Below are positions 1 to 42,691 of a stretch of DNA of 42,691 nucleotides, piece after piece. The stretch comes from Mesorhizobium sp. (lineage in GTDB: Bacteria; Pseudomonadota; Alphaproteobacteria; Rhizobiales; Rhizobiaceae). Numbering within the stretch: the first letter of the stretch is position 1; the number at the start of each line of letters is the position of its first letter. The translations under genes were made by a program, and so were the position numbers. The stretch lies in assembly GCF_017306585.1 (NCBI RefSeq), contig NZ_JAFKIC010000140.1:1-42691 (forward strand), in the 5' to 3' direction. A model generated the notes under the pieces. It was not told where the DNA came from, did not search any database, and saw only the letters and a list, made by a program, of their open reading frames with translations.

Positions 1-145
1 CCGGACATCTCCCCCGCAAGGGGGGAGATTGGCAGCGTCGATGACGGCGCTCTTTCCGCTGGTTAGCAACGCTGGAGATTTGCGAAAGCCGGCGTGACAT
101 CCGATCTCCCCCCTTGCGGGGGAGATGTCCGGCAGGACAGAGGGG
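1..145. repeat. Palindromic intergenic repeat, family A copy 1 (cut by window start)
   Basis: Bases 1-29 and 104-132 form a perfect 29-bp inverted repeat that begins with CCGGACATCTCCCCC, and the right side continues with a CAGGACAGAGGGG tail. The left side probably extends beyond the window. A related element lies at 6129-6307. Both share the arm sequence and an inner GGAGATT(T/G)GCGAAAG-like segment. The transcript could fold into a long hairpin after the leftward gene that ends at 213. I see no gene in bases 1-212. Confidence 0.8.
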
Positions 146-212
146 GGTGGGCGGGAACCCGGCCTTCGCCGAAGTCCCCATTTTCTCGCGAATTCTCATC
201 CGCGCGACTGTG

Positions 213-1823
213 TCACGATTCCAGATACGTGTCCGCCCAGTTCGAGACCGCCCAGCGCGGATTGTTGGCGATGTTGCCGACCTTGTCGCGGGCGACGCTG
301 ATGAAGCTCCATTCGGCGACGTTGATCAGCGGCAGGTCCGCAGCAACCTCCTTCTGGAACTCCTTGTAGAGGTCGGTGCGGGCCGAGGTGTCGAGGGTCT
401 CCGAAGCCTTGGTGATTAGGGCGTCGAGCGCGTCGTTCTTGTAGCCGCCCTGGTTGGAGAACGGCACGCCGTCGGGAATGCCGCTCTGCACCAGGATGGT
501 GGTCGAGATCGCCGGATCGCCGCGGAACACCGGTGGCCCGACCGCGAGGTCGAAAGCGTGATCGGTGTAGACGGCCTTGATATGCGCGGCCGAGTCGTTG
601 TTGACGAGCTGCGCGTCGATGCCGATCGCCGCGAGCGCCTGGCGCAGATAGTCGCCGAACTGCTTGGTCTCGTTGAAATAAGGCGCGGGCAGGAGCTTCA
701 GCGAGAAACGGTTGCCGTCGCCGCCTTTCTTGTAGCCGGCTTCGTCGAGCAGCGCGTTGGCCTTGGCGACGTCGAAGGCATAGGTCGGCACGTCGGCGGT
801 GTAGAACTGCGGATCGTTCTTCGGCACCGGGCCGGTGGCGGTCGCGGCGTAGCCGAGGAACACCGTCTTGACGACGAAATCCTTGTCGATGGCGTGCGCG
901 ATCGCCTGGCGCACCTTCACGTCGGCCAGTTCCTTGCGGCGATGGTTGATCTCGACGACGAGCTGGTAGGTCAGCCCCTCATAGCCCTTGGTGATCACCT
1001 TGAGGCCTGGCACCTTGGAGATGCGGTCGAGGTCGGCGAGCGGCACGGCGGAGAAGGCGGCAAGCTGGATCTCCTCGGCTTCCAGGGCGCTCGCCGCCGA
1101 GGTGCGGTCGGGCAGGACCTGATAGATGATCTCGTCGAGATAGGGCTCGTCCTTGCCCCAGTAATCCGTGTTCTTCGTCAGCCGGTAGTACTGGCCTGCC
1201 TTGTACTCCGCGAATTTGAACGGGCCGGTCCCGACGGGCGCGGTGTTGGCCGGGTTGTCCTCGATCTTGCCGACCTCGTAGAGATGCTTGGGCACCACGC
1301 TCGACAGCGCCGGCAGCGCGTTGCGGATCAGCTGGAACGGTGTCGGCTTGGCGAATTTGAACACGGCCGTCAGATCGTCGGGTGTGTCCACCGCGCTCAG
1401 ATCCTTGAAGACGGTGCGGCCGAGATTCTGCAGCGGCTTCCAGATCTGCAGCGCCGAGAAGGCGACGTCGGCCGAGGTGAACGGCTTGCCGTCATGCCAT
1501 TTGACGCCGTCACGCAGCTTGAAGGTCGCCGAGAGTCCATCGGCCGCGCCTTCCCAGCTCACGGCAAGCCGTGGCGCAAGCCCGTCCTTGCCGTCGAAGG
1601 AGGCTTCGGCCAGCGTCTCGACGATCTTGCTGGAGATGAAGAAGACGCCGTTGGAAGCGACGATCGCCGGGTTGAGGTTGCGCGGCTCGGAATCGGCGGC
1701 GAGCACCAGCCGGCCGCCCTTCTTCGGTGTCTGCGCCCGGCCCAGTGTCGGCATGGCCGTGGAGGCCAGCAGCAGCGCCGAGCCGGCAAGCATCGTGCGC
1801 CTGGAAATGGTGAAACCTGACAT
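213..1823 (-). CDS. ABC transporter substrate-binding protein, family 5 (peptide/nickel/opine type)
   Basis: This 536-residue protein is an extracytoplasmic binding protein of the DppA/OppA (SBP_bac_5) family. The N-terminus has a twin-arginine-like signal (SRRTMLAG at about residues 7-14, then a hydrophobic stretch and an AQ cleavage region), so Tat export is likely. The mature part has the family hallmarks: an AVSWEGAADG-like strand, the DGVKWHDGKPF segment near residues 105-115, and PVGTGPF near residue 197. The ATG follows a strong GGAGGGAG ribosome site. No permease or ATPase of this transporter lies beside it, so partners are outside the window or shared. It is divergent from the M24 enzyme across a 374-bp region holding two FadR-type operators, so co-regulation is possible. 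The ligand is unknown; these proteins bind peptides, opines or other amphipathic solutes. Confidence 0.9.
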   Translation of the reverse strand: MSGFTISRRTMLAGSALLLASTAMPTLGRAQTPKKGGRLVLAADSEPRNLNPAIVASNGVFFISSKIVETLAEASFDGKDGLAPRLAVSWEGAADGLSATFKLRDGVKWHDGKPFTSADVAFSALQIWKPLQNLGRTVFKDLSAVDTPDDLTAVFKFAKPTPFQLIRNALPALSSVVPKHLYEVGKIEDNPANTAPVGTGPFKFAEYKAGQYYRLTKNTDYWGKDEPYLDEIIYQVLPDRTSAASALEAEEIQLAAFSAVPLADLDRISKVPGLKVITKGYEGLTYQLVVEINHRRKELADVKVRQAIAHAIDKDFVVKTVFLGYAATATGPVPKNDPQFYTADVPTYAFDVAKANALLDEAGYKKGGDGNRFSLKLLPAPYFNETKQFGDYLRQALAAIGIDAQLVNNDSAAHIKAVYTDHAFDLAVGPPVFRGDPAISTTILVQSGIPDGVPFSNQGGYKNDALDALITKASETLDTSARTDLYKEFQKEVAADLPLINVAEWSFISVARDKVGNIANNPRWAVSNWADTYLES

Positions 1824-2018
1824 GATCGAACTCCCTCCTGCGCGCGGACCCGGTCGGCGCCAACACCCCTCGATGCCGGGCGAGGCCCGCCGGCATCCTT
1901 GCAGCGGTGATTATGAGCCTTGGCGAGGGTTTCGCCAGAGACGGAATTGGCGCATCCTTGCTTGGCTTTGAAATTTTCGCCCGCTGGACCAGTTCAAGGG
2001 AAATGGTTTGGATGACCT

Positions 2019-2035
2019 ATCTGGTAGGACCAGAT
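2019..2035. promoter_or_regulatory. FadR/GntR-type operator, site 1
   Basis: ATCTGGTAGGACCAGAT has perfect 7-bp arms around a 3-bp centre and fits TGGTNNNACCA, the consensus known for FadR-subfamily GntR regulators. It lies 163 bp upstream of the M24 start. The likely binder, by inference, is the FadR-type regulator at 20381-21100. Confidence 0.75.
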
Positions 2036-2094
2036 TTGTCATTGCGCAGGCGGATGGCGGCTTTGTGGCCGTCATCACATGCTCTTGGTGTATT

Positions 2095-2109
2095 TCTGGC
2101 TAGACCAGA
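2095..2109. promoter_or_regulatory. FadR/GntR-type operator, site 2 (one mismatch)
   Basis: TCTGGCTAGACCAGA matches the same palindrome with one arm mismatch (C where T is expected). It lies 89 bp upstream of the M24 start and forms a pair with the site at 2019-2035. Confidence 0.6.
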
Positions 2110-2197
2110 GAAGGCAAAATGGTGCAGATTTGACCGCAAGCCATCGGATGGGATGCGAAACAGCGCCGATCCACCGGCAATTCAGGGAGAGAGAAAG

Positions 2198-3388
2198 ATG
2201 AACATTGCTCCGGGCAAGAGTGCCGTCAGCAATCTGCCATTCGATCAGGCAAGGGTCGACAGGCTGATGGAGGATGCCGGCATCGATGTGCTGCTGGCCA
2301 CTTCCAAGCACAACACGCAGTACCTTCTGGGTGGCTACAAGTTCATCTTCTTCGCCGCCATGGATGCGATCGGCCACAGCCGCTATTTGCCGATCCTGGT
2401 CTACGAGAAGGGCGGCCCGGATCACGCCGCCTATATCGGCAACCGCATGGAGGGTGGCGAGCACCAGAACCATCCGTTCTGGACGCCGACGCTGCACGCC
2501 GCCTGCTGGGGCACGCTCGATGCGGCCAACCTCGCGGTCGAGCACATCAGAAAGATCGGCAGGGAGGGAGCGCGTATCGGCATCGAGCCTGGTTTCCTGC
2601 CCTCTGACGCCTATGCGCTGATCCGCAAGGCGCTGCCCGACGCCAGGCTGATCGACGCGACCGGCATGCTGGAGACCATGCGCGCCATCAAGACCGATGC
2701 CGAGCTGGAGAAGCTGCGCACCGCGTCCGAACTCATCACAGATTCCATGCTGGCGACCATCGCCTGGGCGCGCGAAGGCACGACCAAGGCCGAGATGATC
2801 GAGCAGATCCGGCGCGAGGAGACCAATCGCGGCGCGCATTTCGAATATTGCCTGCTGACGCTGGGTTCCAGCCACAACCGTGCCGCCTCATCGCAGGCCT
2901 GGAAGAAGGGCGAGGTGCTGTCGATCGATTCCGGCGGCAATTATCACGGCTATATCGGCGACCTCTGCCGGATGGGCATTCTGGGCGAGCCGGACGCCGA
3001 GCTGGAAGACTTGCTGGCCGAAGTGGAGACGGTGCAGCAGGCCGCCTTCTCCAAGGTGAAGGCGGGCATTCTGGGCGGCGACATGATCTCGCATGCGGAG
3101 GGCGTGCTGAAGGCGTCGAAGGTCGCGCCCTATACGGATTTCTTCGCTCACGGCATGGGCCTGATCACGCATGAGGCGCCGTTCCTGATGACCAATCATC
3201 CGGTGACTTACGAGGGCACCTACGCGGCCAAGCCGCTGGAGAGGAACATGGTGCTGTCGGTGGAAACGACCATGCTTCACCCGACGCGCGGCTTCATCAA
3301 GCTGGAGGACACGCTGGCGGTGACGGACACCGGCTATGTGATGTTCGGGGACCGGGGGCGCGGGTGGAACAGGGGTGGGACGGCTTAG
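2198..3388 (+). CDS. M24 family metallopeptidase, creatinase/Xaa-Pro dipeptidase-like
   Basis: This 396-residue cytosolic pita-bread hydrolase has an N-terminal creatinase-type domain (about 1-160) and a C-terminal M24 catalytic domain. All five metal ligands of the peptidase form are present: D244 (SIDSGG), D255 (GDLCR), H318 (AHGMGL), E356 (SVETT) and E370 (KLEDT). A metal-dependent peptidase is therefore more likely than a creatinase, which lacks metal. The frame stays open upstream to 1907, but the ATG at 2198 is preceded by AGGGAGAG and begins the conserved part. Two FadR-type operators precede it, which ties it to the sugar genes at 7.4 and 19-27 kb. It may cleave Xaa-Pro dipeptides or amide-linked conjugates; the substrate is unknown. 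Confidence 0.9.
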   Translation: MNIAPGKSAVSNLPFDQARVDRLMEDAGIDVLLATSKHNTQYLLGGYKFIFFAAMDAIGHSRYLPILVYEKGGPDHAAYIGNRMEGGEHQNHPFWTPTLHAACWGTLDAANLAVEHIRKIGREGARIGIEPGFLPSDAYALIRKALPDARLIDATGMLETMRAIKTDAELEKLRTASELITDSMLATIAWAREGTTKAEMIEQIRREETNRGAHFEYCLLTLGSSHNRAASSQAWKKGEVLSIDSGGNYHGYIGDLCRMGILGEPDAELEDLLAEVETVQQAAFSKVKAGILGGDMISHAEGVLKASKVAPYTDFFAHGMGLITHEAPFLMTNHPVTYEGTYAAKPLERNMVLSVETTMLHPTRGFIKLEDTLAVTDTGYVMFGDRGRGWNRGGTA

Positions 3389-3407
3389 CTGGCGAAGGTC
3401 GGCGTTG

Positions 3408-3557
3408 CCCCCTCACCCGGATTGCCGAGGCCGAAATTGCGAAGTGCAATTCGGGGCAATCCGACCTCTCCCCGAGGGGAGAGGAGGTGGCAGACGCTGG
3501 CGCCTTTCTCTTCTCCCCATGGGGAGAAGGTGGCCGCGTAGCGGTCGGATGAGGGGG
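3408..3557. repeat. Intergenic palindromic repeat, family B copy 1
   Basis: This 150-bp element starts CCCCCTCACCCGGATTGCC and ends GCGGTCGGATGAGGGGG. Inside are nested hairpins such as CTCTCCCCGAGGGGAGAG and CTTCTCCCCATGGGGAGAAG. A near-identical copy in the same orientation lies at 26038-26184. It sits between two convergent genes and may also act as a transcription stop. Confidence 0.85.
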
Positions 3558-3577
3558 CTGCGACTTTGCAGAAGAGA

Positions 3578-3994
3578 TCACGTCCCCGCCGGGATCAGCC
3601 TGAAATCCGGTAGCTCGCGCAGGCCCAGTTCCGGCCCGGCAGGCGAGTAGACCACAAACAGCTGCATTGGTCCGTCTCCGGTGTTCAGCGTCGAGTGAAA
3701 CCGGCTTTCCGGGACATAGATGGTGCAGCCGGGGCCGACCTTCGCCACCACCGGATTGCCGTTCTCGTCCTCGACCATCTGCTCGCCATTGCCCGAGATG
3801 ACGAAGATGATCTCTTCGGCGCCCGGATGGTTGTGGCGCGTGTGTCCCTTGCCCGACGGCAGGTCGACCACGCCGCCGGAAAAGCGGGTCGCGCCGTTGA
3901 CCTCGGGCGCCACCGTCAGCGACAGTTTTCCCCAGTCGAAGCCGAAGGCGCTGACATCCTTCGGATAGACGAACACCTTGCTCTTGTCGCTCAT
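3578..3994 (-). CDS. Cupin domain protein
   Basis: This 138-residue single-domain cupin contains the HNHPGAEEIIFVISGNGE stretch (about residues 52-69), which matches cupin motif 1 with its His/Glu metal ligands. Motif 2 is around PESRFHSTLNTGD (about 97-109) and has the later His. It is the last gene of a leftward three-gene operon. The TGA of the TIM-barrel gene lies 4 bp before this ATG, and AGGGGTGATGAC supplies the ribosome site. Longer upstream starts would run into the neighbour and were rejected. A small-molecule isomerase, a dioxygenase or a sensor role are all possible; the operon partners do not settle it. Confidence 0.85.
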   Translation of the reverse strand: MSDKSKVFVYPKDVSAFGFDWGKLSLTVAPEVNGATRFSGGVVDLPSGKGHTRHNHPGAEEIIFVISGNGEQMVEDENGNPVVAKVGPGCTIYVPESRFHSTLNTGDGPMQLFVVYSPAGPELGLRELPDFRLIPAGT

Positions 3995-3998
3995 GTCA

Positions 3999-4865
3999 TC
4001 ACCCCTTGTTTTTCTTCGCCGTCGTTGTGTCGCCGCCCAGCGTGACGGCCTTGAAGTCAGCGGTCTGCCTGGCGATCGCGGCCTCCGCCGGCAGGCGCTC
4101 CATCGAGCTTGCGCCATAGAAGCCGTGCAGGCCCTTGGCCCGGGAAAGGATGTAGCGGGCGTCGTCCGGCATCGAGATCGGTCCGCCATGGCAAAGCAGG
4201 ATGACGTCCTTGCGCACCGAGCGCGCCGCCTCGGCGATGGCGTCGATGGCCACGACGCAGTCGTCGAGCGACTTGGCCGACGTCGCGCCGATCGAGCCGC
4301 CTGTCGTCACGCCCATATGAGCGACGACGATGTCGGCGCCGGCTTTTGTCATGGCGCGCGCCTCGTCCGAGTTGAAGACATAGGGCGTGGTCAAGAGGTC
4401 GAGCTTGTGCGCCTCGGCGATCATGTCGACCTCGAGCCCGAAGCCCATGCCGGTTTCCTCGAAGCTCTGGCGCATGGTGCCGTCGAACAGGCCGATCGTC
4501 GGAAAATTCTGCACGCCGGAGAAGCCCATCGTCTTCAGTTCCGCCAGGAGCAGCGGCATGATGACGAAGGGGTCGGTGCCATTGACGCCGGCCAGCACCG
4601 GCGTCTTCTTGACCACCGGCAGCACCTCGTAGGCCATTTCCTTGACGATCTCGTTGGCGTTGCCGTAGGCGAGCAGGCCGGCGGCCGAGCCGCGCCCGGC
4701 CATGCGGTAGCGGCCGGAATTGTAGATGATGATGAGGTCAATGCCGCCGGCTTCCTCGGCCTTTGCCGACAGGCCGGTGCCGGCTCCGCCGCCGACGATC
4801 GGCACGCGCTTGTCGATCATGCCCCGGAATTTCTTCAATATGTCCTTGCGCGGAATTGCCGGCAT
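3999..4865 (-). CDS. PEP-hydrolase-like TIM-barrel protein (Tm-1 C-terminal domain homologue)
   Basis: This 288-residue protein belongs to the PEP_hydrolase / TIM-barrel signal transduction family. Recognisable segments are [21 protein letters not shown] (split over about residues 21-41), [17 protein letters not shown] (about 44-60), [10 protein letters not shown] (about 91-100) and [13 protein letters not shown] (about 179-191). In plant and fungal Tm-1 proteins this domain is fused behind the UPF0261 domain, which here is the separate upstream gene 10 bp away. The bacterial function is not established. The class II aldolase/PEP-mutase-like fold suggests an enzyme on a small carbonyl or carboxylate compound. 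Confidence 0.85.
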
Positions 4866-4875
4866 GTCTGGTCTC

Positions 4876-6072
4876 TCACTGTCTGGCGATGTCGAGAAAG
4901 GCCGCGACGGCGGCCCTGGCGAATTCGGGATCGTTGATATGCAGGGGCAGGCGCGTCACACGGCGCCTGCCGTTCGGCTTGATGGCGCGCTCGATGGCGT
5001 CGAACAGGACGGCATCGGCCTCCGGGTCGAAAAAGGCTCCGCCTTCGATGTCGAGCGCCGAGACGCCTTTTTCGGGAATGAGAAAGTGCACCGGCCCGTC
5101 GCAGAGGGCTAGCCTGGCGCCGATCCATTCGCCGATCGCACGGCATTCGTCCGCCGTCGTGCGCATCAGGGTGACGTTCGGGTTGTGCTCATAGAAGAGC
5201 CGGTCCCGATAGCGTTCCGGGATCGTGGCAGGCGCCCAGAAATTCACCATGTCCAGCGCACCGACCGAGCCGACATAGGGCAGGCCGGTGCGGGCGATGG
5301 CGCCCAAGCGATCTTCGGTCGCCGGCAGCACGCCGCCGAAGAGGAGATCGCAGACTTCGGTCGTGGTGATGTCGATGACGCCGGAGAGCAATCCGCTGTC
5401 GGCCAGTTTCTCCATGCTGCGGCCGCCGGTGCCAGTGGCGTGGAAGACCATGCAGTCATAGGTGGAACGAAGCTGGTCGGCGATCGCGGTCACGCATGGC
5501 GTGGTGACGCCGAACATGGTGAGCCCGATCGACGGTTTGCCTTCCGCCGGCGGCGCGGGTCTGGCCGCCATGCCGGCGATCGCCTGGGCGGCATTGTGCA
5601 GCACGACGCGCGAGAGCCGGTTGAGGCCCGCCATGTCGGTCACAGCAGGCATCATGACGATGTCGGAGACGTCGACATAGGGAGCGGTGTCGCCCGACGC
5701 GAGCGTCGAGACCATGATCTTGGGCAGGCCGAGCGGCAGCGCGCGCATGCCGGCTGTGATGATCGAGGTGCCGCCGCCGCCGCCAATGCCGATGACGGCG
5801 GCAATGTCGTTTCGTGACGGCATGAAGTGCGCGAAGGCCGTGCCCATCGCGGCGACCGCGGCGCCGCGATCATTGCCGCCCAGCACGGCGTCGCGGCCGT
5901 CTGGATGGCAGCCGGCAACCTCCTTCGCGGCAACGTCTACCGGAACGGTCGCCTCGCGTGTTCCAACATCGACGCGGATGACGGCGGCGCCCGTGGCGGC
6001 GATCGTATCGGCGAGGAAGGCGAGCTCCTCGCCCTTGGTGTCGGCGGTGCCCACGACGTAGATGCGCTTCAT
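4876..6072 (-). CDS. Tm-1-like ATP-binding domain protein (UPF0261)
   Basis: This 398-residue protein begins [17 protein letters not shown], the UPF0261 signature. It carries a glycine-rich [10 protein letters not shown] segment at about residues 94-103 and [21 protein letters not shown] (split, about 116-136), also diagnostic. The homologous N-terminal half of tomato Tm-1 binds ATP and inhibits tobamovirus replication protein; the bacterial role is unknown. It is the first gene of the leftward operon with the TIM-barrel and cupin genes, and the first two equal a split Tm-1. It is divergent from a TetR gene across a 302-bp region that holds a family A repeat. Confidence 0.88.
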
Positions 6073-6128
6073 GGCCGCCTTCCCGTACCGGTCGGCGTGG
6101 CGGTGCTGTTCAGTGCGTCGACGCTTGG

Positions 6129-6307
6129 CGCTCTACCGCGCTCCCCTCTGTCCTGCCGGACATCTCCCCCACACCGAGGGAGATTGGCTTGCCGCAGCGC
6201 CGGCGTCTGCCTTGCGACGTTGGAGATTGGCGAAAGTGGAAATGAGATCCGATCTCTCCCCAAGTGGGGGAGATGTCCGGCAGGACACAGGGGGGCGCCG
6301 TAGAGCG
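6129..6307. repeat. Palindromic intergenic repeat, family A copy 2
   Basis: Imperfect inverted repeat with arms of about 44 bp (6129-6172 and 6264-6307) sharing TCCTGCCGGACATCTCCCCC and an outer GCGCTCTAC-type end. It is the same family as 1-145. It fills most of the 302-bp gap between the Tm-1-like gene and the TetR gene. The two copies bracket the genes from 213 to 6072. Confidence 0.8.
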
Positions 6308-6340
6308 TCAACCTAACCACTCCGAGAGCTGAGGAGGTCA

Positions 6341-6368
6341 TTGCAAATTTTTGAGACGCGCGTATCGT
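6341..6368 (+). promoter_or_regulatory. Candidate promoter for a leaderless TetR transcript
   Basis: TTGCAA (6341-6346) and TATCGT (6363-6368) are separated by 16 bp, and the ATG at 6375 lies 7 bp past the -10, where transcription would start. No ribosome site sits properly before that ATG. This is inference from spacing only. Confidence 0.35.
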
Positions 6369-6374
6369 ATTGGT

Positions 6375-7070
6375 ATGGATGTCTCACGTCAACAAGCCCG
6401 ATCTAGCGACGGGACTGAACCGGCCGGCGGTCCCACACCAGAGCGCGGACCTCGCGCGCGCACCAAGCGTCTGATGCTGGAGACGGCGACTCGGCTGATG
6501 CAGGCGGGTGTCACGCCCTCGGTCAGCGAAGTCGCGGAGGCGGCGGAAGTCTCCCGCGCCACCGCCTATCGCTATTTCCCGAGCCAGGCGGCTCTCGTGC
6601 AGGCGGTCGTCGACGAAGGGCTCGGGCCTATCCTGACCTGGCAATCGACTTCCACCGATGCCGAGCGCCGGGTCAGGGAACTGTTTGACACGGCCATGCC
6701 GCGCATCGAGGCGTTCGAGGCGACGTTCAAGGCGGCGCTGAAACTTTCGCTCGATCAATGGGCGCGGCGCCAGGCCGGCACTCTGGGCGGTGAACCAGCC
6801 TTCACGCGCGGCCATCGCGTCGACCTGCTGAAGCAGGCGATCGCGCCGCTCAAGGGCAGCCTGCCGCCGCGCGACTTCAAGCGGCTGGCGCAGGCCTTGT
6901 CGTTGATCTTCGGCGTCGAGGTGCTGATCGTGCTCAAGGATATCTGGGGTCTGGACAGCCGCGGGACGCGATCCGTCGCGCAATGGGCGGCCGGAGCCCT
7001 GGTGCGCGCCGCGGTCGCGGAATCGATCGAGGGTGGCGACAGCAACGATCCGACGGTAGCTGCAGAATAG
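6375..7070 (+). CDS. TetR/AcrR family transcriptional regulator
   Basis: This 231-residue repressor has an N-terminal TetR helix-turn-helix: SVSEVAEAAEVSRATAYRYFPSQ-type core at about residues 44-66, with the recognition helix around SRATAYRYF. The remaining part is a variable ligand-binding domain. The ATG at 6375 was chosen over a TTG at 6351, because a GAGGAGG at 6331-6337 is too far from either to decide and a promoter-like pair places the transcript start at 6375. It is divergent from the Tm-1-like operon, its probable target. Its stop lies 9 bp before the operator preceding the CUT1 transporter operon, so it could control that too. Confidence 0.85.
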   Translation: MDVSRQQARSSDGTEPAGGPTPERGPRARTKRLMLETATRLMQAGVTPSVSEVAEAAEVSRATAYRYFPSQAALVQAVVDEGLGPILTWQSTSTDAERRVRELFDTAMPRIEAFEATFKAALKLSLDQWARRQAGTLGGEPAFTRGHRVDLLKQAIAPLKGSLPPRDFKRLAQALSLIFGVEVLIVLKDIWGLDSRGTRSVAQWAAGALVRAAVAESIEGGDSNDPTVAAE

Positions 7071-7075
7071 CCTAT

Positions 7076-7092
7076 ATCTGGTTCGACCAGAT
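7076..7092. promoter_or_regulatory. FadR/GntR-type operator, site 3
   Basis: ATCTGGTTCGACCAGAT has perfect 7-bp arms with a 3-bp centre. The arms are identical to those of site 1 at 2019-2035. It lies directly after the TetR stop and about 340 bp upstream of the transporter start, paired with the site at 7252-7268. Confidence 0.75.
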
Positions 7093-7235
7093 TTTACCGC
7101 CGACTACCAATATTATCCTTGCCGCGACGTGCAGGGCAACACCTCAATGTATCATTGAGTAGGAAAATCATGGGAAAACAGACAGATAATGTCTGAATCC
7201 ACCAGCAATGGGGCTACCTGCCGCCCAAGAAAGAG

Positions 7236-7263
7236 CTTGACGTCGATGCTGAATTGGTAATAC
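7236..7263 (+). promoter_or_regulatory. Candidate sigma-70 promoter of the CUT1 operon overlapped by an operator
   Basis: The box CTTGAC at 7236-7241 resembles rhizobial -35 elements. A TAATAC at 7258-7263 stands 15-16 bp downstream and is embedded in the operator TGGTAATACCA. The same arrangement recurs at 23485-23513, which strengthens both. Repressor binding would block polymerase. Confidence 0.5.
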
Positions 7264-7268
7264 CAGAT
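7252..7268. promoter_or_regulatory. FadR/GntR-type operator, site 4
   Basis: The core TGGTAATACCA (7255-7265) is a perfect 11-bp palindrome; the outer arm matches on the right side only. It sits over the putative -10 of the transporter promoter, 162 bp upstream of the start codon. Confidence 0.7.
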
Positions 7269-7429
7269 CAGAAAAGAAAAGTGGATCGCAGGTGAGGGCT
7301 GCGAACCATTTTCCGGCAGGGCGAGGAGGCCCGGAACCGGAAAGGTGCGATCACGGGAGGAACTACCAGGGCCGGCCCGGTTGCCGGCTCGCATGACACG
7401 GTAGAATGCGCACAAGGGAGGAAATCATT

Positions 7430-8746
7430 ATGCGCAAGTTAGTGACCAGCATGCTTGCTGGTATCGGACTGACGCTTGCCTGCGGAACTTCAGTCTACGC
7501 GCAGGAAAAGTCGCTCACCATCTTCTGGGCGGAGTGGGATCCGGCCAACTACCTGCAGGAACTCGGCAACGAGTACGAGAAGGAAACCGGCGTCAAGATC
7601 ACGGTGGAAACCACGCCCTGGGCCGACTTCCAGACCAAGACCTTCACCGAGTTCAACGCCCATGGCGACGCCTATGACCTGGTCGTCGGCGACTCGCAGT
7701 GGCTCGGCGCCGGCTCGACGGGCGGTCACTATGTCGACCTCACCGACTTCTTCAAGAAACATGACCTCAGCAACGTCATGGCGCCGGCGACGGTGAAATA
7801 TTACGCCGAGTATCCCGGCAACAGCGGCAAGTACTGGGCGATCCCGCTCGAAGGCGACGCCGTCGGCTGGGCTTACCGCAAGGACTGGTTCGAGGACCCG
7901 AAGGAGAAGGAAGCCTTCAAGGCCAAATACGGTTACGAGCTCGATGTACCGAAGGATTTCAAGGCGCTGCGCGACATCGCCGAATTCTTCTACCGGCCCG
8001 ACCAGAAGCGCTACGGCATCGCCATCTACACCGACAATTCCTATGACGCGATGGCGATGGGCTTCGAGAACGCGCTGTTCTCCTATGGCGGCGAACTGGG
8101 CGACTACGCGACCTACAAGGTCGACGGCCATATCAACTCCGATAAGGCGGTCGCCGCGCTCGACGCCTACAAGGAACTCTACAAGTTCACGCCTCCGGGC
8201 TGGGCCAAGACCTTCTTCGTCGAAGACAACCAGGCGATCACCGAGAACCTGGCCGCGATGAGCATGAACTTCTTCGCCTTCTTCCCCTCGCTGATCAACG
8301 AGGCGTCGAACCCGAATGCCAAGAACACTGGTTTCTTCGCCAATCCGGCCGGTCCGCATGGCGATCAGTTCGCGGCCCTTGGCGGCCAGGGCATCTCCGT
8401 CGTCTCCTACTCGCAGAAGCAGGACGAGGCGATGAAGTTCCTGGAGTGGTTCATCAAGGACTCGACACAGAAAAGGTGGGCTGAGCTTGGCGGTTACACC
8501 TGCAGCCAGGCGGTGCTGAAGTCGGCCGAGTTCCAGAACGCCACGCCCTACAACAAGGCCTTCTACGAGACCATGTTCAAGGTGAAGGACTTCTGGGCTG
8601 TGCCGGAATACGCCGAACTGCTGCAGCAGCTCAACCAGCGCATCTATCCCTACATGATCGGCGGCAGCGGCACCGCCAAGGAGACGCTGGACGCGCTTGC
8701 CGCCGACTGGAACGCGACCTTCAAGAAATACGGCCGCGTCCAATAA
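7430..8746 (+). CDS. Sugar ABC transporter substrate-binding protein (CUT1, family 1)
   Basis: This 438-residue periplasmic binding protein has a Sec signal peptide (MRKLVTSMLAGIGLTLACG, cleavage near VYAQ-EKS). The mature N-terminus LTIFWAEWDPANYLQEL, the segment TFTEFNAHGDAYDLVVGDSQ and the C-terminal hinge region are typical of SBP_bac_1 proteins for sugars, polyols or glycosides. The ATG at 7430 has a good AAGGGAGGA site; an ATG 24 bp upstream lacks one. It is the first gene of a six-gene operon. A terminator-like hairpin after it should leave more of this protein than of the membrane parts. Two FadR-type operators precede it. Confidence 0.93.
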   Translation: MRKLVTSMLAGIGLTLACGTSVYAQEKSLTIFWAEWDPANYLQELGNEYEKETGVKITVETTPWADFQTKTFTEFNAHGDAYDLVVGDSQWLGAGSTGGHYVDLTDFFKKHDLSNVMAPATVKYYAEYPGNSGKYWAIPLEGDAVGWAYRKDWFEDPKEKEAFKAKYGYELDVPKDFKALRDIAEFFYRPDQKRYGIAIYTDNSYDAMAMGFENALFSYGGELGDYATYKVDGHINSDKAVAALDAYKELYKFTPPGWAKTFFVEDNQAITENLAAMSMNFFAFFPSLINEASNPNAKNTGFFANPAGPHGDQFAALGGQGISVVSYSQKQDEAMKFLEWFIKDSTQKRWAELGGYTCSQAVLKSAEFQNATPYNKAFYETMFKVKDFWAVPEYAELLQQLNQRIYPYMIGGSGTAKETLDALAADWNATFKKYGRVQ

Positions 8747-8760
8747 TCCTTCATGTCCCG

Positions 8761-8795
8761 CGGAGGGGGCAGCACTGCCTCCTCCGTTCTTTTTT
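8761..8795 (+). terminator. Rho-independent terminator/attenuator after the binding-protein gene
   Basis: CGGAGGGGGCAG (8761-8772) pairs with CTGCCTCCTCCG (8775-8786), giving up to 12 pairs with one G-U. TTCTTTTTT follows at 8787-8795. It lies 15 bp after the binding-protein stop and before the first permease. Partial read-through would set the usual excess of binding protein. Confidence 0.85.
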
Positions 8796-8831
8796 GAAAC
8801 GGGGGCAGAGTCCTTTTAAAGGGAGCAGGTC

Positions 8832-9737
8832 TTGGCGACCACGATGATCACCACGCTCGACAGGTCCTCGCGCGCCGCGGCACGCGGCCTGAGCGACATT
8901 TCCATCCGCAATCTCTTCATCATCCCGACGGTTCTGTTCCTGATCGTCTTCAACATCTTTCCGCTGATCTATTCGCTCGGCTATTCCTTCACGGATTTCC
9001 GCGCGTCGACCAACGCGCCGGCGAATTTCGTCGGACTGCAGAACTACCGCGACCTGCTCAACGATCCCTATGTCTGGGCGAACTTCGCCATCACCGCGAA
9101 ATACGTCATCATCTCGGTCGCAGGGCAGTTGCTGGTTGGCTTCGGCGTGGCGATGCTGCTCAACCGCGACATTCCGCTCAAGGGTCTCATCACCACCTTG
9201 CTGCTGCTGCCGATGATGCTGTCGATGGCGGTCGTCGGGCTGTTCTGGAAACTGCTCTATGATCCGTCATGGGGCGTCATCAACTACGCGCTCGGGCTTG
9301 GCAATTTCGAGTGGCTGGCCGACCCCAAGATGGCGCTCTACGCCGTCGCGCTGACCGACATCTGGATGTGGTCGCCCTTCGTCATGCTGTTGTCGCTGGC
9401 CGGCCTGTCGGCGGTGCCGAAGCATCTCTACGAAGCAGCCGCGATCGATCGCGCCGGGCCGTTCTACACCTTCTTCCGCATCACGCTGCCGCTGGTGGCG
9501 CCGATCCTGATGATCGCCGTCATCTTCCGCACCATGGAAGCGTTCAAGACCTTCGACCTCGCCTACATCCTGACCAGCCAGCCGACGGCGGAGCTGATCT
9601 CCATCAGGCTATACAAGATGGCGTTCCAGGAATGGCAGACGGGGCGCTCCTGCGCGATGGCCTACATCGTGCTGATCATGGTCCTGGCGATCACCAACAT
9701 CTACGTCAAATACCTCAACAAGGTGAAGGAGCGCTGA
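8832..9737 (+). CDS. Sugar ABC transporter permease, MalF/UgpA type
   Basis: This 301-residue inner-membrane protein has about six membrane segments (the first at about residues 28-48). The EAA loop is at about residues 200-217 (HLYEAAAIDRAGPFYTFF), where it contacts the ATPase. The start is TTG at 8832, placed 6 bp after GGGAG; an in-frame ATG at 8844 is the alternative. It pairs with the next permease to form the transmembrane channel of the CUT1 importer. Confidence 0.92.
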   Translation: MATTMITTLDRSSRAAARGLSDISIRNLFIIPTVLFLIVFNIFPLIYSLGYSFTDFRASTNAPANFVGLQNYRDLLNDPYVWANFAITAKYVIISVAGQLLVGFGVAMLLNRDIPLKGLITTLLLLPMMLSMAVVGLFWKLLYDPSWGVINYALGLGNFEWLADPKMALYAVALTDIWMWSPFVMLLSLAGLSAVPKHLYEAAAIDRAGPFYTFFRITLPLVAPILMIAVIFRTMEAFKTFDLAYILTSQPTAELISIRLYKMAFQEWQTGRSCAMAYIVLIMVLAITNIYVKYLNKVKER

Positions 9738-9738
9738 G

Positions 9739-10698
9739 ATGGCCGCTGTGCGCACCTCTTCCGAAGTCGCGTTCAACCGCGTGGCCATCGTCGCCGTGTT
9801 GGTGGTGACGATCATCTTCCTGGCGCCGATCTACTGGATCGCCTCGACGGCGTTCAAGCCGCGCAACCTGGCCACCACCATCCCGCCGACGGTGGTCTTC
9901 CAGCCGGAGATATCGCCGTTCGTCAAGCTGTTCACCAAGCGCTCGCAATTGCGCACGCCGCCGACGCCGGAGGAATATGCCGCCGCGCCCTGGTGGGAAC
10001 GCGTCGTCTTCGACGGCGGCGAAAAGATCGTGCGCGACGGCAAGGGCGAGGTGCAGTGGTCGGGCTATCCCAACCGCTTCATGAACTCGCTGATCATCGC
10101 CATCACATCGACGGTGCTGGCGGTCGGCATGGGCACGTTCACCGCCTATGGCTTCTCGCGCTTCAAGGTGAAGGGGGAGGCCGATCTACTGTTCTTCATC
10201 CTTTCGACCCGCATGCTGCCGCCGGTGGTGGTGGCGATCCCGATGTTCCTGATGTACCGCGCCGTCGGCCTCAACGATTCCCACATCGGGCTGATCATCC
10301 TCTACACAGCCTTCAACCTGTCGTTCTCGGTGTGGCTGATGAAGGGATTCATGGACGAAATCCCGAAGGAGTATGAGGAGGCAGCGCTCGTCGACGGCTA
10401 TACGCGCATGGAAGCCTTCTTCAAGATCGTGCTGCCGGAAGCGGCAACCGGCATCGCGGCCACCGCCGTGTTCTGCTTCATCACCGCGTGGAACGAGTAC
10501 GCCTTCGCGCTGATCATGACCAACCGCCGCGCCCAGACCGCGCCGCCCTTCATTCCCAGCCAGGTCGGTTCCGGCCTGCCGGACTGGACGGTGATCGCGG
10601 CGGGAACCTTCCTGTTCCTGCTGCCGGTCGCGATCTTCACCTTCCTGCTCCGCAACCATCTGTTGCGCGGCATGTCCTTCGGAGCGATCCGCAAATGA
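9739..10698 (+). CDS. Sugar ABC transporter permease, MalG/UgpE type
   Basis: This 319-residue inner-membrane protein has a first membrane segment at about residues 14-36, then a longer extracytoplasmic stretch (about 37-110), then the permease core. The EAA loop reads KEYEEAALVDGYTRMEAFF (about 211-229). Its ATG lies 1 bp past the stop of the first permease, so translation is probably coupled. It is the second half of the CUT1 channel. Confidence 0.92.
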   Translation: MAAVRTSSEVAFNRVAIVAVLVVTIIFLAPIYWIASTAFKPRNLATTIPPTVVFQPEISPFVKLFTKRSQLRTPPTPEEYAAAPWWERVVFDGGEKIVRDGKGEVQWSGYPNRFMNSLIIAITSTVLAVGMGTFTAYGFSRFKVKGEADLLFFILSTRMLPPVVVAIPMFLMYRAVGLNDSHIGLIILYTAFNLSFSVWLMKGFMDEIPKEYEEAALVDGYTRMEAFFKIVLPEAATGIAATAVFCFITAWNEYAFALIMTNRRAQTAPPFIPSQVGSGLPDWTVIAAGTFLFLLPVAIFTFLLRNHLLRGMSFGAIRK

Positions 10699-10925
10699 GT
10701 TTTCGTGCGATCAACCAGAAATATCTGGAGCCCGGTTCGCAGGTGCTGATGGTGCTCGGCATCGTGGCTTTGTGCCAGCCCTGGAACATGCTCCTGCATA
10801 CATATGGCCTGACCATCATCCTGATCGGGCTGATCGGCTTCAACATCACCTCGAAGATCGCGCCCGAGGAGGGGGCCGGCACCGGACATGCCGGCGACGC
10901 ACGAAATCCGGGAGCACCGCATTGA
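10695..10925 (+). CDS. Small two-helix membrane protein of the CUT1 operon
   Basis: This 76-residue protein overlaps the permease stop (ATGA) and its own stop overlaps the next TTG start, so it is embedded in the operon by translational coupling. Hydrophobic segments lie at about residues 16-34 and 38-51, followed by a short hydrophilic tail. It has no catalytic motif and I do not recognise a named family. A comparable small membrane protein (GlpU) occurs in the rhizobial glycerol transporter operon, so a role in assembling or modulating a two-ATPase importer is plausible. Confidence 0.75.
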   Translation: MSFRAINQKYLEPGSQVLMVLGIVALCQPWNMLLHTYGLTIILIGLIGFNITSKIAPEEGAGTGHAGDARNPGAPH

Positions 10926-12025
10926 CCCAGATCGAGCTTCGCGGCGTCCAGAAATTCTTCGGCGCCGTCCAGGTCATCAAGGACCTCAATCTCAAGATCG
11001 CGGATAACGAGTTCATCGTGCTGCTCGGCCAGTCGGGCTGCGGCAAGACGACGACATTGCGCGCCGTCGCCGGGCTGGAGACGATCGACGAGGGCGACAT
11101 TCTCATCGACGGCAAGCCTGTCCAGCACCTGAAGGCCGCCGACCGCGACATCGCCATGGTGTTCCAGTCGTTCTCGCTCTACCCGCATATGAGCGTCTAC
11201 GAGAATATCGCCTTTCCCTTGCGCGCCACGCGCAAGAGCAAGTCCGAGATCGACAGCGAAGTCCGCTCGGTCGCCAGGACGCTGCAGATAAGCGATCTCT
11301 TGGGCAAGAAGCCGTCGGCGCTGTCGGGCGGCGACATGCAGCGCGTGGCCATCGGCCGGGCGCTGGTGCGGCGGCCCAAGGCGATGCTGATGGACGAACC
11401 GATCGGCGCGCTCGACGCCAAGCTGCGTGAGGAGATGCGGGCCGAGATCAAGCGGCTGCACATCAAGCAGGGCTCGACCACGATCTACGTCACCCATGAC
11501 CAGATCGAGGCGATGAGCCTGGCCGACCGCATCGTCATCATGCATGAGGGCGTGCTGCAGCAGGTGGGCACGCCCGACGAGGTTTATTCGCGGCCGGCCA
11601 ATCTGTTCGTGGCGCAATTCGTCGGCAGCCCGGTGATGAACGTCGCCGATGCGGCGGTGACCGAGAAAGCCTCGTCCGCTTCGGTGACCGTCGGCGATGC
11701 GGCCGCCGGCTTCGAGTTCCCCAACGCGCTGCTGTCGAAGCTCAACGGCCATGCCGGCGGCCAGCTGGCGCTCGGCATCCGGCCCGAAGGCGTCCTCATC
11801 CGCCGCGACGCGGCGGACGGGTTCCTGCCGGTCGAAACGCAGATCGTCGAACCGCTTGGCTCCTTCGACATCGTCGATCTCAAGGTCGGCTCCAAGATGC
11901 TGCGGGCCCGCACCAAGAGCGGCTTCGTCAGCGGCCCCGGCGAGAAGGTGTTCGCGCGCATCGATCCCACCCAGGCGCATTTCTTCGACAAGGCAAGCGG
12001 CAAGTCGCTCGAGGTGAGGCTCTGA
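10922..12025 (+). CDS. Sugar ABC transporter ATP-binding protein, MalK/UgpC type (first)
   Basis: This 367-residue ATPase has Walker A GQSGCGKTT (about residues 36-44), Q-loop region MVFQSFSLYPHMSV, signature LSGGDMQRV, Walker B AMLMDEPIGALDAKLRE and the H-loop THDQIEAM. A C-terminal TOBE/MalK-type regulatory domain follows. The start is TTG at 10922, which overlaps the previous stop (TTGA), with GGGAG at 10910-10914. A longer frame from 10772 would cover the small membrane protein and was rejected. Together with the next ATPase it probably forms a heterodimer. Confidence 0.92.
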   Translation: MTQIELRGVQKFFGAVQVIKDLNLKIADNEFIVLLGQSGCGKTTTLRAVAGLETIDEGDILIDGKPVQHLKAADRDIAMVFQSFSLYPHMSVYENIAFPLRATRKSKSEIDSEVRSVARTLQISDLLGKKPSALSGGDMQRVAIGRALVRRPKAMLMDEPIGALDAKLREEMRAEIKRLHIKQGSTTIYVTHDQIEAMSLADRIVIMHEGVLQQVGTPDEVYSRPANLFVAQFVGSPVMNVADAAVTEKASSASVTVGDAAAGFEFPNALLSKLNGHAGGQLALGIRPEGVLIRRDAADGFLPVETQIVEPLGSFDIVDLKVGSKMLRARTKSGFVSGPGEKVFARIDPTQAHFFDKASGKSLEVRL

Positions 12026-13128
12026 TGGCGCATATCCAGCTCAAGAACATCTCCAAGAGCTTCGGCAACCATACGGCGCTGACCGGGCTCGACCTCGACA
12101 TCGCCGATGGCGAGTTCTTCGTCCTGCTCGGCGAGACAGGCGCCGGCAAGACGACGACGCTGCGGCTGATCGCCGGGCTGGAGAAGCCTGGGGAAGGCCA
12201 GGTTTTCATCGACGGCGTCGATGTCGCCGACTGGGGCGCGGCCGAGCGCGACGTGGCGCTGGTGCTGCAGCAATATTCACTCTACCCGCGCTACACCGTT
12301 CGGGAAAATCTCGAATTTCCGTTGAAGCCCAAGATCCGCCGGCTGCCCGACGCCGAGATCAAGGACCGTGTCGACCGCGCCGCCCGCACGCTGAGGATCG
12401 AGCATCTGCTCGACCGCAAGGTTGACCGGCTGTCGGGCGGCGAGATGCAGCGCGTCTCGATCGGCCGCGCCATCGTGCGCAAGCCGCGGGTGTTCCTTAT
12501 GGACGAGCCGCTCTCGGCGCTGGATGCGAAACTGCGCGAGGCGCTGCGCACGGAACTGAAGAACCTGCAGATCCAGCTCGGCGCCACCTTCCTGTTCGTC
12601 ACCCATGACCAGATCGAGGCGATGTCGATGGGCGACAAGGTGGGCGTGCTCAACCATGGCCGCATCATCCAGACCGGCACGCCGCACGAGATCTACAACA
12701 ATCCGCGCGACACCTACGTGGCGAGTTTCGTGGGCTCGCCGCCGATGAACCTCATCGACGGCAAGCTGGTCAACGGCCGCGCGGTGATGGCGCCGCTGAA
12801 TTTCGAACTGCCCTTTTCAGAAGGCGTCAAGAACTTCGGGGGGCTGAAGGCGGGCGCGGCGACCGATGGCCGCCCGCTCGTCTTCGGCATTCGTCCGGAG
12901 GACGTCTATCTGGAAAGCGGCGCGCCGGTCGAGGCGCGGGTCCACGATGTCGAGAACCACGGCGTGGAGAAGATCCTGACGCTGCGCGTGGGCGACAGTA
13001 CCTTGCGGGCCACCGTGCCGGCGAGGACCGATGTCGCCATCGAGCAGCCGGTGCGCTTTGCCTGGAACGCCGACAAGGTGGTGCTGTTCGACAAGGGCAG
13101 CGGCGTCAACCTGCGCCACGCGTCGTAG
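12025..13128 (+). CDS. Sugar ABC transporter ATP-binding protein, MalK/UgpC type (second)
   Basis: This 367-residue ATPase overlaps the previous gene by one base (TGATG). It has Walker A GETGAGKTT, Q-loop LVLQQYSLYPRYTV, signature LSGGEMQRV, Walker B VFLMDEPLSALDAKLRE, H-loop THDQIEAM and a C-terminal TOBE-type domain. Both ATPases keep complete catalytic motifs, so neither looks degenerate. Most CUT1 systems use one ATPase as a homodimer. Two in one operon is known for the rhizobial glycerol transporter (GlpS/GlpT). Confidence 0.92.
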   Translation: MAHIQLKNISKSFGNHTALTGLDLDIADGEFFVLLGETGAGKTTTLRLIAGLEKPGEGQVFIDGVDVADWGAAERDVALVLQQYSLYPRYTVRENLEFPLKPKIRRLPDAEIKDRVDRAARTLRIEHLLDRKVDRLSGGEMQRVSIGRAIVRKPRVFLMDEPLSALDAKLREALRTELKNLQIQLGATFLFVTHDQIEAMSMGDKVGVLNHGRIIQTGTPHEIYNNPRDTYVASFVGSPPMNLIDGKLVNGRAVMAPLNFELPFSEGVKNFGGLKAGAATDGRPLVFGIRPEDVYLESGAPVEARVHDVENHGVEKILTLRVGDSTLRATVPARTDVAIEQPVRFAWNADKVVLFDKGSGVNLRHAS

Positions 13129-13137
13129 CGGGCCGTT

Positions 13138-14124
13138 TCAACGAGCCTGGCGGAGTTCGCTTTGCTCCTCGGCGCGCAGGTGGCTGGGCGCGGACCCGAT
13201 GACGCGCTTGAAGGCACGGCTGAAGGCGGCATCGGATTCATAGCCGAGGCGGGCGGCGACGACGGATATCTTCATCCGGTCGCGGACCAGCCACTGCCTT
13301 GCCTGATGCATCCGGACCTGCGTGACGTATTTTGCCGGCGTCTCGCCGACGATGGTGGCGAAGCGTTCGGCAAAGCCCGAGCGCGAGGCGCCCATCATCC
13401 TGGCCAGCGACTCGACGGTCCAGTCATGGTCCGGTTCGAGATGGATGGCCGCCAGCACGCGCCCGATGTCGCGGTCGCGCACCGCCGCGATCCAGCCCGA
13501 GGAGTCGCCGCAGCCGCGCTCGACCCATGAGCGGATCACCGTGGCGGCCAGCACGTCGGCCAGCCGCGCCAGGATGCCGCCGGAGCCGACACGCTCCATC
13601 GTCACCTCGCGCGCCATTGCTTCGAGCAGGTGTGGAATGCCCGGCTCGTAGGCTTCCAGTTCATGCGTGCGCATGACATCGGGCATCATGCCGAGCAGGG
13701 GATGCAGGCCGTCTATGTTGAAATACATGCAGGCGCAGAACAGCAGCGTTCCCGGCCGGCAACTCTTGTCGCACATTTCCGCGTTCGACGTGCAGAAGAC
13801 GTCCTTGCAAACCTCTTCCAGGTGATAGCCGTGGATCGGCCAGGCCTGCGCGCCGGGTTCGCTGGCGAGGACGTGAGCGGCACCGCGCGGCAGGAGCACC
13901 GCATCGCCCGCATTGAGCTCGACCCATTCGCCGGAAGGCTGCTTCAACCAGCATCCATTGCGGCCGATGAAGTGAAATCGCGCCCCTGCCTGCGCCGGAA
14001 ACTGGATGCCCCAAGGCTCTTTCATCTCCCAGCGGCCATACTCGACACCATCGAGGCGCAGCCCGCGCAATATGTCTGTCAGCGGATCACCGGTGACCGG
14101 GATTTTGGACGAACGATCAAACAT
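13138..14124 (-). CDS. AraC family transcriptional regulator with cupin_6-type sensor domain
   Basis: This regulator of about 328 residues has an N-terminal cupin-like AraC sensor domain (FHFIGRNGCWLKQ..., then LNAGDAVLLPRGAAHVL at about 67-83). The C-terminal double helix-turn-helix spans about residues 220-320 (MMGASRSGFAERFATIVGETP, then VAARLGYESDAAFSRAFKR). The start is uncertain: ATG at 14124 fits the domain, and a GTG at 14160 is possible. It ends 9 bp from the convergent ATPase gene and is divergent from the MFS gene, its likely target. Confidence 0.88.
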   Translation of the reverse strand: MFDRSSKIPVTGDPLTDILRGLRLDGVEYGRWEMKEPWGIQFPAQAGARFHFIGRNGCWLKQPSGEWVELNAGDAVLLPRGAAHVLASEPGAQAWPIHGYHLEEVCKDVFCTSNAEMCDKSCRPGTLLFCACMYFNIDGLHPLLGMMPDVMRTHELEAYEPGIPHLLEAMAREVTMERVGSGGILARLADVLAATVIRSWVERGCGDSSGWIAAVRDRDIGRVLAAIHLEPDHDWTVESLARMMGASRSGFAERFATIVGETPAKYVTQVRMHQARQWLVRDRMKISVVAARLGYESDAAFSRAFKRVIGSAPSHLRAEEQSELRQAR

Positions 14125-14165
14125 GATGGGGTTTTTAGCATGGAAACTCCAGCCAGTCACTTCCT

Positions 14166-14197
14166 ATGTTGCAGTGCAGCCAAATGTTGCGTCGCAA
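14166..14197. promoter_or_regulatory. Candidate AraC-type operator between regulator and exporter
   Basis: ATGTTGC occurs twice as a direct repeat, at 14166-14172 and 14184-14190, 18 bp apart. The second copy is part of the palindrome TTGCGTCGCAA (14187-14197). The pair lies in the 183-bp divergent gap between the AraC and MFS genes. AraC proteins often use direct-repeat half-sites; this assignment is inference. Confidence 0.35.
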
Positions 14198-14307
14198 AAC
14201 AAACCGGAGGCCGCCCCGCAGCCAAGCCGTAATGGCAAGGCATGTAACGGGTGGAGCCCCGGTCGATCACTCCTTATGTGGCGCTGCGAAGAGATTGGAG
14301 ACTGACC

Positions 14308-15522
14308 ATGGCCGAACCCGCGACAGGCGTCATCGACGCCACACTTCTGAACCCCGGGGAATCCGATGAACGAGCCGAGCCCGCATGGGGGGCGGTTGTC
14401 TCCCTGGCGCTTGGCGTCTTCGGTCTCGTCACCGCCGAATTCCTGCCCGCCAGCCTGCTGACGCCGATGGCGCGCGATCTCGGCGTTACCGAGGGCGTAG
14501 CGGGCCAGGCGGTGACGGCGACGGCGATCGTCGCCGCGATCGCCGCGCCCACCATGGCGATCATCACCAAGCGGATGGACCGCAAGCTGGTGATGTGGAT
14601 GCTGACCGCGTTCCTCATCCTGTCCAACCTTCTGGCCACCTTCGCCTCGTCGCTGCCCATGCTTCTGCTCGCCCGCGTCGTGCTCGGCGTGGCGCTTGGC
14701 GGCTTCTGGGCGATGTCGGCGGCCATGGCGTTGCGCCTGGTGCCGATGCGGCTGATGCCGCGCGCCATGTCGATCATCCTGACAGGCGTTTCGCTGGCCA
14801 CTGTCACCGCGGCGCCCGTCGGCGCCTATGTCGGCGACGTCTGGGGATGGCGCACGGCATTCATGATCGCGACGGTCGTCGCCGCGCTGGCGCTGCTGGT
14901 GCAGGTTGCCACCATTCCGAAGCTGCCGCCTATCGGTGTTGCGAGCTTCCGCACCTTGCTCGAAGTGCTGGAGCGGCCGTCGATCCGGGTTGCGCTGCTG
15001 GTGGTGCTGCTGGTCGCATCGGGACACTTCGCCGGCTTCACCTATGTGCGCCCGTTCCTCGAAAAGGTGCCGGTGCTCGGTATCGAGACGATCTCGCTGG
15101 TGCTGCTGGCCTATGGCATAGGCGGGTTCTTCGGCAACATCGCCGGCGGCATCCTGGCCGAACGCAGCCTCAAGACAGCGGTGGCGCTGGCGCCCCTGCT
15201 GATCGCCCTGGCGGCTGCCTCGATGCTCATCTTCGGCGCTTCGCCGACGATCGCCGCCGCCGCCGTCGCGGCCTGGGGCTTTGCCTTCGGCGCGGTGCCG
15301 GTCGGGCTGCAGAGTTGGCTGGTGCGGGCGGCGCCCGACCAGGCCGAAAGCGCGGGCGGCCTGATGGTGGCGACCTTCCAGGTGGCGATCGCGCTCGGCG
15401 CCGTGTTCGGCGGCCTGCTGGTCGACCATGCGGGCGTTGCCAGCGCCTTCGCCTATTGCGGCGTCGCAACGCTGCTCGCGGCGGCCGTGGTGTTCCTGCG
15501 CGGCCCCAGGCAGGCCGAATAA
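14308..15522 (+). CDS. MFS transporter (drug/sugar efflux type)
   Basis: This 404-residue inner-membrane protein has about 12 predicted helices, in two blocks of six with a central loop near residues 195-215. The motif A-like loop TKRMDRKLVM (about 86-95) and the opening helix ALGVFGLVTAEFLPASLLTPMA match the YdhP/AraJ/SotB-type efflux branch. The ATG at 14308 has GGAG 7 bp upstream. A divergent AraC regulator shares the promoter region. The substrate is unknown. Confidence 0.9.
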   Translation: MAEPATGVIDATLLNPGESDERAEPAWGAVVSLALGVFGLVTAEFLPASLLTPMARDLGVTEGVAGQAVTATAIVAAIAAPTMAIITKRMDRKLVMWMLTAFLILSNLLATFASSLPMLLLARVVLGVALGGFWAMSAAMALRLVPMRLMPRAMSIILTGVSLATVTAAPVGAYVGDVWGWRTAFMIATVVAALALLVQVATIPKLPPIGVASFRTLLEVLERPSIRVALLVVLLVASGHFAGFTYVRPFLEKVPVLGIETISLVLLAYGIGGFFGNIAGGILAERSLKTAVALAPLLIALAAASMLIFGASPTIAAAAVAAWGFAFGAVPVGLQSWLVRAAPDQAESAGGLMVATFQVAIALGAVFGGLLVDHAGVASAFAYCGVATLLAAAVVFLRGPRQAE

Positions 15523-15557
15523 TCTCTGCCGGCAGCCATTCCCGACCTGTCCCGCGC

Positions 15558-15582
15558 CCCGAGAACCATCATGGTTCTCGGG
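15558..15582. terminator. Hairpin between convergent MFS and TetR genes
   Basis: CCCGAGAACCAT (15558-15569) and ATGGTTCTCGGG (15571-15582) form a perfect inverted repeat around one base. The right arm overlaps the last codons of the leftward TetR gene. Neither flank is T-rich, so termination by a pure hairpin is uncertain. Confidence 0.5.
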
Positions 15583-16147
15583 CCGTTGTCGTTGTCATGG
15601 CGGCAACGAAGCGGTTGAGGCTGTCCTCGACATAGACGGCCACTTCGATCGCCGGGTCGAAACTCCACCACAACAGCGATCCCTGCCAGTGCGACGCCAT
15701 CAGCAGGCCGATGTCGCGCGGCGTGCCCTTTGTCGACGCGAAGCAGGCCGCCAGCGCATCGCACAGCGATATCCTCCAGGTGGCGCCGCGTGCCCTGAGC
15801 AGGGGATCACGCAGATCCTCGCGCAAGACAAGCAGGCCTTCGGCATAGGACTCGATGCCGCCATAGCCTTGCGACAACCCCACCAGCAATTCGATCGCGC
15901 CCGCTGGGGTCCCTGGCACGCCGGCTGCCAGTGTTCTTGTCTTTTCGTCGAGGCCATCCCAGGCCTGCAACAAGGCGCGCTGCTTCAACCGGGCCTTGTT
16001 GCCGAAGCGCTGAACCAGCGTTGCGCCAGACAGGCCACAAGCCTTTGACAGCCGTTCGAAGGTGAGCGCCTCCGGGCCGTGGTCGTGGATCAACCGCAAC
16101 GCGGCTTCGAGCACCTGTCCATCAGACTGCGTCTTGGGTCGTGTCAT
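15569..16147 (-). CDS. TetR/AcrR family transcriptional regulator
   Basis: This 192-residue regulator has the TetR helix-turn-helix at about residues 28-50 (TFERLSKACGLSGATLVQRFGNK). The rest is a helical ligand-binding domain. It is divergent from the SDR gene at 16243, with only 95 bp between them, so the SDR is its probable target. Confidence 0.85.
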   Translation of the reverse strand: MTRPKTQSDGQVLEAALRLIHDHGPEALTFERLSKACGLSGATLVQRFGNKARLKQRALLQAWDGLDEKTRTLAAGVPGTPAGAIELLVGLSQGYGGIESYAEGLLVLREDLRDPLLRARGATWRISLCDALAACFASTKGTPRDIGLLMASHWQGSLLWWSFDPAIEVAVYVEDSLNRFVAAMTTTTAREP

Positions 16148-16172
16148 CTTGACATCTCAATATAACCGAATA

Positions 16173-16188
16173 ATCATTTATATATGAT
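16173..16188. promoter_or_regulatory. Candidate TetR operator between TetR and SDR genes
   Basis: ATCATTTATATATGAT has 5-bp inverted arms (ATCAT/ATGAT) in an AT-rich stretch of the 95-bp divergent gap. It could also contain -10 elements. Assignment is by position only. Confidence 0.35.
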
Positions 16189-16242
16189 GGAAGCCGGTCA
16201 AGCCAGCCCGGTTTGTTCGGCCGGAGCATTTCGGAGAGTTTC

Positions 16243-17151
16243 ATGACATTGCAAGGGAAAGTCGCGCTGGTCGCCGGCGGGACGCGAGGCGCGGGCAGGG
16301 GCATAGCTGTCGAACTGGGCGCCGCCGGGGCAACGGTCTATGTCACCGGGCGAACCACGCGCGCCCGACAATCCGAATATGCCAGGCCCGAAACCATCGA
16401 GGAGACGGCCGAAATGGTCAGCGCGAATGGCGGGCGCGGCATCGCCGTAAGGGTCGACCATCTCATCCCCGACGACGTGCGCGAGCTGGTCGCGCGCATC
16501 CGCGCCGAGCAGGGCCGCCTCGACATCTTGGTCAACGATATCTGGGGCGGCGAGAAGCTGTTCGAGTGGGACAAGCCGGTCTGGGAGCACAATCTGGACA
16601 ATGGCCTGAGGATGTTGCGGCTGGCCATCGACACGCATCTGATCACCGCGCACCACGCGCTGCCGCTGCTGATCGAGCAGCCCGGAGGATTGCTGGTCGA
16701 AATCACCGACGGCACCGCCGAATACAATGCCGCGCACTATCGCCTGTCGCCCTTCTACGATCTCGCCAAGGTCGCGGTGAACCGCATGGCCTGGGCGCAT
16801 GCCAGGGATCTCGCCAAACACGGCGCCACTTCGGTCTCGCTGACGCCGGGCTGGATGCGTTCGGAAATGATGCTGGAGATCTACGGCGTTTCCGAAGAAA
16901 ACTGGCGTGATGCGACCGCGCAGGTGCCGCATTTCGTCATCTCCGAAACGCCCCGCTTTGTCGGCCGAGCCGTCGCCGCCTTGGCGGCGGATCCCGATCG
17001 ATCACGCTGGAACGGACAATCGCTGTCCAGCGGTGGACTGGCCCGAATCTACGGCTTCACCGATCTCGACGGCTCGCGGCCCGATGCCTGGCGCTATGTG
17101 CCGGAAGTCCAGGATGCCGGCAAACCGGCCGATGCGACGGGCTATCGGTAG
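16243..17151 (+). CDS. SDR family oxidoreductase
   Basis: This 302-residue classical-type short-chain dehydrogenase has the cofactor motif AGGTRGAGRGIA at about residues 11-22. TGRTTRAR follows at the end of the second strand, which suggests NADP preference. The catalytic YDLAK (Tyr-x3-Lys) lies near residues 170-178. The usual NNAG is replaced by NDIWGG. The ATG at 16243 has GGAGAG 4-10 bp upstream, and an in-frame ATG 30 bp earlier lacks one. It is divergent from a TetR regulator. Substrate unknown. Confidence 0.9.
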   Translation: MTLQGKVALVAGGTRGAGRGIAVELGAAGATVYVTGRTTRARQSEYARPETIEETAEMVSANGGRGIAVRVDHLIPDDVRELVARIRAEQGRLDILVNDIWGGEKLFEWDKPVWEHNLDNGLRMLRLAIDTHLITAHHALPLLIEQPGGLLVEITDGTAEYNAAHYRLSPFYDLAKVAVNRMAWAHARDLAKHGATSVSLTPGWMRSEMMLEIYGVSEENWRDATAQVPHFVISETPRFVGRAVAALAADPDRSRWNGQSLSSGGLARIYGFTDLDGSRPDAWRYVPEVQDAGKPADATGYR

Positions 17152-17163
17152 AGCAAAATTGCC

Positions 17164-17511
17164 TCAGGCCGAACGCCCGTCGAAGTCGAAGATCGACAGC
17201 GTGGACGGATCGATGCCGTCGAGACATCTGACGTTGATATAGGCGCTGTGCTCCGGACCTTCGCTCACGTCCTCGGCGAAAGGGTGGATGCCGCATGTGC
17301 GGCAGAAACGGTGCGCGATTTTTCCTGCGCCGAATGTGTAACGGCCGAGGTCATCGCCCCAGGCGACGAGGGTCAGCCTGTCATGCGGTACGGCCCACAG
17401 CAGCGCGCCCTTGCGGGCGCAGATCGAGCAGTTGCAGCGCACGACGCCGTCCAGTTCGCCCTCGACCTCGAACGCAACCTTGCCGCAGTGGCAACCGCCT
17501 TTGTACAGCAT
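17164..17511 (-). CDS. GFA-domain (glutathione-dependent formaldehyde-activating/CENP-V) zinc protein
   Basis: This 115-residue protein has the GFA zinc motifs GGCHCGKV (residues 5-12), RCNCSICARKG (about 25-35) and FCRTCGIHPF (about 69-78). It fits the family length of 110-140 residues. Members bind zinc and some bind glutathione. General naming as a formaldehyde-activating enzyme is often not proven. It converges with the SDR gene (12 bp apart) and is divergent from the amidase. Confidence 0.9.
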   Translation of the reverse strand: MLYKGGCHCGKVAFEVEGELDGVVRCNCSICARKGALLWAVPHDRLTLVAWGDDLGRYTFGAGKIAHRFCRTCGIHPFAEDVSEGPEHSAYINVRCLDGIDPSTLSIFDFDGRSA

Positions 17512-17628
17512 CAGTATCTTCCCATCGCTGGCAGGTGCAAAGGCACGCTGGCCGGGTTATCCCTGCAACAAGCCAAATCGGCTGCTTGCTTTTAAAGACG
17601 ATCCATCCTTGCGGGGTCCGACATCGAC

Positions 17629-18924
17629 ATGCAATCAATCCGCGACCGTCTTGAAATCATCCTGTCACGTCTTGCCAATCGCGCGGCGGACGAGAAGGTG
17701 TACACGAAGCTGTATGCCGAGGCCGCACGGGCGGCGGCCGATGCCAGCGATGCCCGCGGCCGGGCCGGCGTGACGCTCGGACCGCTCGACGGTGTCATCG
17801 TCTCGATCAAGGACCTCTTCGATGTCGCGGGAGAGGCGACCACGGCCGGCTCGCTGATGCGCAGGACCGCGGCGCCGGCCCCGCACGATGCCGCCATAGT
17901 CAGCCGGTTGCGGCAGGCCGGCGCGGTCATCATCGGCAAGACCAACATGACCGAATTCGCCTTCACCGCGATTGGCGACAACATGCATTGCGGAACGCCG
18001 GGCAATGCCGTTGACGCCAGCCGCATCCCCGGCGGGTCATCGTCCGGCGCGGGTGTCTCCGTGGGCGAGGGGACCAGCGACATTTCGATCGGCTCCGACA
18101 CGGGCGGCTCGATCCGCATTCCGGCCGCGCTTAATGGTGTCGTCGGCTTCAAGCCGACGGCGCGGCGCGTGCCGCTCTCCGGCGCCTTTCCGCTGTCGGG
18201 CACGCTGGACTCGGTCGGGCCGCTTGCCCGCACCGTTGCCCTCTGTGCCGCCGCCGACGCGGTGATGGCTGGTGAACCACCAAGCGACCTGACGCCGCTG
18301 CCGCTCTCGGGGCTTCGTGTCGGCGTCCCGCGCGGTGTTCTTTTCACGCAGACGGAAAGCGAGGTCGGCGCGGCGTTCGAGCAATGTCTCGGCAAGATCG
18401 GCCGGGTCGGCGCGGGGATATCGGAGCTGTCGATCGACGACCTGATCTCGGATCTGCGCGCGGCGACCAGGCGGGGCTCGATCGCCGCCATGGAAGGGGC
18501 AGAAGTGCATGCCGACTGGCTGGCGACGGGCGCACCGGTTGCGGTCGACCCGCATGTCAGCGGGCCGTTGTCGCGGGCAGCACTGCTGCCCACACCGGTC
18601 TATATCAGGGCGCTGCGCCGCCGCGCCGCACTGGTCGCGGCGATGGATGAGCGGCTGGCGTCATTCGATGTGCTGGTCTTGCCGACCACGCCGGTGACGG
18701 CGCCAAAAATCACGTCGGTGGCCGAAGATGAAGAGCTGCGCGACCACATAGAGGGCCTGCTGTTGCGCAACACCCAGGTCGCCAACCAGTTCGACCTCTG
18801 CGCGATATCGCTGCCGATGCCAGGCATGGCGCTGCCGGCGGGACTGATGCTGGTGGCGCGCAATGGTCATGACCGGCGCCTGCTGAGGATTGCCGCGTCG
18901 ATGGAAGCGTTGCTCGGCTCCTGA
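17629..18924 (+). CDS. Amidase signature family protein
   Basis: This 431-residue hydrolase has a complete Ser-cisSer-Lys triad: K61 (SIKDLF), cis-Ser S137 (PGGSSSGAG) and nucleophile S161 (DTGGSIRIPA). The 24-residue spacing between the serines matches characterised amidases. Relatives include glutamyl-tRNA amidotransferase subunit A, but no gatC or gatB is nearby, so a catabolic amidase is likelier. The ATG at 17629 lacks a strong ribosome site. The 117-bp gap to the GFA gene holds no clear operator. Confidence 0.9.
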   Translation: MQSIRDRLEIILSRLANRAADEKVYTKLYAEAARAAADASDARGRAGVTLGPLDGVIVSIKDLFDVAGEATTAGSLMRRTAAPAPHDAAIVSRLRQAGAVIIGKTNMTEFAFTAIGDNMHCGTPGNAVDASRIPGGSSSGAGVSVGEGTSDISIGSDTGGSIRIPAALNGVVGFKPTARRVPLSGAFPLSGTLDSVGPLARTVALCAAADAVMAGEPPSDLTPLPLSGLRVGVPRGVLFTQTESEVGAAFEQCLGKIGRVGAGISELSIDDLISDLRAATRRGSIAAMEGAEVHADWLATGAPVAVDPHVSGPLSRAALLPTPVYIRALRRRAALVAAMDERLASFDVLVLPTTPVTAPKITSVAEDEELRDHIEGLLLRNTQVANQFDLCAISLPMPGMALPAGLMLVARNGHDRRLLRIAASMEALLGS

Positions 18925-18948
18925 GGCGTATGGCGGCCTTTCGGGCGG

Positions 18949-19344
18949 TCACGGTTTATATGAGGAGCAGTGTTTCCGCTCGCTGTTCCTGGCGGTGCGC
19001 TGGATGCTGGTCGCGACCAGCCAGGTCAGCCTGTAATCCTTGCCGGTGATGGTCTGGACGCGGTGCTCGATCGATCCCCTGACGACGATCTTTCCTGCAT
19101 AGAGCACGTCCGATGCCTCGGTCATGGCCCTATCCTTCGGCGGCAACCGGCTCGTGTCGATCGACACGCCCTTGATAACTTTGCCCGTGGCAAGATCGAG
19201 CGCGCTGTTGGACGGGCAAGGCGCCTTAAAGCAGCGCAGTCCGTTGTCGCAATAGACATAGCTGCTTTCGGCCATGGCCAGCGACGGCAAGGCGCAGGTC
19301 GAGAAAGCGGCAACAGTTAGAAATGCGAGGCGGGTAACGGACAT
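18949..19344 (-). CDS. Small secreted protein of unknown function
   Basis: This 131-residue protein starts with a Sec signal peptide (MSVTRLAFLTVAAFSTCALP, cleavage near AMAESS). The mature part is about 107 residues with cysteines in YCDNGLRCFKAPC and a late C, so disulfides are likely in the periplasm. I do not recognise the family. The frame is open far upstream through the hydroxyacid dehydrogenase in another register, but the signal peptide fixes the start. It lies 41 bp after the dehydrogenase stop and may be co-transcribed with it. Confidence 0.7.
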   Translation of the reverse strand: MSVTRLAFLTVAAFSTCALPSLAMAESSYVYCDNGLRCFKAPCPSNSALDLATGKVIKGVSIDTSRLPPKDRAMTEASDVLYAGKIVVRGSIEHRVQTITGKDYRLTWLVATSIQRTARNSERKHCSSYKP

Positions 19345-19385
19345 GGCATCAGCGTTGCCGGAGAATTGGGGCGAAACGGCGATTG

Positions 19386-20378
19386 CTAGATGTCGAGCGG
19401 AAACCGCCGCCGATAGTGATCGACCACTTCGGGATTGCGCAGATTGACCGGCAGCTTGCCCGCCAGCACCAGCAGCGCTTCGCCGGCGGCGCCAACGCCC
19501 ATGCGCATCATGGATTCCTCGGTAATGCCGGCCATGTGCGGGGTGATGATGACATTGTCGAAGCCGAAATAGGGATGATTTGGCGGCAGCGGCTGTGTTG
19601 AAAACACGTCGAGGGCGGCGCCGCCGATCCGGCCTTCCCGCAAGGCGTCGATCAGCGCGTCGTCGTCTACGACCGGGCCGCGCGACACGTTGATCAACAG
19701 CGCGTTGGGTTTCATGCGGGCAATGCGCTCGCGGCTGATCAGGCCGCGCGTCTCGGGCGTCAGCGGGCAGCACAGCACGATGATGTCGCTCTGCTCGACC
19801 AGCGCGTCGATCGACAGGAAGCCGACCTTCTCCGGCGCCGGCTGCATGCTGCGCGTGGTCGCCACCACCTTCAGGTCGAAGCCGTGCGCGGCGATATGGC
19901 CGACGGCCTGCCCGACGGCGCCAAGGCCGACGATGCCGATGGTCTTGCCGGCGAGCTCGATGTTGGCGTTGGCGTGTTCGCGCCCGGCAAGCCAGCCCTT
20001 GGCCCGCAGGTCGCGGTCTACCCTGCGGAACTGCCGCAGCAGGGCAAGCGCTGCGAACATCACATGCTCGGCGACGGAGCGCGCATTGACCGCAGGAACG
20101 TTGGCCACCAGCACGCCGGCGGCGGCCGCAGCCTCCATCGGTATCATGTCGAGCCCGGCGCCATGGCGGATCGCCGCCCTCAGCTTCCAGGCACCTTCGA
20201 ACAAGGCCGGCGGCAGCGGCGCGCGTACGATGACGATGTCGGCGTCTTTGGCCTCCCGGGTCAAGGTCGCGGCGTCGAGCGCCGAGGCGATGACGAGCTG
20301 ACCGGCGCCGGCAAGCCTGGCCGAAGCGCGTGCGTGCAGCGGGTGGGTCGACAGGATCCTGGGCACGGCCTGCGCCAC
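19386..20378 (-). CDS. D-2-hydroxyacid dehydrogenase family protein
   Basis: This 330-residue NAD(P)-dependent enzyme has the Rossmann motif GLGAVGQAVG (151-160). Catalytic Arg is R233 (VSRGPVV) and His is H281 (TPHMAG). The usual glutamate of the triad, 29 residues after the Arg, is Q262 (DVFSTQPLP). Gln at this position is known in formate dehydrogenases, so activity is not excluded. The start is GTG at 20378, 2 bp after the GntR stop, with AAAAGG upstream. It is the last clear enzyme of the leftward catabolic operon and may reduce a 2-keto acid formed in the pathway. Confidence 0.88.
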   Translation of the reverse strand: MAQAVPRILSTHPLHARASARLAGAGQLVIASALDAATLTREAKDADIVIVRAPLPPALFEGAWKLRAAIRHGAGLDMIPMEAAAAAGVLVANVPAVNARSVAEHVMFAALALLRQFRRVDRDLRAKGWLAGREHANANIELAGKTIGIVGLGAVGQAVGHIAAHGFDLKVVATTRSMQPAPEKVGFLSIDALVEQSDIIVLCCPLTPETRGLISRERIARMKPNALLINVSRGPVVDDDALIDALREGRIGGAALDVFSTQPLPPNHPYFGFDNVIITPHMAGITEESMMRMGVGAAGEALLVLAGKLPVNLRNPEVVDHYRRRFPLDI

Positions 20379-20380
20379 GG

Positions 20381-21100
20381 TCAGGCCTTTTCGAGCGCCG
20401 GGCCCGAGGGCGCAACCGCCTTGCCGCCTTCGATCAGGCCCTTCCAGTAGCTCTCGGCGCCTTGCAGATGGGCGTTCATCAGCGCCTGGGCGAGATTGCC
20501 GTCGCGGCGCAGCAGCGCTTCGTAGATCTGCACATGCTCGGCATGCGAGCGCACGCTGCGCTCCGGATCGTTGAAATAGATCGGCAGCCGCTGCTCGCCC
20601 ATCAGGTAATAGACGCTGCAGATGTTGTGGAAGACGCCGTTCTTGGTGGCACGCACGATCTCCAGGTGGAACTCGCGGTCTTCCCTGGCGAGCCCTTCGC
20701 CGGCGGCGATGCGCTCTTCGGAGGCTTTCAGGATTTCGCGCAACCGTTCGAAATTCTCCTCGGTGGCGCGCGAACAGGCGAGCTCGGCCGCCTTGATCTC
20801 GTGAATCTTGCGCAACTCGACCGTCTCGTAAATCTGCAGGGGATCGAGCGGCAGGCCCGCGCGGGCGAACAGCGCCAGGGCTTCGACGCTGGCCTGCTTG
20901 GTGTCGATGTAGATGCCCGATTTGGCCCGACGTTCGACGATGCGCATGGCTTCGAGAATGGCGAGCGCCTCGCGGATCTGGCCGCGGCTGACACCGAAAT
21001 GCTCCGCCAGCTCACGTTCGGACGGCGTGCGGCCGCTCTCCTTGTCCGAATGGGAGAACAGATAGGCGGCAAGCTCCGCGAGAAGGTTCTTTTCTTTCAT
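20381..21100 (-). CDS. GntR family transcriptional regulator, FadR/FCD subfamily
   Basis: This 239-residue regulator has an N-terminal winged helix (SERELAEHFGVSRGQIREALAIL, about residues 27-49). The C-terminal FCD helical domain has the usual metal-site residues D141, H145, H189 and H211, which bind small carboxylates or sugar acids in characterised members. The ATG lies 2 bp after the enolase stop. It is the only FadR-type regulator in the window, and six TGGTNNNACCA operators occur at three promoters, so it is the best candidate for their repressor. It would then control its own operon. Confidence 0.9.
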   Translation of the reverse strand: MKEKNLLAELAAYLFSHSDKESGRTPSERELAEHFGVSRGQIREALAILEAMRIVERRAKSGIYIDTKQASVEALALFARAGLPLDPLQIYETVELRKIHEIKAAELACSRATEENFERLREILKASEERIAAGEGLAREDREFHLEIVRATKNGVFHNICSVYYLMGEQRLPIYFNDPERSVRSHAEHVQIYEALLRRDGNLAQALMNAHLQGAESYWKGLIEGGKAVAPSGPALEKA

Positions 21101-21102
21101 CG

Positions 21103-22272
21103 TCAATTGCGTTGCGCGTGCGCCTCCAGGAACCGCTCCGAAATGGTGAATCCCAGACCCGGCCGTTCCGGGATCGCTATCATACCGTCCTTTGCTTCGA
21201 CAGTCTCTTCGATCAAATCGTGGATCATCGGGTTGGCGCCAAGCGAATATTCGACGGTGAAACTCGACGGCGAGGCGGCGCAGACATGCAAGCCGGCGAA
21301 GAAGCAGGGCGCGCCGGCCCATAGATGCGGCGCGAAGCGCAGGTTAAAGGCGCTGGCGATGGCGCCGATCTTCATCGCTTCGCTGATGCCGCCGCAAAAG
21401 GCAGGATCGGGCTGGAAGATGTCGGCGGCCTTGAGCACGGCAAGATCGCGGAAGGCGTAGCGCGTCGCCTCGCTCTCGCCGGTGGCGATCGGGACGGCGC
21501 CCGAGGCGCGCACCTCGGCCATGCCCGGCTTGTCGTCGGCGATGACAGGCTCCTCGAACCAGGCGAGATCGAGATCGCCGACGAGCTGGATGAAACGCTT
21601 GGCTTCGGCCACCGTATAGGTGCCATGCGCGTCGACCATCAGGTCGACATCGGGACCGAGCGCCTGGCGCGCGGCGCGCACGCGGGCGGCCGAGATGTGC
21701 GGGGCGCCGTCCATGGCGCCGACCCGCATCTTCAGCGCCTTGAAGACGCCCTTGGCTATATAGGATTTCAACTGCTCGCCGATCGCATCGGCGGAGGCCC
21801 AGCCGCCGGAGGCATAGGCCTGCATGCGGTCGACCTTGCGGCCGCCGAGCAGCCGCCAGACCGGCTGGCCGAGCGACTTGCCCAGAATATCCCAGAGCGC
21901 GATGTCGACGGCGCTGATTGCGGCAATGCTCATGCCGCGCCGGGCCAGTTGCGGCATGGCGTGGCCGGCGCGCGCGGCGCTGTCATGGCGCACGCCGTTA
22001 TAGAGCATCTCCCAGATGACGCCGATATCGGCCGGGTCACGGCCGATCAACTGCGGCCCGACCTCGTGGTTCAGCATATGGACGAGGGCGCCATAGCTGC
22101 CGGCGCTGCCGGCGGCGTTCTTGCCTTCGCCCCAGCCGACCAGCCCGTCATCGGTCTCGATGCGCAGGATGGCGGCGTCGAAGGTCGTCACCTGGCCGAA
22201 GTCGCTGCGGTGCTGCTTCGCGGCTTCGATCGGGATGCGAACCCACCAGGCCTGGACAGTCTTGATGCGCAT
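21103..22272 (-). CDS. Mandelate racemase/muconate lactonizing enzyme family protein (sugar-acid dehydratase-like)
   Basis: This 389-residue enolase-superfamily enzyme keeps the full active site: K181-x-R183 (LKMRVG), metal ligands D214 (VDAHGT), E240 (WFEEP) and E266 (TGES), and the His-Asp dyad D289/H316 (QPDP, APHLW), 27 residues apart as in mandelate racemase. That places it in the mandelate-racemase group, which includes many sugar-acid dehydratases and some cycloisomerases. It lies 59 bp after the epimerase-like gene and 2 bp before the regulator. The exact acid is unknown. Confidence 0.9.
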   Translation of the reverse strand: MRIKTVQAWWVRIPIEAAKQHRSDFGQVTTFDAAILRIETDDGLVGWGEGKNAAGSAGSYGALVHMLNHEVGPQLIGRDPADIGVIWEMLYNGVRHDSAARAGHAMPQLARRGMSIAAISAVDIALWDILGKSLGQPVWRLLGGRKVDRMQAYASGGWASADAIGEQLKSYIAKGVFKALKMRVGAMDGAPHISAARVRAARQALGPDVDLMVDAHGTYTVAEAKRFIQLVGDLDLAWFEEPVIADDKPGMAEVRASGAVPIATGESEATRYAFRDLAVLKAADIFQPDPAFCGGISEAMKIGAIASAFNLRFAPHLWAGAPCFFAGLHVCAASPSSFTVEYSLGANPMIHDLIEETVEAKDGMIAIPERPGLGFTISERFLEAHAQRN

Positions 22273-22331
22273 ATTCTTCCCCAGCCCTGCCGCCGGCCAC
22301 GGCGGAAGGGCAGATTTCCAACAGACTTCGA

Positions 22332-23219
22332 TTACTTGATCAGCGGCAGCAGCGTTTCGGCGGTGATGCGCATCTGGTCGGTGTAGAATTTCTCGGTCAG
22401 CACGCTGGAGCCGTGGTCCTGGATGAACTTCAGCTGTTCGGGCGAGATGTCGACCGGGTGACGCTCGACCATGTCGGGATAGGGCGCCGCTGGCGTGCGG
22501 TCGACCGGGGCGACGAACTCGTTGGTCAGCGCGCCGTCGTAGCCGACTTCCTTCAGTGTGGCGACGATCCTTGGCCAGTCGATCTGGCCGAGACCGGCGG
22601 CAAAGCGATTGTTGTCGGCGACATGGAAGTCGAACAGCCGCTTGCCGATCTGACGGATCGCGTCGTGGACGTTAAATTCCTCCATGTGAATGTGGTAGGC
22701 GTCGAGGCAGACGCCGCATTCTGGGCTGACCGCATCGGCCAGCGCCAGCGCCTGGGCGCCGCGATTGAACAGATAGGTCTCGAAGCGGTTGAGCGGCTCG
22801 ACGGCGATCTTGACGCCGACCTTCTTGGCGTGGGTGAAGCATTCGCGGGTGGCGTCTACGACCCAACCCCATTCTTCCGCCTCGGTGCCGTCAGGCACCA
22901 CCTTGCCGACGGTCGCGGGGACCAGCGTGATGATCTCGCCATCGAGTTCGCCGACCATGGTCAGCACATCCTTGACGTATTGCACGGAGCGCTCGCGCTG
23001 ACCCTGGTCCCTGGCGGCGAGGTTGCGCTCGCCCAGCATCAGCGTCACCGCGCCCCAGCAGCGTATGCCGTGCTCCTTGAGCAGCGCGCGCGTCTCCTTG
23101 GTCTTGTACTGTTCGGGCTCGCCGGAGATCTCGATCGACTCATAGCCGAATTTCTTGATGCGCTTGAGCGTGGTCTCCAGGGGCTCGGCGCGCATCCAGT
23201 TGTGCGTCGAAAGATGCAT
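22332..23219 (-). CDS. Sugar isomerase/epimerase, D-tagatose 3-epimerase-like (AP endonuclease 2 fold)
   Basis: This 295-residue TIM-barrel protein has metal ligands E141 (VEPLNRFE), D173 (LDAYHIHME), H199 (FHVAD) and E234 (NEF). The last two intervals (26 and 35 residues) match D-tagatose 3-epimerase. The ATG at 23219 has GGAAGGA 6 bp upstream, and the longer frame to 23336 is excluded by that. It is the first gene of the leftward operon, with a FadR-type operator 106 bp upstream. It probably acts on a free keto-sugar or keto-sugar acid. Confidence 0.88.
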   Translation of the reverse strand: MHLSTHNWMRAEPLETTLKRIKKFGYESIEISGEPEQYKTKETRALLKEHGIRCWGAVTLMLGERNLAARDQGQRERSVQYVKDVLTMVGELDGEIITLVPATVGKVVPDGTEAEEWGWVVDATRECFTHAKKVGVKIAVEPLNRFETYLFNRGAQALALADAVSPECGVCLDAYHIHMEEFNVHDAIRQIGKRLFDFHVADNNRFAAGLGQIDWPRIVATLKEVGYDGALTNEFVAPVDRTPAAPYPDMVERHPVDISPEQLKFIQDHGSSVLTEKFYTDQMRITAETLLPLIK

Positions 23220-23324
23220 GGTGTGTCCTTCCCAAATCGTCCGTATGGTTTGCCTGCGACATGCATCGCCGAAAGGCGACGCAAGGGTTCCTCCCCAAGG
23301 CATCCCCAGGCTTTTTCTGCAAAC

Positions 23325-23335
23325 TGGTTCGACCA
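23325..23335. promoter_or_regulatory. FadR/GntR-type operator, site 5
   Basis: TGGTTCGACCA is a perfect core with the same centre (TCG) as site 3 at 7079. It lies 106 bp upstream of the leftward epimerase gene. Confidence 0.72.
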
Positions 23336-23484
23336 ATTGGGCCTAAAACGACCTCTACAGCAAATTCTACCGGACAGCAAGAAGCACGGCAACGCAACTT
23401 TCCGTATGGATTATTTGATTGATTATATTGGGGTATATTCTCCTTTTGCGCGAAGTTTGGCGACCTTTGGCGACTGCTCCTGGG

Positions 23485-23515
23485 CTTGACCATGTGCTTA
23501 TATTTGGTCATACCA
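23485..23515 (+). promoter_or_regulatory. Candidate promoter with FadR-type operator (site 6) over the -10
   Basis: CTTGAC at 23485-23490 stands 14 bp before the operator TGGTCATACCA (23505-23515). TCATAC at 23508-23513 would be the -10, 16 bp after TTGACC. The transporter promoter at 7236 has the same order with 13 bp between box and operator. The operator is 105 bp upstream of the isomerase start. Confidence 0.6.
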
Positions 23516-23619
23516 GAATGGCGTAGCTCTCAAGCTGCCGTTGAGAAAAGACCAAAGTGGCTGGCCCTGCTTCCATCAGGCGCTATGCTCGGTCGCGAGA
23601 ACAATGAGGGAGGATGCCG

Positions 23620-24675
23620 ATGCCGACGACAATGAAGGGCCCTGGACTGTTCCTGGCGCAGTTCGCGGGCGACGCCGCGCCGTTCAACTCGCTGGCGTCG
23701 ATCACCAAATGGGCCGCCGGTCTCGGCTACAAGGGCGTGCAAATCCCGACCTGGGACGGGCGGCTCTTCGACCTCAAGAAGGCTGCCTCCTCCAAGGCCT
23801 ATTGCGATGAGGTCAAGGGCATCTGCGCCGATGCCGGGGTCGAGATCACCGAACTGTCGACGCATCTGCAGGGCCAGTTGGTGGCGGTGCATCCGGCCTA
23901 TGACGCGCAGATGGACGGGTTCGCGCCGGCATCGGTGCACAACAACCCGAAGGCGCGGCAGAAATGGGCGGTCGAGCAGATGAAGTTCGGGGCCAAGGCA
24001 TCGCGCAATCTCGGGCTCGACGTCTCGGTGTCGTTCAGCGGCTCGCTGGCTTTTCCCTACCTCTATCCCTTCCCGCAGCGGCCCGCCGGATTGATCGAGG
24101 AAGCCTTCGGCGAGCTCGCGAAGCGCTGGAAGCCGATCCTGGACGTCTATGAGGACAATGGCGTCGATATCGGCTATGAAATCCATCCTTCGGAGGATGT
24201 GTTCGACGGCGCGACCTTCGAGATGTTTCTCGACGCGGTTGGCGGGCACAAGCGCTGCAACATCAATTACGACCCGTCGCACTTCCTGCTGCAGCAGCTC
24301 GACTATCTCGAATTCATCGACATCTATCACGAGCGCATCAAGGCCTTTCACGTCAAGGACGCCGAGTTCAACCCTACCGGCCGGCAAGGCGTCTATTCCG
24401 GCTACCAGAGCTGGACCAACCGCGCCGGCCGCTTCCGTTCGCTCGGCGACGGGCAGGTGGATTTCGGCGGCATCTTCTCCAAACTGGCGCAGTACGACTA
24501 CGATTCATGGGCGGTGCTGGAATGGGAGTGCTGCCTGAAGCATCCCGAGGACGGCGCGGCCGAAGGCGCGCCGTTTATCCAGCATTACATCATCCGGGTG
24601 ACGGAGAAGGCATTCGACGACTTCGCCGCCGGCACCACGGACAAGAAGCTGCTGCGCGCGATGATGGGAATTTAG
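23620..24675 (+). CDS. Sugar isomerase/epimerase family TIM-barrel protein
   Basis: This 351-residue protein has the AP endonuclease 2 fold with metal ligands at about E187 (YEIHP), D218 (YDPSH), H244 (FHVKD) and E301 (LEWE). It is longer than the two other epimerase-like proteins and belongs to a different branch, the one often found beside Gfo/Idh/MocA dehydrogenases. ATG at 23620 is preferred because GAGGGAGG ends 6 bp before it; an ATG at 23614 is too close. It is the first gene of the rightward operon and may isomerise a keto-sugar made by the neighbouring oxidoreductase. Confidence 0.88.
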   Translation: MPTTMKGPGLFLAQFAGDAAPFNSLASITKWAAGLGYKGVQIPTWDGRLFDLKKAASSKAYCDEVKGICADAGVEITELSTHLQGQLVAVHPAYDAQMDGFAPASVHNNPKARQKWAVEQMKFGAKASRNLGLDVSVSFSGSLAFPYLYPFPQRPAGLIEEAFGELAKRWKPILDVYEDNGVDIGYEIHPSEDVFDGATFEMFLDAVGGHKRCNINYDPSHFLLQQLDYLEFIDIYHERIKAFHVKDAEFNPTGRQGVYSGYQSWTNRAGRFRSLGDGQVDFGGIFSKLAQYDYDSWAVLEWECCLKHPEDGAAEGAPFIQHYIIRVTEKAFDDFAAGTTDKKLLRAMMGI

Positions 24676-24684
24676 CACCGTTTT

Positions 24685-24804
24685 CCTTCCCCTGTTGAGG
24701 GGAGGGTGGCCCGAAGGGCCGGGTGGGTTCGGTTGATGCCGATCTCCACGCCCGGCGATCCCACCCGATCCGCTGCGCGGATCGACCTCCCTTCAAACGG
24801 GAGG
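24685..24804. repeat. Intergenic repeat, family C
   Basis: This element of about 120 bp starts CCTTCCCCTGTTGAGGGGAGGG, split as a hairpin at 24685-24706. It continues with GGCCCGAAGGGCC and ends with CGACCTCCCTTCAAACGGGAGG. It fills the 151-bp gap between two genes of the same operon and differs in sequence from families A and B. Confidence 0.65.
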
Positions 24805-24826
24805 TGAAACAACGAGGAGACGAAAA

Positions 24827-26014
24827 ATGGTCGGCGCATCGAAGGCGGAAGCGGGAGGCGGCCCGATCCGCTACGGCATGGTGGGTGGCGGGCAGGGCGC
24901 CTTCATCGGCGCGGTACACCGCATCGCGGCGCGGATGGACAATGATTTCGTGCTGGTCGCGGGGGCGCTGTCGTCCGATCCGGCGCGCGCCAAGGCTTCG
25001 GCGGCCGAACTCGGGCTCGACCCTGAGCGCAGCTATGCCTCCTATGCCGAGATGGCCAAGGCTGAAGCCAAGCGCCCCGACGGCATCGAGGCGGTGGCGA
25101 TCGTCACACCCAACAACGTGCATGTGCCGGCGGCCAAGGCGTTCCTCGAGGCCGGCATCCATGTCATCTGCGACAAGCCGCTGGCGACGACGCTGGCCGA
25201 GGCAAAGAAGCTCGCGGCGGTCGTGGAGAAGACCGGCAAGGTGTTCGTGCTCACCCACAATTACACCGCCTATCCGATGGTGCGGCAGGCGCGCGAAATG
25301 GTGGCCAAGGGCATGCTGGGCGATATCCGCATCGTGCAGTCGGAATACCCGCAGGACTGGCTGACCGAGGACCTCGCCGCCACCGGCCAGAAGCAGGCAT
25401 CGTGGCGCGGCGACCCGAAGCAGGCCGGCGCCGGCGGGGCGCTGGGCGATATCGGTACGCATGCCTACAATCTCGCCCGCTTCGTCTCCGGGCTGGAACT
25501 CGATGCGCTGTCGGCCGATCTCGACGCCTTCGTGCCGGGGCGGCAGCTGGACGACAATGTCAACGTCATGCTGCGCTTCAAGGCGCCGGGCAAGGCGCAT
25601 CCGGCCAAGGGCATGATCTGGGCAAGCCAGGTGGCGCCGGGCCACGAGAACGGGCTGAAGCTGCGCATCTATGGCTCGAAGGGCGGGCTGGAATGGGTGC
25701 AGGCCGATCCAAACTATCTCTGGTACACGCCGTTCGGCCAGCCCAAGCAACTGATCACGCGCAATGGCGCCGGAGCGCTGCCGGTGGCGGGCCGCGTCAG
25801 CCGAGTGCCGTCGGGCCATCCCGAGGGCTATCTCGAAGGTTTCGCCAACATCTATCAGGAGGCCGCGCGCGCCATTCGCGCGGCGCGCCGCAAGGGAGGA
25901 AAGCCGGCCAAGGATGTCGTCTTCCCGACCATCGAGGATGGCGTCGAAGGCATGGCCTTCATCGAGGCCTGCGTGAAGTCGTCGAAGAAGAATGGGGCGT
26001 GGACGAAGCTTTAG
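24827..26014 (+). CDS. Gfo/Idh/MocA family oxidoreductase
   Basis: This 395-residue NAD(P)-dependent dehydrogenase has the Rossmann motif MVGGGQGAF (18-26) and the catalytic lysine K117 in CDKP. The second active-site motif GDIGTHAYN has D208 and H212. Family members oxidise inositols, glucosides or sugar alcohols, often at C3. The ATG follows GAGGAG. It sits between two isomerase/epimerase genes, which suggests that it makes the keto compound they rearrange. A palindromic repeat separates it from the gene before. Confidence 0.92.
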   Translation: MVGASKAEAGGGPIRYGMVGGGQGAFIGAVHRIAARMDNDFVLVAGALSSDPARAKASAAELGLDPERSYASYAEMAKAEAKRPDGIEAVAIVTPNNVHVPAAKAFLEAGIHVICDKPLATTLAEAKKLAAVVEKTGKVFVLTHNYTAYPMVRQAREMVAKGMLGDIRIVQSEYPQDWLTEDLAATGQKQASWRGDPKQAGAGGALGDIGTHAYNLARFVSGLELDALSADLDAFVPGRQLDDNVNVMLRFKAPGKAHPAKGMIWASQVAPGHENGLKLRIYGSKGGLEWVQADPNYLWYTPFGQPKQLITRNGAGALPVAGRVSRVPSGHPEGYLEGFANIYQEAARAIRAARRKGGKPAKDVVFPTIEDGVEGMAFIEACVKSSKKNGAWTKL

Positions 26015-26037
26015 TCTAGCGCAGCGGGTAACGAAGG

Positions 26038-26184
26038 CCCCCTCACCCGGATTGCCAGCCGAATTGCGAAGGGCAATTCGGGGCAATCCGACCTCTCCCC
26101 GAGGGGAGAGGAGGAAGTGGCGCCAACGCTAAGTCTCTTCTCCCCTCGGGGAGAAGGTGGCCGCGAAGCGGCCGGATGAGGGGG
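26038..26184. repeat. Intergenic palindromic repeat, family B copy 2
   Basis: This 147-bp element starts CCCCCTCACCCGGATTGCC and ends GCGGCCGGATGAGGGGG. It contains the hairpins CTCTCCCCGAGGGGAGAG and CTTCTCCCCTCGGGGAGAAG. It is the same orientation as 3408-3557 and about 22.6 kb away. It lies inside the rightward operon between the oxidoreductase and the epimerase. Confidence 0.85.
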
Positions 26185-26239
26185 CATGGCGCCAACCTGG
26201 CGGGAACAGCCGGCGCGCCGTCAAATGGGGAGGGCGTCG

Positions 26240-27091
26240 ATGAAAATCGGCATGTGCATGTTCTTGTGGACGACAGCGGTGTCGAAGAAGCACGAGCCGC
26301 TGTTGCGCGACATCAAGGCGACAGGCTTCGACGGCGTCGAGATACCGATCTTTGTCGGCGCGCCCGACGACTATAAAAGGCTCGGCGACCTGCTCGACCG
26401 TATCGGGCTGGAGCGCACGGCCGTATCGGCCATGGGCGATCCCTCGATGAACCTGATCTCGGCCGACGCGGCAACGCGCAAGGCCGGCGTCGACTACATG
26501 AAATGGGCCATCGATTGCGCCGATGCGCTTGGCGCAAGGACACTGAGCGGTCCCCTGCATTCGACGCTCGGCGCCTTTTCGGGGACCGGGCCGACGGCGG
26601 CCGAGAAGAAGCGTTCCATCGCCTCGCAGCGCGCCATCGGCGACCACGCCGGCAAGAGGAATGTCGCCATCGGGCTCGAGGCGCTGAACCGCTTCGAATG
26701 CTATCTCCTCAACACGATGGCCGACCTTTCGGAGCATATCGACGCCATCGACCGGCCGCACATCAAGGCGATGTACGACACGTTCCACGCCAATATCGAG
26801 GAGGCCGATCCGATCGGCGCCTACACCAGGCATCGCGGCAATGTCGTGCATATCCACATATCGGAGAACGACCGCGGCGTGCCCGGGCGCGGCAACATCC
26901 CGTGGAAGGAGACTTTCGCGGCCATCCGCAAAAGCGGCTATGACGACTGGCTGACGATCGAGGCCTTCGGCCGTTCGCTGAAGGACCTGGCGGCGGCTAC
27001 CAAGGTCTGGCGGGATTTTTCAGAAACGCCGGAAGCGGTGTATCGGGACGGGTACAAGCATATCAGGGACGGGTGGAAGAAGGCGGCTTAG
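26240..27091 (+). CDS. Ketose 3-epimerase-like protein (D-tagatose/D-allulose 3-epimerase family)
   Basis: This 283-residue TIM-barrel protein has ligands E147, D180, H206 and E241, with intervals of 33, 26 and 35 residues, identical to D-tagatose 3-epimerase (E152, D185, H211, E246). Substrate residues also align: E153 (RFE), H183 (DTFH) and R212 (ENDR). The motif GVPGRGNIPW is the family's VPGxGxxPW. Epimerisation of a free ketose at C3 is therefore the best call. The ATG at 26240 has GGGGAGGG 5 bp upstream; earlier in-frame ATGs fall in the repeat. It is the last gene of the rightward operon. Confidence 0.9.
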   Translation: MKIGMCMFLWTTAVSKKHEPLLRDIKATGFDGVEIPIFVGAPDDYKRLGDLLDRIGLERTAVSAMGDPSMNLISADAATRKAGVDYMKWAIDCADALGARTLSGPLHSTLGAFSGTGPTAAEKKRSIASQRAIGDHAGKRNVAIGLEALNRFECYLLNTMADLSEHIDAIDRPHIKAMYDTFHANIEEADPIGAYTRHRGNVVHIHISENDRGVPGRGNIPWKETFAAIRKSGYDDWLTIEAFGRSLKDLAAATKVWRDFSETPEAVYRDGYKHIRDGWKKAA

Positions 27092-27097
27092 GCTTCT

Positions 27098-27162
27098 CCT
27101 TCGTCATCCTCGGGTCCGCGCCGCGTCGCTTCGCTCCTTGCTCCGCCCGTGGATGACGAAGG
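27098..27162. terminator. Inverted repeat between convergent epimerase and phnE2 genes (repeat family D)
   Basis: CCTTCGTCATCC (27098-27109) and GGATGACGAAGG (27151-27162) are perfect 12-bp inverted arms around 41 bp. The element fills the 98-bp gap between two convergent genes and could stop transcription from both sides, although there is no T-tract. The sequence looks like a dispersed palindrome. Confidence 0.5.
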
Positions 27163-27189
27163 CGCGGCGGGCCACTGGCGTTGCGCCGG

Positions 27190-28557
27190 TCACCCCTGCT
27201 GAGCCTGGATCCTGTTGTAGTCGTGGATGGTGCGGCTCAGCCGGCGGCGCAGGAAGTTGGAGATGTTGTCGAAGATGAAGACGACCAGCAGGATCAAAAG
27301 CACCATGTAGAAGACGTTGGCCCAGTTGGAGTTGGTGCGCATCGCTTCCCACAGTTTCAGGCCGATGCCGCCGGCGCCGACCGCACCGATGATGGTGGCG
27401 CCGCGGGTGTTGGATTCCCACTGGTAGAGCGTCTGGCTGATGAACACCGGGATGACTTCGGGCATGACGCCGTAGCGCTGCACCAGAAGGCCGTTGGCGC
27501 CGGTCGAGAGCACGCCCTCGCGCGGCTTGTCGTCGATATTCTCAAGCGCTTCGGAATAGGTTTTGCCGAGCGTGCCGACCTCGGTGAAGAAGATCGCCGC
27601 ACTTCCCGCCAGCGGGCCTGGGCCGAAGGCGCGGGTGAAGAACAGCGCCCAGATCAGCATGTCGACCGAGCGCATGAAGTCGAAGAAGCGCTTGAGCACC
27701 TGGCTCAGCACACCGCTCGGCGTGATGTTGCGCGCGGCGAAGAAGGCAAGCGGGAAGGCGACAATGCCGCCGAGCAGCGTGCCGAGGAAGGCCATGACGA
27801 TGGTCTGCAGCAGCTTCGTCCAGACGTCGCCATGCTGCCACTGGGCGTTGTTCCAGATGTTGTCTCCGGCGAGCGCAAGGTTGGAGGTACCCGGCTTGAG
27901 TTCGGGGCCGGACATGATGAGCGAGATCACCTCGCCCGCCGGCTTGCCGAAGAAGGGTGAGCGGGTGTCGAAAACGAAATTCGCCCAGCCGAGGAAGCGC
28001 TTGCGCACCTTGACGCGGTCGACGGTGACGCGGACCTCGCCGACGAAGCCCATCTTGGCGACCACTTCATCATCGTGCGCCGTCACCCAGTCCGGCACCG
28101 GACCCTGGACGACCGGCTTGCCGCTGGTCAGAAGCACGGGGATCGTCTGGCCGTTGGCCGTGATCGTCGCCTGCGTCTTGTCGAAGGTAACGGATTTCGC
28201 CGGCCCGTCGATCAGGATCGTGTAGGTGCCGTCCGGATTCTTGATCACCCAGTCGGGATTCGGGTTTTCGCCAAGTGCCGAGAAGCGCGGATATTTCGGC
28301 GTGATCTCGGGCTGGTCGAGACGGAATTCCGGCTGCAGGTCGTAGCTGATCCATTGCGTCAGGAAGAGCGGCAGACGCTCCCAATGCGATTCCCTCAGCA
28401 CCTGCGGCAGATTGAAGAACCAGAGAACATAGACGAGGTAAAGCAGGATGCCGGCGAACAGGAACAGAGGCGAGAAACGCTTGTACAGCGGCCGCCGGAA
28501 CACCTGCGGGTAGCGCTCTTCGATCGACTGGATTTCGGCAGCGGTCATCGAAGCCAT
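27190..28557 (-). CDS. phnE: Phosphonate ABC transporter permease PhnE2, long form
   Basis: This 455-residue permease is much longer than standard PhnE (about 260-320). The first membrane helix is at about residues 31-50. Then comes a hydrophilic stretch of about 195 residues (51-245) with a beta-rich look (PDGTYTILIDGPAKSVTF, TANGQTIPVLL), which is expected outside the cytoplasm. The permease core begins near 248. The conserved loop TRGATIIGAVGAGGIG, shared with PhnE1, is intact. The ATG lies 1 bp after the phnE1 stop. It is the last gene of the phn operon. It probably pairs with PhnE1 in the phosphonate importer. Confidence 0.9.
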   Translation of the reverse strand: MASMTAAEIQSIEERYPQVFRRPLYKRFSPLFLFAGILLYLVYVLWFFNLPQVLRESHWERLPLFLTQWISYDLQPEFRLDQPEITPKYPRFSALGENPNPDWVIKNPDGTYTILIDGPAKSVTFDKTQATITANGQTIPVLLTSGKPVVQGPVPDWVTAHDDEVVAKMGFVGEVRVTVDRVKVRKRFLGWANFVFDTRSPFFGKPAGEVISLIMSGPELKPGTSNLALAGDNIWNNAQWQHGDVWTKLLQTIVMAFLGTLLGGIVAFPLAFFAARNITPSGVLSQVLKRFFDFMRSVDMLIWALFFTRAFGPGPLAGSAAIFFTEVGTLGKTYSEALENIDDKPREGVLSTGANGLLVQRYGVMPEVIPVFISQTLYQWESNTRGATIIGAVGAGGIGLKLWEAMRTNSNWANVFYMVLLILLVVFIFDNISNFLRRRLSRTIHDYNRIQAQQG

Positions 28558-28558
28558 G

Positions 28559-29521
28559 TCACGTACTCATCAGAAAGGCTTGCTCGCCAACCAGCTTGCG
28601 GCGCAGCCAGGCGGAGAACTGGTCGATGATGAAAATGGTGGTGAACAAAAGCAGCACCAGCGCCAGTGTCTTGGCGCCGAAGCCGCGCGAGATGGAAAGC
28701 TTCAATTCCTCGCCGATGCCGCCACCGCCGACGGCGCCGATGATGGTGGAGGCGCGCACGTTGATCTCGACGCGCAGCAGCGTGTAGGACATGAAGTTGG
28801 GCAGGACCTGCGGCAGGTCGGCGAAGCGCACCCGCTCGAACCAGTTGGCGCCCACGGCGCGCAGGCCTTCCTCGGCGCGCATGTCGATGTTCTCGTTGAT
28901 CTCGTAGAACAGCTTGCCGAGCGCGCCGATCGAATGCAGGCCGATGGCGATCATGGCCGCGATCGGGCCGATGGACACGATCGCCGCGAACAGGCCTGCA
29001 ATGACGATCTCGGGAAAGGCGCGCAGCAGTTCCATGAAGCGCTTGACCACAAGCCGCAGCAGCGGGTGCGGCGTCAGGTTGCGCGCGGCGATGAAGGAAA
29101 ACGGCACGGCGAAAACAAAGCCGATGACGGTCGAGACGAGCGCCACGTTGACGGTGGTCAGCATCAGCTCGAAATATTCGGGGATGTAGAAATCGCCCCA
29201 GACATAGACGCGGCCGAGCGGGAAGTTGAATTCCTGGGTGCCGGTGTCGTGCGGCGAGGCGACGTCGAAGAGCGCGCGCCAGACGTCGTTCCAGTCCTTG
29301 GGGATGAGCCAGCTAAGGAAATCGAAAATGTGCGGCAGCCGGTCGAAGAAATGGCCGGCATTGGCTTCGTCGGCGAACCACATGCTGGCCACCATGGCAG
29401 CCAGCAGCAGACCAACGCCGAGCACTGTATAAACGCGGCGCAGCGACGTCTGGCGTCGCCAGGCGTCGGCCATCTCATGAGTGGTGCCGGAGGGCGTGGG
29501 GGCTGTCACGGAAAGGGTCAT
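28559..29521 (-). CDS. phnE: Phosphonate ABC transporter permease PhnE1
   Basis: This 320-residue inner-membrane protein has a first helix at about residues 29-50, an extracytoplasmic stretch, and then the permease core from about residue 120. The PhnE hallmark VRASTIIGAVGGGGIGEEL is near residues 258-276. It works with PhnE2, the PhnC ATPase and the PhnD binding protein. A hairpin terminator separates it from phnD. Confidence 0.92.
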   Translation of the reverse strand: MTLSVTAPTPSGTTHEMADAWRRQTSLRRVYTVLGVGLLLAAMVASMWFADEANAGHFFDRLPHIFDFLSWLIPKDWNDVWRALFDVASPHDTGTQEFNFPLGRVYVWGDFYIPEYFELMLTTVNVALVSTVIGFVFAVPFSFIAARNLTPHPLLRLVVKRFMELLRAFPEIVIAGLFAAIVSIGPIAAMIAIGLHSIGALGKLFYEINENIDMRAEEGLRAVGANWFERVRFADLPQVLPNFMSYTLLRVEINVRASTIIGAVGGGGIGEELKLSISRGFGAKTLALVLLLFTTIFIIDQFSAWLRRKLVGEQAFLMST

Positions 29522-29535
29522 GATGGGAGATGCAA

Positions 29536-29564
29536 AAAGGGCGGTACCTCAGGTACCGCCCTTT
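29536..29564 (-). terminator. Attenuator hairpin between phnD and phnE1
   Basis: On the minus strand, AAAGGGCGGTACC pairs with GGTACCGCCCTTT (13 bp, 3-base loop), followed by a short T-run (the A-run at 29534-29538 on the plus strand). It lies 12 bp after the phnD stop and 14 bp before the phnE1 start. It would reduce permease expression relative to PhnD. Confidence 0.8.
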
Positions 29565-29576
29565 GCAATTTCGCCG

Positions 29577-30485
29577 TTAGCCGCCGATGGCTGCCTTACG
29601 GGCTTCGACGATGACGTTGTAGAAGTCCGGCTTCACCGGCACGTAACCGGTGAAATCGCCGCCTTCGACGCCTTCGAAGCATGCCTTGTCCTTGGTGGGC
29701 AGTTCGGTGAAGAAGGCGGCGAGCTTGGCGGTCATGTCCTCGCCGAGCGCGGTGCGCACGACCAGCGGGCCGTTCGGGATCAGGCCCGAGCGCCAGACTT
29801 CGACGAAGTCGTTCGGGTCGACGGCGCCCTTGGCGACGACCTTGTGGAAGGTGCCGGAGGTGAAGCCGTTCTTGAAGTCGCCGATGCCGGAGGAATCGTC
29901 CACCGCCACGTCGACCTTGCCGTCGCGGACGGCGAGGATGTTGTTCTCATGGCCGCCGTTGAACTGGGTCGAGGCGAAGAAGGTCTCGTTCGAGGCGCCC
30001 GTGTCCTTCGGAATCTGCGTCAGCGGGATCAGGTAGCCCGAGGTCGAGTCCGGATCGGCGTAGCCGAGCTTCTTGCCCTTGGCCGACTTGATGTCGGTGA
30101 TGCCCGAGGTCTTCAGCGCCAGGCCGATCGAGTAATAGCCGGTCGAGCCGTCGGTCTGCTTGGTGGTGAGGATCGGGGTGACCGCCTTGGGATCCTTGAG
30201 ATAGACGCTGGCATAGCCGGAGGCGCCGAGTTCGGCGAAGTCGAGCGTGCCGCCGAGCAGGCCCTGGATGACGCCGTCATAGTCGGCGGCCGGGAACAGC
30301 GAGACCTTCTCGAAGCCGAATTCGGCCTTCAGGTGGTCGGCCAGGCACTGGTAGTTGCGCAGGCGGTCGGTTTCGTTCTCGCCGCCGAGGATGCCGACGC
30401 GGAATTCCTTCATGTCGGCCGCGTGGGCCATGCTGGTCGCCATCGCGAGCACCGAAACGGCGCTCAAAACCATCTTCCTGAACAT
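29577..30485 (-). CDS. phnD: Phosphonate ABC transporter substrate-binding protein PhnD
   Basis: This 302-residue periplasmic protein has a Sec signal peptide (cleavage near MAHA-ADM). Ligand-site segments include GGENETDRLRNY (about residues 34-45), LGASGYASVY and DPDSTSGYLIPL (about 144-155), the STSGYLIP motif typical of PhnD. The ATG follows CAGGAGAG. It supplies phosphonate to the PhnCE1E2 importer. Confidence 0.94.
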   Translation of the reverse strand: MFRKMVLSAVSVLAMATSMAHAADMKEFRVGILGGENETDRLRNYQCLADHLKAEFGFEKVSLFPAADYDGVIQGLLGGTLDFAELGASGYASVYLKDPKAVTPILTTKQTDGSTGYYSIGLALKTSGITDIKSAKGKKLGYADPDSTSGYLIPLTQIPKDTGASNETFFASTQFNGGHENNILAVRDGKVDVAVDDSSGIGDFKNGFTSGTFHKVVAKGAVDPNDFVEVWRSGLIPNGPLVVRTALGEDMTAKLAAFFTELPTKDKACFEGVEGGDFTGYVPVKPDFYNVIVEARKAAIGG

Positions 30486-30596
30486 TGATGTCTCTCCTGT
30501 AAGTTCCGGCCCCGCGCCGGAGACGTTCTTGATCCTGACGATTGCCCTTGACGCGGGCGGACGATCCAGGCTGCTCGCTATCGGCCCAAAACGGGC

Positions 30597-31454
30597 TCAG
30601 TATCCCGGGAATGCGGGTTCGAGCGGTCCGGCGGATGCGGCGATCTTCTGCTTGAAAGAAACGCTGGTGGAGGTGATGGCCTCCGAAATGTCGGTGCCGC
30701 TGGCATCGGCGCCGTAGACGAGGCGCACGGCCTCGCGGTCGAGTTCCTCGGGCGGGCCGTCGAAGACGACCTTGCCTGCCGCCATGCCGATGATGCGGTT
30801 GCAATAGGCGCGCGCGGTGTCGAGCGTGTGCAGGTTGGTGACGACGGTGATGCCCTCGCGCAGATTGATGTCCTGCAGCGAATCCATGACCACCTTGGCG
30901 TTGAGCGGGTCGAGCGAGGCGATCGGCTCGTCGGCCAGGATCACCTTGGGCTGCTGCATCATGGCGCGGGCGATGGCGACGCGCTGCTGCTGTCCGCCCG
31001 AAAGCGTGCCGGCGGGCTGAAGCGCCGTGCGTGCGATGTCGAGCCGTTCAAGGGCGGCCACCGCCTCGGCGCATTCGGCGCGCGAGAACATGCCGAGAAG
31101 GTTGGACAGGGTCGAGCGGTGGTTCAGCTTGCCGAGCAGCACATTGGTCAGCACGTCGAGGCGCGGCACCAGGTTGAACTGCTGGAAGATCATGGCGCAG
31201 TCGCGCTGCCAGCGGCGAAGCGGCGAACCGCGCAACTGGGAGACTTCGGCGCCGTCAAAAAAAATCGACCCCTGGCTGGGATCGACGAGACGGTTGATCA
31301 TGCGCAGAAGGGTCGATTTGCCGGCGCCCGAACGGCCGATGACGCCGACCATCTGACCCTGCGGGATCGAGATGTTCACGTCGCTCACGGCGGTGTTCTT
31401 GCCAAATCGTCGGCTGACACCGCGGATTTCGAGCGTGGCAGAGGCTGCAGACAT
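30597..31454 (-). CDS. phnC: Phosphonate ABC transporter ATP-binding protein PhnC
   Basis: This 285-residue ATPase has Walker [10 protein letters not shown] (about 39-47), Q-loop [14 protein letters not shown], signature [14 protein letters not shown], Walker [14 protein letters not shown] and the H-loop region NLHTLD. It also has the PhnC-type [14 protein letters not shown] segment. It ends 111 bp before phnD and is preceded by a 127-bp gap after the DUF1868 gene. That gap contains a CGCTCC/GGAGCG inverted repeat (about 31550-31571), so a separate promoter is possible. Confidence 0.94.
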
Positions 31455-31581
31455 AAACAGGTTCCCGTCCGGGCCGTATTGATCGTCAGCCTCTCGCCTA
31501 TCGCAGCCACATGAACCTGCCGTGTCGCGAGCATGTCAGTTTTGTTACGCTCCACAGACGCGGCGGAGCGTGGCTTGCGGC

Positions 31582-32292
31582 TCAACCGAGGACCAGCAGT
31601 TCCTCGAAATGCTTCATGTCGCGGAAAGCGCAGAAGGCGGGCGCCTTGATCTCGATGACGGGTGCCTCGCGCCCGAAAAGTGCCAGGCAATCGTCGAACA
31701 GCGCCTGCCATGCGGCCGCCCTGTCGTCGGCAAGGCGCCGGATCTGATAGGCGAAGGTGATGTGAAAGACGTAAGTGTCGTGATCGGGGTGCCGGTAGCC
31801 GAATGGTACCGCGAGCGCGTCACGCCATTCGCGCATGATGCGCACATCCTCGTCGGTTGCGCCAGCAACCGTGAGGCCGGTCGGAACGACCTCGACCACC
31901 TTGATGTTGAAAGGGCCCGCACCCTGGAAACCTTTCAGGCGCTCCAGATAAAGACGCGTCATGGCGTCGATGCTGGTATCCAGCGGCACGTCCTGCGGCC
32001 AGTAAGGCAGCCGGCGGCGATATTCGATAATGCCCTGGAACAAGGTCATGTGCAGGCTTGAGACCGGCGTGAAGGCGAGCCGGTCGGCATCGGGCATGGC
32101 CATCATTCGATCCCGCACGGCAAGCACCACGGCCTCGGACGGCGAACCGCTGACCAGATGGCTGACGACGGTGTTGCCAGGCTCGGTCAGGAAATTGCCT
32201 GACGTGTCGTAGCGCGTGCCGAGATGGGCCGGCGGGGCCGGATTGGAGCCGGCAAAGAATCCGGCGAGCGAGGGTTTGATCTTATCGAGCAT
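31582..32292 (-). CDS. DUF1868 protein of the 2H phosphoesterase superfamily
   Basis: This 236-residue protein has the two H-x-T catalytic motifs of 2H phosphoesterases: H81-M-T83 (SSLHMTLFQG) and H177-I-T179 (YVFHITFAY). The N-terminal HLGTRYDTSGNFL and PGNTVVSHL segments are DUF1868 hallmarks. 2H enzymes open cyclic phosphates or form them. The ATG has AAGGAGA about 6 bp upstream. It lies in the phn operon between the acetyltransferase and phnC, where other organisms carry phnM/phnN/phnP. I infer a role on a cyclic phosphoribosyl intermediate; it is untested. Confidence 0.85.
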   Translation of the reverse strand: MLDKIKPSLAGFFAGSNPAPPAHLGTRYDTSGNFLTEPGNTVVSHLVSGSPSEAVVLAVRDRMMAMPDADRLAFTPVSSLHMTLFQGIIEYRRRLPYWPQDVPLDTSIDAMTRLYLERLKGFQGAGPFNIKVVEVVPTGLTVAGATDEDVRIMREWRDALAVPFGYRHPDHDTYVFHITFAYQIRRLADDRAAAWQALFDDCLALFGREAPVIEIKAPAFCAFRDMKHFEELLVLG

Positions 32293-32376
32293 GGCGATCT
32301 CCTTGGGGAGATGGCGTCCTGTCCGAGTCCTGTGTCAGGGGTGTGAAACAGGCATAATCCTTCGCGGGACAAGCCG

Positions 32377-32994
32377 CTATGCCCCATACTTCTCCAGAAA
32401 TGCTTCGGCCGACAGCTCGCGGAAATCCTCGAGCGAAGCGCGCAGCCCGGCATGGTCCCAGTCCCACCAGGCGAGCGCCTGGTAGCGTTCGGCGGTGCGA
32501 CGGTCGAAGCGCTCGCGGATCGGTTTCGCCGGCACGCCGGCAACGATGGTGTAGGGCTCGACATCCTTCGACACGACGGCGCCGGCGCCGACCGCCGCGC
32601 CATCGCCGACAGTGACGCCGGGCAGGACCGTCGAGCCGTGTCCCAGCCAGGTGTCATGGCCGATGGTGACGTGCTTTGCCCGGCGCTGGGCGAAGAACTC
32701 GCTCTCGTGCTCGGCGTCGTCCCAATAGTCTGAGGCGCGGTAAGTGAAGTGGTGCAGCGTCGGCCGCCACGTCGGATGGTTGGTGGCGTTGAGGCGTACG
32801 CTTGACGCTATATTGGAGAACTTGCCGATCGTCGCGCACCAGACGGCGCAGTCCTGCATCATGTAGGAGTAGTCGCCGAGTTCGCTTTCGGAAACCCGGC
32901 TGCGGTCGGCGATCTCGGTCCAGCGGCCGAGCGTCGAATTGTGGACTTCCGCCGTCGGATGGACCAGCGGTGTCTCTGACAGCTTCCTGGTCAT
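32377..32994 (-). CDS. Hexapeptide-repeat acetyltransferase of the phn operon
   Basis: This 205-residue left-handed beta-helix transferase has repeats from VHPTAEVHNSTLGRW onward. The active-site region RAKHVTIGHDTWLGHGSTVLPGV is near residues 103-125, and a typical C-terminal VAGVPAKPIRERF is near 150-162. It matches the phosphonate-operon hexapeptide transferase family. The product and acceptor are unknown; an acetyl transfer to aminoalkylphosphonates (as PhnO does with another fold) is one option. Its ATG overlaps the phnL stop (ATGA). Confidence 0.88.
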   Translation of the reverse strand: MTRKLSETPLVHPTAEVHNSTLGRWTEIADRSRVSESELGDYSYMMQDCAVWCATIGKFSNIASSVRLNATNHPTWRPTLHHFTYRASDYWDDAEHESEFFAQRRAKHVTIGHDTWLGHGSTVLPGVTVGDGAAVGAGAVVSKDVEPYTIVAGVPAKPIRERFDRRTAERYQALAWWDWDHAGLRASLEDFRELSAEAFLEKYGA

Positions 32995-33698
32995 GCGGCG
33001 AGTTTTCCCGGCGCGAAAGCGGTGACGTCGATGATGCGATCGGCAACCGCCTCGCGCACCTCATGGTCATGGAAGATGCCGAGCAGGGCGACACCGGCCG
33101 CCTTCTTGGCGGCGATGAGTTCGATGACCACGTCGCGGTTGGTGGCGTCGAGCGAGGCGGTCGGCTCGTCGAGCAGCAGGATGGGATGCGCGGTGATGAA
33201 GCCGCGCGCGATATTGACGCGCTGCTGCTCGCCGCCGGAGAAGGTGGCCGGCGGCAAGGCCCAGAGTTTTTCCGGCAGGTTGAGCTTAGCCAGCAAGGCG
33301 CGCGCCTTGTCTCTCGCCGCTTCACGCTCCTCGCCGCGTTCCACCAGTGGTTCGGCGACGACGTCTAGCGCCGAGACGCGCGGTACGGTGCGCAGGAACT
33401 GGCTGACATAGCCGATCGTTTGCCGGCGTATGGCAAGCACCGTGCGCGGGCTGGCGTGCGCCAGGTCGACAAGCCCGTCCTCATGCATGACGATGATCTG
33501 CCCCTCGTCGACGGCGTAGTTGCCGTAGAGCATCTTCAGGATAGAGCTCTTGCCGGCGCCAGACGGGCCGCCGAGCACGGTGCATTCGCCGGCCTTGATC
33601 GAGAACGAGACACCGGCGACGACGGGGAGGTTGATGCCGTCGCGCAGATGCATGGTGAAGCTCTTGGCGACGTCGGAGACAACGAGGGGGGTGGGCAT
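32991..33698 (-). CDS. phnL: C-P lyase system protein PhnL
   Basis: This 235-residue ABC-type ATPase has Walker A GGPSGAGKSS, signature FSGGEQQRVNIARGF and Walker B PILLLDEPTASLDA. As in other PhnL proteins it has no dedicated permease. PhnK and PhnL ATPases associate with the PhnGHIJ core rather than with a membrane channel. The ATG at 33698 follows GCAGGTG by 5-6 bp; a GTG at 33704 overlapping the phnK stop is possible. Confidence 0.93.
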   Translation of the reverse strand: MPTPLVVSDVAKSFTMHLRDGINLPVVAGVSFSIKAGECTVLGGPSGAGKSSILKMLYGNYAVDEGQIIVMHEDGLVDLAHASPRTVLAIRRQTIGYVSQFLRTVPRVSALDVVAEPLVERGEEREAARDKARALLAKLNLPEKLWALPPATFSGGEQQRVNIARGFITAHPILLLDEPTASLDATNRDVVIELIAAKKAAGVALLGIFHDHEVREAVADRIIDVTAFAPGKLAA

Positions 33699-33700
33699 CG

Positions 33701-34477
33701 TCACACCTGCAAGATCGAGGAAACAAGCAATTGCGTGTAAGGCGCGCGCGGATCGTCGAGCACGCGGTCGGTCAGGCCGCTTTCGACGACGCGGCCGTCC
33801 TTCATCACCATCATGCGCTGCGACAGCAGCCGCGCCACGGCGAGGTCGTGGGTGACGACGATGGCCGCGAGGCCAAGGTCTGTGACCAGCCCGCGCAGCA
33901 GATCGAGCAGGCGAGCCTGCACCGAGACGTCGAGACCGCCGGTCGGCTCATCCATGAACACCAGGCGCGGGCCGGTGACGAGGTTGCGGGCGATCTGCAG
34001 GCGTTGGCGCATGCCGCCGGAAAAGGCGCGAGGCTCGTCGTCGATGCGGTCCTCGTCGATCTCGACGCGCGACAGCCAGTCGACGGCGGTGGCGCGGATC
34101 TTGCCGTAATGGCGGTCGCCGACCGCCATCAGCCGTTCGCCGACATTGGCGCCCGCCGACACCGTCATGCGCAGTCCGTCGGCCGGGTTCTGGTGGACGA
34201 AACCCCAGTCGGTGCGCATCAGGAAGCGGCGTTCGGCTTCGCTCATGCGGTAGAGTTCGCGGAACTGGCCATCACGCATGCGGTAGCTTGCGGTGCCGGA
34301 AGAGGGCAGCAGCCGCGTCGACAGGCAGTTGAGCAGCGTCGTCTTGCCGGAGCCGGATTCACCGACGACCGCCAGCACTTCGCCCGGCCACAGGTCGAAC
34401 GAGACGTTGTCGCAGCCGACGCGCGAACCATAGAATTTGGACAGTGCCGCAACGCGCAGCAGCGGTTCGTCGGTCAT
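33701..34477 (-). CDS. phnK: C-P lyase system protein PhnK
   Basis: This 258-residue ABC-type ATPase has Walker A GESGSGKTT, the PhnK-specific segment WGFVHQNPADGLRM, signature FSGGMRQRLQIARNL and Walker B RLVFMDEPTGGLDV. In E. coli PhnK binds the PhnJ face of the C-P lyase core. The ATG overlaps the phnJ stop (ATGA). Confidence 0.94.
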   Translation of the reverse strand: MTDEPLLRVAALSKFYGSRVGCDNVSFDLWPGEVLAVVGESGSGKTTLLNCLSTRLLPSSGTASYRMRDGQFRELYRMSEAERRFLMRTDWGFVHQNPADGLRMTVSAGANVGERLMAVGDRHYGKIRATAVDWLSRVEIDEDRIDDEPRAFSGGMRQRLQIARNLVTGPRLVFMDEPTGGLDVSVQARLLDLLRGLVTDLGLAAIVVTHDLAVARLLSQRMMVMKDGRVVESGLTDRVLDDPRAPYTQLLVSSILQV

Positions 34478-35391
34478 TGGGCCGGCTCCATTTTTTCCGA
34501 GGCAGGATGGGTTCCCGGGACGGTATGGGTTTCAGGGGCAAGGTGGCCGCGATGGCCATCGGCGCGCCGCTTCTCGCAATGGTCGGTGTCCGAGCAGACG
34601 AACATGTGGCCGCCATGGTCGTCGAGGATGACCTCGTCGAGATAGACATTCTCGGCTGCGCAGAGCGCGCAGGGCTGGTCGAATGTCTGCACTTCGAAAG
34701 GATGATCCTCGAAGTCGAGGCTGACGACATCGGTGAAGGGCGGCACCGCATAGATGCGCTTTTCGCGGCCGGCGCCGAACAGCTGCAGGGCTGGCGAGCG
34801 GTGCATCTTGGGATTGTCGAATTTCGGCGTCGGCGAGGGGTCCATCACGTAGCGGCCCTCGACCTTTACCGGATAGGCATAGGTGGTGGCGATGCGGCCG
34901 TGCTTGGCGATGTCCTCGTAGAGCTTCACATGCATGAGGCCGTATTCCTCGAGCGCATGCATCTTGCGTGTTTCGGTCTCGCGCGGCTCGAGGAAGCGCA
35001 ACGGTTCGGGGATAGGCACCTGGAAGACCAGCACCTGCCCTGCGGTCAGCGGATGTTCGGGTATGCGGTGGCGGGTCTGGATGATGGTGGCGGTTGCCGT
35101 ATCGGTGGTGACGGCGACATTGGCGACCTTCCTGAAGAAGGCGCGGATCGAGACGGCGTTGGTGGTGTCGTCGGCCCCCTGGTCGATGACCTTCAGCACA
35201 TCATCGGGACCGATGATCGAGGCGGTGACCTGCACGCCGCCGGTGCCCCAGCCATAGGGCATCGGCATTTCGCGCGAGGCAAACGGCACCTGGTAGCCGG
35301 GAATGGCGATGCCCTTGAGGATCGCCCGGCGGATCATCCGTTTGGTCTGTTCGTCGAGATAGGCGAAGTTGTAGGTGGCGATGTCGGTCAT
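34474..35391 (-). CDS. phnJ: Carbon-phosphorus lyase PhnJ
   Basis: This 305-residue radical-SAM-type enzyme cleaves the C-P bond of ribosyl-1-phosphonate 5-phosphate to give the hydrocarbon and the cyclic phosphate. The iron-sulfur ligands C241, C244, C266 and C272 and the glycyl-radical G32 (IAIPGYQ) fall at exactly the E. coli positions, so the enzyme looks fully active. The ATG at 35391 was chosen because it restores that numbering; an in-frame start 15 bp upstream is unlikely. It is separated from fosX by 274 bp that hold a small gene on the other strand, so it may have its own promoter. Confidence 0.96.
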   Translation of the reverse strand: MTDIATYNFAYLDEQTKRMIRRAILKGIAIPGYQVPFASREMPMPYGWGTGGVQVTASIIGPDDVLKVIDQGADDTTNAVSIRAFFRKVANVAVTTDTATATIIQTRHRIPEHPLTAGQVLVFQVPIPEPLRFLEPRETETRKMHALEEYGLMHVKLYEDIAKHGRIATTYAYPVKVEGRYVMDPSPTPKFDNPKMHRSPALQLFGAGREKRIYAVPPFTDVVSLDFEDHPFEVQTFDQPCALCAAENVYLDEVILDDHGGHMFVCSDTDHCEKRRADGHRGHLAPETHTVPGTHPASEKMEPAQ

Positions 35392-35456
35392 GGCGATCAC
35401 ATCCACATTGTGCTACTGGATTGACTTGCAAGGCGTGGAACCCGGATCAGATCAAA

Positions 35457-35663
35457 ATGAATCCTGCCGGATGGATGCACCTCGGAATCGTGCTGGTGGG
35501 GTTCGCTGCCGTCGTTGCCTTTTTCCTCCGAAGAATGGTTTTTCCGACTCCTACGGATGGCTCGCAGGGCGAGACTTACGGAGGTGGCGGCAACGGTTAT
35601 GGCGGGTATCAAGACCACGGGAGCCACTCCCACGATGGTGGTGGGCATGGGGGCGGACACTAG
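35457..35663 (+). CDS. Small membrane protein with Gly/His-rich tail, opposite strand within the phn locus
   Basis: This 68-residue protein has one membrane helix (about residues 7-24), a short basic FFLRRM boundary and a tail rich in Gly, His, Ser and Tyr (YGGGGNGYGGYQDHGSHSHD, then GGGHGGGH). The tail could bind metal. I do not recognise a family. It is on the plus strand between phnJ and fosX, both on the minus strand, and its stop is 2 bp from the fosX stop. The ribosome site is weak. A TTG at 35421 is an alternative start. Confidence 0.55.
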   Translation: MNPAGWMHLGIVLVGFAAVVAFFLRRMVFPTPTDGSQGETYGGGGNGYGGYQDHGSHSHDGGGHGGGH

Positions 35664-35665
35664 TT

Positions 35666-36085
35666 TCATTCCGCAACCTCCAGATGCCGCGCGTACCGCG
35701 CCAATCGCTCATCGAGCGTGCCGGTGTGCAGTTCGAACATGTGATTGTCGTCGTCGTAGAAATAGATCGAGCGGCCTTCGCCCTCGACGCGCGGTCGCGG
35801 CGGGCGCATGTCGAGCCCAAGCCTGCCGATACGTTCGGCATATTTGTCGAAATCGGCGTCATCGATCTTGAAGGCGACGTGGTTGTAGCTGCGCTCCGGC
35901 AGCTTCTCGCCCTCCATGATGGCGATCCAGATGTCGCCGATCAGGAAGAATTTTTCGCGCGACAGCGAGAACTGTTCGGCATCGCTGGCATAGACCTCGC
36001 GGGCGTCGAACACGCCCTCCAGAATCCCGGTCATCCGGTCGAGGTCGCGCACGATGAAAGTCATGTGGGAAAGACCTTCGATCAT
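35666..36085 (-). CDS. fosX: FosX-type fosfomycin epoxide hydrolase
   Basis: This 139-residue vicinal-oxygen-chelate protein has metal ligands H7, H69 and E118 and the FosX-specific catalytic E44, all at the numbering of Listeria FosX. The EGEGRSIYFYDDDNHMFELH segment is nearly diagnostic. FosX is a Mn-dependent enzyme that adds water to fosfomycin, itself a phosphonate. A genomic FosX of Mesorhizobium loti has been characterised. Its ATG overlaps the phnI stop (ATGA), so it is made with the C-P lyase core. The natural substrate may be a phosphonate epoxide or a related operon intermediate. Confidence 0.93.
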   Translation of the reverse strand: MIEGLSHMTFIVRDLDRMTGILEGVFDAREVYASDAEQFSLSREKFFLIGDIWIAIMEGEKLPERSYNHVAFKIDDADFDKYAERIGRLGLDMRPPRPRVEGEGRSIYFYDDDNHMFELHTGTLDERLARYARHLEVAE

Positions 36086-37194
36086 TCGGCGGCCTCCCGC
36101 TTTTCTTCCGCTTTCTCCGGATTTTCCCGCGCGTCGTATTCGGCGCGCATGCGGCGCACGAGGTCGAGCTCGGCCTGGAAGTCGACATAGTGCGGCAGCT
36201 TCAGATGCTCGACGAAGCCGGTCGCCTGGACGTTGTCGGAATGCGAGATGACGAACTCCTCATCCTGCGCCGCCGCGACGACGTCCTCGCCGAGTTCCCT
36301 GGCGCGCAGCGCGCGGTCGCAGAGCGCCATGGCCATCGCCTTGCGTTCGCTCTGGCCGAAGACGAGACCGTAGCCGCGGGTGAACTGCGGCGGCGCCTTG
36401 GCCGAGCCCTTGAACTGGTTGACCATCTGGCATTCGGTGACACGCACGGTGCCGAGGGGTGCTGCGAAGGGCAGTTCGGGGACGTCGAGTTCCAGTTCGA
36501 CCTCGCCGATGCGGATCTCGCCGACGAAGGGATGGTTGCGGGCATAGCCGCGCTGGGTCGAATAGCCGAGCGCCAGGAGAAAGCCCTCGTCGCCGCGCGA
36601 CAGAGCCTGCAGGCGGATATCGCGCGCCACCGGGAATTCCAGCGGCTCGCGGGTGATGTCGCCGGGGACATGATCCCCGGGCATTTCGCCATCGGGTTCG
36701 ATCAGGCCTTCGCGGGCGAGGATCGCCGAGACACGCGGCATGGCCTGCGCTTCCGCCTCGCGTCGCAACGGCTCGGCGACTTCAGCGCCGGCGGCAAGTT
36801 CGGGATCGAGCAGCCGGTGCGTATAGTCGAAGGTCGGGCCGAGCAATTGGCCCCCGGGCAGATCCTTGTAGGTTGCCGACACGCGCCGTTCGACCAGCAT
36901 GGCGCCGGTGTCGATCGGCTTGGTGTAGCCGAAGCGCGGCAGCGTGGTGCGGTATGCGCGCACCAGGAAGATCGCCTCGATCATGTCGCCGCGCGCCTGG
37001 ACGATGGCGAGCGCGGCGAGCTCCCGGTCGTAGAGGGAGCCTTCGCTCATCACCCGGTCGACGCCGAGCGCCAATTGTTCGACGATCTGGTCGAGGCGCA
37101 GCGCCGGCACGGAGCGATCGCCACGCCGGCGGTCGGCAAGCAGGCTGTGGGCATTGGCAATGGCGGCTTCGCCGCCTTTTACCGCGACATACAT
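36082..37194 (-). CDS. phnI: C-P lyase core complex protein PhnI
   Basis: This 370-residue protein is the nucleosidase-type subunit that, with PhnG, H and L, couples phosphonate to ATP ribose in place of adenine. Diagnostic parts are MYVAVKGGEAAIANAH at the start and TECQMVNQFKGSAKAPPQFTRGYG (split, about residues 263-286). Near the C-terminus are SHSDNVQATGFVEHLKLPHYVDFQ and a Glu-rich tail. The ATG follows GGAGG and lies 1 bp past the phnH stop. Confidence 0.95.
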   Translation of the reverse strand: MYVAVKGGEAAIANAHSLLADRRRGDRSVPALRLDQIVEQLALGVDRVMSEGSLYDRELAALAIVQARGDMIEAIFLVRAYRTTLPRFGYTKPIDTGAMLVERRVSATYKDLPGGQLLGPTFDYTHRLLDPELAAGAEVAEPLRREAEAQAMPRVSAILAREGLIEPDGEMPGDHVPGDITREPLEFPVARDIRLQALSRGDEGFLLALGYSTQRGYARNHPFVGEIRIGEVELELDVPELPFAAPLGTVRVTECQMVNQFKGSAKAPPQFTRGYGLVFGQSERKAMAMALCDRALRARELGEDVVAAAQDEEFVISHSDNVQATGFVEHLKLPHYVDFQAELDLVRRMRAEYDARENPEKAEEKREAAE

Positions 37195-37195
37195 G

Positions 37196-37807
37196 CTAGG
37201 CCTCCATCATCTTGATGCGCGTCGTGCGCGGCAGGCAGGCTATGGCTTCGGCGGAAGCGAGAATGATGTCGACGCCGCGCGGGAAACGCTTGTTGTTCTG
37301 CTTCCACTGCTCGATGAAGTGGCGTGGCATCTGCGCCGGCGCGATCGTGGCCGTCGTTTCGATGCCGGGACCTTCGAGCAGCAGCGAAGCGCCCGAGGTG
37401 AGATCGGCGACCTGCAGGACCAGCGTCGTCGAGCGGTCGGGATAGTCCTGCGTGCCTTGCGAAAAACCGTCCAGCGCCATCATCTCGGCCGGCGTCGCGA
37501 TGAAGGCGAAATGCGCGTCGGCCGGCGTGTTGGCCAGCGGCGCGCCGGAGTGGAAGCCGAGCCAGGACATGACCGCGGCCGAGGCGTGCAGGGCCGGATC
37601 GAGCCACACCGGCGTGTCGTTGTCGCACAGCGCCAGCGCGATGGCGCCCGAGGTGGCCGAAAGCGGCGCCGGCGGACGGGCGAAAGCAGATATCGGCTGC
37701 ACGCTGCCCGGCCGCGCCATGGCGTCCATGACGGCGCGGAACACGGCCTGGGCGTTGAAGACCGGATCGGCGAAGCCGCCCTCGATCGATTGAGCTGCGA
37801 TGTCCAT
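37196..37807 (-). CDS. phnH: C-P lyase core complex protein PhnH
   Basis: This 203-residue protein starts MDIAAQSIEGGFADPVFNAQ and has FRAVMDAMARPGSVQP (about 23-38), the PhnH signature. It then has LALCDNDTPVWLD and the C-terminal RFPRGVDIILAS. It is a structural subunit of the PhnGHIJ complex. The ATG overlaps the phnG stop (TGATG). A longer in-frame reading back to 38179 runs through phnG and was rejected. Confidence 0.95.
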   Translation of the reverse strand: MDIAAQSIEGGFADPVFNAQAVFRAVMDAMARPGSVQPISAFARPPAPLSATSGAIALALCDNDTPVWLDPALHASAAVMSWLGFHSGAPLANTPADAHFAFIATPAEMMALDGFSQGTQDYPDRSTTLVLQVADLTSGASLLLEGPGIETTATIAPAQMPRHFIEQWKQNNKRFPRGVDIILASAEAIACLPRTTRIKMMEA

Positions 37808-38268
37808 CAGTCTTCTCCGCGAACCATGGTGAAGAAATCCACCTTCGTGGCCGCGGTTTGCGCGCGGCGCTTTTCCTGGGCCGAAGTCAGTGCCGACCTC
37901 AAAGGCGCGATCAGTCCGGCTTCGACCTCGGCGCGGCGGGCAGGGTCCTGCCACAGGGCGTCGGCGATGGCCGCGAGCTTTGCCTTCTGCTTGTCGCGGC
38001 CAAGCGCGTAGCAATGGCCGACCTGTCCGGACGGCACGCGCACGGTGGCGCGGGTGACGGTGGCTTCGCCGACATTGAACGGCGCGCCGCCGCCGCCGAT
38101 GCGGCCGCGCAGCGTCACGAGGCCGGTCTCGGGGCCGCGCAGCAGTTCGGCTTCCGCCGGCAGGCCGGCCTCGTTCCACAGCCGGACGATGTCGTCACCG
38201 CTGGATTGCGCCAGCGTCGCCATGGCGGCCTTGCGCTCTGCCTGGTCGCGGGCTTCCTGTCCTCGCAT
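37807..38268 (-). CDS. phnG: C-P lyase core complex protein PhnG
   Basis: This 153-residue protein has the PhnG features PETGLVTLRGRIGGGGAPFN (about residues 46-65), EATVTRATVR and GHCYALGRDKQKAKLAAIADAL (about 84-105). It is the first gene of the operon, transcribed from the promoter at 38321-38348 with a PhnF-type operator at the transcript start. Confidence 0.95.
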   Translation of the reverse strand: MRGQEARDQAERKAAMATLAQSSGDDIVRLWNEAGLPAEAELLRGPETGLVTLRGRIGGGGAPFNVGEATVTRATVRVPSGQVGHCYALGRDKQKAKLAAIADALWQDPARRAEVEAGLIAPLRSALTSAQEKRRAQTAATKVDFFTMVRGED

Positions 38269-38292
38269 CGCCTGTTTTCCTCTTTGCTAAAT

Positions 38293-38312
38293 TTGTCTAT
38301 TGATATAGACAA
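38293..38312. promoter_or_regulatory. PhnF operator
   Basis: TTGTCTATTGATATAGACAA is a perfect inverted repeat with 8-bp arms (TTGTCTAT/ATAGACAA) around TGAT. On the minus strand a further TTGTATAG half-site precedes it directly (38313-38320). It lies between phnG and phnF, overlapping the expected transcript start of phnG. The HutC-type PhnF is the likely binder. Confidence 0.75.
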
Positions 38313-38320
38313 CTATACAA

Positions 38321-38348
38321 ATTATACATACTACCTAGCGCGAGTCCA
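38321..38348 (-). promoter_or_regulatory. Promoter of the phnG operon
   Basis: On the minus strand TGGACT (38343-38348) and a consensus TATAAT (38321-38326, preceded by TG) are 16 bp apart. The start would be near 38314, next to the operator. For phnF on the plus strand, TTGATA (38300-38305) and TATACA (38323-38328) at 17 bp form a weaker overlapping candidate. Confidence 0.65.
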
Positions 38349-38404
38349 TGACGGGTGCATGACAGGCGCGGAATGCCGGGGGCGGCAGAGGCTGGGGACC
38401 ATTC

Positions 38405-39154
38405 ATGATCGGGCGGCAAGGCGTAGACAGCATCGAGAGGCGCAGCGGCGTCTCCTTGTGGCGGCAGATCGCCGACAGGATCCTGCATGCGATCTCGACC
38501 GGCGATTTCGCCGAGAATGCCGCACTGCCGCCGGAAATGGCGCTGGCCGAACGCTACGGCGTCAATCGCCACACGGTGCGCAGCGCCATCGCGGCGCTGG
38601 TGCAGGAAGGCGTGCTGCGCGCCGAGCAGGGACGCGGCACGTTCGTGCTGTCGCGCAAGCGGCTCTCCTATCCGATCGGGACGCGTACACGCTTCTCGAC
38701 GGGCCTGCAGGGGCAGACGTCGGAGCGGCATATCGTGCTGCTCGCCTCATCGGTAGAGCCGGCCAGCCAGCGTATCGCCGAGGGGCTCGGACTGGCCAAG
38801 GGCGCCGAGGTGATAAGGCTGGAGACGCGCGGCGAGGCTGACGGGCGGCCGATATCGCGCGCCACCGCGTGGTTCGACGCCAGGCGTTTTACCGGCATCG
38901 ACAAGGCCATGGCCGAGACTGGATCGATCACCGCATCGCTGAGCCGCTTCGGCATAGACGACTATCTCCGGCAATCGACCGTGCTGTCGGCGCGCCATGC
39001 CGATGCGGCCGACCTTGCCGACCTTGACCTGCAGCCCGGCGCCATCGTGCTGGTGACGGTCGCCGTCAATGTCACGCCGGACGGCCAGCCGATCCAGTTT
39101 TCCGAGTCGCGCTTCCCGGCCGAGCGGATCGAGTTGAAACTGTCGGCGCTATAA
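38405..39154 (+). CDS. phnF: Phosphonate metabolism transcriptional regulator PhnF (GntR/HutC)
   Basis: This 249-residue regulator has an N-terminal GntR winged helix (LPPEMALAERYGVNRHTVRSAIAALVQEGVL, split, about residues 41-71; GRGTFV wing at 76-81). The C-terminal part is a HutC/UTRA ligand domain. It is divergent from phnG across 136 bp that contain a perfect palindrome. It probably represses the phn operon and itself. GGGGA lies upstream of the ATG. Confidence 0.93.
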   Translation: MIGRQGVDSIERRSGVSLWRQIADRILHAISTGDFAENAALPPEMALAERYGVNRHTVRSAIAALVQEGVLRAEQGRGTFVLSRKRLSYPIGTRTRFSTGLQGQTSERHIVLLASSVEPASQRIAEGLGLAKGAEVIRLETRGEADGRPISRATAWFDARRFTGIDKAMAETGSITASLSRFGIDDYLRQSTVLSARHADAADLADLDLQPGAIVLVTVAVNVTPDGQPIQFSESRFPAERIELKLSAL

Positions 39155-39168
39155 GGCGGCCGGTCCGT

Positions 39169-40185
39169 TTATCCGACCTCGATCACGGCCTTGATCAGGC
39201 CGGATTTCTCATGCGCCCATCTTGCGAGATCGCGCGGCGTGTCTTCCAGCGTGGTGCGGTGGGTGACGAGCTTGGCCAAGGGCACCGCGCCATTGCGGAT
39301 CGAGGTGGCGACGTGGTCGAAGTCGGCCTTCAGCGCGTTGCGGCTGCCGATCAGCGTCATCTCTCGCTTGTGGAATTCGGGATCGGAAAAGACGATGTCG
39401 TCCTTGACCACGCTGACCAGCACCAGCGTGCCGCCATGCGCGACGTGGGCGAAGGCCGACTGCACCGATTGCGTGTTGCCGGTGGCGTCGAACACCACGT
39501 CGAACCCTTCGCCGCCGGAAGCGTCGCGAACCAACTCAGCTGCCGTTTTCCTGGAGCCGTCGAGCGTGGCGAAGCCGAGCTCGCTCTCGGCAAAGCCGAG
39601 CCGCTCGCTGCTCATGTCGAGCAGGCTGACGTCGAGCCCGGCGATGCGGGCGAAGATCGCGGTGCCGAGCCCGATCGGGCCGGCGCCGATGACCAGTGTG
39701 CGGGCGCCGGGATCGGCGCGGGCGCGGCGCACGGCATGCGCGCCGATGGCCAGGAATTCGACCGCCGCGGCGTCGGCCAGCGACAGGCCGTTGGCCGGGT
39801 AGAGATTTCGCGCCGGCACCAGGATCCGGTCGCACATGGCGCCGTCGCGATGCACGCCGAGCACTTCGATTCGCACACAGCAATTCGGCTTGCCGTGCCG
39901 GCAGGCTATGCATTTGCCGCAGGCGAGATAGGGATTGATGATGACAGGCTCGCCAACGGCGAGATCGACGCCATCGCCGGTCCCGACGACAGTCCCTGAA
40001 ACTTCATGGCCCATGATGCGGGGGTAGGCGAGGAATGGATGCTTGCCTTCGAAAATGTGATAGTCGGTGCCGCAGATGCCGACATGGCTGACCGCGACCA
40101 GCGCCCAGCCGGCAGGCGGAGCGTCGGGCGCGGGACGGTCTTCGACGACAAGGTCGCCGGGCGAGCGGCAGACGACGGCTCTCAT
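39169..40185 (-). CDS. Zinc-dependent alcohol dehydrogenase family protein (polyol/L-idonate 5-dehydrogenase-like)
   Basis: This 338-residue medium-chain dehydrogenase has catalytic zinc residues C38 (GICGTDYH), H60 and E61 (GHEVSG). Structural zinc cysteines are C89, C92, C95 and C103. The cofactor motif GAGPIG is at 167-172. Relatives oxidise sorbitol, galactitol, idonate or threonine. It follows the permease and ATPase of a sugar importer in the same direction, so it probably oxidises the imported polyol or sugar acid. It ends 14 bp from the convergent phnF. Confidence 0.9.
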   Translation of the reverse strand: MRAVVCRSPGDLVVEDRPAPDAPPAGWALVAVSHVGICGTDYHIFEGKHPFLAYPRIMGHEVSGTVVGTGDGVDLAVGEPVIINPYLACGKCIACRHGKPNCCVRIEVLGVHRDGAMCDRILVPARNLYPANGLSLADAAAVEFLAIGAHAVRRARADPGARTLVIGAGPIGLGTAIFARIAGLDVSLLDMSSERLGFAESELGFATLDGSRKTAAELVRDASGGEGFDVVFDATGNTQSVQSAFAHVAHGGTLVLVSVVKDDIVFSDPEFHKREMTLIGSRNALKADFDHVATSIRNGAVPLAKLVTHRTTLEDTPRDLARWAHEKSGLIKAVIEVG

Positions 40186-40210
40186 GCTTCAATCCAGTTC
40201 TGTTCATGAA

Positions 40211-40244
40211 ATCGCCGGCCCGCCTGAGGTGACGGACCGGCGAT
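40211..40244 (-). other. Stem-loop between permease and dehydrogenase genes
   Basis: ATCGCCGGCCCG (40211-40222) and CGGACCGGCGAT (40233-40244) pair with one mismatch around a 10-base loop. It lies in the 72-bp gap of the operon. With no T-run it is more likely a stabilising or processing element than a terminator. Confidence 0.5.
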
Positions 40245-40257
40245 GGAATCCTGATGG

Positions 40258-41226
40258 CTACTTGCCGCCGCGCCGGCGCAGTCCGTCGAAATAGACGATG
40301 ACGATGATCAGCACGCCGGTGATGATGCGCTGCCAGAAGGCGTTGACGTTGAGCAGGTTGGCGCCGTTGTTGATGGTCGCCAGGATGAAGGCGCCGAGCA
40401 GCGGGCCATGCACCGAGCCGACCGCGCCGAACAGCGACGTGCCGCCGATGACTGACGAGGCGATCGCCTGCAATTCCCAACCCTCAGCCTGGGTCGGGTT
40501 GCCGATGCCGATGCGCGAGGCGAGCAGCACGCCGACGAAGGCGGCGCAGAGGCCCGACAGCGTGTAGGCCATGTAGATGGTGCGCTGGACATTGACGCCG
40601 GACAGGCGCGAGGCCTCGGCGTTGGAGCCGACCGAGAAGAGATAGCGGCCCCAGCGGCTGTGATGCAGGAAGATATAGGCCGGGACGCCGACCAGGATGA
40701 CCATCCAGAACAGGTTGGGCACGCCGAGAAAGGAGTTGCGCGAGAACTCCTGGAAGGCGTCATTGTTGATCGAAATCGAATTGCCGTTGGTCATCAGCAG
40801 GCCGATGCCGCGCAGCGAGGTCAGCGTCGCCAGCGTGATGATGAAAGGCGGCAGGCCCATCTTGACGATGCCGAAGCCATGGAAGAGCCCGATGGCGACG
40901 CCGACCAGCAGCGTGAGCAGGATGGCGAGGAAAACCGGTACGCCGGCATTGATCAGCATGGCGGTGACGACGGTGGCGAAGCCGACCACCGCGCCGACGG
41001 ACAGATCGATGCCGCCGGTGATGATGACGAAGGTCTGGCCGACCGCCAGGATGGCGATCATCGAACCCTGGCGCAGAAGGTTCGAGATGTTGTTGGCCGA
41101 GGCGAAGCTCGGCGTCGCCACCGACAGGATGACCCACAGCAGCACCAGCAGCGCCAGCAGCGTCAGCCCGAACAGGGCGTTGTAATTGCGCTTCGGTTTC
41201 TCGGCGGGGATAGCCTCGGTGCTCAT
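40258..41226 (-). CDS. Sugar ABC transporter permease, RbsC type (CUT2)
   Basis: This 322-residue inner-membrane protein has about 8-10 hydrophobic segments. CUT2 hallmarks are AVGQTFVIITGGIDLSVGAVVG (split, about residues 61-82), a GLPPFIITLATLTSLRGIG segment (about 122-140), SVGSNAEASRLSGVNV and GGTSLFGAVGSVHGPLLGA. It works with the RbsA-type ATPase upstream, whose stop overlaps this ATG (ATGA). No binding protein is visible, so it is probably beyond the window end. Confidence 0.93.
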   Translation of the reverse strand: MSTEAIPAEKPKRNYNALFGLTLLALLVLLWVILSVATPSFASANNISNLLRQGSMIAILAVGQTFVIITGGIDLSVGAVVGFATVVTAMLINAGVPVFLAILLTLLVGVAIGLFHGFGIVKMGLPPFIITLATLTSLRGIGLLMTNGNSISINNDAFQEFSRNSFLGVPNLFWMVILVGVPAYIFLHHSRWGRYLFSVGSNAEASRLSGVNVQRTIYMAYTLSGLCAAFVGVLLASRIGIGNPTQAEGWELQAIASSVIGGTSLFGAVGSVHGPLLGAFILATINNGANLLNVNAFWQRIITGVLIIVIVYFDGLRRRGGK

Positions 41227-42691
41227 GTCTTTCCTCCCTGCTTTTCTTGTTTCTCGGCGAGCGCCTGCGTGAGAATTTCCTCGTGGTCGGCGGTGCGGAA
41301 GCCGTGTGTCGCCACCAGCTTGCCGCGGCGGAACACATGCAGCGTGTCGGCAAGCTCATAGACTTCCGGAAGGTAGGACGAGATCAGGATGATGCCGGCT
41401 CCCTTCGAGAGCAGCGCGCTGAACAGGCGATAGATCTCGGCCTTGGTGCCGACATCGACGCCGACCGTCGGCTCGTCGAAGATGAACAGCTTGGCGCCGT
41501 GGGCCAGCCACTTGCCGATGACGATCTTCTGCTGGTTGCCGCCTGACAGGCTGGAGGCCAGCGCGTTGCGCGTCGGCGTCTTGATGCGAAGGTCAGCGAT
41601 CTGGCGGTCGGCGTGGGTCTTTTCCTGCGCACCGGAGATCAGCAGATTGTTCGAGATGCGCTTGTAGATCGGCAGGTTTAGGTTGAGGCCGACAGGCAGG
41701 TTGAGGCACAGGCCCTGGTCGCGGCGGCTTTCCGGCGCCAGCGCCATGCCGAGCTTGATGGCGTCATGCTCGGAATTGATCTGGACGGGCTTGCCTTCCC
41801 AAAGGATCTCGCCTGCGGACTTGCGGTGGCGGCCGTAGAGCGTGGTGACGAACTCGCTGCGGCCGGCGCCGATCAGGCCGTAGAGGCCGACGATCTCGCC
41901 GGCGCGAACCGTCATCGAGACATTCTCGAAGCCTTTGCCCGACAGGTTCCTGGCCTCCACGATCGCGGCGCCCGGAGTAAAGTGCTCCTTGTGGTAGACC
42001 TGCTCGATCGAACGGTTGATCATCAGCTTGACCAGTTCGGCGTCGTTGGTCTCGGCGATGTTCCTGGTGCCGACCAGCGTGCCGTCGCGCAGCACGGAGA
42101 CACGGTCGGCGAGCTCGAACACTTCCTCCATGCGGTGGCTGATGTAGATGATCGTCACGCCTTCGCTCTTGAGCCGGCGGATCAGGGTGAAGAGCTGGTC
42201 GGCCTCCTTGCGGGTAAGGTAGGCGGTCGGCTCGTCGAAGATCAGGAACTTGGTGCCGCGCACGGTGGCGCGTGCGGCGGCGATCAATTGCTGCTGGCCG
42301 ATGGTGAGGTCGCCGAGCACGACATGCGCGGGCAGGTCGAAGCCGAGATCATCGATGATCTTCTGCGCTTCCTTGACCATGGCGCGCTGCTGCAGAATGC
42401 CGAAGCGGGACGTCTCCTCGCCCAGGAACATGTTGGCGGCGACCGTCAGGTGGCGGCAGAGCACGACCTCCTGGTGAACGGCATTGATGCCCAGCGCCAT
42501 CGCTTCGTGCGGGGTCGCAAGTGCTGCCGGCTTGCCTTCCCAGACGACCTCGCCGGAGGTGCGCGGCATGACGCCGGTCAAGAGCTTGATGAGGGTCGAT
42601 TTGCCGGCGCCGTTCTCGCCGACGATGGCGTGGATCTCGCCTGCCTTGAAGGCCAGCGTCACCGGCTTCAGGGCATGGGTGCCGGGAGATT
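41223..42691 (-). CDS. Sugar ABC transporter ATP-binding protein, RbsA type (CUT2), N-terminus cut by window end
   Basis: At least 488 codons encode a double ATPase. The first domain has Walker A GENGAGKST and Walker B FLIFDEPTAYLTR. The second has a degenerate Walker A (GLIGAGRSEF), signature LSGGNQQKIVIGKWLA and Walker B LFIFDEPTVGVDV, the usual RbsA pattern. A GTG at 42662 could be read as a start, but in-frame residues PGTHALKPV continue upstream to the window end as in full-length RbsA, so the gene runs off the sequence. Confidence 0.93.
   Translation of the reverse strand, partial: SPGTHALKPVTLAFKAGEIHAIVGENGAGKSTLIKLLTGVMPRTSGEVVWEGKPAALATPHEAMALGINAVHQEVVLCRHLTVAANMFLGEETSRFGILQQRAMVKEAQKIIDDLGFDLPAHVVLGDLTIGQQQLIAAARATVRGTKFLIFDEPTAYLTRKEADQLFTLIRRLKSEGVTIIYISHRMEEVFELADRVSVLRDGTLVGTRNIAETNDAELVKLMINRSIEQVYHKEHFTPGAAIVEARNLSGKGFENVSMTVRAGEIVGLYGLIGAGRSEFVTTLYGRHRKSAGEILWEGKPVQINSEHDAIKLGMALAPESRRDQGLCLNLPVGLNLNLPIYKRISNNLLISGAQEKTHADRQIADLRIKTPTRNALASSLSGGNQQKIVIGKWLAHGAKLFIFDEPTVGVDVGTKAEIYRLFSALLSKGAGIILISSYLPEVYELADTLHVFRRGKLVATHGFRTADHEEILTQALAEKQEKQGGKT

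Follow-up and report, generated by a model that had tools for sequence, protein, structure and literature searches.

Does one regulator govern promoters scattered over a rhizobial gene cluster? The window, a 42,691-nucleotide stretch of a Mesorhizobium genome, carries similar palindromes at three promoters, and the original prediction had joined these into one sugar circuit under the FadR-type protein encoded at 20381..21100.

Six palindromes at three promoters

Domain profiles outline the genes concerned. On the forward strand lie an M24-family peptidase gene (2198..3388, ATG at 2198; Peptidase_M24 9.2e-31 and Creatinase_N, scanned in the longer frame 1907-3388) and a CUT1-type importer consisting of a binding protein, two permeases and two ATPases (7406..13128). 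The divergent catabolic operons run leftward through TIM1, their first gene on that side and a xylose-isomerase-like TIM barrel (22332..23219), a mandelate racemase/muconate lactonizing enzyme family member (21103..22272), the regulator (20381..21100) and a D-2-hydroxyacid dehydrogenase family member (19386..20378; 2-Hacid_dh_C 1.8e-59), all on the reverse strand, and rightward through TIM2, a Gfo/Idh/MocA oxidoreductase and TIM3 (23614..27091, forward strand).

All six predicted palindromes were read directly in the sequence. In the M24 promoter, a pattern search placed operator 1 (2019..2035, ATCTGGTAGGACCAGAT) 75 bp from the degenerate operator 2 (2095..2109, TCTGGCTAGACCAGA; core TGGCTAGACCA, one mismatch). 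The importer promoter has a distal operator (7076..7092, ATCTGGTTCGACCAGAT) directly 3' of a TetR gene and, at a spacing of 176 bp, a proximal operator (7252..7268, AATTGGTAATACCAGAT) containing the predicted -10 box TAATAC (7258-7263). In the divergent region, the operator of the leftward TIM1-regulator operon (23325..23335) lies at about +17 from the predicted start, and 180 bp away the operator of the rightward operon (23505..23515) overlaps the predicted -10 box at 23508-23513. Operator 1 and the distal importer operator have identical 7-bp arms, as had been noticed, and the window holds no further exact site.

The cluster of six sites is genuine and far above chance: the exact motif TGGTNNNACCA occurs five times in the 42.7 kb window against 0.21 expected, and none of 100 shuffled sequences reached five. 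When one mismatch was allowed, nine matches were found against 6.7 expected, and the five exact sites scored 24-29 bits with the matrix, whereas the site at 2095-2109 (core at 2097) scored just 7.8 bits. Because of these two results operator 2 is not significant by itself, and its backing comes from conservation. The central sequence is GT-NNN-AC in all five exact sites and GC-NNN-AC at 2097. We judged the sites to agree with the published FadR-subfamily operator consensus, NyGTM-N0-1-KACNy (PMC4494728, available part), as had been proposed; two TTCG-centred sites deviate from M at the first central base.

Genome-wide, the plain motif was not enriched (49 exact sites, compared with 177 for its letters in reverse order), nor was its longer form when a single mismatch was tolerated (9 against 12), and the signal lies in clustering and conservation, not in motif frequency. 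Equal-scoring sites at unrelated genes, which would have told against the prediction, were few among the exact matches: of the 44 exact sites outside the window, two are intergenic with scores like those of the window sites. One of them lies upstream of a DJ-1 gene and is conserved in all 20 orthologues read. This gene, located 61-78 kb from the cluster in four relatives, probably belongs to the regulon, and the circuit is then probably larger than first stated, with a member elsewhere in the genome. The second site, C166:17368, has MgtC- and autotransporter-like neighbours. Its exact 16-mer had four matches in 61 genomes: the site itself, the importer distal operator on the other strand in two genomes (G038 and G003), and one match in G013, a genome in which the regulator was not detected. 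We rejected it as a regulon member since the 16-mer is not conserved across the 61 genomes.

Conservation of the pairs and promoter architecture

We compared 64 loci, comprising the window, 20 loci of the same genus, 36 genomes of 26 other genera and 7 plasmids; they were picked for carrying the regulator and are related by descent, so that the counts are not independent events. A Shinella locus (L202), a Pseudorhizobium locus (L203) and a second S. meliloti record (L200) were left out of all counts. The importer promoter carried the site pair in 51/51 scorable loci (both sites exact in 43), and the divergent catabolic promoter in 63/63 (both exact in 52). The pairs are kept at the same promoters across 26 genera, which bears out the expectation of conservation in related genomes. 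Across 1.49 Mb of loci, 246 exact sites were found, and only 9 lay outside the three promoters as defined. The excluded Shinella locus encodes a FadR homologue of 39% identity and carries a single TGGTNNNACCA, which precedes its own importer; in the Pseudorhizobium locus (homologue of 36% identity), no TGGTNNNACCA was found.

At the M24 promoter, 18 of the 20 loci from the same genus matched operator 1 exactly; G039 differs from it at a single position, and in G034 the fetched stretch begins downstream of the site position. Operator 2 was present in 16 of the 17 relatives checked, at spacings of 74-76 bp, and absent in the remaining one (G016). An exact upstream site was found in 27/28 loci in which M24 has its own promoter, and in 0/17 loci in which it stands at the end of the UPF0261 operon. 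The proposed single circuit is supported, with an amendment for M24, which has sites only in lineages where it has its own promoter.

Sequence comparison indicates a -35 box, CTTGAC, for the importer (7236..7241, forward strand), which starts 18-20 bp before the TGGT of the proximal operator in 51/51 loci. For the rightward operon, the alignment of loci indicates CTTGAC at 23485..23490 (forward strand), found 19-20 bp before TGGT in 52/63 loci and not found before the operator in 11/63. The predicted -10 box TGTAGA (23354-23359) and -35 box (23376-23381) of the leftward operon, both on the reverse strand, were assigned by eye from the alignment, as was, by eye, the importer -10. The predicted -10 boxes resemble the consensus only loosely, and the proximal operators of the importer and the rightward operon overlap them.

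The regulator and the action of its site pairs

In agreement with the original prediction, the protein at 20381..21100 (reverse strand; FCD 6.8e-24, GntR 1.6e-11) is the sole FCD/FadR-type regulator among the 40 predicted window genes scanned; further regulators in the window are an AraC protein (13138-14160), a TetR protein (15569-16147) and a GntR/UTRA protein (38405-39154), besides the TetR protein next to the importer. Its PF00392 (44.1 bits) and PF07729 (85.1 bits) matches are above cut-off and give the FadR-subfamily layout. The region VSRGQ.RE.LAILE is kept in 64 regulator orthologues, down to 56% identity, and this region together with D141, H145, H189 and H211 is at least 98% kept among them. 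We take VSRGQ.RE to be the recognition helix with its conserved Arg, and the four residues to be of the FCD metal type. The promoter-operator signature was present in 53/53 regulator-positive and 1/8 regulator-negative Mesorhizobium genomes, a comparison in which co-occurrence cannot single out the regulator, as regulator, sites and catabolic genes are mostly gained or lost as one locus. The single regulator-negative genome with the signature, G007, is 86% complete. An operator stands at the regulator's own operon in all 63 scorable loci, as in FadR-type regulons. Comparison establishes the sites, their conservation and their positions, and it points to the tie between regulator and sites through a genetic association that is good, if indirect. 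In all likelihood this protein is the binder and would control the uptake-and-breakdown gene set via the paired sites.

From these comparisons we infer how the system would work. A regulator dimer would bind each TGGTNNNACCA palindrome and act as a repressor. At the importer and rightward promoters, repressor on the proximal operator over the -10 would block RNA polymerase, and at the leftward operon, which encodes the regulator, the operator just downstream of the predicted start would give autorepression. The second operator of each promoter region would probably work jointly with the first. The FCD domain may take up, along with a metal ion, a small ligand that would free the repressor, turning on uptake and breakdown together; an acidic intermediate of the pathway is the likeliest candidate.

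The joint action of the two operators, one step of this explanation and not its core, is contested by a reading to which we give somewhat less than an even chance: each site acts alone, the second member of a pair is a redundant copy, and the two neither cooperate nor form a loop. Each site of the divergent region could serve its own operon, an arrangement inferred by Suvorova et al. in 71 of the 100 FadR-subfamily divergons that have double sites and contain a regulator gene (PMC4494728, available part). The importer argues otherwise, being one operon with two sites whose distal member is present in 51/51 scorable loci and whose spacing is 176 bp in 21/21 Mesorhizobium loci, despite a mean spacer identity of 58%. 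The distance from the TetR gene to the distal site ranges from 12 to 211 bp in these loci. The divergent pair likewise keeps 180 bp in Mesorhizobium. Between genera, pair spacing varies (65-184 bp), which again suits independent sites, and the 24 distinct spacings showed no helical phase at periods of 10.0, 10.5 or 11.0 (P 0.13-0.92). Such phasing was our own expectation for looping, not a published one. Its absence tells against a strictly phased loop, and because of it we do not raise looping to a conclusion.

Joint action has a close parallel in Atu1419 of Agrobacterium fabrum, which, like the present protein, is an FCD regulator of a rhizobial relative (PMC7797058, available part, for this and the following details). 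Its two palindromes share a promoter region at a spacing of 190 bp, compared with 176 and 180 bp here; its palindromes overlap -10 boxes, as the proximal sites here overlap predicted ones, and DNA loops were reported by electron microscopy. The present pairs share this arrangement of two like palindromes less than 200 bp apart with one on the -10, a predicted one in the present case. Atu1419 differs in belonging to the VanR subfamily, with the palindrome ATGTATACAT in place of the FadR-type TGGTNNNACCA, in its hydroxycinnamic-acid target genes, and in that its tetramer was measured. By analogy, the present pairs may loop as well.

E. coli LldR, also of the FadR family, represses from two operators and has likewise been proposed to loop the DNA; its genes, spacing and ligand differ from those of the present system. 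Two genomes have the same operator pair in front of an importer that is only distantly related, and 4 of the 9 exact sites outside the three promoters are importer pairs before a replaced importer. The pair is perhaps, though we think this doubtful, a lasting cassette, in which a tetrameric FadR-type repressor would bridge sites about 17 turns apart; the pair would outlive the transporter, and the same regulator would have recruited M24 and the distant DJ-1 gene, each with a short-spaced pair.

Other binders and the nature of the regulon

Another FadR-family paralogue might bind the sites, alone or jointly with this regulator. A search of the genome with the regulator gave eleven other matches at E 1e-5, and similar consensus sites are common within the subfamily (PMC4494728, available part). 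The best paralogues are, however, at most 36% identical to the regulator, the sites stand at the promoter of its own operon, and the promoter-operator signature follows its presence; we consider such a binder improbable. Some GntR regulators activate certain promoters, and activation from these sites is a shade less probable still, as proximal sites over the predicted -10 and a leftward site 3' of the predicted start are typical repressor positions.

Least credible of all is that the neighbouring TetR protein (6375..7070, forward strand; TetR_N 2.7e-08; probable start ATG 6375, frame open from 6351) binds the TGGTNNNACCA sites with the GntR protein a bystander, even though its gene is conserved next to the importer promoter in most loci and site 7076 comes straight after it. 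In three related genomes of genus g14 (two assemblies 99% and one 83% complete), a search of the whole assembly at E 1e-10 detected no orthologue of TetR, yet both pairs are retained, with a single mismatch in the distal importer site; the equally distant G106 has an orthologue at that threshold. Exact TGGTNNNACCA is absent from 48/48 UPF0261/TetR intergenic regions, TetR's own promoter. Sequence comparison found there an inverted repeat, TGAGAC-N23-GTCTCA (6352..6386), the probable TetR operator, which recurs in 36/48 of these regions and is absent from the 350 bp around the starts of SBP1, TIM1 and M24. With the pairs kept without TetR and a different repeat at its own promoter, we rejected it as their binder. 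TetR is a second conserved regulator with its own element, which the original prediction had not weighed. The adjoining UPF0261 - PEP_hydrolase-like - cupin operon (3578..6072, reverse strand; domain profiles) lies inside the cluster, has no FadR-type site and is at most a putative member of the regulon.

The regulon is of an ordinary kind, for which literature searches found no description. Suvorova et al. (2015) report the same motif class with double sites in divergons that include the regulator's operon; the present system extends over three promoters and at two of them reaches beyond the divergon of the regulator, and the available main text contains no word beginning 'rhizobi' (PMC4494728). 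The best-scoring model of the regulator was the NanR subfamily (NCBIfam PRK03837), at 95.8 bits under a cut-off of 260 bits, and NanR is among its sequence matches with solved structures; E. coli NanR recognises a repeat of GGTATA (PMC8012715, available part), unlike the spaced palindromes seen here.

Behind the label 'sugar' stand just transporter and enzyme family names. Pfam and NCBIfam returned families only, and paper searches gave nothing characterising the cluster, including the available parts of PMC4053727, PMC3333776 and PMC1557990; for these two reasons we claim no substrate. The counterpart operon in S. meliloti is probably SMa1334-1332-1331-1329 (PMC3462710, PMC8175422, available parts), an assignment based on the lengths of the proteins, the order of the genes and the M24 family label rather than on sequence comparison; M24 lacks its own site in that species.

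This would be the regulon of a widespread rhizobial gene set for which we found no substrate description, and knowing the ligand of the regulator would identify the pathway. The loci also provide natural experiments on operator evolution: spacing that is constant inside the genus and drifts between genera, an importer swapped behind a kept operator pair, and M24 operators present only where M24 has its own promoter.

Operator sites in the window and in the genome

The original prediction placed six FadR-type operators in three promoter regions, and each was read directly at its place: 2019-2035 and 2095-2109 (core at 2097) before the M24 peptidase gene (2198-3388, +), 7076-7092 (distal) and 7252-7268 (proximal) before the CUT1-type ABC importer genes (7406-13128, SBP1 first), and 23325-23335 and 23505-23515 between the leftward TIM1-regulator and the rightward TIM2-oxidoreductase-TIM3 operons. 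Five exact copies of the motif, TGGTNNNACCA, lie in the window, where 0.21 would be expected by chance; site 2097, the sixth, carries one mismatch and taken by itself is without significance. The motif itself was not enriched in the 7.09-Mb genome, of which the window is contig C172, with 49 exact sites (five in the window) compared with 177 for the pattern read backwards. A longer pattern with one mismatch permitted gave nine genome sites, four of them window sites, versus 12 for the backward control.

With a weight matrix derived from 98 sites of 20 genomes of the same genus, we obtained scores of 24-29 bits for the five exact window sites and 7.8 bits for site 2097. Of the 44 exact sites outside the window, just two, C166:17368 (26.7) and C110:95493 (25.7) on other contigs, scored within the span of the exact window sites. 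By automatic ORF call both are intergenic; the next-best (13.7) lies within coding sequence. The phosphonate uptake and C-P lyase genes at 27190-38179, with a GntR/UTRA regulator at 38405-39154, form a region (27190-38179) devoid of TGGTNNNACCA-type sites. A further conserved element, GCTGGACCAG at 1983-1992, lies upstream of the first M24 operator and may belong to the promoter of the divergent SBP gene.

Conservation of the operator pairs

The FadR-subfamily regulator (GntR + FCD; 20381-21100, -) was present in 53 of 61 same-genus genomes (E 1e-60), the closest match among named genomes being Mesorhizobium comanense (99% identical). In the window and 20 genomes with a fetched neighbourhood (n = 21), the importer pair was always 176 bp apart and the divergent pair always 180 bp apart, with average spacer identities of 58% and 60%, respectively. 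A wider search, whose genomes partly overlap that set, gave 79 readable loci with divergent spacings of 180 bp (77 loci), 181 bp (one) and 172 bp (one); an 80th, L173, was too short and was left out. Between the TetR-family gene (6375-7070, +) and the distal importer site lie 12-211 bp, depending on the genome; the remaining flanking distances varied by 4-9 bp. Of 17 same-genus genomes compared at the M24 promoter, 16 have both sites, separated by 74-76 bp. A block TATCA..GAGTAGGAAAAT....AAAACAG.CAGATA at 7150-7189, inside the importer pair, is kept in most same-genus genomes.

Across 247 genomes of the family, the regulator (E 1e-75) was detected in 55, representing 27 of 109 genera. Of the 51 regulator-positive genomes from other genera, 36 had their neighbourhoods fetched, with each of those 26 genera represented; the window, the 20 same-genus genomes and seven plasmid records brought the total to 64 loci. 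Counted with the pattern TGG[T/C]NNN[A/G]CCA, the importer pair was present in 51/51 loci with an orthologous importer and sufficient upstream sequence (both sites exact in 43), the other 13 being unscored where the first importer gene was absent, replaced or beyond the stretch. The divergent pair was present in 63/63 (both exact in 52); the 64th, L227, the sole locus of genus g44, was cut short, so that the pairs were observed in 26 genera. In 28 loci the M24 gene has a promoter to itself, carrying an exact site in 27 and a site with one mismatch in G039. Where it ends the UPF0261 operon (17 loci), no exact site was found in the 200 bp before it; 19 loci were unscorable.

The 64 loci contained 246 exact sites, nine of which fell outside the three promoters when these were delimited by orthologous genes; four of these nine are the importer pairs of genomes G039 and G025, leaving five elsewhere. 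In these two genomes a distantly related importer (identities of 28% for the binding protein, 41% for the permeases and 40-42% for the ATPases) stands behind the retained pair, still spaced by 176 bp. A Shinella cluster (L202) combines an M24 peptidase, an ABC importer and an enolase-superfamily gene with a FadR regulator of 39% identity, and its importer is preceded by one TGGTNNNACCA.

Operator positions and the probable binding protein

CTTGAC, the usual rhizobial -35 element, precedes the proximal importer operator in 51/51 loci, its first base 18-20 bp ahead of TGGT, and the rightward operator in 52/63, at 19-20 bp. With a 15-17 bp spacer, the operator centre, TAnnAC, would fall on the predicted -10, assigned by eye; minus-strand elements in the alignment would put the leftward site about 17 bp downstream of the predicted start. 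Operators on a predicted -10 and downstream of a predicted start are repressor positions. A possible cooperation of the second operator with the first is favoured by the exact spacing within Mesorhizobium and by the conservation of the distal site; the lack of a common helical phase across genera (spacings of 65-184 bp) counts against it. Atu1419 (PMC7797058) forms a tetramer; it has palindromes separated by 190 bp, palindromes that lie on -10 boxes, and loops seen by microscopy, a precedent that by analogy favours cooperation.

Binding of the pairs by the TetR-family protein is made unlikely by genus g14, whose genomes G301, G073 and G175 retain both pairs (one mismatch in the distal importer site) and have a UPF0261-importer gap of only 447-456 bp. 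At E 1e-10 these assemblies (83%, 99% and 99% complete) yielded no TetR orthologue; the equally distant G106 yielded one. A separate TetR inverted repeat, TGAGAC...GTCTC, occurred in 36 of 48 UPF0261/TetR regions and near no SBP1, TIM1 or M24 start, and exact TGGTNNNACCA was absent from all 48.

For the FadR-subfamily regulator, the site motif matches the published subfamily consensus (PMC4494728). The regulator's recognition region is near-invariant in 64 orthologues, and no paralogue in the genome comes closer to it than 36% identity. The strict signature TTGAC-N12/13-TTGGTNATACCAGA was present once or twice per genome in 54 of the 61 same-genus genomes, comprising 53/53 regulator-positive and 1/8 regulator-negative genomes (the exception, G007, is 86% complete). 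This co-occurrence supports a tie between regulator and sites and is not decisive, since losses tend to take the entire locus.

Extent of the proposed regulon

The window encodes M24 peptidase, UPF0261, PEP-hydrolase-like, cupin and TetR regulator families (Pfam), a CUT1-kind ABC importer with two ATPases, and a catabolic part with a D-2-hydroxyacid dehydrogenase, the FCD regulator, an enolase-superfamily enzyme, three TIM-barrel proteins and a Gfo/Idh/MocA oxidoreductase. The regulon had been called dispersed. We instead regard it as an interrupted cluster of genes that do belong together, because annotated Rhizobium and Phyllobacterium plasmid records hold cupin to TIM1 as a single contiguous block of about 13 kb, and in the window the importer and the catabolic part are kept apart by roughly 6 kb of other genes (13138-18924). 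The intervening AraC, MFS, TetR, SDR, GFA and amidase genes vary among relatives.

C110:95493 lies upstream of a DJ-1/PfpI gene, whose product shares 78% identity with the DJ-1 protein encoded beside the cluster in R. etli. In 20 orthologues, including the window genome's own, read from 47 with at least 89% identity, the upstream DNA contained at least one TGGTNNNACCA-type site in all 20 and at least two in 17 (73-75 bp apart in 16, 65 bp in one). In four relatives, 61-78 kb separate the site from the regulator; in the window's own genome the two are on different contigs. The gene is probably a further regulon member; its promoter also bears another conserved palindrome, TTATTTCG/CGAAATAA, closer to the gene start.

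No published description of the regulon was found in the main texts of open-licence papers. As far as sequence can tell, the interpretation as a FadR-type regulon is borne out, and the regulon is well supported and of a known kind.
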